The translations under genes and the position numbers were made by a program. Positions 1-64,000 of a stretch of DNA of 64,000 nt are shown here, piece by piece. The stretch spans positions 1,240,001-1,304,000 of the forward strand of contig JBBELK010000060.1 of assembly GCA_037783545.1 (NCBI GenBank), in the 5' to 3' direction. Within the stretch, counting starts at the first letter, position 1. The number at the start of each line of letters is the position of its first letter. Under the pieces are notes generated by a model. That model did no database searches, was not told the origin of the DNA, and saw only the letters and a list, made by a program, of their open reading frames with translations. This DNA comes from Henricia sp. BOLD:AAB3569 (taxonomy: Eukaryota; Echinodermata; Asteroidea; Spinulosida; Echinasteridae).

Positions 1-298
1 CATTTTGGCAGATTTCAGGACTTTCTTTTTTTCCAGGACCGGGGTCATCGGCGCCGACAGGTCTGGTCCTTACAAAATTTACAAAAAATTTACTCTTCCG
101 AAAATGCCTTAGAAATAATCCTAAATGAAAATTTACCATATCCCCAACTCATTTTGGCAGATTTCAGGACTTTCTTTTTTTCCAGGACCGGGGTCATCGG
201 CGCCGACAGGTCCGGTCCTTACAAAATTTACAAAAAATTGACTCTTCCGAAAATGCCCTAGAAATAATCCTAAATGAAAATTTAGCATATCCCCAACT

Positions 299-336
299 CA
301 TTTTGGCAGATTTCAGGACTTTCTTTTTTTCCAACT
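299..336 (+). repeat. 38-bp truncated satellite unit
   Basis: The unit runs from CATTTTGG to TTTTTTTCC and then jumps straight to AACTCATTTTGG of the next unit. It lacks the GC dyad and the AT-rich middle, as expected for a deletion between two CCA(A/G) tracts. Confidence 0.9.
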
Positions 337-634
337 CATTTTGGCAGATTTCAGGACTTTCTTTTTTTCCAGGACCGGGGTCATCGGCGCCGACAGGTCC
401 GGTCCTTACAAAATTTACAAAAAATTGACTCTTCCGAAAATGCCCTAGAAATAATCCTAAATGAAAATTTAGCATATCCCCAACTCATTTTGGCAGATTT
501 CAGGATTTTCTTTTTTTCCAGGACCGTGGTCATCGGCGCCGACAGGTCCGGTCCTTACAAAATTTACAAAAACTCGACTCTTCCGAAAATGCCTTAGAAA
601 TAATCCAAAATGAAAATTTAGCATATCCCCACCT

Positions 635-739
635 CATTTTGGCAGATTTCAGGACTTTCTTTTTTTCCAGGACCGGGGTCATCTGCGCCGAAAATGCCTT
701 AGAAATAATCCTAAATGAAAATTTAGCATATCCCCATCT
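635..739 (+). repeat. 105-bp satellite unit with 44-bp deletion
   Basis: The sequence passes from TCATCTGCGCCG directly to AAAATGCC. It skips the stretch from GACAGGTCC to CTCTTCC, and the breakpoints share GCCGA/TCCGA-like microhomology. Confidence 0.88.
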
Positions 740-1619
740 CATTTTGGCAGATTTCAGGACTTTCTTTTTTTCCACGACCGGGGTCATCGGCGCCGACAGG
801 TCCGATCCTTACAAAATTTACAAAAAATTGACTCTTCCGAAAATGCCTTAGAAATAATCCAAAATGAAAATTTAGCATATCCCCACCTCATTTTGGCAGA
901 TTTCAGGACTTTCTTTTTTTCCAGGACCGGGGTCATCGGCGCCGACAGGTCCGGTCCTTACAAAATTTACAAAAAATCGACTCTTCCGAAAATGGCTTAG
1001 AAATAATCCTAAATGAAAATTTACCATATCCCCATCTCATTTTGGCAGATTTCAGGACTTTCTTTTTTTCCAGGACCGGGGTCATCGGCGCCGACAGGTC
1101 CGGTCCTTACAAAATTTACAAAAAATCGACTCTTCCGAAAATGCCTTAGAAATAATCCTAAATGAAAATTTAGCTATCCCCAACTCATTTTGGCAGATTT
1201 CAGGACTTTCTTTTTTTCCAGGACCGGGGTCATCGGCGCCGACAGGTCCGGTCCTTACAAAATTTACAAAAAATTTACTCTTCCGAAAATGCCTTAGAAA
1301 TAATCCTAAATGAAAATTTACCATATCCCCAACTCATTTTGGCAGATTTCAGGACTTTCTTTTTTTCCAGGACCGGGGTCATCGGTGCCGACAGGTCCGG
1401 TCCTTACAAAATTTACAAAAAATTGACTCTTCCGAAAATGCCTTAGAAATAATCCTAAATGAAAATTTAGCATATCCCCAACTCATTTTGGCAGATTTCA
1501 GGACTTTCTTTTTTTCCAGGACCGGGGTCATCGGCGCCGACAGGTCCGGTCCTTAAAAAATTTACAAAAAATCGACTCTTCCAAAAATGCCTTAGAAATA
1601 ATCCTAAATGAAAATTTAG

Positions 1620-3410
1620 CATATCCCCACCTCATTTTGGCAGATTTCAGGACTTTCTTTTTTTCCAGGACCGGGGTCATCTGCGCCGACAGGTCCGGTC
1701 CTTACAAAAAATTTTTAAAATTGACTCTTCCGAAAATGCCTTAGAAATAATCCTAAATGAAAATTTAGCTATCCCCAACTCATTTTGGCAGATTTCAGGA
1801 CTTTCTTTTTTTCCAGGACCGGGGTCATCGGCGCCGACAGGTCCGGTCCTTACAAAATTTACAAAAAATCGACTCTTCCGAAAATGCCTTAGAAATAATC
1901 CTAAATGAAAAGTTAGCATATCCCCACCTCATTTTGGCAGATTTCAGGACTTTCTTTTTTTCCAGGACCGCGGTCATCGGCGCCGACAGGTCCGGTCCTT
2001 ACAAAATTTACAAAAAATCGACTCTTCCGAAAATGCCTTAGAAATAATCCTAAATGAAAATTTAGCATATCCCCAACTCATTTTGGCAGATTTCAGGACT
2101 TTCTTTTTTTCCAGGACCGGGGTCATCGGCGCCGACAGGTCCGGTCCTTACAAAATTTACAAAAAATCGACTCTTCCGAAAATGCCTTAGAAATAATCCT
2201 AAATGAAAATTTAGCATATCCCCAACTCATTTTGGCAGATTTCAGGACTTTCTTTTTTTCCAGGACCGGGGTCATCGGCGCCGACAGGTCCGGTCCTTAC
2301 AAAATTTACAAAAAATCGACTCTTCCAAAAATGCCTTAGAAATAATCCTAAATGAAAAGTTAGCATATCCCCACCTCATTTTGGCAGATTTCAGGACTTT
2401 CTTTTTTTTCAGGACCGGGGTCATCGGCGCCGACAGGTCCGGTCCTTACAAAATTTACCAAAAATTGACTCTTACAAAAATGCCTTAGAAATAATCCTAT
2501 ATGAAAATTTAGCATATCCCCACCTCATTTTGGCAGATTTCAGGACTTTCTTTTTTTCCAGGACCGGGGTCATCTGCGCCGACAGGTCCGGTCCTTACAA
2601 AAAATTTTTAAAATTGACTCTTCCGAAAATGCCTTAGAAATAATCCTAAATGAAAATTTAGCTATCCCCAACTCATTTTGGCAGATTTCAGGACTTTCTT
2701 TTTTTCCAGGACTGGGGTCATCGGCGCCGACAGGTCCGGTCCTTACAAAATTTACAAAAAATCGACTCTTCCGAAAATGCCTTAGAAATAATCCTAAATG
2801 AAAAGTTAGCATATCCCCACCTCATTTTGGCAGATTTCAGGACTTTCTTTTTTTCCAGGACCGCGGTCATCGGCGCCGACAGGTCCGGTCCTTACAAAAT
2901 TTACAAAAAATCGACTCTTCCGAAAATGCCTTAGAAATAATCCTAAATGAAAATTTAGCATATCCCCAACTCATTTTGGCAGATTTCAGGACTTTCTTTT
3001 TTTCCAGGACCGGGGTCATCGGCGCCGACAGGTCCGGTCCTTACAAAATTTACAAAAAATCGACTCTTCCGAAAATGCCTTAGAAATAATCCTAAATGAA
3101 AATTTAGCATATCCCCAACTCATTTTGGCAGATTTCAGGACTTTCTTTTTTTCCAGGACCGGGGTCATCGGCGCCGACAGGTCCGGTCCTTACAAAATTT
3201 ACAAAAAATCGACTCTTCCAAAAATGCCTTAGAAATAATCCTAAATGAAAAGTTAGCATATCCCCACCTCATTTTGGCAGATTTCAGGACTTTCTTTTTT
3301 TTCAGGACCGGGGTCATCGGCGCCGACAGGTCCGGTCCTTACAAAATTTACCAAAAATTGACTCTTACAAAAATGCCTTAGAAATAATCCTATATGAAAA
3401 TTTAGCATAT
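1620..3410 (+). repeat. Two adjacent 893-bp higher-order repeats (6 units)
   Basis: About 1625-2517 and 2518-3410 are near-identical six-unit blocks. Both carry, in the same order, the TTACAAAAAATTTTTAAAAT variant, the short TAGCTATCC unit, the CCGCGG variant and the TTTTTTTTCAGG variant. One visible difference is ACTGGGG in the second copy against ACCGGGG in the first. Confidence 0.85.
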
Positions 3411-5425
3411 CCCCACCTCATTTTGGCAGATTTCAGGACTTTCTTTTTTTCCAGGACCGGGGTCATCTGCGCCGACAGGTCCGTTCCTTACAAAATTTTT
3501 TAAAAATTGACTCTTCCGAAAATGCCTTAGAAATAATCCTAAATGAAAATTTAGCATATCCCCACCTCATTTTGGCAGATTTCAGGACTTTCTTTTTTTC
3601 CAGGACCGGGGTCATCTACGCCGACAGGTCCGGTCCTTACAAAATTTTAAAAAAATTGACTCTTCCGAAAATGCCTTAGAAATAATCCTAAATGAAAATT
3701 TAGCATATCCCCAACTCATTTTGGCAGATTTCAGGACTTTCTTTTTTTCCAGGACCGTTGTCATCGGCGCCGACAGGTCCGGTCCTTACAAAATTTACAA
3801 AAAATCGACTCTTTGGAAAATGCCTTAGAAATAATCCTAAATGAAAATTTAGCATATCCCCAACTCATTTTGGCAGATTTCAGGACTTTCTTTTTTTCCA
3901 GGACCGTGGTCATCGGCGCCGACAGGTCCGGTCCTTACAAAATTTACAAAAACTCGACTCTTCCGAAAATGCCTTAGAAATAATCCAAAATGAAAATTTA
4001 GCATATCCCCACCTCATTTTGGCAGATTTCAGGACTTTCTTTTTTTCCAGGACCGGGGTCATCTGCGCCGACAGGTCCGGTCCTTACAAAATTTTAAAAA
4101 AATTGACTCTTCCGAAAATGCCTTAGAAATAATCCTAAATGAAAATTTAGCATATCCCCACCTCATTTTAGCAGATTTCAGGACTTTCTTTTTTTCCAGG
4201 ACCGGGGTCATCTACGCCGACAGGTCCGGTCTTTACAAAATTTTAAAAAAATTGACTCTTCCGAAAATGCCTTAGAAATAATCCTAAATGAAAATTTAGC
4301 TATCCCCAACTCATTTTGGCAGATTTCAGGACTTTCTTTTTTTCCAGGACCGGGGTCATCGGCGCCGACAGGTCCGGTCCTTACAAAATTTACAAAAAAT
4401 CGACTCTTCCGAAAATGCCTTAGAAATAATCCTAAATGAAAAGTTAGCATATCCCCACCTCATTTTGGCAGATTTCAGGACTTTCTTTTTTTCCAGGACC
4501 GTGGTCATCGGCGCCGACAGGTCCGGTCCTTACAAAATTTACAAAAAATCGACTCTTCCGAAAATGCCTTAGAAATAATCCTAAATTTAAATTTAGCATA
4601 TCCCCACCTCATTTTGGCAGATTTCAGGACTTTCTTTTTTTCGAGGACCGGGGTCATCGGCGCCGACAGGTCCGGTCCTTAAAAAATTTACAAAAAATCG
4701 ACTCTTCCAAATATGCCTTAGAAATAATCCTAAATGAAAATTTAGCATATCCCCACCTCATTTTGGCAGATTTCAGGACTTTCTTTTTTTCCAGGACCGG
4801 GGTCATCGGCGCCGACAGGTCCGGTCCTTAAAAAATTTACAAAAAATTGACTCTTCCGAAAATGCCTTAGAAATAATCCTAAATGAAAATTTAGCTATCC
4901 CCAACTCATTTTGGCAGATTTCAGGACTTTCTTTTTTTCCAGGACCGGGGTCATCGGCGCCGACAGGTCCGGTCCTTACAAAATTTACAAAAAATCGACT
5001 CTTCCGAAAATGCCTTAGAAATAATCCTAAATGAAAAGTTAGCATATCCCCACCTCATTTTGGCAGATTTCAGGACTTTCTTTTTTTCCAGGACCGTGGT
5101 CATCGGCGCCGACAGGTCCGGTCCTTACAAAATTTACAAAAAATCGACTCTTCCGAAAATGCCTTAGAAATAATCCTAAATGAAAAGTTAGCATATCCCC
5201 ACCTCATTTTGGCAGATTTCAGGACTTTCTTTTTTTCCAGGACCGTGGTCATCGGCGCCGACAGGTCCGGTCCTTACAAAATTTACAAAAAATCGACTCT
5301 TCCGAAAATGCCTTAGAAATAATCCTAAATTAAAATTTAGCATATCCCCACCTCATTTTGGCAGATTTCAGGACTTTCTTTTTTTCCAGGACCGGGGTCA
5401 TCGGCGCCGACAGGTCCGGTCCTTA
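2750..5425 (+). repeat. 18-unit higher-order block, copy 1
   Basis: This block of about 2.68 kb recurs at a constant offset of 5853 bp (8603-11278). Landmarks match in order: CCGCGG at 2861/8714, CTTTGG at 3811/9664, and the TAGCAGATTTC unit near 4168. One base differs in GACAGGTCC versus GACTGGTCC. Confidence 0.85.
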
Positions 5426-6097
5426 AAAAATTTACAAAAAATTGACTCTTCCAAAAATGCCTTAGAAATAATCCTAAATGAAAATTTAGCATATCCCCAC
5501 CTCATTTTGGCAGATTTCAGGACTTTCTTTTTTTCCAGGACCGGGGTCATCGGCGCCGACAGGTCCGGTCCTTAAAAAATTTACAAAAAATTGACTCTTC
5601 CGAAAATGCCTTAGAAATAATCCTAAATGAAAATTTAGCTATCCCCAACTCATTTTGGCAGATTTCAGGACTTTCTTTTTTTCCAGGACCGGGGTCATCG
5701 GCGCCGACAGGTCCGGTCCTTACAAAATTTACAAAAAATCGACTCTTCCGAAAATGCCTTAGAAATAATCCTAAATGAAAAGTTAGCATATCCCCACCTC
5801 ATTTTGGCAGATTTCAGGACTTTCTTTTTTTCCAGGACCGTGGTCATCGGCGCCGACAGGTCCGGTCCTTACAAAATTTACAAAAAATTGACTCTTCCGA
5901 AAATGCCTTAGAAATAATCCTAAATGAAAAGTTAGCATATCCCCACCTCATTTTGGCAGATTTCAGGACTTTCTTTTTTTCCAGGACCGTGGTCATCGGC
6001 GCCGACAGGTCCGGTCCTTACAAAATTTACAAAAAATCGACTCTTCCGAAAATGCCTTAGAAATAATCCTAAATTAAAATTTAGCATATCCCCACCT

Positions 6098-6269
6098 CAT
6101 TTTGGCAGATTTCAGGACTTTCTTTTTTTCCAGGACCGGGGTCATCGGCGCCGACAGGTCCGGGGTCATCGGCGCCGACAGGTCCGGTCCTTAAAAAATT
6201 TACAAAAAATTGACTCTTCCGAAAATGCCTTAGAAATAATCCTAAATGAAAATTTAGCTATCCCCAACT
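6098..6269 (+). repeat. Satellite unit with duplicated GC dyad
   Basis: This unit is 172 bp. The 24-bp block GGGGTCATCGGCGCCGACAG plus GTCC occurs twice in tandem, giving two TCGGCGCCGA palindromes. Confidence 0.9.
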
Positions 6270-7609
6270 CATTTTGGCAGATTTCAGGACTTTCTTTTTT
6301 TCCAGGACCGGGGTCATCGGCGCCGACAGGTCCGGTCCTTACAAAATTTACAAAAAATCGACTCTTCCGAAAATGCCTTAGAAATAATCCTAAATGAAAA
6401 GTTAGCATATCCCCACCTCATTTTGGCAGATTTCTGGACTTTCTTTTTTTCCAGGACCGTGGTCATCGGCGCCGACAGGTACGGTCCTTACAAAATTTAC
6501 AAAAAATCGACTCTTCCGAAAATGCCTTAGAAATAATCCTAAATGAAAAGTTAGCATATCCCCACCTCATTTTGGCAGATTTCAGGACTTTCTTTTTTTC
6601 CAGGACCGTGGTCATCGGCGCCGACAGGTCCGGTCCTTACAAAATTTACAAAAAATCGACTCTTCCGAAAATGCCTTAGAAATAATCCTAAATTAAAATT
6701 TAGCATATCCCCACCTGATTTTGGCAGATTTCAGGACTTTCTTTTTTTCCAGGACCGGGGTCATCGGCGCCGACAGGTCCGGTCCTTAAAAAATTTACAA
6801 AAAATTGACTCTTCCAAAAATGCCTTAGAAATAATCCTAAATGAAAATTTAGCATATCCCCACCTCATTTTGGCAGATTTCAGGACTTTCTTTTTTTCCA
6901 GGACCGGGGTCATCGGCGCCGACAGGTCCGGTCCTTAAAAAATTTACAAAAAATTGACTCTTCCGAAAATGCCTTAGAAATAATCCTAAATGAAAATTTA
7001 GCTATCCCCAACTCATTTTGGCAGATTTCAGGACTTTCTTTTTTTCCAGGACCGGGGTCATCGGCGCCGACAGGTCCGGTCCTTAAAAAATTTACAAAAA
7101 ATTGACTCTTCCAAAAATGCCTTAGAAATAATCCTAAATGAAAATTTAGCATATCCCCACCTCATTTTGGCAGATTTCAGGACTTTCTTTTTTTCCAGGA
7201 CCGGGGTCATCGGCGCCGACAGGTCCGGTCCTTAAAAAATTTACAAAAAATCGACTCTTCCGAAAATGCCTTAGAAATAATCCTAAATGAAAAGTTAGCA
7301 TATCCCCACCTCATTTTGGCAGATTTCAGGACTTTCTTTTTTTCCAGGACCGTGGTCATCGGCGCCGACAGGTCCGGTCCTTACAAAATTTACAAAAAAT
7401 TGACTCTTCCGAAAATGCCTTAGAAATAATCCTAAATGAAAAGTTAGCATATCCCCACCTCATTTTGGCAGATTTCAGGACTTTCTTTTTTTCCAGGACC
7501 GTGGTCATCGGCGCCGACAGGTCCGGTCCTTACAAAATTTACAAAAAATCGACTCTTCCGAAAATGCCTTAGAAATAATCCTAAATTAAAATTTAGCATA
7601 TCCCCACCT

Positions 7610-7782
7610 CATTTTGGCAGATTTCAGGACTTTCTTTTTTTCCAGGACCGGGGTCATCGGCGCCGACAGGTCCGGGGTCATCGGCGCCGACAGGTCCGGT
7701 CCTTACAAAATTTACAAAAAATCGACTCTTCCGAAAATGCCTTAGAAATAATCCTAAATGAAAAGTTAGCATATCCCCACCT
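7610..7782 (+). repeat. Second unit with duplicated GC dyad
   Basis: This unit is 173 bp and has the same 24-bp tandem duplication as the unit at 6098. The shared breakpoint suggests the two copies descend from one event and were spread by block duplication. Confidence 0.88.
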
Positions 7783-8602
7783 CATTTTGGCAGATTTCAG
7801 GACTTTCTTTTTTTCCAGGACCGTGGTCATCGGCGCCGACAGGTCCGGTCCTTACAAAATTTACAAAAAATCGACTCTTCCGAAAATGCCTTAGAAATAA
7901 TCCTAAATGAAAAGTTAGCATATCCCCACCTCATTTTGGCAGATTTCAGGACTTTCTTTTTTTCCAGGACCGTGGTCATCGGCGCCGACAGGTCCGGTCC
8001 TTACAAAATTTACAAAAAATCGACTCTTCCGAAAATGCCTTAGAAATAATCCTAAATTAAAATTTAGCATATCCCCACCTGATTTTGGCAGATTTCAGGA
8101 CTTTCTTTTTTTCCAGGACCGGGGTCATCGGCGCCGACAGGTCCGGTCCTTAAAAAATTTACAAAAAATTGACTCTTCCAAAAATGCCTTAGAAATAATC
8201 CTAAATGAAAATTTAGCATATCCCCACCTCATTTTGGCAGATTTCAGGACTTTCTTTTTTTCCAGGACCGGGGTCATCGGCGCCGACAGGTCCGGTCCTT
8301 TAAAAATTTACAAAAAATTGACTCTTCCGAAAATGCCTTAGAAATAATCCTAAATGAAAATTTAGCTATCCCCAACTCATTTTGGCAGATTTCAGGACTT
8401 TCTTTTTTTCCAGGACCGGGGTCATCGGCGCCGACAGGTCCGGTCCTTAAAAAATTTACAAAAAATTGACTCTTCCAAAAATGCCTTAGAAATAATCCTA
8501 AATGAAAATTTAGCATATCCCCACCTCATTTTGGCAGATTTCAGGACTTTCTTTTTTTCCAGGACCAGGGTCATCGGCGCCGACAGGTCCGGTCCTTAAA
8601 AA

Positions 8603-11278
8603 ATTTACAAAAAATCGACTCTTCCGAAAATGCCTTAGAAATAATCCTAAATGAAAAGTTAGCATATCCCCACCTCATTTTGGCAGATTTCAGGACTTTC
8701 TTTTTTTCCAGGACCGCGGTCATCGGCGCCGACAGGTCCGGTCCTTACAAAATTTACAAAAAATCGACTCTTCCGAAAATGCCTTAGAAATAATCCTAAA
8801 TGAAAATTTAGCATATCCCCAACTCATTTTGGCAGATTTCAGGACTTTCTTTTTTTCCAGGACCGGGGTCATCGGCGCCGACAGGTCCGGTCCTTACAAA
8901 ATTTACAAAAAATCGACTCTTCCGAAAATGCCTTAGAAATAATCCTAAATGAAAATTTAGCATATCCCCAACTCATTTTGGCAGATTTCAGGACTTTCTT
9001 TTTTTCCAGGACCGGGGTCATCGGCGCCGACAGGTCCGGTCCTTACAAAATTTACAAAAAATCGACTCTTCCAAAAATGCCTTAGAAATAATCCTAAATG
9101 AAAAGTTAGCATATCCCCACCTCATTTTGGCAGATTTCAGGACTTTCTTTTTTTTCAGGACCAGGGTCATCGGCGCCGACAGGTCCGGTCCTTACAAAAT
9201 TTACCAAAAATTGACTCTTACAAAAATGCCTTAGAAATAATCCTATATGAAAATTTAGCATATCCCCACCTCATTTTGGCAGATTTCAGGACTTTCTTTT
9301 TTTCCAGGACCGGGGTCATCTGCGCCGACTGGTCCGTTCCTTACAAAATTTTTTAAAAATTGACTCTTCCGAAAATGCCTTAGAAATAATCCTAAATGAA
9401 AATTTAGCATATCCCCACCTCATTTTGGCAGATTTCAGGACTTTCTTTTTTTCCAGGACCGGGGTCATCTACGCCGACAGGTCCGGTCCTTACAAAATTT
9501 TAAAAAAATTGACTCTTCCGAAAATGCCTTAGAAATAATCCTAAATGAAAATTTAGCATATCCCCAACTCATTTTGGCAGATTTCAGGACTTTCTTTTTT
9601 TCCAGGACCGTTGTCATCGGCGCCGACAGGTCCGGTCCTTACAAAATTTACAAAAAATCGACTCTTTGGAAAATGCCTTAGAAATAATCCTAAATGAAAA
9701 TTTAGCATATCCCCAACTCATTTTGGCAGATTTCAGGACTTTCTTTTTTTCCAGGACCGTGGTCATCGGCGCCGACAGGTCCGGTCCTTACAAAATTTAC
9801 AAAAACTCGACTCTTCCGAAAATGCCTTAGAAATAATCCAAAATGAAAATTTAGCATATCCCCACCTCATTTTGGCAGATTTCAGGACTTTCTTTTTTTC
9901 CAGGACCGGGGTCATCTGCGCCGACAGGTCCGGTCCTTACAAAATTTTAAAAAAATTGACTCTTCCGAAAATGCCTTAGAAATAATCCTAAATGAAAATT
10001 TAGCATATCCCCACCTCATTTTAGCAGATTTCAGGACTTTCTTTTTTTCCAGGACCGGGGTCATCTACGCCGACAGGTCCGGTCTTTACAAAATTTTAAA
10101 AAAATTGACTCTTCCGAAAATGCCTTAGAAATAATCCTAAATGAAAATTTAGCTATCCCCAACTCATTTTGGCAGATTTCAGGACTTTCTTTTTTTCCAG
10201 GACCGGGGTCATCGGCGCCGACAGGTCCGGTCCTTACAAAATTTACAAAAAATCGACTCTTCCGAAAATGCCTTAGAAATAATCCTAAATGAAAAGTTAG
10301 CATATCCCCACCTCATTTTGGCAGATTTCAGGACTTTCTTTTTTTCCAGGACCGTGGTCATCGGCGCCGACAGGTCCGGTCCTTACAAAATTTACAAAAA
10401 ATCGACTCTTCCGAAAATGCCTTAGAAATAATCCTAAATTTAAATTTAGCATATCCCCACCTCATTTTGGCAGATTTCAGGACTTTCTTTTTTTCCAGGA
10501 CCGGGGTCATCGGCGCCGACAGGTCCGGTCCTTAAAAAATTTACAAAAAATCGACTCTTCCAAAAATGCCTTAGAAATAATCCTAAATGAAAATTTAGCA
10601 TATCCCCACCTCATTTTGGCAGATTTCAGGACTTTCTTTTTTTCCAGGACCGGGGTCATCGGCGCCGACAGGTCCGGTCCTTAAAAAATTTACAAAAAAT
10701 TGACTCTTCCGAAAATGCCTTAGAAATAATCCTAAATGAAAATTTAGCTATCCCCAACTCATTTTGGCAGATTTCAGGACTTTCTTTTTTTCCAGGACCG
10801 GGGTCATCGGCGCCGACAGGTCCGGTCCTTACAAAATTTACAAAAAATCGACTCTTCCGAAAATGCCTTAGAAATAATCCTAAATGAAAAGTTAGCATAT
10901 CCCCACCTCATTTTGGCAGATTTCAGGACTTTCTTTTTTTCCAGGACCGTGGTCATCGGCGCCGACAGGTCCGGTCCTTACAAAATTTACAAAAAATCGA
11001 CTCTTCCGAAAATGCCTTAGAAATAATCCTAAATGAAAAGTTAGCATATCCCCACCTCATTTTGGCAGATTTCAGGACTTTCTTTTTTTCCAGGACCGTG
11101 GTCATCGGCGCCGACAGGTCCGGTCCTTACAAAATTTACAAAAAATCGACTCTTCCGAAAATGCCTTAGAAATAATCCTAAATTAAAATTTAGCATATCC
11201 CCACCTCATTTTGGCAGATTTCAGGACTTTCTTTTTTTCCAGGACCGGGGTCATCGGCGCCGACAGGTCCGGTCCTTA
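8603..11278 (+). repeat. 18-unit higher-order block, copy 2
   Basis: This is the second copy of the block at 2750-5425. Identity is lost on the left near 8597 (CCTTAAAAAA versus CCTTACAAAA) and on the right near 11279, again at CCTTACA versus CCTTAAA. Confidence 0.85.
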
Positions 11279-11981
11279 CAAAATTTACAAAAAATCGACT
11301 CTTCCGAAAATGCCTTAGAAATAATCCTAAATGAAAAGTTAGCATATCCCCACCTCATTTTGGCAGATTTCAGGACTTTCTTTTTTTTCAGGACCGGGGT
11401 CATCGGCGCCGACAGGTCCGGTCCTTACAAAATTTACCAAAAATTGACTCTTACAAAAATGCCTTAGAAATAATCCTATATGAAAATTTAGCATATCCCC
11501 ACCTCATTTTGGCAGATTTCAGGACTTTCTTTTTTTCCAGGACCGGGGTCATCTGCGCCGACAGGTCCGTTCCTTACAAAAATTTTTAAAAATTGACTCT
11601 TCCGAAAATGCCTTAGAAATAATCCTAAATGAAAATTTAGCATATCCCCACCTCATTTTGGCAGATTTCAGGACTTTCTTTTTTTCCAGGACCGGGGTCA
11701 TCTACGCCGACAGGTCCGGTCCTTACAAAATTTTAAAAAAATTGACTCTTCCGAAAATGCCTTAGAAATAATCCTAAATGAAAATTTAGCATATCCCCAC
11801 CTCATTTTGGCAGATTTCAGGACTTTCTTTTTTTCCAGGACCGGGGTCATCTGCGCCGACAGGTCCGTTCCTTACAAAAATTTTTAAAAATTGACTCTTC
11901 CGAAAATGCCTTAGAAATAATCCTAAATGAAAATTTAGCATATCCCCACCTCATTTTGGCAGATTTCAGGACTTTCTTTTT

Positions 11982-13660
11982 TTCCTGGACCGTTGTCATC
12001 GGCGCCGACAGGTCCGGTCCTTACAAAATTTACAAAAAATCGACTCTTTGGAAAATGCCTTAGAAATAATCCTAAATGAAAATTTAGCATATCCCCAACT
12101 CATTTTGGCAGATTTCAGGACTTTCTTTTTTTCCAGGACCGTGGTCATCGGCGCCGACAGGTCCGGTCCTTACAAAATTTACAAAAACTCGACTCTTCCG
12201 AAAATGCCTTAGAAATAATCCAAAATGAAAATTTAGCATATCCCCACCTCATTTTGGCAGATTTCAGGACTTTCTTTTTTTCCAGGACCGGGGTCATCTG
12301 CGCCGACAGGTCCGGTCCTTACAAAATTTTAAAAAAATTGACTCTTCCGAAAATGCCTTAGAAATAATCCTAAATGAAAATTTAGCATATCCCCACCTCA
12401 TTTTAGCAGATTTCAGGACTTTCTTTTTTTCCAGGACCGGGGTCATCTACGCCGACAGGTCCGGTCTTTACAAAATTTTAAAAAAATTGACTCTTCCGAA
12501 AATGCCTTAGAAATAATCCTAAATGAAAATTTAGCTATCCCCAACTCATTTTGGCAGATTTCAGGACTTTCTTTTTTTCCAGGACCGGGGTCATCGGCGC
12601 CGACAGGTCCGGTCCTTACAAAATTTACAAAAAATCGACTCTTCCGAAAATGCCTTAGAAATAATCCTAAATGAAAAGTTAGCATATCCCCACCTCATTT
12701 TGGCAGATTTCAGGACTTTCTTTTTTTCCAGGACCGTGGTCATCGGCGCCGACAGGTCCGGTCCTTACAAAATTTACAAAAAATCGACTCTTCCGAAAAT
12801 GCCTTAGAAATAATCCTAAATTTAAATTTAGCATATCCCCACCTCATTTTGGCAGATTTCAGGACTTTCTTTTTTTCCAGGACCGGGGTCATCGGTGCCG
12901 ACAGGTCCGGTCCTTAAAAAATTTACAAAAAATCGACTCTTCCAAAAATGCCTTAGAAATAATCCTAAATGAAAATTTAGCATATCCCCACCTCATTTTG
13001 GCAGATTTCAGGACTTTCTTTTTTTCCAGGACCGGGGTCATCGGCGCCGACAGGTCCGGTCCTTACAAAATTTACAAAAAATTGACTCTTCCGAAAATGC
13101 CTTAGAAATAATCCTAAATGAAAATTTAGCTATCCCCAACTCATTTTGGCAGATTTCAGGACTTTCTTTTTTTCCAGGACCGGGGTCATCGGCTCCGACA
13201 GGTCCGGTCCTTACAAAATTTACAAAAAATCGACTCTTCCGAAAATGCCTTAGAAATAATCCTAAATGAAAAGTTAGCATATCCCCACCTCATTTTGGCA
13301 GATTTCAGGACTTTCTTTTTTTCCAGGACCGTGGTCATCGGCGCCGACAGGTCCGGTCCTTACAAAATTTACAAAAAATCGACTCTTCCGAAAATGCCTT
13401 AGAAATAATCCTAAATGAAAAGTTAGCATATCCCCACCTCATTTTGGCAGATTTCAGGACTTTCTTTTTTTCCAGGACCGTGGTCATCGGCGCCGACAGG
13501 TCCGGTCCTTACAAAATTTACAAAAAATCGACTCTTCCGAAAATGCCTTAGAAATAATCCTAAATTAAAATTTAGCATATCCCCACCTCATTTTGGCAGA
13601 TTTCAGGACTTTCTTTTTTTCCAGGACCGGGGTCATCGGCGCCGACAGGTCCGGTCCTTA
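11982..13660 (+). repeat. 11-unit partial third copy of the same block
   Basis: The order of variants equals 9600-11278 at an offset of 2382 bp (16 units). The shared landmarks are CTTTGG at 12046, the TCATCTACGCC unit at 12443 and the GAAAAGTTAGC/CCGTGG run that follows. Confidence 0.8.
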
Positions 13661-16600
13661 AAAAATTTACAAAAAATTGACTCTTCCAAAAATGCCTTAG
13701 AAATAATCCTAAATGAAAATTTAGCATATCCCCACCTCATTTTGGCAGATTTCAGGACTTTCTTTTTTTCCAGGACCGGGGTCATCGGCGCCGACAGGTC
13801 CGGTCCTTAAAAAATTTACAAAAAATTGACTCTTCCGAAAATGCCTTAGAAATAATCCTAAATGAAAATTTAGCTATCCCCAACTCATTTTGGCAGATTT
13901 CAGGACTTTCTTTTTTTCCAGGACCGGGGTCATCGGCGCCGACAGGTCCGGTCCTTACAAAATTTACAAAAAATCGACTCTTCCGAAAATGCCTTAGAAA
14001 TAATCCTAAATGAAAAGTTAGCATATCCCCACCTCATTTTGGCAGATTTCAGGACTTTCTTTTTTTCCAGGACCGTGGTCATCGGCGCCGACAGGTCCGG
14101 TCCTTACAAAATTTACAAAAAATCGACTCTTCCGAAAATGCCTTAGAAATAATCCTAAATGAAAAGTTAGCATATCCCCACCTCATTTTGGCAGATTTCA
14201 GGACTTTCTTTTTTTCCAGGACCGTGGTCATCGGCGCCGACAGGTCCGGTCCTTACAAAATTTACAAAAAATCGACTCTTCCGAAAATGCCTTAGAAATA
14301 ATCCTAAATTAAAATTTAGCATATCCCCACCTCATTTTGGCAGATTTCAGGACTTTCTTTTTTTCCAGGACCGGGGTCATCGGCGCCGACAGGTCCGGTC
14401 CTTAAAAAATTTACAAAAAATTGACTCTTCCAAAAATGCCTTAGAAATAATCCTAAATGAAAATTTAGCATATCCCCACCTCATTTTGGCAGATTTCAGG
14501 ACTTTCTTTTTTTCCAGGACCGGGGTCATCTGCGCCGACAGGTCCGGTCCTTACAAAAAATTTTTAAAATTGACTCTTCCGAAAATGCCTTAGAAATAAT
14601 CCTAAATGAAAATTTAGCTATCCCCAACTCATTTTGGCAGATTTCAGGACTTTCTTTTTTTCCAGGACCGGGGTCATCGGCGCCGACAGGTCCGGTCCTT
14701 ACAAAATTTACAAAAAATCGACTCTTCCGAAAATGCCTTAGAAATAATCCTAAATGAAAAGTTAGCATATCCCCACCTCATTTTGGCAGATTTCAGGACT
14801 TTCTTTTTTTCCAGGACCGTGGTCATCGGCGCCGACAGGTCCGGTCCTTACAAAATTTACAAAAAATCGACTCTTCCGAAAATGCCTTAGAAATAATCCT
14901 AAATGAAAATTTAGCATATCCCCAACTCATTTTGGCAGATTTCAGGACTTTCTTTTTTTCCAGGACCGGGGTCATCGGCGCCGACAGGTCCGGTCCTTAC
15001 AAAATTTACAAAAAATCGACTCTTCCAAAAATGCCTTAGAAATAATCCTAAATGAAAAGTTAGCATATCCCCACCTCATTTTGGCAGATTTCAGGACTTT
15101 CTTTTTTTTCAGGACCGGGGTCATCGGCGCCGACAGGTCCGGTCCTTACAAAATTTACCAAAAATTGACTCTTACGAAAATGCCTTAGAAATAATCCTAT
15201 ATGAAAATTTAGCATATCCCCACCTCATTTTGGCAGATTTCAGGACTTTCTTTTTTTCCAGGACCGGGGTCATCTGCGCCGACAGGTCCGGTCCTTACAA
15301 AATTTTTTAAAAATTGACTCTTCCGAAAATGCCTTAGAAATAATCCTAAATGAAAATTTAGCATATCCCCACCTCATTTTGGCAGATTTCAGGACTTTCT
15401 TTTTTTCCAGGACCGTGGTCATCGGCGCCGACAGGTCCGGTCCTTACAAAATTTACAAAAACTCGACTCTTCCGAAAATGCCTTAGAAATAATCCTAAAT
15501 TAAAATTTAGCATATCCCCACCTCATTTTGGCAGATTTCAGGACTTTCTTTTTTTCCAGGACCGGGGTCATCTGCGCCGACAGGTCCGGTCCTTACAAAA
15601 TTTACAAAAACTCGACTCTTCCGAAAATGCCTTAGAAATAATCCTAAATTAAAATTTAGCATATCCCCACCTCATTTTGGCAGATTTCAGGACTTTCTTT
15701 TTTTCCAGGACCGGGGTCATCTGCGCCGACAGGTCCGGTCCTTACAAAATTTTAAAAAAATTGACTCTTCCGAAAATGCCTTAGAAATAATCCTAAATGA
15801 AAATTTAGCATATCCCCACCTCATTTTAGCAGATTTCAGGACTTTCTTTTTTTCCAGGTCCGGGGTCATCTACGCCGACAGGTCCGGTCCTTACAAAATT
15901 TTAAAAAAATTGACTCTTCCGAAAATGCCTTAGAAATAATCCTAAATGAAAATTTAGCATATCCCCAACTCATTTTGGCAGATTTCAGGACTTTCTTTTT
16001 TTCCAGGACCGTGGTCATCGGCGCCGACAGGTCCGGTCCTTACAAAATTTACAAAAACTCGACTCTTCCGAAAATGCCTTAGAAATAATCCTAAATGAAA
16101 ATTTAGCATATCCCCACCTCATTTTGGCAGATTTCAGGACTTTCTTTTTTTCCAGGACCGGGGTCATCTGCGCCGACAGGTCCGGTCCTTACAAAATTTA
16201 AAAAAAATTGACTCTTCCGAAAATGCCTTAGAAATAATCCTAAATGAAAATTTAGCATATCCCCACCTCATTTTAGCAGATTTCAGGACTTTCTTTTTTT
16301 CCAGGACCGGGGTCATCTACGCCGACAGGTCCGGTCCTTACAAAATTTACAAAAAATCGACTGTTCCGAAAATGCCTTAGAAATAATCCTAAATGAAAAT
16401 TTAGCTATCCCCAACTCATTTTGGCAGATTTCAGGACTTTCTTTTTTTCCAGGACCGGGGTCATCGGCGCCGACAGATCCGGTCCTTACAAAATTTACAA
16501 AAAATCGACTCTTCCGAAAATGCCTTAGAAATAATCCTAAATGAAAAGTTAGCATATCCCCACCTCATTTTGGCAGATTTCAGGACTTTCTTTTTTTCCA

Positions 16601-19600
16601 GGACCGTGGTCATCGGCGCCGACAGGTCCGGTCCTTACAAAATTTACAAAAAATCGACTCTTCCGAAAATGCCTTAGAAATAATCCAAAATGAAAATTTA
16701 GCATATCCCCACCTCATTTTGGCAGATTTCAGGACTTTCTTTTTTTCCAGGACCGGGGTCATCTGCGCCGACAGGTCCGGTCCTTACAAAATTTTTAAAA
16801 AATTGACTCTTCCGAAAATGCCTTAGAAATAATCCTAAATGAAAATTTAGCATATCCCCACCTCATTTTAGCAGATTTCAGGACTTTCTTTTTTTCCAGG
16901 ACCGGGGTCATCTACGCCGACAGGTCCGGTCCTTACAAAATTTTAAAAAAATTGACTCTTCCGAAAATGCCTTAGAAATAATCCTAAATGAAAATTTAGC
17001 ATATCCCCAACTCATTTTGGCAGATTTCAGGACTTTCTTTTTTTCCAGGACCGTGGTCATCTACGCCGACAGGTCCGGTCCTTACAAAATTTACAAAAAA
17101 TCGACTGTTCCGAAAATGCCTTAGAAATAATCCTAAATGAAAATTTAGCTATCCCCAACTCATTTTGGCAGATTTCAGGACTTTCTTTTTTTCCAGGACC
17201 GGGGTCATCGGCGCCGACAGATCCGGTCCTTACAAAATTTACAAAAAATCGACTCTTCCGAAAATGCCTTAGAAATAATCCTAAATGAAAAGTTAGCATA
17301 TCCCCACCTCATTTTGGCAGATTTCAGGACTTTCTTTTTTTCCAGGACCGTGGTCATCGGCGCCGACAGGTCCGGTCCTTACAAAATTTACAAAAAATCG
17401 ACTCTTCCGAAAATGCCTTAGAAATAATCCAAAATGAAAATTTAGCATATCCCCACCTTATTTTGGCAGATTTCAGGACTTTCTTTTTTTCCAGGACCGG
17501 GGTCATCTGCGCCGACAGGTCCGGTCCTTACAAAATTTTAAAAAAATTGACTCTTCCGAAAATGCCTTAGAAATAATCCTAAATGAAAATTTAGCATATC
17601 CCCACCTCATTTTAGCAGATTTCAGGACTTTCTTTTTTTCCAGGACCGGGGTCATCTACGCCGACAGGTCCGGTCCTTACAAAATTTTTAAAAAATTGAC
17701 TCTTCCGAAAATGCCTTAGAAATAATCCTAAATGAAAATTTAGCATATCCCCAACTCATTTTGGCAGATTTCAGGACTTTCTTTTTTTCCAGGACCGTGG
17801 TCATCGGCGCCGACAGGTCCGGTCCTTACAAAATTTACAAAAACTCGACTCTTCCGAAAATGCCTTAGAAATAATCCAAAATGAAAATTTAGCATATCCC
17901 CACCTCATTTTGGCAGATTTCAGGACTTTCTTTTTTTCCAGGACCGTGGTCATCGGCGCCGACAGGTATGGTCCTTACAAAATTTACAAAAAATCGACTC
18001 TTCCGAAAATGCCTTAGAAATAATCCTAAATGAAAATTTAGCATATCCCCAAATCATTTTGGCAGATTTCAGGACTTTCTTTTTTTCCAGGACCGTGGTC
18101 ATCGGCGCCGACAGGATCGGTCTTTACAAAATTTACAAAAACTCGACTCTTCCGAAAATGCCTTAGAAATAATCCTAAATGAAAATTTAGCATATCCCCA
18201 CCTCATTTTGGCAGATTTCAGGACTTTCTTTTTTTCCAGGACCGGGGTCATCTGCGCCGACAGGTCCGGTCCTTACAAAATTTTAAAAAAATTGACTCTT
18301 CCGAAAATGCCTTAGAAATAATCCTAAATGAAAATTTAGCATATCCCCAACTCATTTTGGCAGATTTCAGGACTTTCTTTTTTTCCAGGACCGGGGTCAT
18401 CGGCGCCGACAGGTCCGGTCCTTAAAAAATTTACAAAAAATCGACTCTTCCAAAAATGCCTCAGAAATAATCCTAAATGAAAATTTAGCATATCCCCACC
18501 TCATTTTGGCAGATTTCAGGACTTTCTTTTTTTCCAGGACCGGGGTCATCTGCGCCGACAGGTCCGGTCCTTACAAAATTTTTTTTAAATTGACTCTTCC
18601 GAAAATGCCTTAGAAATAATCCTAAATGAAAATTTAGCTATCCCCAACTCATTTTGGCAGATTTCAGGACTTTCTTTTTTTCCAGGACCGGGGTCATCGG
18701 CGCCGACAGGTCCGGTCCTTACAAAATTTACAAAAAATCGACTCTTCCGAAAATGCCTTAGAAATAATCCTAAATGAAAAGTTAGCATATCCCCACCTCA
18801 TTTTGGCAGATTTCAGGACTTTCTTTTTTTCCAGGACCGTGGTCATCGGCGCCGACAGGTCCGGTCCTTACAAAATTTACCAAAAAATTGACTCTTCCGA
18901 AAATGCCTTAGAAATAATCCTAAATGAAAATTTAGCATATCCCCAACTCATTTTGGCAGATTTCAGGACTTTCTTTTTTTCCAGGACCGGGGTCATCTGC
19001 GCTGACAGGTCCGGTCCTTACAAAATTCACAAAAAATTGACTCTTCCGAAAATGCCTTAGAAATAATCCTAAATGAAAATTTACCATATCCCCAACTCAT
19101 TTTGGCAGATTTCAGGACTTTCTTTTTTTCCAGGACCGGGGTCATCGGCGCCGACAGGTCCGGTCCTTACAAAATTTACAAAAAATCGACTCTTCCAAAA
19201 ATGCCTCAGAAATAATCCTAAATGAAAATTTAGCATATCCCCACCTCATTTTGGCAGATTTCAGGACTTTCTTTTTTTCCAGGACCGGGGTCATCTGCGC
19301 CGACAGGTCCGGTCCTTACAAAATTTTTTTAAAATTGACTCTTCCGAAAATGCCTTAGAAATAATCCTAAATGAAAATTTAGCTATCCCCAACTCATTTT
19401 GGCAGATTTCAGGACTTTCTTTTTTTCCAGGACCGGGGTCATCGGCGCCGACAGGTCCGGTCCTTACAAAATTTACAAAAAATCGACTCTTCCGAAAATG
19501 CCTTAGAAATAATCCAAAATGAAAATTTAGCATATCCCCACCTCATTTTGGCAGATTTCAGGACTTTCTTTTTTTCCAGGACCGTGGTCATCGGCGCCGA

Positions 19601-22600
19601 CAGGTATGGTCGTTACAAAATTTACAAAAAATCGACTCTTCCGAAAATGCCTTAGAAATAATCCTAAATGAAAATTTAGCATATCCCCAAATCATTTTGG
19701 CAGATTTCAGGACTTTCTTTTTTTCCAGGACCGTGGTCATCGGCGCCGACAGGTCCGGTCCTTACAAAATTTACAAAAACTCGACTCTTCCGAAAATGCC
19801 TTAGAAATAATCCTAAATGAAAATTTAGCATATCCCCACCTCATTTTGGCAGATTTCAGGACTTTCTTTTTTTCCAGGACCGGGGTCATCTGCGCCGACA
19901 GGTCCGGTCCTTACAAAATTTTAAAAAAATTGACTCTTCCGAAAATGCCTTAGAAATAATCCTAAATGAAAATTTAGCATATCCCCAACTCATTTTGGCA
20001 GATTTCAGGACTTTCTTTTTTTCCAGGACCGGGGTCATCGGCGCCGACAGGTCCGGTCCTTAAAAAATTTACAAAAAATCGACTCTTCCAAAAATGCCTC
20101 AGAAATAATCCTAAATGAAAATTTAGCATATCCCCACCTCATTTTGGCAGATTTCAGGACTTTCTTTTTTTCCAGGACCGGGGTCATCTGCGCCGACAGG
20201 TCCGGTCCTTACAAATTTTTTTTTAAATTGACTCTTCCGAAAATGCCTTAGAAATAATCCTAAATGAAAATTTAGCTATCCCCAACTCATTTTGGCAGAT
20301 TTCAGGACTTTCTTTTTTTCCAGGACCGGGGTCATCGGCGCCGACAGGTCCGGTCCTTACAAAATTTACAAAAAATCGACTCTTCCGAAAATGCCTTAGA
20401 AATAATCCTAAATGAAAAGTTAGCATATCCCCACCTCATTTTGGCAGATTTCAGGACTTTCTTTTTTTCCAGGACCGTGGTCATCGGCGCCGACAGGTCC
20501 GGTCCTTACAAAATTTACCAAAAAATTGACTCTTCCGAAAATGCCTTAGAAATAATCCTAAATGAAAATTTAGCATATCCCCAACTCATTTTGGCAGATT
20601 TCAGGACTTTCTTTTTTTCCAGGACCGGGGTCATCTGCGCCGACAGGTCCGGTCCTTACAAAATTTTTTTAAAATTGACTCTTCCGAAAATGCCTTAGAA
20701 ATAATCCTAAATGAAAATTTAGCTATCCCCAACTCATTTTGGCAGATTTCAGGACTTTCTTTTTTTCCAGGACCGGGGTCATCGGCGCCGACAGGTCCGG
20801 TCCTTACAAAATTTACAAAAAATCGACTCTTCCGAAAATGCCTTAGAAATAATCCTAAATGAAAAGTTAGCATATCCCCACCTCATTTTGGCAGATTTCA
20901 GGACTTTCTTTTTTTCCAGGACCGTGGTCATCGGCGCCGACAGGTCCGGTCCTTACAAAATTTACCAAAAAATCGACTCTTCCGAAAATGCCTTAGAAAT
21001 AATCCTAAATGAAAATTTAGCATATCCCCAACTCATTTTGGCAGATTTCAGGACTTTCTTTTTTTCCAGGACCGGGGTCATCTGCGCTGACAGGTCCGGT
21101 CCTTACAAAATTCACAAAAAATTGACTCTTCCGAAAATGCCTTAGAAATAATCCTAAATGAAAATTTACCATATCCCCAACTCATTTTGGCAGATTTCAG
21201 GACTTTCTTTTTTTCCAGGACCGGGGTCATCGGCGCCGACAGGTCCGGTCCTTACAAAATTTACAAAAAATCGACTCTTCCAAAAATGCCTCAGAAATAA
21301 TCCTAAATGAAAATTTAGCATATCCCCACCTCATTTTGGCAGATTTCAGGACTTTCTTTTTTTCCAGGACCGGGGTCATCTGCGCCGACAGGTCCGGTCC
21401 TTACAACATTTTTTTTAAATTGACTCTTCCGAAAATGCCTTAGAAATAATCCTAAATGAAAATTTAGCTATCCCCAACTCATTTTGGCAGATTTCAGGAC
21501 TTTCTTTTTTTCCAGGACCGGGGTCATCGGCGCCGACAGGTCCGGTCCTTACAAAATTTACAAAAAATCGACTCTTCCGAAAATGCCTTAGAAATAATCC
21601 TAAATGAAAAGTTAGCATATCCCCACCTCATTTTGGCAGATTTCAGGACTTTCTTTTTTTCCAGGACCGTGGTCATCGGCGCCGACAGGTCCGGTCCTTA
21701 CAAAATTTACCAAAAAATCGACTCTTCCGAAAATGCCTTAGAAATAATCCTAAATGAAAATTTAGCATATCCCCAACTCATTTTGGCAGATTTCAGGACT
21801 TTCTTTTTTTCCAGGACCGGGGTCATCGGCGCCGACAGGTCCGGTCCTTAAAAAATTTACAAAAAATCGACTCTTCCAAAAATGCCTTAGAAATAATCCT
21901 AAATGAAAAGTTAGCATATCCCACCTCATTTTGGCAGATTTCAGGACTTTTTTTTTTTTCAGGACCGGGGTCATCGGCGCCGACAGGTCCGGTCCTTACA
22001 AAATTTACCAAAAATTGACTCTTACGAAAATGCCTTAGAAATAATCCTATATGAAAATTTAGCATATCCCCACCTCATTTTGGCAGATTTCAGGACTTTC
22101 TTTTTTTCCAGGACCGGGGTCATCTGCGCTGACAGGTCCGGTCCTTACAAAATTCACAAAAAATTGACTCTTCCAAAAATGCCTTAGAAATAATCCTAAA
22201 TGAAAATTTACCATATCCCCAACTCATTTTGGCAGATTTCAGGACTTTCTTTTTTTCCAGGACCGGGGTCATCGGCGCCGACAGGTCCGGTCCTTACAAA
22301 ATTTACAAAAAATCGACTCTTCCAAAAATGCCTCAGAAATAATCCTAAATGAAAATTTAGCATATCCCCACCTCATTTTGGCAGATTTCAGGACTTTCTT
22401 TTTTTCCAGGACCGGGGTCATCTGCGCCGACAGGTCCGGTCCTTACAACATTTTTTTTAAATTGACTCTTCCGAAAATGCCTTAGAAATAATCCTAAATG
22501 AAAATTTAGCTATCCCCAACTCATTTTGGCAGATTTCAGGACTTTCTTTTTTTCCAGGACCGGGGTCATCGGCGCCGACAGGTCCGGTCCTTACAAAATT

Positions 22601-24459
22601 TACAAAAAATCGACTCTTCCGAAAATGCCTTAGAAATAATCCTAAATGAAAAGTTAGCATATCCCCACCTCATTTTGGCAGATTTCAGGACTTTCTTTTT
22701 TTCCAGGACCGTGGTCATCGGCGCCGACAGGTCCGGTCCTTACAAAATGTACCAAAAAATCGACTCTTCCGAAAATGCCTTAGAAATAATCCTAAATGAA
22801 AATTTAGCATATATCCCCAACTCATTTTGGCAGATTTCAGGACTTTCTTTTTTTCCAGGACCGGGGTCATCGGCGCCGACAGGTCCGGTCCTTAAAAAAT
22901 TTACAAAAAATCGACTCTTCCAAAAATGCCTTAGAAATAATCCTAAATGAAAAGTTAGCATATCCCACCTCATTTTGGCAGATTTCAGGACTTTTTTTTT
23001 TTTCAGGACCGGGGTCATCGGCGCCGACAGGTCCGGTCCTTACAAAATTTACCAAAAATTACTCTTACGAAAATGCCTTAGAAATAATCCTATATGAAAA
23101 TTTAGCATATCCCCACCTCATTTTGGCAGATTTCAGGACTTTCTTTTTTTCCAGGACCGGGGTCATCTGCGCCGACAGGTCCGGTCCCTACAAAATTTAC
23201 CAAAAATTGACTCTTACGAAAATGCCTTAGAAATAATCCTATATGAAAATTTAGCATATCCCCACCTCATTTTGGCAGATTTCAGGACTTTCTTTTTTTC
23301 CAGGACCGGGGTCATCTGCGCCGACAGGTCCGGTCCTTACAAAATTCACAAAAAATTGACTCTTCCGAAAATGCCTTAGAAATAATCCTAAATGAAAATT
23401 TAGCATATATCCCCAACTCATTTTGGCAGATTTCAGGACTTTCTTTTTTTCCAGGACCGGGGTCATCGGCGCCGACAGGTCCGGTCCTTACAAAATTTAC
23501 AAAAAATCGACTGTTCCGAAAATGCCTTAGAAATAATCCTAAATGAAAATTTAGCTATCCCCAACTCATTTTGGCAGATTTCAGGACTTTCTTTTTTTCC
23601 AGGACCAGGGTCATCGGCACCGACAGGTCCGGTCCTTACAAAATTTACAAAAAATCGACTCTTCCGAAAATGCCTTAGAAATAATCCTAAATGAAAAGTT
23701 AGCATATCCCCACCTCATTTTGGCAGATTTCAGGACTTTCTTTTTTTCCAGGACCGTGGTCATCGGCGCCGACAGGTCCGGTCCTTAAAAAATTTACCAA
23801 AAAATCGACTCTTCCGAAAATGCCTTAGAAATAATCCTAAATGAAAATTTAGCATATCCCCAACTCATTTTGGCAGATTTCAGGACTTTCTTTTTTTCCA
23901 GGACCGGGGTCATCGGCGCCGACAGGTCCGGTCCTTACAAAATTTACAAAAAATCGACTCTTCCGAAAATGCCTTAGAAATAATCCTAAATGAAAAGTTA
24001 GCATATCCCCACCTCATTTTGGCAGATTTCAGGACTTTCTTTTTTTCCAGGACCGTGGTCATCGGCGCCGACAGGTCCGGTCCTTACAAAATTTACAAAA
24101 AATCGACTCTTCCAAAAATGCCTCAGAAATAATCCTAAATGAAAATTTAGCATATCCCCACCTCATTTTGGCAGATTTCAGGACTTTCTTTTTTTCCAGG
24201 ACCGGGGTCATCTGCGCCGACAGGTCCGGTCCTTACAACATTTTTTTTAAATTGACTCTTCCGAAAATGCCTTAGAAATAATCCTAAATGAAAATTTAGC
24301 TATCCCCAACTCATTTTGGCAGATTTCAGGACTTTCTTTTTTTCCAGGACCGGGGTCATCGGCGCCGACAGGTCCGGTCCTTACAAAATTTACAAAAAAT
24401 CGACTCTTCCGAAAATGCCTTAGAAATAATCCTAAATGAAAAGTTAGCATATCCCCACC

Positions 24460-25947
24460 TCATTTTGGCAGATTTCAGGACTTTCTTTTTTTCCAGGACC
24501 GTGGTCATCGGCGCCGACAGGTCCGGTCCTTACAAAATTTACCAAAAAATCGACTCTTCCGAAAATGCCTTAGAAATAATCCTAAATGAAAATTTAGCAT
24601 ATCCCCAACTCATTTTGGCAGATTTCAGGACTTTCTTTTTTTCCAGGACCGGGGTCATCGGCGCCGACAGGTCCGGTCCCCAAAAAATTTACAAAAAATC
24701 GACTCTTCCAAAAATGCCTTAGAAATAATCCTAAATGAAAAGTTAGCATATCCCACCTCATTTTGGCAGATTTCAGGACTTTTTTTTTTTTCAGGACCGG
24801 GGTCATCGGCGCCGACAGGTCCGGTCCTTACAAAATTTACCAAAAATTACTCTTACGAAAATGCCTTAGAAATAATCCTATATGAAAATTTAGCATATCC
24901 CCACCTCATTTTGGCAGATTTCAGGACTTTCTTTTTTTCCAGGACCGGGGTCATCTGCGCCGACAGGTCCGGTCCTTACAAAATTTACCAAAAATTGACT
25001 CTTACGAAAATGCCTTAGAAATAATCCTATATGAAAATTTAGCATATCCCCACCTCATTTTGGCAGATTTCAGGACTTTCTTTTTTTCCAGGACCGGGGT
25101 CATCTGCGCCGACAGGTCCGGTCCTTACAAAATTCACAAAAAATTGACTCTTCCGAAAATGCCTTAGAAATAATCCTAAATGAAAATTTAGCATATCCCC
25201 ACCTCATTTTGGCAGATTTCAGGACTTTCTTTTTTTCCAGGACCGTGGTCATCGGCGCCGACAGGTCCGGTCCTTACAAAATTTACCAAAAAATCGACTC
25301 TTCCGAAAATGCCTTAGAAATAATCCTAAATGAAAATTTAGCATATCCCCAACTCATTTTGGCAGATTTCAGGACTTTCTTTTTTTCCAGGACCGGGGTC
25401 ATCGGCGCCGACAGGTCCGGTCCCCAAAAAATTTACAAAAAATCGACTCTTCCAAAAATGCCTTAGAAATAATCCTAAATGAAAAGTTAGCATATCCCAC
25501 CTCATTTTGGCAGATTTCAGGACTTTTTTTTTTTTCAGGACCGGGGTCATCGGCGCCGACAGGTCCGGTCCTTACAAAATTTACCAAAAATTACTCTTAC
25601 GAAAATGCCTTAGAAATAATCCTATATGAAAATTTAGCATATCCCCACCTCATTTTGGCAGATTTCAGGACTTTCTTTTTTTCCAGGACCGGGGTCATCT
25701 GCGCCGACAGGTCCGGTCCTTACAAAATTTACCAAAAATTGACTCTTACGAAAATGCCTTAGAAATAATCCTATATGAAAATTTAGCATATCCCCACCTC
25801 ATTTTGGCAGATTTCAGGACTTTCTTTTTTTCCAGGACCGGGGTCATCTGCGCCGACAGGTCCGGTCCTTACAAAATTCACAAAAAATTGACTCTTCCGA
25901 AAATGCCTTAGAAATAATCCTAAATGAAAATTTAGCATATATCCCCA
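24460..25947 (+). repeat. Two adjacent 744-bp higher-order repeats (5 units)
   Basis: 24460-25203 and 25204-25947 share an identical order of variants, including the unusual GGTCCCCAAAAAATTTAC and the T12-A form of the T tract (GGACTTTTTTTTTTTTCAGG). Confidence 0.85.
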
Positions 25948-28010
25948 ACTCATTTTGGCAGATTTCAGGACTTTCTTTTTTTCCAGGACCGGGGTCATCG
26001 GCGCCGACAGGTCCGGTCCTTACAAAATTTACAAAAAATCGACTGTTCCGAAAATGCCTTAGAAATAATCCTAAATGAAAATTTAGCTATCCCCAACTCA
26101 TTTTGGCAGATTTCAGGACTTTCTTTTTTTCCAGGACCAGGGTCATCGGCGCCGACAGGTCCGGTCCTTACAAAATTTACAAAAAATCGACTCTTCCAAA
26201 AATGCCTTAGAAATAATCCTAAATGAAAAGTTAGCATATCCCCACCTCATTTTGGCAGATTTCAGGACTTTCTTTTTTTTCCAGGACCGTGGTCATCGGC
26301 GCCGACAGGTCCGGTCCTTAAAAAATTTACCAAAAAATCGACTCTTCCGAAAATGCCTTAGAAATAATCCTAAATGAAAATTTAGCATATCCCCAACTCA
26401 TTTTGGCAGATTTCAGGACTTTCTTTTTTTCCAGGACCGGGGTCATCGGCGCCGACAGGTCCGGTCCTTAAAGAATTTACAAAAAATCGACTCTTCCAAA
26501 AATGCCTTAGAAATAATCCTAAATGAAAAGTTAGCATATCCCACCTCATTTTGGCAGATTTCAGGACTTTCTTTTTTTTCAGGACCGGGGTCATCGGCGC
26601 CAACAGGTCCGGTCCTTACAAAATTTACCAAAAATTGACTCTTACGAAAATGCCTTAGAAATAATCCTATATGAAAATTTAGCATATCCCCACCTCATTT
26701 TGGCAGATTTCAGGACTTTCTTTTTTTCCAGGACCGGGGTCATCTGCGCCGAGAGGTCCGGTCCTTACAAAATTTTTTAAAAATTGACTCTTCCGAAAAT
26801 GCCTTAGAAATAATCCTAAATGAAAATTTAGCATATCCCCACCTCATTTTGGCAGATTTCAGGACTTTCTTTTTTTCCAGGACCGGGGTCATCTGCGCTG
26901 ACAGGTCCGGTCCTTACAAAATTCACAAAAAATTGACTCTTCCGAAAATGCCTTAGAAATAATCCTAAATGAAAATTTACCATATCCCCAACTCATTTTG
27001 GCAGATTTCAGGACTTTCTTTTTTTCCAGGACCGGGGTCATCGGCGCCGACAGGTCCGGTCCTTACAAAATTTACAAAAAATCGACTCTTCCAAAAATGC
27101 CTCAGAAATAATCCTAAATGAAAATTTAGCATATCCCCACCTCATTTTGGCAGATTTCAGGACTTTCTTTTTTTCCAGGACCGGGGTCATCTGCGCCGAC
27201 AGGTCCGGTCCTTACAAAAAATTTTTAAAATTGACTCTTCCGAAAATGCCTTAGAAATAATCCTAAATGAAAATTTAGCTATCCCCAACTCATTTTGGCA
27301 GATTTCAGGACTTTCTTTTTTTCCAGGACCGGGGTCATCGGCGCCGACAGGTCCGGTCCTTACAAAATTTACAAAAAATCGACTCTTCCGAAAATGCCTT
27401 AGAAATAATCCTAAATGAAAAGTTAGCATATCCCCACCTCATTTTGGCAGATTTCAGGACTTTCTTTTTTTCCAGGACCGTGGTCATCGGCGCCGACAGG
27501 TCCGGTCCTTACAAAATTTACCAAAAAATCGACTCTTCCGAAAATGCCTTAGAAATAATCCTAAATGAAAATTTAGCATATCCCCAACTCATTTTGGCAG
27601 ATTTCAGGACTTTCTTTTTTTCCAGGACCGGGGTCATCGGCGCCGACAGGTCCGGTCCTTACAAAATTCACAAAAAATTGACTCTTCCGAAAATGCCTTA
27701 GAAATAATCCTAAATGAAAATTTAGCATATATCCCCAACTCATTTTGGCAGATTTCAGGACTTTCTTTTTTTCCAGGACCGGGGTCATCAACGCCGACAG
27801 GTCCGGTCCTTACAAAATTTACAAAAAATCGACTGTTCCGAAAATGCCTTAGAAATAATCCTAAATGAAAATTTAGCTATCCCCAACTCATTTTGGCAGA
27901 TTTCAGGACTTTCTTTTTTTCCAGGACCAGGGTCATCGGCGCCGACAGGTCCGGTCCTTACAAAATTTACAAAAAATCGACTCTTCCGAAAATGCCTTAG
28001 AAATAATCCT
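25430..28010 (+). repeat. About 2.6-kb higher-order block, copy 1
   Basis: The block repeats at 29602-32182, offset 4172-4173 bp (28 units). Shared marks are the ATATATCCCC insertion unit, GACTGTTCC, GCCAACAGG and TCATCAACGCC. The one-base offset change is an extra T in the tract near 26275. Confidence 0.85.
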
Positions 28011-29813
28011 AAATGAAAAGTTAGCATATCCCCACCTCATTTTGGCAGATTTCAGGACTTTCTTTTTTTCCAGGACCGTGGTCATCGGCGCCGACAGGTC
28101 CGGTCCTTACAAAATTTACAAAAAATCGACTCTTCCGAAAATGCCTTAGAAATAATCCTATATGAAAATTTAGCATATCCCCACCTCATTTTGGCAGATT
28201 TCAGGACTTTCTTTTTTTCCAGGACCGGGGTCATCTGCGCCGAGAGGTCCGGTCCTTACAAAATTTTTTAAAAATTGACTCTTCCGAAAATGCCTTAGAA
28301 ATAATCCTAAATGAAAATTTAGCATATCCCCACCTCATTTTGGCAGATTTCAGGACTTTCTTTTTTTCCAGGACCGGGGTCATCGGCGCCGACAGGTCCG
28401 GTCCTTAAAAAATTTACAAAAAATCGACTCTTCCAAAAATGCCTTAGAAATAATCCTAAATGAAAAGTTAGCATATCCCACCTCATTTTGGCAGATTTCA
28501 GGACTTTTTTTTTTTTCAGGACCGGGGTCATCGGCGCCGACAGGTCCGGTCCTTACAAAATTTACCAAAAATTACTCTTACGAAAATGCCTTAGAAATAA
28601 TCCTATATGAAAATTTAGCATATCCCCACCTCATTTTGGCAGATTTCAGGACTTTCTTTTTTTCCAGGACCGTGGTCATCGGCGCCGACAGGTCCGGTCC
28701 TTACAAAATTTACCAAAAAATCGACTCTTCCGAAAATGCCTTAGAAATAATCCTAAATGAAAATTTAGCATATCCCCAACTCATTTTGGCAGATTTCAGG
28801 ACTTTCTTTTTTTCCAGGACCGGGGTCATCGGCGCCGACAGGTCCGGTCCTTACAAAATTCACAAAAAATTGACTCTTCCGAAAATGCCTTAGAAATAAT
28901 CCTAAATGAAAATTTAGCATATATCCCCAACTCATTTTGGCAGATTTCAGGACTTTCTTTTTTTCCAGGACCGGGGTCATCAACGCCGACAGGTCCGGTC
29001 CTTACAAAATTTACAAAAAATCGACTGTTCCGAAAATGCCTTAGAAATAATCCTAAATGAAAATTTAGCTATCCCCAACTCATTTTGGCAGATTTCAGGA
29101 CTTTCTTTTTTTCCAGGACCAGGGTCATCGGCGCCGACAGGTCCGGTCCTTACAAAATTTACAAAAAATCGACTCTTCCGAAAATGCCTTAGAAATAATC
29201 CTAAATGAAAAGTTAGCATATCCCCACCTCATTTTGGCAGATTTCAGGACTTTCTTTTTTTCCAGGACCGTGGTCATCGGCGCCGACAGGTCCGGTCCTT
29301 ACAAAATTTACAAAAAATCGACTCTTCCGAAAATGCCTTAGAAATAATCCTATATGAAAATTTAGCATATCCCCACCTCATTTTGGCAGATTTCAGGACT
29401 TTCTTTTTTTCCAGGACCGGGGTCATCTGCGCCGAGAGGTCCGGTCCTTACAAAATTTTTTAAAAATTGACTCTTCCGAAAATGCCTTAGAAATAATCCT
29501 AAATGAAAATTTAGCATATCCCCACCTCATTTTGGCAGATTTCAGGACTTTCTTTTTTTCCAGGACCGGGGTCATCGGCGCCGACAGGTCCGGTCCTTAA
29601 AAAATTTACAAAAAATCGACTCTTCCAAAAATGCCTTAGAAATAATCCTAAATGAAAAGTTAGCATATCCCACCTCATTTTGGCAGATTTCAGGACTTTT
29701 TTTTTTTTCAGGACCGGGGTCATCGGCGCCGACAGGTCCGGTCCTTACAAAATTTACCAAAAATTACTCTTACGAAAATGCCTTAGAAATAATCCTATAT
29801 GAAAATTTAGCAT
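27430..29813 (+). repeat. Two adjacent 1192-bp higher-order repeats (8 units)
   Basis: 27430-28621 and 28622-29813 appear identical wherever I compared them, including TCATCAACGCC at 27786/28978 and GCCGAGAGG at 28239/29431. Exactly eight 149-bp units fit 1192 bp. Confidence 0.87.
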
Positions 29814-32182
29814 ATCCCCACCTCATTTTGGCAGATTTCAGGACTTTCTTTTTTTCCAGGACCGGGGTCATCTGCGCCGACAGGTCCGGTCCTTACAAAA
29901 TTTACCAAAAATTGACTCTTACGAAAATGCCTTAGAAATAATCCTATATGAAAATTTAGCATATCCCTACCTCATTTTGGCAGATTTCAGGACTTTCTTT
30001 TTTTCCAGGACCGGGGTCATCTGCGCCGACAGGTCCGGTCCTTACAAAATTCACAAAAAATTGACTCTTCCGAAAATGCCTTAGAAATAATCCTAAATGA
30101 AAATTTAGCATATATCCCCAACTCATTTTGGCAGATTTCAGGACTTTCTTTTTTTCCAGGACCGGGGTCATCGGCGCCGACAGGTCCGGTCCTTACAAAA
30201 TTTACAAAAAATCGACTGTTCCGAAAATGCCTTAGAAATAATCCTAAATGAAAATTTAGCTATCCCCAACTCATTTTGGCAGATTTCAGGACTTTCTTTT
30301 TTTCCAGGACCAGGGTCATCGGCGCCGACAGGTCCGGTCCTTACAAAATTTACAAAAAATCGACTCTTCCAAAAATGCCTTAGAAATAATCCTAAATGAA
30401 AAGTTAGCATATCCCCACCTCATTTTGGCAGATTTCAGGACTTTCTTTTTTTCCAGGACCGTGGTCATCGGCGCCGACAGGTCCGGTCCTTAAAAAATTT
30501 ACCAAAAAATCGACTCTTCCGAAAATGCCTTAGAAATAATCCTAAATGAAAATTTAGCATATCCCCAACTCATTTTGGCAGATTTCAGGACTTTCTTTTT
30601 TTCCAGGACCGGGGTCATCGGCGCCGACAGGTCCGGTCCTTAAAAAATTTACAAAAAATCGACTCTTCCAAAAATGCCTTAGAAATAATCCTAAATGAAA
30701 AGTTAGCATATCCCACCTCATTTTGGCAGATTTCAGGACTTTCTTTTTTTTCAGGACCGGGGTCATCGGCGCCAACAGGTCCGGTCCTTACAAAATTTAC
30801 CAAAAATTGACTCTTACGAAAATGCCTTAGAAATAATCCTATATGAAAATTTAGCATATCCCCACCTCATTTTGGCAGATTTCAGGACTTTCTTTTTTTC
30901 CAGGACCGGGGTCATCTGCGCCGACAGGTCCGGTCCTTACAAAATTTTTTAAAAATTGACTCTTCCGAAAATGCCTTAGAAATAATCCTAAATGAAAATT
31001 TAGCATATCCCCACCTCATTTTGGCAGATTTCAGGACTTTCTTTTTTTCCAGGACCGGGGTCATCTGCGCTGACAGGTCCGGTCCTTACAAAATTCACAA
31101 AAAATTGACTCTTCCGAAAATGCCTTAGAAATAATCCTAAATGAAAATTTACCATATCCCCAACTCATTTTGGCAGATTTCAGGACTTTCTTTTTTTCCA
31201 GGACCGGGGTCATCGGCGCCGACAGGTCCGGTCCTTACAAAATTTACAAAAAATCGACTCTTCCAAAAATGCCTCAGAAATAATCCTAAATGAAAATTTA
31301 GCATATCCCCACCTCATTTTGGCAGATTTCAGGACTTTCTTTTTTTCCAGGACCGGGGTCATCTGCGCCGACAGGTCCGGTCCTTACAAAAAATTTTTAA
31401 AATTGACTCTTCCGAAAATGCCTTAGAAATAATCCTAAATGAAAATTTAGCTATCCCCAACTCATTTTGGCAGATTTCAGGACTTTCTTTTTTTCCAGGA
31501 CCGGGGTCATCGGCGCCGACAGGTCCGGTCCTTACAAAATTTACAAAAAATCGACTCTTCCGAAAATGCCTTAGAAATAATCCTAAATGAAAAGTTAGCA
31601 TATCCCCACCTCATTTTGGCAGATTTCAGGACTTTCTTTTTTTCCAGGACCGTGGTCATCGGCGCCGACAGGTCCGGTCCTTACAAAATTTACCAAAAAA
31701 TCGACTCTTCCGAAAATGCCTTAGAAATAATCCTAAATGAAAATTTAGCATATCCCCAACTCATTTTGGCAGATTTCAGGACTTTCTTTTTTTCCAGGAC
31801 CGGGGTCATCGGCGCCGACAGGTCCGGTCCTTACAAAATTCACAAAAAATTGACTCTTCCGAAAATGCCTTAGAAATAATCCTAAATGAAAATTTAGCAT
31901 ATATCCCCAACTCATTTTGGCAGATTTCAGGACTTTCTTTTTTTCCAGGACCGGGGTCATCAACGCCGACAGGTCCGGTCCTTACAAAATTTACAAAAAA
32001 TCGACTGTTCCGAAAATGCCTTAGAAATAATCCTAAATGAAAATTTAGCTATCCCCAACTCATTTTGGCAGATTTCAGGACTTTCTTTTTTTCCAGGACC
32101 AGGGTCATCGGCGCCGACAGGTCCGGTCCTTACAAAATTTACAAAAAATCGACTCTTCCGAAAATGCCTTAGAAATAATCCT
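29602..32182 (+). repeat. About 2.6-kb higher-order block, copy 2
   Basis: This is the partner of 25430-28010. Its right end lies next to the palindrome arm, so the youngest-looking large duplication is at the inverted end of the array. Confidence 0.85.
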
Positions 32183-32862
32183 AAATGAAAATTTAGCATA
32201 TCCCCACCTCATTTTGGCAGATTTCAGGACTTTCTTTTTTTCCAGGACCGGGGTCATCTGCGCCGACAGGTCCTGTCCTTACAAAATTTTTAAAAAATTG
32301 ACTTCCGAAAATGCCTTAGAAATAATCCTAAATGAAAATTTACCATATCCCCAACTCATTTTGGCAGATTTCAGGACTTTCTTTTTTTCCAGGACCGGGG
32401 TCATCTGCGCCGACAGGTCCGGTCCTTACAAAATTTTTAAAAAAAATCGACTCTTCCGAAAATGCCTTTTTTTAAAAATTTTGTAAGGACCGGACCTGTC
32501 GGCGCAGATGACCCCGGTCCTGGAAAAAAAGAAAGTCCTGAAATCTGCCAAAATGAGTTGGGGATATGGTAAATTTTCATTTAGGATTATTTCTAAGGCA
32601 TTTTCGGAAGTCAATTTTTTTAAAATTTTGTAAGGACAGGACCTGTCGGCGCAGATGACCCCGGTCCTGGAAAAAAAGAAAGTCCTGAAATCTGCCAAAA
32701 TGAGGTGGGGATATGCTAAATTTTCATTTAGGATTATTTCTAAGGCATTTTCGGAAGAGTCAATTTTTTGTAAATTTTGTAAGGACTGGACCTGTCGGCG
32801 CCGATGACCCCGGTCCTGGAAAAAAAGAAAGTCCTGAAATCTGCCAAAATGAGTTGGGGATA
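32050..32862. repeat. 813-bp palindrome at the array boundary
   Basis: The arms are 32050-32446 and 32467-32862 with a 20-nt loop. Only about four differences are visible by eye across roughly 396 bp of arm: a one-base shift in a T/A run, two CG/CA-type changes, and CCTGG versus CCCGG. The arms would form a long hairpin in single strands. Confidence 0.92.
32467..32862 (-). repeat. Inverted terminal segment of the satellite array
   Basis: After a 20-nt spacer (32447-32466) the satellite continues in reverse orientation for about 2.7 units and stops at 32862, where non-repetitive sequence begins (GGTACAGTGTACATGA). The inverted part matches the reverse complement of 32050-32446 almost base for base. 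It even repeats private variants such as the 2-nt-shorter GACTTCCG and TCCTGTCC. It is therefore an inverted duplication of the array end and not an independent older array. Confidence 0.95.
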
Positions 32863-33558
32863 CCGGTACAGTGTACATGATACAGTATGCATGTACGTGC
32901 ACAGTTCATTGATCGCATCGAGCGCTAGTGATAGTCGAAACGCCATCTACCAAAAGTAGAGCTTGCAGACTTAAGAGTGCCCGAGTTCGAAGCATTCATT
33001 TTGACATGAATCCACACTTGGGTCATCCATTCCAAATTGGATTAGGAATATGCCAGCCGGGAAATTTATTCAGGTCACGAAATTAATTAATTTATCGTTT
33101 TGGGAGATAATTATGCATGTATTGTATATTGTAAGAAAACATTTTAGTTACCCGATTCACATTCGGGTTGGTTGTAGAATTAAGATTGGACAGAAAAATT
33201 TATATACAAAAAACAAAATTTCGCCCGTGTTATAAGAATAGGCGTTTCAGTCGTGTTGTGCCCCGAAGCTCAGATTTTACCTTTGCTGCGAGACTTACAT
33301 AGTCTATAGTCCAACTACAGCTACATTGTAACTGTAGTCATGAATCGAACTTGTCTAATGTTGTACATTTGATTAAAAACCATGCCATATGCACCAATCT
33401 GCATCGCTTGTCAGAATAGAACTTATTCAGAGTTGCCGAAAGCCAGGGTAAAAATTGATATTGCTAAAACCTAAGGCTTGATAACTGATGTGACCCAACA
33501 GTGAATTTTAGTAATGCAGCAAATGTCACAGAATTGTTTGCTGTTGGCATCAAATAAG
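32863..33558. other. Unique sequence after the satellite, nothing recognised
   Basis: This is AT-rich single-copy-looking DNA. I saw no convincing exon, RNA gene or repeat, and no tropomodulin N-terminal exon. A 61-aa ORF at 33050-33235 has no recognisable motif. Confidence 0.6.
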
Positions 33559-33892
33559 GCCAAACAAAATAAATGGTGCGTTTACGGTAACGGCATAAAA
33601 AAAATCCAGGTAGGTAGGTAGGAAAATAATTTTATTTTGTCATTTGTTTACACATTTCAGTTCATGCATTTGTGTGTTGTTTTGCAATGTTTGAAACTCA
33701 CTATAAACACTATTAACCATGTTCATGTACAAGTGTAGAAAATGTTATGTTCGTTGGAAATTATTGCAAATAGTGCTCATTTAAAATTATCAACTTGAAA
33801 ATTGGCAATAAAAAGTTTGAGGTCGGCAATTTGGCCTAAAAAATTCCAGGTAGGTCGGGTTACCGTAAACACACCATTTATTTTGTTTGGTC
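33559..33892. mobile_element. MITE with about 33-bp TIRs
   Basis: The left end reads CCAAACAAAATAAATGGTGC then GTTTACGGTAAC. The right end is its reverse complement with one change. An internal AATTCCAGGTAGGT motif appears twice in direct orientation (near 33603 and 33843). The 334-bp element lacks any coding capacity. Confidence 0.82.
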
Positions 33893-34119
33893 TAAGTTGG
33901 AACAAAACATTAGGCTTTGGGAATTTTTTTTACAATTGATCCAAAAAGAAAAGAAATCGATTAAAACCAACTCATTGTCATGGAGTTTGAAACTATTGGA
34001 CTTAGTACTGATTAAAGTGGACGTCAATTGAGAAAATGTTTATATTCTATGCTTGTACATGTAAGTGTTAGTGTATGTGTAAATACTATGTTTTTTCCCA
34101 CGTATTTATGCTTGATTAG

Positions 34120-34227
34120 AATATGTCCCTCGAGCAACTGAAGCGGTTCTGTTCAGCTGTAGAAACCAACTCGCAACTGAAGGAACTGCTCATGGCAAAC
34201 ACACGACTTACTGATTCAGCTGCAAAG
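34120..34227 (+). CDS. tmod: Tropomodulin internal exon (36 codons, phase 0-0)
   Basis: Tropomodulin caps actin filament pointed ends. Its C-terminal half is a leucine-rich-repeat domain that binds actin. This exon lies between TTGATTAG and GTGATT and reads NMSLEQLKRFCSAVE..., then ...ANTRLTDSAAK. This is one helix-strand LRR step that aligns with the vertebrate segment IPTLKACAEALKTN. Both ends are phase 0, so it joins the next exon in frame (...SAAK/VLAQSI...). The upstream exons for the tropomyosin-binding N-terminal half are not seen between 32863 and this exon. The family call rests mainly on the next two exons. Which paralogue (tropomodulin or leiomodin) cannot be decided here. Confidence 0.85.
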
Positions 34228-34500
34228 GTGATTAAAGTCTCAATTTTACTTCATACAGAGCTGCCAACCCTCTCAGATTTTGCAACAGATTCTTCGAAAA
34301 ATTACTAATTTTGTCAGTCCCGGCATTTATAAAAACCCTCCTGGATTGTCAATTAACAACCTTGGGGATTTTTAGATGTGTTTGGAGTCACAGAATGAAC
34401 CTGTTTTCCCAGATGTCTTCCCCAAAATCCGGGAGGGTTGGCAGCTCTGCTTCATATGTTGACAAGAAATTCCCGACTAAAAATGTTGATAGCAGTGAGG

Positions 34501-34798
34501 TTTAAAGATAGTATACATGATTGGTAAACTGTTACAAATAGTTTTATCCCTCTGTGTGATTGAAGATATGCATGATTAAAACCAACCTGAGCAAAAACCA
34601 GCTCCGTACTTCGTCTAACTTTTGAGAAAACCGTCAAAAAAGGGTTCGCAGTCATTTCGCCCTGAACCACGGCCTGTGCACGAAGTGGTTTTTGGTCAAA
34701 GTAGCATTTGGGCTATGTAGTGTTTGGACAAAGTGATTTGGGGCGAAATGGCACTCGAGCGATTTTCGAGATACCAATCATGTATACTGCCTTTAAAG
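34501..34798. mobile_element. MITE with TTTAAAG...CATGATTGG TIRs
   Basis: 34501 reads TTTAAAGATAGTATACATGA followed by TTGGTA, and 34771-34798 is nearly its reverse complement. The element is about 298 bp and non-coding. Its right end abuts the palindrome at 34793. A lone right end of similar sequence occurs near 49795-49822. Confidence 0.75.
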
Positions 34799-34933
34799 AC
34801 ACAGGCTTATCAGCAATGCGCGCGCGCCAAATTTGTGCTACGAAATACGCAGCTCCATAGCAAAGGCATGGAGCTGCATATTTCGTGGCACGAATTTGGC
34901 GCACGTGCATTGCTGACGAGCTTGTGCCTTTAA
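34793..34933. mobile_element. Near-perfect 141-bp palindromic MITE
   Basis: The arms of about 64 bp (AAAGACACAGGCTTATCAGC inward to CAGCTCCAT) are inverted copies with few mismatches around a short AGCAAAGGC loop. A 90-bp relative lies at 36977-37066. Short ORFs across it are palindrome shadows. Confidence 0.85.
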
Positions 34934-35207
34934 TTTACTTATATCCCCTTCAGTCACAGGAATTTGAACGGAAAAAGAAATCCCTTTCAACAAATGTACA
35001 CATGTGATCGAAGGGGGTATTCGCAGCCTATAGGCTGAATTGCATGAAGCTTACAAGTGTGCTCCACCTAAACATAGGTGGATGGTGCCATTGGCAGCCG
35101 AATGCCATACACCAGGAAATCCCCTTACTCTTTACGAAAAAATGCTCTGGGATTTTTAAAATGCATTACACAACACACGACCAACAGCTTTACATCCCTT
35201 CCGAAGG

Positions 35208-35434
35208 TTACTGTAAAAGCCAATATTTTCGCGTACAGATATTTTCGCGCATTTCAACATCACTGACATTTTCGCGAGTTGTTATTTTCGCGGATGGAAA
35301 TTATGTTTTGTTTCAGGGATCGCCACAATTGTTGCAAACAATATTTTTGCGGGTTGTTATTTTCGCGGGCTCTGTCTGGTGCGCGTAATGCGCGAAAAAT
35401 AAAACCACCGCGAATATTTCAGCTTTTACAGTAA
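35208..35434. mobile_element. MITE with TTACTGTAAAAGC TIRs
   Basis: The left end TTACTGTAAAAGCCAATATT and the right end, reverse complement TTACTGTAAAAGCTGAAATA, are followed by CG-rich TTTTCGCG repeats inside. The 227-bp element is non-coding. Confidence 0.82.
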
Positions 35435-35435
35435 G

Positions 35436-35530
35436 TGCTTTGCTCAAGAGCACAGCCCCTCGACACCAAGTTTTGCGAGCCAATGACCCAAACCACTCGG
35501 CCACGGTACCCCACAATGTGCAACGTGGGT
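35436..35530 (-). mobile_element. tRNA-like SINE relic
   Basis: The minus strand reads GTACCGTGGCCGAGTGGTTT, an A-box-like tRNA(Leu/Ser) start. It is followed by GGTGTCGAGGGGCTGTGC and CTTGAGCAAAGCACTTACT, the CTTGAGCAAGG-type SINE body also found at about 57040. The B box is not intact. Confidence 0.55.
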
Positions 35531-35626
35531 AAGGGCTGTACTTGAAAGAAGTTGAAAAATCCACCAAATTAACCAGTTGACGCCGGAATTATTTTTGGCA
35601 AAAAATAGCAATTTGTTAAAAAGGCA

Positions 35627-35943
35627 AGTATTTGTGGTGCTTGACCTGGGGCCAATTTCATGGCGCTGCTTAAACGCTAGCTGAAAACGTGTGCTTACTG
35701 TAGCAGAAAAGTTGTGCCAACTTTAAGGCTATTTCACGGCCGTGGCATGCTTAAGCATGCGCGTGCTTGGAAACGGGCATTGTTGCGTCACTAGTGTTTA
35801 GCAAATGTTGCCTCTGAAGCTAGCAAACGTTTGGCAGTGCTTAAGGTTACGGTCTCTATAAAATAGCCGGAGCCTCTGTTAGCACAAAATCGGCTGCTAA
35901 ACAGCTCCATGAAATTGGCCCCTGGTCAAGCACCACAAATACT
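35627..35943. mobile_element. MITE with about 45-bp TIRs (GGGGCCAATTTCATGG family)
   Basis: The left end AGTATTTGTGGTGCTTGACC then GGGGCCAATTTCATGG is mirrored at the right end with two or three changes. Relatives with the same GGGCCAATTTCAT(A/G) core lie at 51252-52062 and 57811-57985. No target duplication was recognised. Confidence 0.85.
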
Positions 35944-36186
35944 GACTCATGATAATCATTTCTACACAGACAGGCCATCCTTGGCCGGCAAGTACAAGAT
36001 CAAAACACGGTGTGTACAAATGAATGGTGGACATTTACACATCAACTGTGGAAGACAGCGGTAAAGCTTACATTTTAACTCGTCAACCACTCCTGTGACT
36101 ATACATTGGTAGAGCGTGTTTACATGTCCTCCAGCGCGTAACTACATGTATATAAACAATTACATGAGTTTCTGGTTGAATTTCAG

Positions 36187-36330
36187 GTGCTGGCGCAATC
36201 TATCACAAAGAACAAGGTGCTGACCTCCTTGAATGTGGAATCAAACTTCCTAACCCAGGTTGGTGTGTCTGCAATAATGAAAGCCATGAAGGAAAACTCG
36301 ACCATCAGTGAACTCAGAATAGCAAACCAG
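36187..36330 (+). CDS. tmod: Tropomodulin LRR exon (48 codons, phase 0-0)
   Basis: The exon lies between TGAATTTCAG and GTAAGG and is exactly 144 nt. It reads VLAQSITKNKVLTSLNVESN, then FLTQVGVSAI...STISELRIANQ. The LNVESNF and ELRI(A/D)NQ signatures are the most conserved stretch of the tropomodulin/leiomodin LRR domain, where vertebrate TMODs read TLKSLNVESNFI and LVELRIDNQ. No stop or frameshift occurs. It follows the exon at 34120 and precedes that at 41832, all phase 0 at these joints. Confidence 0.96.
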
Positions 36331-36475
36331 GTAAGGCGCTTGTTTTCTCTCTTCAAAACGTACAATTTTGAGCAAGTGCCAAGTGTATGTACATGTAGAG
36401 TTAAATACAATTTAACAGTCGGTAATTATATATTATTGCATGGCTTTGAGAGTGATATGAGTATATACTGCACGA

Positions 36476-36524
36476 GTCATGAAAATACCAAACGAGCGGA
36501 AGACGAGTTTGGTATTTTCATGAC
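36476..36524. repeat. Perfect 18-bp hairpin
   Basis: GTCATGAAAATACCAAAC and its exact reverse complement GTTTGGTATTTTCATGAC flank a 13-nt loop. It lies about 150 bp inside the intron after the 36187 exon. Confidence 0.95.
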
Positions 36525-36976
36525 GAAAATACGTCAAATGGTCAGAAGGTGTACGCATAGCTTCCAAGTGCTAATTTGATAATACATTGTACATTTTGCT
36601 ATTTCTCAAAGTTTGTTATAAAATCAGCACATTAGAGCTTATTCAAAATGTACTGTCCATGCGTTTGGGTGTGGCACCTTTGAATCAATTTTTCTAGAAA
36701 CAAAAGTTATTCGCTTTCAAATAAGACATAAACGAAAAAAGAAAAAAAAATTACCAATGTTTAGTTATGGAACAATATTACTGTCAATATTTTGAATTAT
36801 TGTCGGTCGGCCAATAATTCAACCTGAGGCAAGGCGCAAAAACGGCCGTATAAAAATGGCATTTTTGACATGTATTTTCATTAAAATAAAGTAAATGCTT
36901 CAAAAATTCGAATTTGCTGAGAACCACGGACAATAAATATACATGTAACTTAACGGTTTTTAACTAAGACATCCAG
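36525..36976. other. Intronic sequence, nothing recognised
   Basis: This is AT-rich, with a direct echo of AATTATTG around 36790-36820. I saw no exon, RNA gene or clear repeat. Confidence 0.5.
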
Positions 36977-37066
36977 TTTAAAGGCACAGGCTCGTCAGCA
37001 ATGCGTGCGCGCCAAATTTCTGCTACAAAATACGCAGCTCCATAGCTGATGAGCCTGTGTCTTTAA
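36977..37066. mobile_element. Deleted relative of the 34793 palindromic MITE
   Basis: TTTAAAGGCACAGGCTCGTC to ATACGCAGCTCCATAG matches the left arm of 34793-34933, followed by the terminal part of the right arm (CTGATGAGCCTGTGTCTTTAA). About 50 bp of the second arm is missing. Confidence 0.8.
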
Positions 37067-37398
37067 GCCAGAGAAGGCTGATCTGAAATTACTTAAAGAG
37101 GAAGAATCCCCTTAACGAAAATCCAGCATTTAGGCTTTTTTCGATAGTCCAAACATCCCTCTTGCCGACGTGGATTTTTATTATTTTTTATTGTCGGTTT
37201 TAAGTGAAATGAAATTTTCGCGATTTCTGAAACGCTCATTAGGTATTCATGATATGCGCGTGACCCCGTGACGCAATCCTGAGAAAGAGAAGTCAACACG
37301 ATTGTTAGCTCCATACGTTTACACGCAAAAAACTTGGAAAACCGTTTCTGTTAGATGGTGTTTTTTGAAGAATTTTGTTGGTCCAAAAAGCCAGAGAT

Positions 37399-37660
37399 AT
37401 GCCCAGTAGCTGCGTGGTTGTATGTTTTACCAGACACTATGATAAAAAAAAAAGCAGAAAGATTTTCTTTTCTATTACCAAGAGAGAGAAAAATGAGTCG
37501 CTCATTCTAACTTGTACCGGCCGATGTTCAAACACGTGGGAACTACGGCCCGCAGGGAACCGTTCCATGCTGTCAACAGACCGCTGTGAATGCCGTTTGT
37601 TCCAGGACAAAACCACCCGTTGCAATGCACCAGTATTTACTTCAAAAGAGCTTCATTGTT
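37399..37660 (+). pseudogene. THAP-like zinc-finger fragment, decayed
   Basis: An ORF begins MPSSCVVVCFTRHYDKKKSR then KIFFSITK. This resembles the start of THAP DNA-binding domains (MPxxC-x(2-4)-C ... F/Y-x-FPK), which occur in host regulators and in P-element-like transposases. Downstream, TWELRP and a FVPGQNHP-like stretch in another frame resemble the later THAP region. The C-x2-H pair is not intact in one frame, and a run of ten A bases lies early. It sits in a tropomodulin intron without splice support, so a transposon-derived relic is the likeliest reading. The call is tentative. Confidence 0.3.
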
Positions 37661-37930
37661 AGCCACAATTTCACCATTTTTTTTCACAAAACGGGTAATA
37701 GTAGATTGTTGTCAAATTACAAGTGTTTTTCACGTTTGTATTTTGAATTACAAGGACAAAACAGGCTTGATAAACATTCACTTCGTGTATTTTCCATTCA
37801 ATACTGCACAGGCTGTTTTGTATGTTTCTCAGGATGACGTCAAAACCCTGTTGATAAACAAACCAAGTGACTTCGAGCGTTTCAGAATTTCGGGTGAAGA
37901 GGGTCGGAACTGCTTTACGTTTTAAGCAAA

Positions 37931-37967
37931 CTAGCAGATGGCCGCGCTTCGCGCGGCCATCTGCTAG
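37931..37967. repeat. Perfect 17-bp GC-rich hairpin, 3-nt loop
   Basis: CTAGCAGATGGCCGCGC and its exact reverse complement surround TTC. The right foot runs into a direct repeat shared with 39471. Confidence 0.95.
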
Positions 37968-39531
37968 GTCGACTGGTTTTCGGCCAACATATTACACATA
38001 TTCCACATAATTGTCATGTCTGGAAAGACCTTCTGAGACAGAATAAACAGAAGATAGGAGATTTTACAGGCCGCCGTGCCGGCCCATGTGCGTCAGACTT
38101 GGGCAAGTCTACGCCGTGCCGCGCGCGAGTTGAATAATTGGCGGACCGCGAATAGTTCGTCTCATGAGACGAACAATAATTGTTTTAGAGTCCTAATTCA
38201 GTTACGTGTTAATCTGTGAAAATTTCTGATTTTTCGGGAGTCCCAGTACATAATGTAGTGAGCAGGGGGTTTATCAGTCTTATTAGTCTTATCAGTCGTG
38301 GCGATGCGAATAAAGAAATGCATAGCGAAATTTTTAAAATGCCACCTGTTTATAGTGACCATTTTTGCGGTCCCGAGGGTGGCCACTATTATATGCAAGT
38401 AGGCCTATGTCACTGTATTCGACATGTACGAACATGGAGGCCATGTTTGGTAGTACAACTGCCCAAAATTAAATAATTGTGAGCTGTCATCACTAATACC
38501 ACACAAAGACAAAGTACAATGGTGGGGGTGATGGCAAAGCACTTTGGAAGGGGGCATGCAAAGCAGCTTACACTACATACAGCTGTGCAAGCCTCAAGTG
38601 TCATTTGGGGGGTGGTGAATACAAGGGAGGTACACCACTTTTTGGGGAGGGCCATATGCCTTCTCGTGTATACATGTAATCGTGTTCGTATATAGAATAT
38701 GTGGCCCAAGAACCAGTATATTTGTATACATGCAGTGCCCACCTACGGCCACGGGACCGTAACAACTGGTCACTTACTGAAAACATACCACTGCAGGTTG
38801 CCTCTTCAGCATTAGCCTATACCGGTAGGATTTGGGATAACCGGGACCAAAGAGGGGTGGCCACTATAAGCGGGTGGCCTATTTATAAAAGTGGCCTTAA
38901 TAGCAGGTTTGACGGTACAACTTGACACACCTGTCATACATGTTGCGACTCACGATATGCATATAACGAAGTTTTAAAAATGTCGTAAATAAGTTCTTAA
39001 AGGCCCTGTAGATGATCTGGTTTTGAGCGATTCTGCGAATAAAACCACTATAAATCAAAAGAAAGACATCAACAAACTCATCTGAAGAAATTTCAGCTTT
39101 GTCAAATGTACCACATATGAAACAAAAATTAAAATCCATAAGCGTTTTTCTGGTCTTGGCGGGGTGTTTCAAATATTCGTTCTCAGTTGATCGAGTACTA
39201 TGTGGCTTGCGTGATGCACTCTGTAGCGCACATCATATACTGCGTGTACGCGCGATCCATTAAAATGCATAGCGTTGGAAAACGCACACGGAGTACACAG
39301 CGCCCTGCATTTTGGACCGCGTAGATGCGAACCAAAAATAAGTAAATCGTTTGCAAACGATCTGAAGATTTTCATCTTTACGGATTATTTTCTGGTAAGA
39401 TTATTTAATTTTGAGCGAAAACCTCTCAATGGATAGTTGCTATTAATTCAATCTATACGTTCAGAACTTTTCTGCTAGGGCGACTGGTTTTCGACCAACA
39501 TATTACACATATTCCACATAATTATCATGCC
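37961..39531. repeat. Segment bounded by 61-bp direct repeats
   Basis: CTGCTAGGTCGACTGGTTTT...CACATAATTGTCATG at 37961-38022 recurs at 39471-39531 with about four differences. The 1.45 kb between has no coding signal that I recognise. It holds a perfect palindrome at 38155 and inverted GTGGCCACTAT-type pieces near 38380 and 38860. It could be an insertion with direct ends or two copies of a dispersed repeat. Confidence 0.6.
38155..38174. repeat. 20-bp perfect palindrome
   Basis: GTTCGTCTCATGAGACGAAC is self-complementary over its full length. Confidence 0.95.
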
Positions 39532-39689
39532 TCGGGCATTTCTCTGGGGGTTTTCCTCCCACTTCTAAAACTGCAACTCCTTCTTCGTCATCTCAAGTTG
39601 ATAAATAGTATAGTTAAAGCTAAAACCGTATAGTTGATGGCATAAAGGGCCTTAGTTGCCGAAGATGCCATAAAATATACAACAACAAC

Positions 39690-39785
39690 ATTGGGATGAG
39701 GGAAAAATCGTAAGGGCCTCATCATCATTCGAACCCGAAACCTTTGACTCACCGGGAAGATGCTCTGCCTTCAAATGTTGTTGTT
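39690..39785 (-). mobile_element. tRNA-like SINE fragment
   Basis: The minus strand reads AGGCAGAGCATCTTCCCGG, then GGTTTCGGGTTCGAATGATG, a plausible A-box/B-box pair with the expected spacing. There is no clean cloverleaf, so I call it SINE-derived and not a tRNA gene. Confidence 0.45.
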
Positions 39786-40687
39786 GCTACGTGATGCACG
39801 CGAGTGCATGCCCATCTACTAACGGTACAGTTGCTTTATGTCATTCTCTTTTATCGGTTTTGATTTTGCACTTATTACCTGCTGCGTGCAAGCCACCCAA
39901 TAGCATTATATTTTAAACAACATTTAGTCCAGGCACTACGGCAGTATACCCTTATTATATCATTTAAGTCAAACACGCAAAAGGCTGTGATACGAATTGA
40001 GAACTCGAGATTTTAGAATGGTAATGAATTGATATTGTGAAAACAATCTCAAAACCCGGGGTGGGACAAAATGTGATGTGCATGGTCACTCTCCTTAAAC
40101 ATATACATCATGCAACAGACCAGTTGCATGATATACATGTATCTGCATAAGTCCTGGAGTTAGCCTCAACTGAACCACTCAAAAGCGAGCAGCGCAGGAA
40201 ACCGGCCTCAACTGGACTACTCCGTTAAGAGCATGCACCAGGCGACCAGTATCGACTGAACCACTCGGTTTTAAGCAGCAGAAGACTTGACCGAGTACCC
40301 CTCCAGACTACCATTGTGCAATGTAGTCCTGTGGAAGTTATTGTTTCAGATTCGACAAAGGTGGTCTAGTCAGAGAAGTACAACATAGCGTTTATGGTCT
40401 GTATTCAAACGCTGAATCAAAATGAACATAATTTTTTGCCACCTGCCGAAAAATAAACAAACTCAGGGACTTGTTTTGTACCAGTATACAAATTAAACAA
40501 CCATAATGAACACCATCAATATCATTATGATTACAAAAACTTGAATAATGACAAAATCACAATCAGTCCAACGGTACAAAGCATTTATAATGTTTGTGTA
40601 TATGTAAATGATCATTTTCTTCGCTCCCGATTCGCTGTACAGTTTCCCCGAGGCCAGGGCTTGACAGATGCTTATTTATGACCCCGC
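39786..40687. other. Intronic sequence, nothing recognised
   Basis: I saw no exon or clear element here. Three loosely similar CTCAACTGGACTACTC-like stretches occur near 40158, 40206 and 40250, spaced about 45-50 bp, probably an old tandem repeat. Confidence 0.45.
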
Positions 40688-40783
40688 AACATGTGGGTTC
40701 AACCACGCGAAGAGATACGTCCAATGAAACGACATAACATGTGGGTTCAACCACGCGAAGAGATACGTCCAATGAAACGACAT
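40688..40783. repeat. 48-bp unit in two identical tandem copies
   Basis: AACATGTGGGTTCAACCACG...GAAACGACAT occurs at 40688-40735 and again at 40736-40783 with no difference seen. Confidence 0.95.
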
Positions 40784-40847
40784 ATGCCCTTTAACCTCAA
40801 ATCGTGTCTAGTTATGTGAGCCCGAAAGCCCTCAAGGTTACTATTCA

Positions 40848-41497
40848 CATCATGCCTGACACGGCTCGGAAGGGTATGTTGCGTTGTAACAACGTCGTCG
40901 ATTGGACAACCGAAAAGCCACCAAAATACTACCTCACGCACAATATCGACACCAAACATAAGCCGAAATCTACCGGCGTGGACAATCAGTCGCAGCTGTA
41001 AATTTTGGGGTGAAAATCAAAGTGCACAAACGGCGCTAAAACGCGTCTCGTAACGCCAGCCGCACACGTGACAGCTTTCGGCTACTCACGCTGCAGCTCT
41101 CACGGCGGCGCCCTCGTCGAGAGCAAAGATGGCGGCGCCCATGGGCGCGTCACGTGACAGAACTCTTACTCGCATCATGCCTGACACGGCTCGGAAGGGT
41201 ATGTCGCGTTGTAACAACGTCGTCGATTGGACAACCGAAAAGCCACCAAAATACTACCTCACGTACAATATCGACACCAAACATAAGCCGAAATCTACCG
41301 GCGTGGACAATCAGTCGCAGCTGTAAATTTTGGGGTGAAAATCAAAGTGCACAAACGGCGCTAAAACGCGTCTCGTAACGCCAGCCGCACACGTGACAGC
41401 TTTCGGCTACTCACGCTGCAGCTCTCACGGCGGCGCCCTCGTCGAGAGCAAAGATGGCGGCGCCCATGGGCGCGTCACGTGACAGAACTCTCACTCG
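40848..41497. repeat. 325-bp CpG-rich unit in two tandem copies
   Basis: 40848-41172 and 41173-41497 differ at about three positions only (ATGTTGCG/ATGTCGCG, CACGCACAAT/CACGTACAAT, CTTACTCG/CTCACTCG), so the duplication is recent or homogenised. Each copy ends with AAGATGGCGGCGCCC, then GTCACGTGACAG. A partial third end (GTCACGTGACAGAAGTCTTAC) occurs at about 41601. Confidence 0.93.
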
Positions 41498-41612
41498 CAA
41501 CCCCGCTCCCAAATCAAGATCGGCCGCGGCACAGAAAAGCACGGGACAACCGCGGGGTCGCACACGCGGCGGCGCCGGCACAGGGTACGAATTCGTCAGG
41601 GTCACGTGACAG
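41100..41612. promoter_or_regulatory. CpG-island-like block with YY1-type and CACGTG motifs
   Basis: The local composition is strikingly GC- and CpG-rich against AT-rich surroundings. AAGATGGCGGC, the core known for YY1 sites in animal promoters, occurs near 41127 and 41452. The palindromic E-box context GTCACGTGAC occurs near 41151, 41476 and 41601. A short frame (41129-41326) opens at the ATG inside the YY1-like motif, but repeats in both copies and matches no family I know. Promoter activity is an inference from motifs only. Confidence 0.35.
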
Positions 41613-41831
41613 AAGTCTTACTTTATAATATAGAAGCCTGTCGATTTTTTTGTGAAAAACAAGTTGTGATGGTGTTGTAGACACATACACCTCCATGATC
41701 AACAGAAAAACTTTAAAAATGTGGACGGGGGGATTCTAGCTGTTTAACAATTTATCAGTTTTTGGTTTTAACATGATTGGTTCATTGCTAATGGCTAACG
41801 GTGTATATGTACATTACATTGATCATTGCAG

Positions 41832-41976
41832 CATTGCCAGATGGGTCAACAGCTGGAACTTGAAATAGCCAAGATCTTGGAAACAAACTCCACTCTTCTA
41901 AAGTTTGGTTTCTCCTTTGAGCATGCTGGACCTCGTGTAAAAGCTCATGATGCCATTTTAAGGAATATTGAAACAG
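41832..41976 (+). CDS. tmod: Tropomodulin exon (48 codons plus 1 nt, phase 0-1)
   Basis: The exon lies between ATTGCAG and GTAAGATC. It reads HCQMGQQLELEIAKILETNS, then TLLKFGFSFEHAGPRVKAHDAILRNIET. Vertebrate TMODs have [22 protein letters not shown] then GPR here, so the match is clear. The length of 145 nt leaves one base (G) for the next codon. The remaining C-terminal codons must lie downstream. I could not identify that terminal exon with confidence, and reading through the donor gives an unrelated tail and a stop. Confidence 0.95.
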
Positions 41977-42084
41977 GTAAGATCGGTTTGATTCAGTTTA
42001 CTCCAATACTGCACTGTACAGTATACTGTGCTGGCGAGTCCATGTGCACACATACATGCAGTTATGATAGTGGATTTTTTTCAG

Positions 42085-42093
42085 GCCCTGAAG
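42085..42093 (+). other. Possible 9-nt microexon
   Basis: GCCCTGAAG is flanked by TTTTTTTCAG and GTAAGAG, strong 3' and 5' splice signals. In phase 1 it would add three codons (G-P-E). There is no independent support. Confidence 0.2.
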
Positions 42094-42195
42094 GTAAGAG
42101 CCACTGGCATCCCTGTAAGTAAACCTGTTTGAACAAAGTGATCCCCACATCAATACAGTGTGATATTTCCCGTTTCTGGAATAATCTTGTAGTTA

Positions 42196-42465
42196 AGGAC
42201 TCCCCGGAAAACCAACTTTGTTGGGTTTTCAACCTGATTTAACCTGTGTGGGATGAGCTTACCTGGGGAGCCGTGCATCTTAAAAACTGCCCTTGAAGTG
42301 TAAATTCTCGGGGAACACTTCAGGCAGAGTGGCACACCCTGCCTCAGTGGCTCTTACACCAGCTGGTCTAGTCCGCCTTGCCACAAGAGGTGGTCATACA
42401 CAATACTGACCAATAAAACAAGCTACATGTACATCTATCGGCCTTCATGATCTTTTGGTCCGAGT
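42196..42465 (+). repeat. Dispersed repeat, copy 1
   Basis: CAACTTTGTTGGGTTTTCAA, GAGTGGCACACCCTGCCTCA and GATCTTTTGGTC occur here in the same order and spacing as at 62466-62712, with about 75-80% similarity by eye. The element class is unknown. Confidence 0.7.
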
Positions 42466-42603
42466 TTAATTTGTGGTTTTTTTTTTGCTTTCAAAATAAA
42501 TTTGTAAAACCATTTCATACATGTATCCCACTTTGACCATCTAAGGAGTAGGGTACATGTACATGTACATGTCTACTGCCTTCATTTCGTATTAATGCAA
42601 ATG

Positions 42604-42752
42604 CAGGGCTGCGTTCCACTTTTACGCAAACGTTGCTCACTGGTTACAGTGCTTTTGAGCATGCGTCTATAAAAAGCCGGATACCTGTTTGCGAACATTG
42701 CAAACGTTTGCAGTAGAATGTACTATGTTTGCATATTTGGAACGCAGCCCTG
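42604..42752. mobile_element. 149-bp MITE with 15-bp perfect TIRs
   Basis: CAGGGCTGCGTTCCA at the left and its exact complement TGGAACGCAGCCCTG at the right. The CAGGG ends resemble hAT elements, but no 8-bp target duplication is visible. Confidence 0.88.
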
Positions 42753-42894
42753 GTAGCGCTATTTTGTTCTGCAGTTCACATGGTCTATGGAAGAAAAATT
42801 AACCAATCATATTGCATGTTTCCCATTATGATTATGCAAATATACATGAATATTTCTTCTCTATATAGCGCCTTCACGGAGTTGTTAAATTAAT

Positions 42895-43078
42895 GCACCT
42901 ATCAATTGTTTCCCCCCCGCCGGCGCTACCCCACCCCATAGGTGGGGGTTTGGTCACATTTTTCATGCGTGGGGCATTTGGCCCATTATCTGTGCATTTT
43001 TGCGCATGTTTTGCACCCGAGGGTGGGGATTTTTAGGTGGGGTAGCCCGGAGGGGTGGGGGAAACGATTGATAAGTGC
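42895..43078. mobile_element. MITE with about 41-bp TIRs
   Basis: GCACCTATCAATTGTTTCCC to GCTACCCCAC is mirrored by GTGGGGTAGCCC to GAAACGATTGATAAGTGC. The 184-bp element is non-coding. Confidence 0.85.
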
Positions 43079-43104
43079 CCAAGGGATAAATTTAAGGGTT
43101 TATC

Positions 43105-43230
43105 TAGTTGTTTGGTAGTCACGTGGTGAAGACATGAGACTATCAATCGAGAGGTTGGGAGTTCGAATCCGCTTCACTTTCCATTTTTCCCTTTAATTGG
43201 GGAAACAGTGTTGTGTGGGGTTATGTTGAG
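43105..43230 (+). mobile_element. tRNA-like SINE fragment
   Basis: GGTAGTCACGTGGTGAAGAC resembles an A box and GAGGTTGGGAGTTCGAATCC a B box, spaced as in tRNA promoters. It is followed by a CTTTCCATTTTTCCCTTTAA body. It does not fold to a clean tRNA. Confidence 0.5.
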
Positions 43231-43261
43231 GTAAAGTTACCGGCGAAACGTATGCAATATA

Positions 43262-43631
43262 TAGACTGAGAGCTGGATAGGGTTTAATCAAAAGGCAAAA
43301 AGGGGGTAAATGTAGCCACGCCCCCTCCTGCAATTTTCGCGCCGCTCTTAAGTTAATTAGTCTGATCTAAAATTACTCTTAAGTTATATTACCGGAATCT
43401 ACTCTCCAAGCTACAAAATGTGACCAGTTTCATCTTTGCTCTTGAAATTTTTAATTAAATTTAATTAAATGTAAAATTTGCCTGATTTGGTATGGCTCCA
43501 AGAGCCTCGGTCTGATCTGGCGAAACTTAAGACCGGCCATTCCGTGATCAGGATCGCTGATACTATAATTTAAGGCAATCGTCGGTTTTGTTCCCGAAAT
43601 TTTGATTAAACCCTATCCAGCTCTCAGTCTA
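43262..43631. mobile_element. MITE with 30-bp perfect TIRs, TA-flanked
   Basis: TA|GACTGAGAGCTGGATAGG then GTTTAATCAAAA is exactly mirrored at the right end, ending CTCTCAGTC|TA. TA target duplication fits Tc1/mariner-type elements. The interior (about 310 bp) does not code. Confidence 0.88.
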
Positions 43632-44700
43632 ATATGCATGGGGATTAGACCAATCAGAAACAATATCTCCACTGCAATTGACGAAGTGTAAGTATTGCAG
43701 AGAAAACAAATCGGGCCCTGGTAGATAAAAGGTTCTTGATTTTGTTAAAATGTACTAAAACAGAGAACATTCTTTTATTTGTCATTGCTTAGTGCGGAAA
43801 GAACGTCGCATCAACGACAAGTGAACGGATGGTTAAAGTCATGTGACCTGTGAAGTGTTTATAACGAAGTTCAACTTTAGACCGGTATTGTGGTCTATTG
43901 CATTTGTCCCATCTCCATGTGCTTTGTAGTTTTGACTATTACGATCCAAATGTGTTTCCACAGTGCTTGTTTTTCTTCTTCTTTTTGGTGAAAAGCACTG
44001 TGTGCACATTTTGGACAGCTTTATCTGAATTTCTTAAAATCTGTACTTAAAATAATGTCATCATGTCAAGAAAACACATGTGGAATATCTTGGGATTATG
44101 AAATGAACTGTCATGACCTTTACATGCACAAAATTGGGCATATTTTGTAGTGCATTTTTGTTTAACACAAATTGCACTGAAGTAGAATGTCGGATTATGT
44201 GCATACGGAGGTCAAGACATTGTCATGTTACAGTGAGCTTTTTTGAATGTTGTGGTTACATTTAGTTATTCTTCCCATGCTGCCAAGCAAATCGCACAAT
44301 TTTTGTATGATATTCGTTTGCATATTGCCACACAATGTTTGCTTTTCAAACTTGTATATTTGTATTCTACATAGCCGTCTCGGCTGCAGTTGAGTCCTCA
44401 TAAGCCATTCAAATGAACTGCGGCAAAGGCGTTCTTTTGTGTGTTTCTCCTTTAATGCAAAAGACGTACAACGGGCGAGGGCGTGCGAACTCTCAGGAGT
44501 GCGTCGTTTTGTTCCCAGCGTCATTCGCTTAAAAAGTGAATACGCCAAAGGTTTAGAGTGCAGACTCAGTGCGCTGTTCTTTTTCTTTGGTTGCTATGCA
44601 CGCAATTCGCACGTCTGGTGAAAAAACAATAGCTCTTTTCACCGGCTGACATCACTCTGCCTTCACCCATAGACTTGACTATAGTCCAGATACATGTAAC
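43632..44700. other. Intergenic or intronic sequence, nothing recognised
   Basis: No exon with splice sites and no clear repeat were seen. The ORFs at 44228-44621 lack recognisable motifs. Confidence 0.5.
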
Positions 44701-45063
44701 TAGGCTTGGGCGATTCAACTTTGGGAATCAGAATCGCGATTCCAGATTTTTGTGGAATCGATTCCCAGAGATTACCTGGCCATTCCAAAGCAAAAACACT
44801 CGATTTCTGCAAGTTTTCCTGGGAAGTTTGTGAGCCTCTCAAATTGTTTACATTTATTACATGTAGGATTAGGAACGTGTGTGTGTGACAGGCCGGCATC
44901 TCGTCATGAATATTTAGTGCCATTCGGTGCCAATAATTAGGTTGTCATCTGCACAAGTATTTACACACGTTCGGTATATTTAATATTTTCCCGTGAAAAT
45001 GCAATCGCGATTCTTTCTTGGAATTGGAGTCGACTCCCAAAATGCTGAAGTCGCCCACGCATA
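44701..45063. mobile_element. hAT-type MITE with perfect 8-bp target duplication
   Basis: TAGGCTTGGGCGATTCAACT at the left and the complement of TATGCGTGGGCGACTTCAGC at the right form imperfect TIRs of about 40 bp, with AATCGCGATT repeated inside both arms. CATGTAAC flanks both ends (44693-44700 and 45064-45071), the 8-bp duplication expected of hAT transposons. Confidence 0.92.
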
Positions 45064-45071
45064 CATGTAAC

Positions 45072-45679
45072 TATCGATAAAAACTTTAAAACACTCCATG
45101 CAATGACATGGCACTTAATGCACTTTAAAAGCATTTGATATGCAAACATTGCTTTATTGATGTTACATGTACATTACAACAAAATTAGATGAATTAAGCA
45201 ATAGACTGTATTCATGTGGAAAGAAGTTTCAATTATGGCCTAAATCAGTCCTATAGTCGTATAAAGTGAAAACTACCGTTTATAAAGGTACCAGACTATT
45301 TATGCATTTCAATTCTCGTCTTCACAACAAGATTTAGAACGTGTACATGTAGCTGGCACCTTTCCAAATGCAGTTTACATTCCAAAGAACGGGGTACACA
45401 ATTGAGCTGTCCTTCTGCATAAATAGGGTCTATCTGGGGAATTATAGCTAGTTATTACAACTGTAAATATTTGAAATATTTAACCAGTATTCTGACGTAC
45501 ATGTATTCACCTAACATTACTTTCACAAGGAAGTACCATATATACATGTATTGCCGTGCAGTCTCGGAAAACGCCGCTTAACATATTCCAATCGACAGTT
45601 TACATTTGATAAAACTCATTTAGGGGACATGATTAAAAAGGTTTTATCATAAATAAGGTCTGATAAAAACTTCAAAACA
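45072..45679. other. AT-rich sequence, nothing recognised
   Basis: Several ACATGTA repeats and no coding signal. Confidence 0.5.
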
Positions 45680-45725
45680 GTTCTAGTATGCAGGAGGTCG
45701 TGGGTTCGAGTCCCACCCGAGGATG
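45680..45725 (+). mobile_element. tRNA-derived fragment with B box
   Basis: AGGAGGTCGTGGGTTCGAGT then CCCACCCGAGG is a complete T-arm-like stem with a GGTTCGAGTCC B box. The A box and acceptor stem are absent, so this is probably a SINE stump. Confidence 0.5.
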
Positions 45726-45980
45726 CTGCAAGTTTTTCAGCTTTAATTTGTAAAAAGTTATTCCACCTCGTCATGTGGCTGGTGAGAACATGCACGGCAT
45801 TCTATACAACATGCTTGGATTGTTTTATCCAAATAAAGTTTTTTTGAATTTTCTTCTAGCATAGTTTGCGGTGGCATACTGAATTCAGATGAACTTTTTT
45901 TGTTGACCCATTTGCTGTTAAAATTCATTCTATCTATATTAAATGAAATACACCGTGCAACATTTGAGACAGACAATAGA

Positions 45981-46123
45981 CTACCAAAGTGTAACGTCAT
46001 ACAGTTGCCATGGTAATTGGGTCTAAACATCTATTGCTAAAGCGCAGGGAAAGGATCACTAGATTTAGTGTAGACCTAATAACCATGGCAACAAACAAAG
46101 GTGACGTTTTCACTTTAGTATTC
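45981..46123. repeat. Imperfect inverted repeat with TGCCATGG cores
   Basis: ACCAAAGTGTAACGTCATAC, then GTTGCCATGGTAATTGGGTC is mirrored by AACCATGGCAACAAACAAAG, then GTGACGTTTTCACTTTAGT. It is probably a decayed MITE of about 143 bp. Confidence 0.6.
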
Positions 46124-47256
46124 TATTCGGTGGCAGAGTGTGACGTCAATTTCTGCGTGGACGCGTTAACTTCTTTGACAACGATTGACGCTACTTGCAT
46201 GGCAACACATTTTGCACAGAAGCCGCAAGGAACATTTTCTGTTGAGTTTTTCTCTTGCAAACATCAAAAAATAAGGCGGCAGGATAGTGTATCGCTATGA
46301 GAGTACATGTACATGTAGGTATAAGCAAGTCATTATTATCCTTATTTTTTAAATATTTTCCTATAAAAGAATAATAGTAAAATACACTGTGTGGAAACAA
46401 TGGATGCAAGCATGAACCAGTAACCATAGTTATGGTCTAGCGCCCGCAATGTGACGTCAAGACTCTGCCAGCGAATAATGCCATTAACCACTTCAGATTG
46501 TTGTAATATTTCTACATTGGTACATCACTCAGTGGCTTGCTAAAAAAAAAGAAACTGGCGTTTGATACTTTGATTAATTATGTAACGGGCCTTGAACAAT
46601 TTTTTTACTGAGCAGCTAAGAAATGCGACTTGGTTGTTCAAGTGCTTGAGCATGAAGTCACCTGGCAACAAATCTCCATCGCAATAATTATATACCTACA
46701 TACATATACTGCACCATATGTTTCGCAAGGATACGTCTAGCTATCCATAATCGTGGCATTTCTGTGGTTTCGCAACTTCAAAACTACATCGTATTAGCTA
46801 CGTGGCACAACACAGCTTTGATACCAACTTTACTGTCGACCCAAAACGTTCGTAATTCATACTCTTTTCAACCTACGTATTTAATGCTTACGCATAGCGA
46901 GCTAGATATCCATGTATGACGTCATGACGTGCGCTTGCGAAACCTCTACTGGCAACTTTTTGGTGCATACTGAAATACTCTACTACAACATCTGAATCCC
47001 CCAAAAAGGGAGAGCTACTGTAGACTCAATGAGGGATTGTGGCTTGGTTTCAAATCTTGCATTTTACACCTTGTGCAATCCTTAACAATGTACTGTTTGC
47101 CTCTGTCCAAGTCATCACAACCGGTCACTTCTCAAGTAAAGGCCAACAAACTAATTGTATGAGAGCCACATACGTTAAGTTGTGAATTTCTCATTTGTGC
47201 CTTTGATGTTTGTTGTGGTCTGCTAAAACAAAAATAATTTTGTTTTTCAACTTCGG
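46124..47256. other. Sequence with scattered GACGTCA motifs, no gene seen
   Basis: TGACGTCA-type (CRE-like) octamers or half sites occur near 46141, 46453 and 46917. They are scattered and may derive from a dispersed element and not an enhancer. No exon was recognised. Confidence 0.4.
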
Positions 47257-47892
47257 TGGGTCTTTCCACAGTGAAGGGGGCATTTTGGCAACACAGACCA
47301 TATTTTCTAGGAAATACCTTTGTCTGAACTCAAAATAAGTTTAACTTGTTCTGAAGAGATAACTTAGGCCCAAGAAGGGTTACAAAAAATGTGACAACAT
47401 GCCTTTCTAAAAACCCTGTGTACAAATTTCCAATATGGGTCTTTCTATAAATTAGGGGTCCAAAAGTGTGACAATTAGTGTCCCCCGTTACACCTGATGT
47501 GTTATTTTTCGTACAAAAATCATTAAAATGGCTTTTAAACCATTTTGCATGAATTGTACTTTATGTACACACTCTTTGAGATGGAAAGTATTTAAAGAAT
47601 GTGTCCTGAATTTACAAAAACAAGATATAAAATGTAACGGGGGACACCAACACTGGACCCCTAATTTATAGAAAGACCCATATACATTGTACGCTCATAA
47701 CCTGGACGGACACTTGTTACATTTTAGGCCGTCCCAGTTACATTGGAAATTTGTACACAGGGTTTTTAGAAAGGCATGTTGTCACCCTTTTTGGGCCTAA
47801 GTTATTTCTTTTATTTTGAGACCAGACAAAGGTATTGTCTGGAAAATATGGTCTGTGTTGCCAAACTGACCCCTTTACGGTGGAAAGACTCC
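47257..47892. mobile_element. 636-bp foldback element
   Basis: The long imperfect arms (about 210-240 bp each) begin GGGTCTTTCCACAGTGAAGG and end with the complement of GGAGTCTTTCCACCGTAAAG. Inside both arms are AAAACCCTGTGTACAAATTT and GGGGTCC(A)...AATTTATAGAAAGACCCA. It is related to the foldback at 52808-53233. Confidence 0.88.
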
Positions 47893-48561
47893 AGTACATG
47901 TTTGTGTGTAGTTGTTGTAAATACTATAATGTAAAAGGCATTTCCTCCTTGGAGCTGGGATGAAATATATGGATTGTTAAAATAATGTTTGGCGTTTAAT
48001 TTTTTTTCTGGATTGGTTTGAATTACTTTCATATGCAGCACTATATGTGACAGCGGGTACCCCCTTCCATCGTTTCTCAAACATCCAAAGGAATTTATTT
48101 AAGGTTTTAGGGGGGTTGTGCATTAAGGGAAGAGTGGGTTGAGGTGCGAGTCCCTTTGTCACATATCGTGCTGGGTATATTAACTTTATACAATGTACGT
48201 AGAAATTAAGTTTAATTAAAATTATAATTACAGTACAAATTTTACTTTTTGCGAATAATTGCATGTGTAAAAAGCAACACCCAGCAAAATAAAATTTATT
48301 GTTGGATTCGAGCCTGAATTCACTTGCACATAACTGCCTTAAAGACACCCTTGCACCAGCAGCTATGTTAAGGCAGGCTTTCTTATCTAAATAATGTAAT
48401 TGGCCCCAAGATGGCTGCTGTCTGAAGTCCATTGGCTAAACAGGCAGACCAACCTTAAAATAATGAATTTTATCAAAACTGTGGTGGCATGCTTCAGTGA
48501 TCACAGACACTACACATCCACAATTTTACCCCCTGAAAAGTCCACTCTGCGAGTGCCATCC
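47893..48561. other. Nothing recognised
   Basis: The 151-aa minus-strand ORF at 47977-48432 lacks recognisable domains and splice support. Confidence 0.5.
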
Positions 48562-48777
48562 TACGAAGCCCGGGAAGGGACAGGGGTGAATTTTTTGTTG
48601 CCGCCGCTAATTCGTGCGCACTTAGTTCCATAAATATTGGCTGGTATGGGCTGGTCCGTTAGTGCTGCGAGGGCGCGTACTATTTCAGGAATGTCCAAGG
48701 CATGCACAGTCCAATATCGATCACCAACGGTCTTGGGCCAAAACAAAATTGTCCACAGTCCCTTCCCGGGGTTCGTA
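48562..48777. mobile_element. MITE with GGGAAGGGAC TIRs
   Basis: TACGAAGCCCGGGAAGGGAC at the left is mirrored by GTCCCTTCCCGGGGTTCGTA at the right, and similarity continues into GTGAATTTT/GGACAATTTT. It touches the next MITE. Confidence 0.82.
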
Positions 48778-48967
48778 CCACCTACTTGTTTAGATAGTGA
48801 TAATTAATCTCACCAAGTTGACTAACCTGGATTAATAAGTCGACTTCCCAAATCAACTTGGTGAGATAACTATATGTTGTCAAGTAGCCTTCATAGATTT
48901 AAGGAGGGCGACTTGGCAACAAATTATCTCACCAAGTCAACTTCTCGCCATCTAAACAAGTGGAATG
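48777..48967. mobile_element. MITE with CCACCTACTTGTTTAGAT ends
   Basis: The left CTTGTTTAGATAG then TCTCACCAAGTTGACT and the right TCTCACCAAGTCAACT then CCATCTAAACAAGTGG form nested inverted and direct copies of an 18-bp motif. The element is 191 bp. Confidence 0.75.
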
Positions 48968-50061
48968 ACACTCACAGAGCGTCGTAATACGAGTGAATTT
49001 ATTAACATGCTTGGGTTGTAGATATCATTATTGTTGGGTTTTAGAGGACATGCATCGCCTTTTTTTTGTGTAATTGGACAACTGCAGTAGTAGAGGCAAT
49101 ACGATAGTTTATTTTCCATTGATTTTGCCATTGTATAAAAAATTTAAACAATAGATGTAATTTTTTTTTAATGTCGATCATGCCATTTAAGATCCATTGC
49201 AAATTACTAAAAAAAATCATGGCTAATTAACCAAAAAGAATTGATATTTCTTTAACTTATTGCATCTTTCTCATCGTAACAGGGATTAGTTTTCTTCTTA
49301 AAAGCAGATCCCTGTTATTTGTACTTTTAGAATGTAGATTAGCTGTAGCATCTGTTGGGAGTGTTAGTGTCTTTGATTAAAATGTGAAGTACATAATTAC
49401 ATCTGTGTGTACCAGTTTCAATATTTGGTATCGAAGTGTATTACTCACTTTCTTGACAACCGGTTGTGTTACTGTGTCCAAAGCGAAAATAATTCAACAC
49501 TGTAAATATACGTGTTTGGTAAACTGTTAAGAACAGCGTGATTTCCACTAGTAATTTGAAAGCATAGGTCGAGAAAACTACCTTGTAGAAATTTCAGCCA
49601 CATAGATGCAGTAATGCTTCAAAAACAAAAAACCCCAATCATGGTTTTTGTGCATGATTCAAATAGTTTTCGTAATTTTTCTCATGAATGGGGGCACTTC
49701 AGACGAAATAATTTCACAGGATGATTACTACCATTACCATCTTGATAACAAGTACGCTTTCAGATAATAATTCAGACATTTTTTTTCGAGAGTAATTACC
49801 AATCCTGTATATTACCTTTAACACTCGCGCATTATTATATCAGGGGATCAATCTTGATCCCAAGCTCAGGACCAGTGTAAACACGGCGAAATTGTCTGAA
49901 ATCTGCAACCTCTTGATGTTTAAATTTCCACCTGAAATTTGTAAGACAGTGATGACTATTACCACACGGTTACAGTACTCCACACATTTGGTGTTCTCCT
50001 AAAAAAAATTAACAATATTTTTTCCTGCAACCTGTCTGAGGTTGCAAATCGTGAAGCATGG
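48968..50061. other. Downstream flank of ATXN7L3, no gene seen
   Basis: This AT-rich DNA should contain the ATXN7L3 3' UTR just left of 50062. No polyadenylation signal could be fixed. A lone MITE end (ACCAATCCTGTATATTACCT) lies at about 49799, related to the 34501 element. Confidence 0.45.
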
Positions 50062-50216
50062 TTAATCTAAAACTTGAAACTGCGTATCTGCAGAAGCTGG
50101 TAGAAACGGCGGGTTGAGGTCAGCGGGTGTAGGCTGCAGTGTTTGGGGCCTGACTTTATTCCTTCTTCGCTGTGCCACCTTTGTTGATACGTTTCTTCGT
50201 TTCTCCTCTTGAGAAT
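50062..50216 (-). CDS. ATXN7L3: ATXN7L3 terminal coding exon
   Basis: After TTGCTTCTAG the frame reads (N)[18 protein letters not shown] then [18 protein letters not shown] and ends FQVLD-stop. A basic, proline-rich tail is also the end of human ATXN7L3. The length is 155 nt including TAA at 50062-50064. Confidence 0.85.
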
Positions 50217-53200
50217 CTAGAAGCAAAAATAATGGAACTATTAGGAGCTGCAACAAAATCCATGCATGTTTTTGTGAATGGTACGGTAAAAAAAAACCAC
50301 AACTTCATTAAAAGCTAGAACCGAGCATTAGCCACGACGTGCATACATGTAACTAGTGCCTTCTCATAGTTTTGGGCACCATTTGCATGTTTTTTGCACT
50401 TTCCTATTCTAAATGTTTGTGACATATCGCGCGTGTTCCTATACTCGGTACCCTCTGGAGACCCGGGTACAGTATTGGTCTCGAGTCATTATCCTCGAGT
50501 CACAAGTCACTTGTTTGCCAAAATGAAATTGAATCTACTATAGTTTCGTACACACAATATGCGAAATGATGACGTGCTCGTGCACTCCTTGCCAGCCTGG
50601 TAGGGCAGTGTACATATTCATGCGTCGTACTGTGCTTTCCCCCCCCCAAGAATCCTGCATTAATCGCGCAATTGTGTCTTTTTGTTCGAGTCCGAGACCG
50701 AGACATTTTCCATTGTGACTCGAGGGGGGAGGGGGGTGGGGTGAGGGCCACATAGGACTTTAAATTCACTGTAAAATGTTGACATTTCATGGTAGTGACA
50801 AAATATGTTGATAAGTAGGGAGCCAGCATTGAAAAATACTACTCTGTAGAACTGTGAAAATGTTGACAATTTTATTTTGAAATGCCCTAAACTAAAATTT
50901 TGTCTCATTGCAAATGGCCTTAAAACATTGTTCTGATATCAATTTGTAAGACACACATACTACTTGTTGAAGTTGAGTCTGCTGGGGAGGGATTAGCTGA
51001 GGATGTATTTCCCTCCCATTGCTGGATCCTGTGCAGTGTTTCACTGAGTGTGTGACCCTCACTGTCCTCAAAGCTATCTATATCAACATCATCTGATTCA
51101 ACTCTCCTGCAAAAAAAAAAAATTAAAATAATAATAAAATAAACAAAATCAAGTGTAGAAATGGCAAAAGAGGACAACCTTCTGTGATGCCTTTTATGTG
51201 AAATCTTGCTGACATTTTTATTTCTCGAATGAAGTATGATGGTAGACCAAGGGCCAATCTCATAGAGCTTTTCAGCACCTGATTTTATGCTAACGAAGGA
51301 CCTGGGTATTTCGTGGAGACTAGAACTGCAAGCATTGTAAAATGTTCGCTTAACTTAGAGGTGAAAAAGACAGTGACACAACATTGCCCATTTTGAAGCA
51401 TGCTCGCAAGCTTAACCAAGCCGTGAAGTAGTGGCTTAAAGGTTTAGTGAAGTGAAAATTATCAACCATTTGTTTTTATACACAAATCAGAAGATCAAAG
51501 TGTTGCAGACAAAGGGGCAAACTGAAATTTGTTTTCATTTCAGAAAAAAGTGACATTTTCTCAAGTTCAAAATTTTTTTGACAGACGCGGGCGCTGTTTA
51601 TTGCTAGTCATGGAGGGAACCCACAGTTGAAAACAAAGAAAGAACATTACATTTCAAACAGTAACAGTGGCCCACTGATCCATTTCTGACCCAAACAAAC
51701 TTGTTGGGATTGTTGCAAATGACATACTAAACAAACTCAGTATTAACTGTTACAGATCATAACACCAAGAAGTCACTGAAAATGACAAAAACTTTTGTAC
51801 ACAAGTTAATGGAGATTTCCTCTGTTGTCCTGAAATGGCATCACGGATTTGTCACGAATATGGAAATTCTCATTAGCATAAAAATAGAAAAGTTGCAATT
51901 ACACCAAAACGGAACAATTAAATTTTCTGAAATTGACCGAAATGTGTAAAACACACCCTCTACTATTATTATATTTAATAAAAACCCTATTTCACACGTC
52001 CTTTAATATTAGCACAACTTTTCCATTACAGTCAGCTTAAGCAGTGCCATGAAAATGGCCCCAGGTTTCGTTATAATAATCATGGTGTCCTAGTTATTTC
52101 TGTAAACAGCTTTCAATGAATCTAAATTAATAATCACCTCATCTGCTCCCAAATAGCATAATCAGAAATATTCGGTTAAGTACAAAAGGGGATTTTAATT
52201 GATTTTAATTTAAATTCCATATCAAAGACAGTATTGTTCAGCTGATTGGTTAGGCCAAGATGGTCAGTTTTAGGGTTACAATAAATGCAAAGCAAACCAA
52301 TGCAATGCAAAGCAAACCAATGCAATGCAAAGCAAACCAATGCAATGCAAGTTTTTAAAGTCTTGTTTAGAAACAACATTTTTGTAAAATATGTGTATCA
52401 TTTATACCTTTACAGGTATTTTATTTGGACAGACAAATAAATCCCTTTCTAGATATGCAGGCCTCGAAATAACCCACAGCACCACGTCAAATTGCCATCA
52501 GTGCCCTATGCTTTTGCCATGTTGCCCTTAGAAATTTCTGAAGACGAACAGAGCACGCTGTTCGAAACGTTGAGTTCACACTCACCGGTTCTTTTCAGAA
52601 CCACACATATACAAATGAGATTCACATGGTGCTACCGTAAACCCATACACACGTAGAAATTTCTAACACAAATTTTCCATTTTCTCATTCAGGTGCCATT
52701 TACTATTAAGAGAAAATTGCCGTGCCCTTTTGAAAATATAAAACAGGCCTGGAAATGTGCACAAAATGCATATGTGATCGAAGGAGATATGTAGGTCCAG
52801 CCAGACATAGTCTGTTTTCAATACTGGAGAGACTTTTTCACCAGGATCATAACTCTGTGCAATGCCAGTTATCTTCTCTCAAAACAAAAGAAATATCTTA
52901 AGATGGATCTAAGAAGATAACTTAAGCAATAAATAGTGCAACAACATATCTTTCTAAAAACCCTGTGTACAAATTTGCTATTTAACGTATGTAACATAGG
53001 ACACATACTTTGTGACATTTTTTGGTGTCCTTGTTACATACAGTATATTGGAAATTTGCACACAGGGCTTTCAGGAAGGTATGTTGTGGCACTATTCGTT
53101 TCAGTTCTTTAGCTGAAGTTATCTCCTTAGATCTATCTTAAGATATTTCTTTTGTTTTGAGAGAAGATGAATGACATTGTACAGAGATATAATCCTGGAG

Positions 53201-56200
53201 GAAAAAGTCTCTCAAGTATTGAAAACAGACACATATCCATTTGATCACGCAACAAAAAAACTTGAAAAGTTGAAAACCTTTGTCTTTAGGGGCTCAATAT
53301 AAGTGGATACTGCTTCTCACAATATTAAAAGATTTTAACATTTTAAAGAGCACAATGTGTCGTAAACATACCCATCAGGTCTTATTCTTAGCCTGCCCTC
53401 AGGGTCAATTCTCAGAAGATTTCGTCTAACGATTAGCCTCTGCTCATCTGTGTGCTGGGGGCATCTTAAAGACCTGGGAGCAAAAATATAATCTATTATG
53501 ATTTTATGTTTTTATATTTCTTAAAAAGACATTAAAAAGATTATATCACTAGTGCATACCCATTCCTGTAATTGGCGGTCCTTCCGCTGTTGAATGTGGC
53601 GAATAAATAAATAAATAAATAAATTAATAAATAAATAAATACCGCACTGTGTAAGGCTAAATAAATATCAGCTGAACATCACATGGACCAACGCAATAAT
53701 TACTTGGGGCGTGTTCAACAGCGCAAATACGTATGATAGCGTCGATTTGTCACAACCGAAATGGGTTATTGAACGACTGTGTCCCAAAACGTACGATCAA
53801 ACATGGCCACTGTGAACAAGGCCGTTTGTAAAGCACTATGGCTGCATGGTCGAAACCACTAATTGCATAGGCAAAAAGGTCAATTTCGAATTTCATTGGA
53901 AGGGATATGCCAAAACCCCCCACTCCGAAAGTCTCGCAGGCATCGGCCTCCTTGTACACTCCGACCACAGCACGCATGTTGAAGACATCGATTTCGTCAG
54001 CCCGCGACTGCTAGCAGCAACCATCCTGGTCCGTGGCATACGCTACTACGTAGTGTGTGTGTACATGTATACCGAGGAAGCCGAACAAGCCAAAAAAGAC
54101 CGCTTGTACACCAATCTCCGTAAAATGTTGAAGTCCAAACCGCAGAAGTCTCACCTCCTCCTCCTGGGAGACTTCAACGCAACGTCCACAGCGGCGAGCA
54201 CTTTCACTAGATTCAAGGGCAACACCACCCTCCGAGAAGGTCATACAGCAAACAATAATGGTGACAGACTGCTCGACTTGGCCCGTAGCCAAAACCTGGC
54301 CATCATGAACAGCTTCTGGCGACGCAGACCGACCCACGCCATAACCTGGCACTCCAACAACGGGCGCGACAAGAAAACGCTGGACTACGCTCTGACTAGC
54401 TCGCTCCTCTCGTCGTGGTGCACCAATTGCCGGGTCCGCAACTCCTACAACTTCATGTCTGACCATCGTTTGCTGGTTTTGACAATTAGACAACCATTAC
54501 GGAAGTCCGACCGCCTGCACCACCGTATAAAATGGCCCAAACCGGACCCCCTCAAATCTAGGCGAGTACAAGACCTCCGTACCTGCCCACAGTACGCTAC
54601 GAAGGTGTCCGAGGCCATCACGAACGCCAACGCCACTAATCCCCCACGTGACGTTGACGCCCGCTGTGACAACCTCATAGGGGCACTCCGAGACGCGGCC
54701 ACCGCTTGCCTCCCACCCATTGACAAGGCGGCGACGCGCATCCCGTGGCGTGATGATCCCAAAATTGTTGCTCTCCTCCAACAACGCGATAAACTCGGCC
54801 GGTCACACCCAAACTACGCCAAATTATCAAAAACCATAAAAAAGACACTCCAAAAACTCAAAAACCAACATTTCGCTGCCGAAGCAGCTGTCATCAACAC
54901 GCAAGCCGAAGCCAGGAACATTGAACGCGCATTCCGCCGGGCGAAACAACAGGAGTCCACGCTCAAAGAGATCCCCAACTCCGGCTGCGACCCAACCCTA
55001 CTCCGTCAACACTTTGAACAGCATTTCACGTGCGACACCACCAAGCCTGACCCGCCCTCCCTCTATTCGGACCCGCCCAAATTCATGCAATCGCTCATCA
55101 CCATCTCGGCCGAAAACAACATCGACAACAGCCCACCATCACGTGACGAGCTAAAGGCCAACCTCAAACGCCTGAAAAACAATCGCGCGGCAAACGACCT
55201 CAACCCCGAGCTCCTGAAGCACGCGTGTGAATCCGACGTATTCTTGAACGAACTGTTGAGTATCTTGGAAACGGTATGGACTTCATCCTACGTTCCGTCA
55301 AAATGGGGAGTGTCACGATTGTCATGTTTGTGGAAACAAAAAGGCTCAAAAAAGGATCCGAAAAAATACCGGGGATTGTCCATATCGAGCTCATTGTGCA
55401 AAATTACAGTCTGCATAATTTTGTCACGCCAGTCAGGTTGGTACGAGGCGCAACTTTCTGAGCCCCAGCAAGGCTTTCGACGCGCTCGTGGCACGCAAGA
55501 CGCCATACTGACTGCAAAGGCTGCCCACATCATCAGTTCCCGAATGCGTCGCAAAATTTACGCCGCATTTATTGATCTTACAGCGGCATTTGATACCATA
55601 AATAGGCGCTGGCTATGGCAAGTAGTTCGCAATCGATTGACGCAAGATCAATCGACAAAAAATCTGCAGGTACTCGAGTCACTTTATTCAGCCACCGCTG
55701 CCCACCTCTCATCTGACCTGCCCAGCAACACCTTCCCGACCCAGGCCAGCGTACGCCAAGGCGGTCCAGAAAGTCCAGCATATTTTTGCCTGCTTATGGA
55801 TTGGGTCATGCGCATTTTTGAGGAGCGTGCGGCCGCCGCTGGACTGTCCGGTTTTAAGTTCAAGTATCGAATACCAGGCAGTGCTACGAACCGTACGGAA
55901 CGAAGCAAACACCCGGCATCCGGCACCCTAGATCTCCTATGGGTCGCGTTTGCGGATGACATTTTGCTATGTTTTGAAAATGAGGCGGACCTCAAACGCG
56001 GCATAGCCCTACTTGTGGACATTTTTGACACCTACGACCTTCACATTTCCGAGCCAAAAACGGAAACCGTCATCCTGAACGCCCACCTCGACCCCGAGCT
56101 CTCCGAGTACCCAGAGTCTCTCCTCCAAATCCACGGCATCAACATCAAAAACAACAAAACTTTTAAATACCTCGGCAGCCAGCTACAATCTGACCAACCA

Positions 56201-59200
56201 GCTACCGGAGATATTGAAGTCGATGCGCGCGTTCAAACTACGAAATCAAAGTTCGAGTCGCTCAAACAACTACTCCAAAATCACAAAATCAATTTGCGCA
56301 CCCGAATGATGTTTTATAATTCATTCATTCGAGCACGCTTGACTTACGCGTGCCAGACGTGGACACTCACCGCCGCCCAAATCACAAAACTGAACTCTAC
56401 GCATGCCTCCCTCCTCAGGCGAATGGTGCGCGGCGGACACAAACGCAAAAACGTCCCGACACTCTCAAAAATCGACCGGAAAAAGCTTTTGAAGTCTGAA
56501 CTCCATAAACTGTACGACGAGCTGGACGCCAACTTCGCATACAAACACTCCAACAACTCAATCTTAGCCATCTGCAAGTCGACACCCTTGTCCGAGTTTA
56601 TCGACAAGCAGAGACAAAAATTTGTTGCCCACACCATCAGACAACCGAACAGCAGGCATACAAAACAGCTCCTTTTCAATTGTGATTCCTATAAACAGTC
56701 CGGAAATCGCATCGGAACCCTTCTCGAACAAACGGTCAAATCCACAGGCTTCGATCGCGACCAATTCAACCGAGCAGCGAGAAGCGGAGAGTTTTGATGA
56801 TTAGGGAGTTCGTAAGCAAACTCCCCCTCTAAGCAGTGCAACGGCATTTGCGAGGCAGACAACTTGATTGATTGATTAATGCAAAGATTCTAACAAAATA
56901 CATTGTAAATCAAAAATAATGCCAACTGTTTATTCTGGAGTGCTATGGCGGAGCGGTCTAGTGGATCATATTCAAAACCTAGGTTAGTTCAAAAGGTAGT
57001 GGGTTCGAATCCCGGTCCGGCCCATCCATGGTGCGTGTACCCTTGAGCAAGGTACTTTGTCACGCATTGCTTCTCTCCACCCATTGGTAAAATGGGTACC
57101 TGGTGCTTGCACTGGGGAAGGAAACTGCAGACCCGAGCAGTAGTTGGCTCTATCGTCGGGTAGCCTATAAAAATAAAATGCAGGAGTCGGGAGATGAGCT
57201 CCCGCAGCAAAGTGCGGAAACCGCTGGCAGTTGTCTTCCGCAGTTAAAGAATGAATACTTCAACCCTAACACTCCTCAATCCTCAAAAATCCTTATAATA
57301 ATTTTCTATGCACCCTAGGGAGTTAGGGTTAAAATTCTGCTTGAAATGCCGACTATTGAAGCAAAATATTGACTTGCTTGAAACTCCGAGATTGTAGCCA
57401 CAATGTATTACTTCGCTGTCTTGGAATGGTAGGCACACCGCCTTCGAGTTGGGATTGCTTGGGATGCAATATGTAATGGGAATACTGTGCGTTCGGTTGC
57501 AGGTTTTTTTGTGTATGCTGGTATGGCCCTATACCGGCGTACATATTGCGCTGTTGAACACGCCACCGACTTCAAACTTACTTTGTACACATTCTCCTGG
57601 TGTGCTCAGAGATGACTCCACATGTAGACAGCAAGAGACGCTTCCGTTCCTCCAAAGACAACCCATCATAAGGTGCTGTGTAGGTCTGTGAGAATGTAGT
57701 TTTTCTCAGTGTCTTTTGAAACGCGTGGTGGCAACAAACAAACCGGTCCTTTTCCATTGTTTACATTTGAGCTAAAGTGCTCAATATGACGTAGACAATG
57801 GAAAAGGACCAGGGACCAATTTCATAAAGCTGTTTAGCAGAAAAATTTGCTTAATCCAAAATTTGTTGGCTTTATAAAAATGGGTTGTTGAAATATCTGC
57901 TATTCTTGCTAAGAACACAAGTCGACTTACAATTTTGACTATTAACCAATTTTTTGCCTAAACAGCTTTATGAAATTGGCCCCCGTTTGTTTGCTGCCAC
58001 CAAGCATGCCAAAAAGACTCCCATTAGAAATAAAAGAAAATTAGAAATTCATCATACCACTGCTATCATAATAATATGCTGAAAAAATAAAAAAAATTCA
58101 AAAAAAGGTTTTTACATGTACATGTAATGAAATAAAATACAAGCACGATTTGAGAATGTGATATTGGATATATGCATCTTACCTTTGTGCTGCAGTAACC
58201 CACGACAGAACTTGCATCTGGCTCGGCCGTCAAGCCACTGACATCACCTACAGAGAGATCATGAAAAATATTGGATCTAATATTACAAAAGGGTTTCCCT
58301 TATAATAATAGAGTTCCATTTATGCCCATCTCTCTAACGTAGTTTTTGACGACCACGTGAACAACTTCCTTCAGCATGTCCTTCAACAGTAATCTTCTCC
58401 AGATTGTCTACCACTCTTCTTGAGATATGATCAAAATACTGAAGTTTACTTTTGTCAATCTTCTTAGACAGGGTTGAAGCTGGTAAACGGATTTGCGCCC
58501 TCGCGGGACAATGCATAGTTCCGACCTGTCAATCAAGCTGAACCCGCGACCAATCACAACAGAGCTAGCAGACGGCACCCACAAAGGTCAAAGTGATGCA
58601 ATCATCACAAACAATCGCGATTTTCTGCCCATACAGTTTGTATGTTGTATGCGCCATTGACCGGGTGAATTTTGGTTTCAATGCTGGGCGATTCGCTGTT
58701 CAAAGGTAGGATAGCGCATTTTTATGAAAGATATGTCATCCCTGCATTACCAGCCCTTCGCTCAGTGTGTGCTACGGTAACCGTCGACCTCAAAACATAA
58801 ATACCTTTGGGTTTTCTCCAATGAATCTGTGCTTTCCATGCCGAGTCCCGTTGCTTTGTACGTAGTCTCGCCATTTTTTTTCGATGGCTTGTGAGCACAT
58901 AGCAACAATATCCAAGGGGGCGGGGTTAACTGGGCAATCTCGGAACTATGCATTAGTGCCGATATAATATTACATATTACCAGCGCCGTAATAGCACTGT
59001 CGTATAGCCGTGCCTTTATATTTTTGTTTTGCCTACAGCACCATGAATTTGCCAACTGTACCATGATTTTGCCAAATAAAATAAATGTCACCACCCCCTC
59101 CCCCACTCTAGCAACACCAATGTCCTCCAGCACCACATTTCAAAAGCATTAATCCTTTTTCTGTCTACTTTTCCTACTCCCCAGGTTTCAGACCCGTATA

Positions 59201-62200
59201 GGTGGCGATTGGGAAAACAAGAGCATTCATGAGACAAATTTTAGTCGTTTTGGAGATCCCTCTGTCTTTCCAGGTGTCAGTTAGGGTAATGGCTGATGTT
59301 CTGACCATGGCAAGTCGTCTTTTTATATCTTCATGATCATCAGAACTTCCGCCTTTATTGACGATCAGGGAACCCAGGAAATTGAGGGAATATACTACTT
59401 CAATTTCTTCACCATCAACATGCAATGTCTGATCAAGTGTCCCTCCACAAATCATAACTTTTGTCTTCTTAAATTAAAATACAGTCCATGTTCCTCACTG
59501 CCAGTGTTGTAGTACTCAAGTCCAGGACTCGGACTCGATTCCGACTCGAGTCACAATTTTCGTGACTCGGACTCGACTGAAGTCACAATAAAAAATGACT
59601 CGACTTGGACTCGACCATGATGACTCGGACTTGAACATGGTGACTTGTGACTCATGAGTCACATATTTAAAAAAAGAAAAGGTATATATTCACGCCCTTA
59701 ATGCAGGATTCTTTGGAAAAAAAACAGTTTGATGTGTGATTATGTACACTGCCCCACACACGCCAGCAAGGACCGCACAAGCGCGTCATCATTTCACATT
59801 GTGTGAACGAAACTATAGCAGATTCAGTTGAATTAATTTGGCGAAAGAGTGCCTCGTGACTCGGATTCGAGACTCCGACTCGATTTTGGTGACTTGACTA
59901 CAACACAGCTTACTGGCATGTTTAACTATCAATCAAGTCATGAAGTTCCTCTGCTGTTCTCGTTATCAATGTGGTGTCAGCTTACAAGTTACCCACAAGA
60001 ATTGACACAAAAGACTTGAAATAAAGATAAAAGAATCACTAAATCATGTAAACCCTAAAAATCATGTAAACCCATGAAAGATGGGAACCCATTTTTACAT
60101 TCAGGGAAAAGTCTAAGCTAGGCTTACAAATTACCAACAAGAATTGACACAAAAGACTAGGCCTGTTAAACCAGTGAACCCTGTCCAACATATATCGTAT
60201 ACATACACATATTTTCAGTTGTCTGATAAAACCTGCTACACGTGCATGTTGTACATTGGTAACTGAAACTCCAATGTTAAGTTGTTCTCACCTTACCTAT
60301 TTTACTTGAACACTTGGACTTCAATCTCCTTGGAGAATTGGTGTTGCCTCTGTCTTTCCTTGCCTTTTTCGAAACTGTCGATAAAAGAGCACATATGCAT
60401 GTAATTGTTTTATATTATACAACTGGATGTTTGCAGTTACCATTACAGTGTTCTCCACTGGTCGCCAATTTGTCCGGGCGTGCTGAGCAGCGCCCTCAAG
60501 CGATGAACTCTGACCAACATCCTGTTCACCGCTTAAGGGCACTGTTCAGATTGTCACGGCCGTTATCGGTTGTGGATTGAGTTTCCGATTTATACGGGTG
60601 CACGCATGCACTGGTGCATGTATCTGTGCATGTAAGGATTTGTATTTACGTGCACACCGTGCACATACTTTGTTTAGGCCTAAATAGGTACCTGGTATAT
60701 TTCCCCATGTTGAACCAACCGTAGACCAACTTGTTACAACGTGCACACCTGATTTGTTTTCCATTAATTGTGCACGCAACGCATGATCGATCGACCAGTG
60801 CTAGCACAGCATTGCGAGGGCAGAGGGCAGAGGGCAGAGGGCAGAGGGCAGAGGGCATAAGGCAGGGGGCAGAAGGCAGGGGGCAGAAGGCAGGGGGCAG
60901 AAGGCAGGGGGCAGAAGGCAGGGGGCAGAAGGCAGGGGGCAGAAGGCAGGGGGCAGAAGGCAGGGGGCAGAAGGCAGGGGGCAGAAGGCAGGGGGCAGAA
61001 GGCAGGGGGCAGAAGGCAGGGGGCAGAAGGCAGGGGGCAGGGGGCAGGGGGCAGGGGGCAGGGGGCAGAAGGCAGAAGGTAGGGGGCAGGGCAGGGCAGA
61101 GGGCAGAGGGCAGAGGGCAGAGGGCAGGGGCAGAGGGCAGAGGGCAGAGGGCAGGGGCAGAGGGCAGAGGGCAGAGGGGGCAGAGGGGGCAGAGGGGGCA
61201 GAGGGCAGAGGGCAGGGGGTAGAGGGCAGAGGGAAGAGGAAAGGGAAGAGGGCAGGGGAAAGGAGGAAGGGAGCATGGGGCAGGGGGCAGAGGGCAGGGG
61301 AAGAGGGCAGGGGAAGAGGGCAGGGGAAGAGGGAAGGGGAAGAGGGCAGAGGGCAGGGGAAGAGAGCTAGACCACTGCGAAGTATACAATGCATACAGTA
61401 TACCTTTTTTGTCAATAGCAAAAGTCCAATCCAAATCACGTTCGTCTTCTTCATTGTCACTGTCCATTTTCCCAATCCCTGAATTGGCAATTCTAAAACA
61501 AAACAAAAAAATCAGAACAAAATTTCAGTATTAAGTCTGATATTCCAATCTTAAAATAGGTGCACATACATCATGTACATGTATATATGACGTAAACCTT
61601 AATAAAAAAGAAACGCACATTTTCTGAAAATAAAAAATCCTTGATCAGAACAAAAGTTTGTTGAATACAGTGATACTGATTGACCAATCACTTTGGAATC
61701 ACTTTTAAGACTGTTCAGCTTCAGTGATTCCGTCCAGGTCCAATTAAGTGGACCTGGAATGTGACACTTTCTGTTTCTGTGGGAATCCTGCAGTTAAATG
61801 AGGATGTTCAGAATTTTCCAGAAAATAAATTTAGTTTTACCCCAACAATCATATAAAATACCTCCCCAAAATACTATATGTGGGAAGAAGACAGAAAATC
61901 TGCAATCTTCAATTTAGATGTGGAAGCCAAAAGGTTATTTTATGGAACCGGATAAATTAGTTTACAAAACATTGGTGGTTTTTTGACAACATCCTTCAAA
62001 ATATACGGATTGAGAGCGCAAAATTTCAGAATGTTAACCACTTCGCGACGGGGAACTGCATATGCAGTTCTAAGAGTGTCTTGGGGGCGGTTATACAGAA
62101 TTAGACCATGGGTCAGTACTACCAGGGCAGAGCTGGTCTCTTATCTTGTTGGCTTGGGGTCATGTCAGTTTTGGGTTTTTGACCTGTGACTTGACTCTGG

Positions 62201-63392
62201 AGAAAATGACTTGTGACTGGACTTGGGAAATAAGATTGACTTGAAATAAAAACTAGTCATCAAGTCCCCAGCTGGCCCCAGAGACATGTACTGCATAACC
62301 AAAACTGCAAGTGCAGTCTCCCGCTCCAGGGGAATAAATTGGAATATGCCTAGCAGCCGTGAAGTGGTTAATGAGAAAAACATGAAAAATGATTATTGTC
62401 TCAAAATCTCAACACCCATGGGAAACATGGGGGCTAAAAAATGTGATCTGGACACGCTCCTTTAAAGGCTCTCAGAAAACTTATTTTGTTGGATTTTCAA
62501 CGCGATTAAACCTACATGGAATGAATTGACCTTCACATCCATGCATGCATCTCTCAATGAGCCCTAGAATGGCAAGACCTCAACGAGGCACATTAAGTAC
62601 ATGTAGAGTGGCACACCCTGCCTCAGCGGCTCATACAGAGGTTTTAATAGTGCAGTCAGCATCGCCACAAGATGAAATATGTTTCATAAATCTTGATCTT
62701 TTGGTCAGAGTATAATGCATAGTTCCGAGATTGTCCAATTAACCCCACCCCTGGGTTACTGTTGTTATGCCTCACAAGCCATCACAAAAATGGTGACATA
62801 CAACCCACGAAGCAATGGGGAAAGCACAGATTCAATGGAGAAAACTCAAAGGTATTTTTGTTTTAGGGTCGCAGTTATCATAGCACACACTGAATAAAGG
62901 ACCAGTTTTACAGGGATGTCATATATTCATAAAGTAGACACTGTCTTACCTTTGAACAGAAAAATCGCCCGACATTGAAACAAAAATTCACTCGGATCAC
63001 CGCATACAAACTGTACGGCCGAGCATCACTTAAACATGTTTTTTTGTTTGTGATAAAATGAACTCCGACCTATGTGGGCGCTTTCTGCATAGCTCTGTTT
63101 TGATTGGTCGGCAGGTTCGGCTTGATTGACAGGTCGGAACAACACATTTACGTTTCTTTTTTGAACTGTATCTTTGCAATGCAATGTGGAATGTTCTAAA
63201 CAATCAGATACTGCACCTTTTGCTGGCAAGTCTACTGCTGTTTCGTCCCATGCCCATACATTTTTCCAAATGTGGAGCAAATCGTGACGCTGAGAGGTTA
63301 CGATTGCAGTGGGGGCAAACACAGTCAATTTGCTTCTTTATCGGCGGCTTTCCAAATACATCTCTCCCTGGCTCGTTCACAATTTCATAAAA
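50062..63392 (-). CDS. ATXN7L3: ATXN7L3 (Sgf11 homologue), SAGA DUB module; eight exons, N-terminus outside
   Basis: ATXN7L3/Sgf11 joins USP22, ENY2 and ATXN7 in the deubiquitinase module of the SAGA coactivator, which removes ubiquitin from histone H2B in the nucleus. Eight minus-strand exons (63217-63392, 61404-61492, 60297-60374, 58183-58247, 57582-57685, 53372-53473, 50961-51106, 50062-50216) all have GT-AG borders and agreeing phases. Together they give 304 codons plus stop. The order matches the human protein: Sgf11 zinc finger (CVCPHCNRN...APHLEKC), an acidic then basic linker, the SCA7-type zinc motif (STCGVISEH...[17 protein letters not shown]), a DSFEDSEG segment and a basic tail. 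Human ATXN7L3 has about 70 more residues at the N-terminus, which helps bind ENY2. That exon is not in 63393-64000. Confidence 0.96.
50478..50727. mobile_element. ACTCGAGTC-family element, copy 1
   Basis: Between CTCGAGTCACAAGTCACTTG and GTCCGAGACCGAGACATTTT lies the same interior as 59502-59908 in opposite orientation (ACTATAGTTTCGTACACACA, CCTTGCCAGCCTGG, AAGAATCCTGCATTAA). It lies in the last ATXN7L3 intron. Confidence 0.8.
50961..51106 (-). CDS. ATXN7L3: ATXN7L3 exon: post-SCA7 segment
   Basis: [20 protein letters not shown], then [28 protein letters not shown]. The human counterpart is VESSLDNDSFDMTDSQALIS with LQWDGSSDLSPSDSGSS. The 146-nt exon begins after TTTTTTGCAG. The donor is placed at ACAAGTA|GTATGTG because phase 1 then fits the last exon. 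Confidence 0.92.
51252..52062. mobile_element. Larger or interrupted copy of the GGGCCAATTTCAT MITE family
   Basis: GGGCCAATCTCATAGAGCTT at the left and the complement of AAGCAGTGCCATGAAAATGG at the right are degenerate family ends 811 bp apart. Inner parts near 51290-51440 resemble the family. The rest may be a later insertion. Confidence 0.5.
52285..52349. repeat. 20-bp tandem repeat, 3.3 copies
   Basis: ATGCAAAGCAAACCAATGCA is repeated exactly at 52285, 52305 and 52325, followed by ATGCAA. Confidence 0.95.
52808..53233. mobile_element. Foldback element related to that at 47257
   Basis: GTCTGTTTTCAATACTGGAG at the left and the complement of TGTCTGTTTTCAATACTTGA at the right begin arms of about 180 bp (AAACAAAAGAAATATCTTAA occurs in both). 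CTTTCTAAAAACCCTGTGTA is shared with the 47257 element. Confidence 0.88.
53372..53473 (-). CDS. ATXN7L3: ATXN7L3 exon: second half of SCA7 zinc motif
   Basis: AA from the previous exon plus G makes Lys, then [33 protein letters not shown]. The C-P-Q-H pair completes the SCA7 zinc site. The length is 102 nt, with acceptor GCTCCCAG and donor GATGG|GTATGT. The intron between this and the previous exon holds a whole LINE ORF in the opposite orientation. Confidence 0.97.
53602..53642. repeat. (AAAT)n microsatellite
   Basis: About ten AAAT units with one AATTAAT interruption, just upstream of the LINE. Confidence 0.95.
53846..56797 (+). CDS. LINE endonuclease-reverse transcriptase, 983 codons
   Basis: The N-terminal part is the endonuclease: MVETTN holds the QET-like catalytic Glu at residue 3, GDFNA is at 108-112 and SDHR at 205-208. 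The reverse transcriptase spans about residues 430-760, with [12 protein letters not shown] from 543, FIDLTAAFD (catalytic Asp 577), VRQGGPESP, and WVAFADDIL with Asp 704-705. The C-terminal part has [10 protein letters not shown] and YACQTWTL as in RTE-like elements. The first endonuclease strand (an NVR-type motif) is absent from this frame. A QNVRSNMA stretch in another frame from 53785 suggests a frameshift near 53840 or a slightly truncated 5' end. Otherwise the frame is open, suggesting a young insertion. The exact clade needs a tree. Confidence 0.92.
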   Translation: MVETTNCIGKKVNFEFHWKGYAKTPHSESLAGIGLLVHSDHSTHVEDIDFVSPRLLAATILVRGIRYYVVCVYMYTEEAEQAKKDRLYTNLRKMLKSKPQKSHLLLLGDFNATSTAASTFTRFKGNTTLREGHTANNNGDRLLDLARSQNLAIMNSFWRRRPTHAITWHSNNGRDKKTLDYALTSSLLSSWCTNCRVRNSYNFMSDHRLLVLTIRQPLRKSDRLHHRIKWPKPDPLKSRRVQDLRTCPQYATKVSEAITNANATNPPRDVDARCDNLIGALRDAATACLPPIDKAATRIPWRDDPKIVALLQQRDKLGRSHPNYAKLSKTIKKTLQKLKNQHFAAEAAVINTQAEARNIERAFRRAKQQESTLKEIPNSGCDPTLLRQHFEQHFTCDTTKPDPPSLYSDPPKFMQSLITISAENNIDNSPPSRDELKANLKRLKNNRAANDLNPELLKHACESDVFLNELLSILETVWTSSYVPSKWGVSRLSCLWKQKGSKKDPKKYRGLSISSSLCKITVCIILSRQSGWYEAQLSEPQQGFRRARGTQDAILTAKAAHIISSRMRRKIYAAFIDLTAAFDTINRRWLWQVVRNRLTQDQSTKNLQVLESLYSATAAHLSSDLPSNTFPTQASVRQGGPESPAYFCLLMDWVMRIFEERAAAAGLSGFKFKYRIPGSATNRTERSKHPASGTLDLLWVAFADDILLCFENEADLKRGIALLVDIFDTYDLHISEPKTETVILNAHLDPELSEYPESLLQIHGINIKNNKTFKYLGSQLQSDQPATGDIEVDARVQTTKSKFESLKQLLQNHKINLRTRMMFYNSFIRARLTYACQTWTLTAAQITKLNSTHASLLRRMVRGGHKRKNVPTLSKIDRKKLLKSELHKLYDELDANFAYKHSNNSILAICKSTPLSEFIDKQRQKFVAHTIRQPNSRHTKQLLFNCDSYKQSGNRIGTLLEQTVKSTGFDRDQFNRAARSGEF
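56804..56825 (+). repeat. LINE 3' UTR hairpin
   Basis: GGGAGTT-CGTAAGCA-AACTCCC, seven perfect pairs, 7 bases after the LINE stop codon. It is a candidate recognition structure for the reverse transcriptase. Confidence 0.7.
56937..57260 (+). mobile_element. tRNA-derived SINE
   Basis: GCTATGGCGGAGCGGTCTAG (A-box-like) and GTGGGTTCGAATCCCGGTCC (B box) form a tRNA-like head. The body reads CCCTTGAGCAAGGTACTTTG, then CCACCCATTGGTAAAATGGG, TACCTGGTGCTTGCACTGGG. The CTTGAGCAAGG body recurs in the relic at 35436. The 3' end is uncertain. It lies directly 3' of the LINE. Confidence 0.8.
57582..57685 (-). CDS. ATXN7L3: ATXN7L3 exon: first half of SCA7 zinc motif
   Basis: [20 protein letters not shown], then [14 protein letters not shown]. 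It matches the human [20 protein letters not shown] followed by CTR. The two cysteines are half of the SCA7 zinc-binding set. The length is 104 nt; it starts phase 0 after TCTCACAG and ends phase 2 at ACAAA|GTAAGT. Confidence 0.97.
57722..58004. mobile_element. Nested inverted-repeat elements
   Basis: The outer ends GTGGTGGCAACAAACAAAC and the complement CATGCTTGGTGGCAGCAAAC enclose a small CCTTTTCCATTGT hairpin (57749-57808). They also enclose a 175-bp MITE (57811-57985) with AATTTCATAAAGCTGTTTAG ends of the 35627 family. The order suggests insertion of one element beside or into another. Confidence 0.75.
58183..58247 (-). CDS. ATXN7L3: ATXN7L3 exon: short variable linker
   Basis: [20 protein letters not shown] then TK, 65 nt, between CTCTGTAG and GTAAGATG. 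It has no strong family similarity. It is called because its phases (1 in, 0 out) fit both neighbours exactly and both splice sites are good. It could be an alternative exon. Confidence 0.7.
58322..59472 (-). mobile_element. RTE-like LINE relic, interrupted
   Basis: Minus-strand pieces at about 59080-59472 ([20 protein letters not shown], then [41 protein letters not shown] in the next frame) and 58322-58500 ([20 protein letters not shown], then GRQKLR) are the C-terminal part of a BovB/RTE-style reverse transcriptase. The middle is replaced by a MITE (58511-58954) and unrelated sequence. Frame changes and a stop after GRQKLR show it is dead and older than the LINE at 53846. Confidence 0.8.
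58511..58954. mobile_element. ATGCATAGTTCCGA MITE, copy 1
   Basis: The 14-bp perfect TIRs ATGCATAGTTCCGA / TCGGAACTATGCAT enclose 444 bp. The reverse complement aligns along nearly its whole length with 62715-63147. It lies within the LINE relic. Confidence 0.9.
59502..59908. mobile_element. ACTCGAGTC-family element, copy 2 (hAT-like ends)
   Basis: CAGTGTTGTAGTACTCAAGT at the left and the complement of ACTTGACTACAACAC at the right. The interior is full of GACTCGGACTCGA motifs and ends. The core (AATGCAGGATTCTTTGG, CGCCAGCAAGGACCG, GAACGAAACTATAGCAGATT) matches the copy at 50478-50727. TIRs starting CAGTGTTGTAG suggest hAT, and no 8-bp duplication was found. Confidence 0.82.
59909..60296. other. 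Intronic, short direct repeat only
   Basis: CTTACAAGTTACCCACAAGA plus ATTGACACAAAAGACT at 59981-60017 recurs at 60122-60160 with three changes. No exon lies here before the donor at 60296. Confidence 0.6.
60297..60374 (-). CDS. ATXN7L3: ATXN7L3 exon: basic linker
   Basis: The exon lies between TCGACAG and GTAAGG and reads [20 protein letters not shown], then CSSKI. It matches the human AKKRKSDKNPNSPRRSKSLK. It may act as a nuclear localisation signal, which is inference. The length is 78 nt, phase 1 to phase 1. Confidence 0.95.
60816..61366. repeat. G-rich polypurine minisatellite
   Basis: The repeat is built of GGGCAGA (7 bp), CAGGGGGCAGAAGG (14 bp, about 12 copies from 60862) and AGGGGAAGAGGGC units. 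Open frames of 160-290 codons on both strands follow from the period and are not genes. It lies in the ATXN7L3 intron between exons 61404 and 60374, with the C-rich strand in the pre-mRNA sense. GGGGGCA runs at about 61020-61060 could form G-quadruplexes on the plus strand. Confidence 0.95.
61404..61492 (-). CDS. ATXN7L3: ATXN7L3 exon: acidic linker
   Basis: It completes an Arg codon with the previous exon and reads [20 protein letters not shown], then [10 protein letters not shown]. The human protein has RIANSNNMNKSESDQEDND and DWSYGSEKK at this place. The length is 89 nt and it ends in phase 1 at AAAAAAG|GTATAC. Confidence 0.95.
61493..62033. other. Intronic, nothing recognised
   Basis: An AT-rich stretch with an imperfect inverted AATCACTTTGGAATCACTT pair near 61687. 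No exon or clear element. Confidence 0.45.
62034..62371. mobile_element. TTAA-flanked MITE (piggyBac-like), with inner insertion
   Basis: TTAACCACTTCGCGACGG at the left is mirrored by AGCCGTGAAGTGGTTAA at the right, the TTAA duplication pattern of piggyBac elements. Sub-terminal GGGAACTGCATATGCAGTTC and CTGCAAGTGCAGTCTCCC form a second inverted set. Inside, about 62175-62270, ACTTGTGACTGGACTTGG pieces resemble the ACTCGAGTC family and may be a nested fragment. Confidence 0.72.
62466..62712 (+). repeat. Dispersed repeat, copy 2
   Basis: TTATTTTGTTGGATTTTCAA, AGAGTGGCACACCCTGCCTC and TTGATCTTTTGGTCAGAGT parallel 42196-42465. It ends exactly where the next MITE starts. Confidence 0.68.
62715..63147. 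mobile_element. ATGCATAGTTCCGA MITE, copy 2
   Basis: The left end is ATGCATAGTTCCGAGATTGT. The right end (TCGGAACAACACAT) has decayed. The interior matches the reverse complement of 58511-58954 throughout (GAAAGCACAGATTCAATGGA, CCTTTGAACAG, AATTCACTCGG, GCTTGATTGACAGGTCGGAA). It lies in the first ATXN7L3 intron seen. Confidence 0.88.
63217..63392 (-). CDS. ATXN7L3: ATXN7L3 exon: Sgf11 zinc finger
   Basis: The exon runs from TTTTATGAAATTG after CTCTACAG to the donor AAAAG|GTGCAG. It reads [17 protein letters not shown], then [35 protein letters not shown]. The C-x2-C ... H-x3-C ligands are all present. This finger of Sgf11 contacts the nucleosome acidic patch in the yeast complex. It starts in phase 0 and ends in phase 2 (176 nt). 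Confidence 0.97.
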
Positions 63393-64000
63393 CTGTAGAG
63401 AAAAAATGTTGAGTATGTATGTAAACTATCCTTTTTTCATCTCTAGAAGTATGCTTTTAGCAGATTTGTCATGTTTCATTGTGACGTTTTTAAAAAGAAA
63501 TTAACTGCCCTTTTCAGCAGTATGGAATGGAATGGTTAAACTTCTAAAAAGCAACATTTGTTGCGCTACTCTCGTAACGCACAGACAGACTGTTCCTGTG
63601 CTGCGCGGCAAGTGAACTTTATTTCAAGTTCTCAATTTCATTTGACATGGTGGAAACAATTTTGAGACGTAAATTATAAAAGCCGATTTAAATAATTTGT
63701 GGTACTCATATTAAACTTATACTTTTTGTAAAATATATTTTATTGCGAATTTATTCTTTTTGGTGGACTCAGCCCAAATCCCCGATTAAAATTACTTAGT
63801 TGGCTCGCATCTGGGCGGTTCGAAATGGGCGCCGAGTACAGACTGTGCGATTTAGGCTTCGCACACTTTCCGTAGTTACCGTGGGTTATTCTGTGCATAC
63901 TGTGCACTAGACTGGTCGTGCACACAACCAGTATGACATGAGCCACAGAGTGCATACATATGTATGTGACCGACGGAGAACGAAGAGATGAATTTGGAAT
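63393..64000. other. Upstream ATXN7L3 intron, no exon seen
   Basis: I looked on the minus strand for the conserved N-terminal segment (LCFEVHRAVKCGYFF-like) and did not find it. The N-terminal exon should lie beyond the right edge. Confidence 0.6.

What the first reader, a model, noticed from the sequence alone, without database searches (positions are those of the whole stretch)
1..32862. A satellite of over 32 kb, possibly within a gene intron
The array borders single-copy DNA that, 1.3 kb further on, starts the LRR exons of tropomodulin. Exons for the first half of that protein are not found to the right of the array. If the gene is whole, its N-terminal exons lie left of the array and the satellite is intronic and transcribed. 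Otherwise the gene is cut off by the array, or the assembly is misjoined.
Basis: partly seen in the sequence, partly recalled or inferred. Interest (0 to 1): 0.75.

Follow-up and report, generated by a model that had tools for sequence, protein, structure and literature searches.

The report
Satellite array inside a tropomodulin intron
A 36.5-kb block of repeated satellite DNA sits cleanly inside one intron of an echinoderm's intact-looking tropomodulin gene, apparently inserted into a copy of a dispersed repeat there, so the gene should have to transcribe and splice out about 240 satellite copies to make its protein.

Summary
The array is real: a 149-bp unit, about 240 copies, 36,553 bp. It starts 3.7 kb left of the window and ends at window 32865. 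The missing tropomodulin exons lie just left of it, same strand, same contig. Nine exons (all introns GT-AG) join in frame into a 347-residue tropomodulin that aligns to TMOD1 without a gap at the array. The genome-wide tropomodulin-domain search reported only this gene. The gene is therefore whole and the satellite fills 94% of a 39.0-kb intron; transcription and read support are untested.

New here: the two flanks of the array are halves of one dispersed repeat, contiguous in 11 of 11 other copies read, a paralogous empty site. TACCGGTA stands at both junctions. The two array ends share orientation and close in unit phase to within 0-1 bp, as expected if a circle opened inside one monomer. 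Reinsertion of excised satellite DNA is the favoured, inferred mechanism. Two other arrays carry small insertions at the same TA of the unit (TA-CCGG-TA, TA-CTG-TA), which also leaves room for a TA-targeting transposase. The sense strand holds 231 acceptor-like sites. Intronic satellites are known: a new member of a known kind.

The parts
1..32467 (+). Satellite array, sense-oriented 149-bp units (continues left of the window to C60:1237204, window -2796)
   Evidence: TRF; strand runs; monomers (230 of 235 kept, mean pairwise identity 95.5%, 106 distinct)
32468..32860 (-). Right end of array, units in inverted orientation (about 2.6 units); another '-' block of 869 bp forms the left end outside the window (C60:1236318-1237186)
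32861..32868 (.). Junction palindrome TACCGGTA; the same 8 bp stand at the left junction (C60:1236310-1236317)
32866..33307 (+). Right half of the dispersed repeat interrupted by the array (left half C60:1236095-1236312); contiguous in other copies
33554..33897 (.). Unrelated short dispersed element with about 37-bp inverted ends (MITE-like) in the same intron
   Evidence: 39 other places among the 40 scored, 95-97% identity, and inverted matches between query 555-592 and 860-897
34120..34227 (+). Tropomodulin coding exon 6 (first exon after the array)
   Evidence: phase 0 with exon 5 at C60:1234980-1235110
36187..36330 (+). Tropomodulin coding exon 7
41832..41976 (+). Tropomodulin coding exon 8
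43793..43824 (+). Tropomodulin coding exon 9 with stop codon
   Evidence: alignment to TMOD1 runs to residue 342

Best explanation
A 36.5-kb array of a genome-wide 149-bp satellite sits inside a 39.0-kb intron of the only tropomodulin gene that the search found in this echinoderm assembly (shown). It interrupts a copy of a dispersed repeat whose other copies read are uninterrupted, so it arrived there as an insertion (shown by paralogous empty sites). The favoured mechanism is reinsertion of satellite DNA excised elsewhere, probably a circle opened inside one '-' monomer at a TACCGGTA and joined to the target's GTAC by short homology, with local amplification before or after (inferred, about 0.45). 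The gene stays functional because the whole array lies in one intron and is removed by splicing (inferred from the intact gene; not observed).
For: Gene: (nine exons, eight GT-AG introns, phases consistent, PF03250 E 6.2e-53, TMOD1 E 2.3e-83, no gap at the intron). Insertion: left and right flank match the same other copies contiguously; in 11 of 11 copies read (L054, L056-L065) the halves join without insert, 8 as GTACAGTG, 2 GTAAAGTG, 1 TTACAGTG, none with CCGG. Circle-like geometry: both array ends are '-', and the right end (..GGGGA-TA) followed by the left start (TA-GCTAAA..) closes one unit to within 0-1 bp. A monomer with TACCGGTA at exactly that unit position exists on C114 (GGGGATACCGGTATGGTAAA). 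Spread: 4,685 + 5,882 matches to a 29-bp unit piece genome-wide, 0 in reversed controls. The variant GGATAGCTAAATTTTCATTTAGG is on C60 (34), C3 (18) and C141 (8) only, among 67 matches listed in full.
Against: No RNA, read-depth or second-individual data. The duplicated bases can also be parsed as a 2-bp TA or 4-bp GTAC target duplication with short inverted ends (CCGGTA/TACCGG or CGGTA/TACCG), or the target copy may itself have carried TACCGGTA; sequence alone does not separate these. Four monomers on C808 carry TA-CTG-TA at the same TA, so this TA takes small insertions by a route that need not involve circles. The 5 whole '-' monomers of C60 lack the shorter GATAGCT variant that would close the unit perfectly (0 of 3 left, 0 of 2 right). 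Array-private monomers mean much of the 36.5 kb could have grown in place. None of the 5 other array edges printed (C141 left and right, C3, C54, C308) has TACCGGTA at its boundary.
Confidence: 0.8

Rival explanations
1. The insert went in by a transposase-like reaction at TA (or GTAC): TA duplication, CCGGTA/TACCGG inverted ends, satellite as cargo. TACCGGTA and the C808 TA-CTG-TA would then be scars of TA-targeting elements of Tc1/mariner type (that such elements leave TA-nnn-TA scars is recalled, not looked up).
For: Inverted ends of 5-6 bp and a target duplication fit occupied and empty sites. The same TA of the unit holds CCGG on C114 and CTG in four C808 monomers.
Against: Left-end pattern found exactly once (67 matches up to 3 mismatches, none other with CGGTA). 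Right-end pattern exact once; single-mismatch places are 1 on C114 and 4 on C808, both inside arrays; two 2-mismatch places on C38 and C37 are not satellite. No reading frame was sought inside the array. Phase closure and same orientation of the ends are not predicted.
Confidence: 0.2
2. A small satellite fragment was captured during break repair in the intron and the 36 kb grew in place by unequal exchange and template switching.
For: 106 distinct of 230 monomers, few shared with other arrays; internal block duplications of 1.0-2.7 kb at 99.6-100% identity; irregular strand-switch junctions.
Against: Does not by itself explain phase closure with TACCGGTA at both junctions, but is compatible with a small circle as first step.
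Confidence: 0.3
3. Assembly misjoin or chimera places satellite in a gene that is really uninterrupted.
For: Satellite arrays are a usual place for misassembly; no read data here. Contig C955 shows a tandem mitochondrial concatemer, so some contigs may have artefacts.
Against: Both halves of one gene and of one dispersed repeat lie on the two sides in order and orientation. The longest exact internal repeat is 1,646 bp, within reach of long reads. A false insertion of satellite into an intact locus remains possible.
Confidence: 0.05

Closest known systems
Satellite-filled giant introns of Drosophila kl-3 and kl-5 (PMC6508621, abstract read)
   Same: Tandem satellite inside introns of protein-coding genes, transcribed there
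   Different: Those introns hold megabases of simple satellite in genes of the spermatocyte programme; here 36.5 kb of a 149-bp satellite in one intron of a cytoskeletal gene, transcription untested
Dispersed TCAST satellite elements in Tribolium introns (PMC3411249 and PMC5844308, passages read)
   Same: Satellite family scattered in euchromatin, many copies in introns; excision as circles and recombination between motifs in circles and matching genomic motifs proposed there
   Different: One TCAST group is partial monomers or arrays up to tetramers, the other transposon-like; here about 240 units, with both junctions and uninterrupted paralogous target copies readable
Interstitial telomeric repeats inserted at break repair in mammals (PMC7215372, start of abstract in a search listing)
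   Same: Tandem repeat insertion shown by comparison with repeat-less loci
   Different: Telomeric repeats described there as short stretches; orthologous rather than paralogous empty sites

Membership tests
Satellite DNA | Long head-to-tail array of a near-identical unit, homogenised locally | tested here: met
Satellite DNA | Same unit in many arrays across the genome | tested here: met
   (4,685 + 5,882 matches; 0 in reversed control)
Gene with an intronic satellite | Exons of one gene on both sides, same strand, in order and in phase | tested here: met
Gene with an intronic satellite | Satellite transcribed and spliced out of pre-mRNA | not testable with these tools
   no RNA reads available
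Tropomodulin | N-terminal tropomodulin domain plus C-terminal LRR part, full length | tested here: met
TIR DNA transposon | Target duplication and inverted ends | tested here: inconclusive
   TA or GTAC duplication and 5-6 bp inverted ends fit but have other explanations
TIR DNA transposon | Other copies with the same two ends | tested here: not met
Reintegrated satellite circle (eccDNA) | Ends contiguous in unit phase and same orientation | tested here: met
   (closure to within 0-1 bp)
Reintegrated satellite circle (eccDNA) | Circular molecules of this satellite exist | not testable with these tools
   needs circle sequencing

The most novel reading that the evidence does not exclude
One event moved a 36-kb satellite circle into the intron by recombination at a shared TACCGGTA/GTAC motif, and the array now acts on the gene: its sense strand lays 231 polypyrimidine-YAG acceptor-like sites (typically 14 unbroken pyrimidines before the AG, against 1 to 5 in the gene's own eight acceptors) between the exon 5 donor and the exon 6 acceptor, so tropomodulin output depends on suppressing these decoys and could vary with array length between individuals.
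Probability: 0.12. Interest if true: 0.65.

Novelty: new member of a known kind. Interest (0 to 1): 0.42.

Why it matters
It is a readable case of how satellite DNA enters a gene: both junctions, uninterrupted paralogous target copies, a monomer variant with the same junction palindrome and an intact host gene are in hand. It makes the proposed circle route testable at base level, and offers a natural test of how splicing copes with over 200 acceptor-like sites in one intron.

Tried and rejected
Gene cut off by the array: rejected, N-terminal exons found left of it. A transposon family with these two ends: no second copy found (C808 monomers and the C38 and C37 places looked at). The listing shows the first 100 of 506 matches, best first, so places with 0-1 mismatch are all shown but most 2-mismatch places are not. 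Strong RNA fold of the unit: z -0.24 and -1.27 for one monomer, nothing beyond shuffles. Higher-order repeat period: no strong minimum at monomer offsets 1-59 (lowest 6.03 differences at offset 5, against 6.7 on average). Inverted partner of TACCGGTA-led ends at L050-L052: a first test was misplaced for L051; the repeat found none for L050 and L052 and one weak partner (up to 4 mismatches of 18, 946 bp away) for L051.

Acceptor idea: it rests on one motif of one unit, noticed after the fact. Over -20 to -6 the unit has 11 of 15 pyrimidines, the gene's acceptors 8 to 12, so by that measure it is not stronger. ATTAAA occurs 10 times and GTAAG 11 times in the sense strand of the array, so it is not free of weak poly(A) or donor-like words. 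Absence of AATAAA and GTRAGT says little, since a random 149-bp unit would usually lack each (my estimate from the flank counts).

A megablast comparison of long blocks between arrays gave empty output, probably because the scoring options were not accepted; not counted and not repeated. Monomer counts for contigs with overlapping loci are inflated. Paper searches with nothing on point in what was listed: TACATGTA, excision footprint; satellite insertion with target duplication; tropomodulin with satellite.
Full report
Check of the observation. The window is G000:C60:1240001-1304000 of a 740.7-Mb, 2,104-contig genome. Tandem Repeats Finder gives a 149-bp unit in 213 copies over window 688-32468, with further rows covering 1-691 and 32468-32862. 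Fetching 8 kb to the left shows the array starting at C60:1236313; the insert is 36,553 bp, 36,436 bp of it covered by unit matches. Strand runs are '-' 1236318-1237186, '+' 1237204-1272467, '-' 1272468-1272862. Of 235 anchor-cut '+' monomers, 230 are 140-160 bp long (5 dropped as irregular); mean pairwise identity 95.5%, 106 distinct, no strong favoured monomer offset from 1 to 59. The longest exact internal repeat is 1,646 bp and the longest near-exact one 2,679 bp.

The gene. A genome-wide search with PF03250 gives 3 matches, all on C60, '+' strand, left of the window: profile 2-38, 38-94 and 89-132. Splice-consistent exons are C60:1229399-1229514, 1231520-1231679, 1232804-1232926, 1233618-1233710, 1234980-1235110, then across the array 1274120-1274227, 1276187-1276330, 1281832-1281976 and 1283793-1283824 (window 34120-34227, 36187-36330, 41832-41976, 43793-43824). 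All eight introns are GT-AG, all phases agree, and the product is 347 residues plus stop. I placed the exons by eye on translated sequence and recalled tropomodulin features, so exon edges are predictions. The product aligns to TMOD1 chains over residues 4-342 (E 2.3e-83) with no gap at residues 205/206, where the array-bearing intron lies, and carries the PF03250 domain (E 6.2e-53). The intron is 39,009 bp, of which the insert is 93.7%.

The organism. COX1 copies lie 16,221 bp apart on C955. Read with the echinoderm code, AAA gives asparagine at positions that I recall as conserved, AGA serine and TGA tryptophan. The species was not identified.

An insertion with empty sites. The 668 bp left of the array and the 668 bp right of it each match many other places; the left match ends and the right match begins at the junction (40 candidates scored in each, of 1,761 and 521). 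I read 11 copies (L054, L056-L065), 9 of them in both lists and 2 (C24, C8) in the right-flank list: in 11 of 11 the two halves are contiguous; the joint reads GTACAGTG in 8, GTAAAGTG in 2 and TTACAGTG in 1, never with CCGG. The occupied site reads CGACGTACCGGTA-GCTAAA ... GGGGA-TACCGGTACAGTG. Relative to the empty sites the extra bases can be parsed three ways: TA duplication with CCGGTA/TACCGG ends, GTAC duplication with CGGTA/TACCG ends, or an 8-bp TACCGGTA shared by donor and a target copy that already had it.

Why a circle is favoured. The two ends of the array have the same orientation, and the right end followed by the left start restores one unit to within 0-1 bp; a randomly cut linear fragment would do so in roughly 2% of cases (my estimate, 3 of 149 phases). 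One monomer on C114 carries TACCGGTA at that very unit position, the only place found by a dedicated pattern. The 5 whole '-' monomers of C60 do not carry the one-base-shorter variant that would make the closure perfect. TACCGGTA is not very rare: 2 in 39.5 kb of non-array C60 sequence, 10 in 72 kb when other loci are added, against about 1 expected, but three of those loci were fetched for this word; the pattern TACCGGTAGCTAAATTTTC with up to 3 mismatches has 164 + 183 matches against 61 + 82 for its reversed control. Other array edges printed (C141 both sides, C3, C54, C308) show no TACCGGTA; C141 and C3 share one flank and so a common edge.

Four C808 loci read GGGGATACTGTATGCTAAA: the same TA of the unit is there followed by CTG and a second TA. 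With C114 (TA-CCGG-TA) this makes two kinds of small insertion at one TA. This looks like scars of TA-targeting elements (Tc1/mariner type, recalled), and raises the chance that TACCGGTA at the C60 junctions reflects such chemistry rather than homology. The C808 four may be copies of one change.

Where the satellite came from. A 29-bp unit piece has 4,685 + 5,882 matches with up to 3 mismatches and none in the reversed control, about 1.6 Mb if each is one unit (inference). The variant GGATAGCTAAATTTTCATTTAGG is found on C60 (34), C3 (18) and C141 (8); the other 7 of the 67 listed matches are the C60 left end, 5 near variants on C3 and one place on C99. In sampled monomers the shorter variant is 33 of 230 on C60 '+', 41 of 169 on C3, 15 of 63 on C141, and 0 in C365, C308, C54, C194, C114 and C808 (of 118, 20, 20, 41, 9, 72; overlapping loci inflate several counts). 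Exact monomers are rarely shared: one distinct monomer with C3 (1 C60 copy) and one with C54 (19 C60 copies), none with the other six. So C60, C3 and C141 appear to share an origin, followed by local growth.

What it may do. On the sense strand of the insert there are 231 runs of at least 11 pyrimidines ending in YAG, 9 on its antisense strand; the 39.5 kb of flank, which include the gene's eight acceptors, have 0 sense and 4 antisense. GTRAGT and AATAAA are absent on both strands; ATTAAA occurs 10 and 2 times, GTAAG 11 and 213 times (sense, antisense). The unit has 14 unbroken pyrimidines before the AG, the gene's acceptors 1 to 5, but over -20 to -6 the unit (11 of 15) is within the range of the gene's acceptors (8 to 12). 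If an array acceptor were used in the frame of exon 5, translation would end after 6 to 173 codons (median 74 over 231 sites). This is a prediction, with no evidence of use.

Known precedents. Satellite-containing introns are transcribed in Drosophila kl-3 and kl-5 (PMC6508621, abstract). In Tribolium, satellite elements sit in introns, and recombination between motifs in circles and matching genomic motifs was proposed to disperse them (PMC3411249, PMC5844308, passages). The present locus is a new member of that kind, with unusually readable junctions.

Noticed in passing
non-array C60 sequence around the window (39.5 kb): The palindrome TACATGTA is the commonest 8-mer there, 46 copies; over 72 kb of non-satellite loci 68 copies against about 2 expected from base composition. 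Six neighbouring pairs lie 6 bases apart. TACATGTA is, from recall, the excision scar of Tc1, so it may record transposon excisions.
   Followed up: partly
L076-L079 (C808), e.g. L076 1510: Satellite monomers with TA-CTG-TA at the TA where C114 has TA-CCGG-TA.
   Followed up: partly
C114:1671987 (L075 1500-1530): TACCGGTA inside an array where two satellite blocks that look different by eye meet.
   Followed up: partly
window 53816-56797: Open frame of 993 codons with reverse transcriptase and endonuclease domains (PF00078, PF14529): a non-LTR retrotransposon.
   Followed up: partly
window 33554-33897: MITE-like element with about 37-bp inverted ends, 95-97% identical to 39 other scored places.
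   Followed up: no
window 40848-41499: 325-bp tandem duplication, two copies, 99% matches, in the intron before exon 8.
   Followed up: no
window 60816-61364: GAGGGCA-type minisatellite, about 78 copies of 7 bp.
   Followed up: no
G000:C955:7592-41374: Three COX1 copies 16,221 bp apart: mitochondrial DNA assembled as a concatemer, it seems.
   Followed up: no
L048 (C141) 1347-1408: A degenerate relative of the unit (77% over 62 bp) near the C141 array, suggesting an older dispersed ancestor repeat.
   Followed up: no
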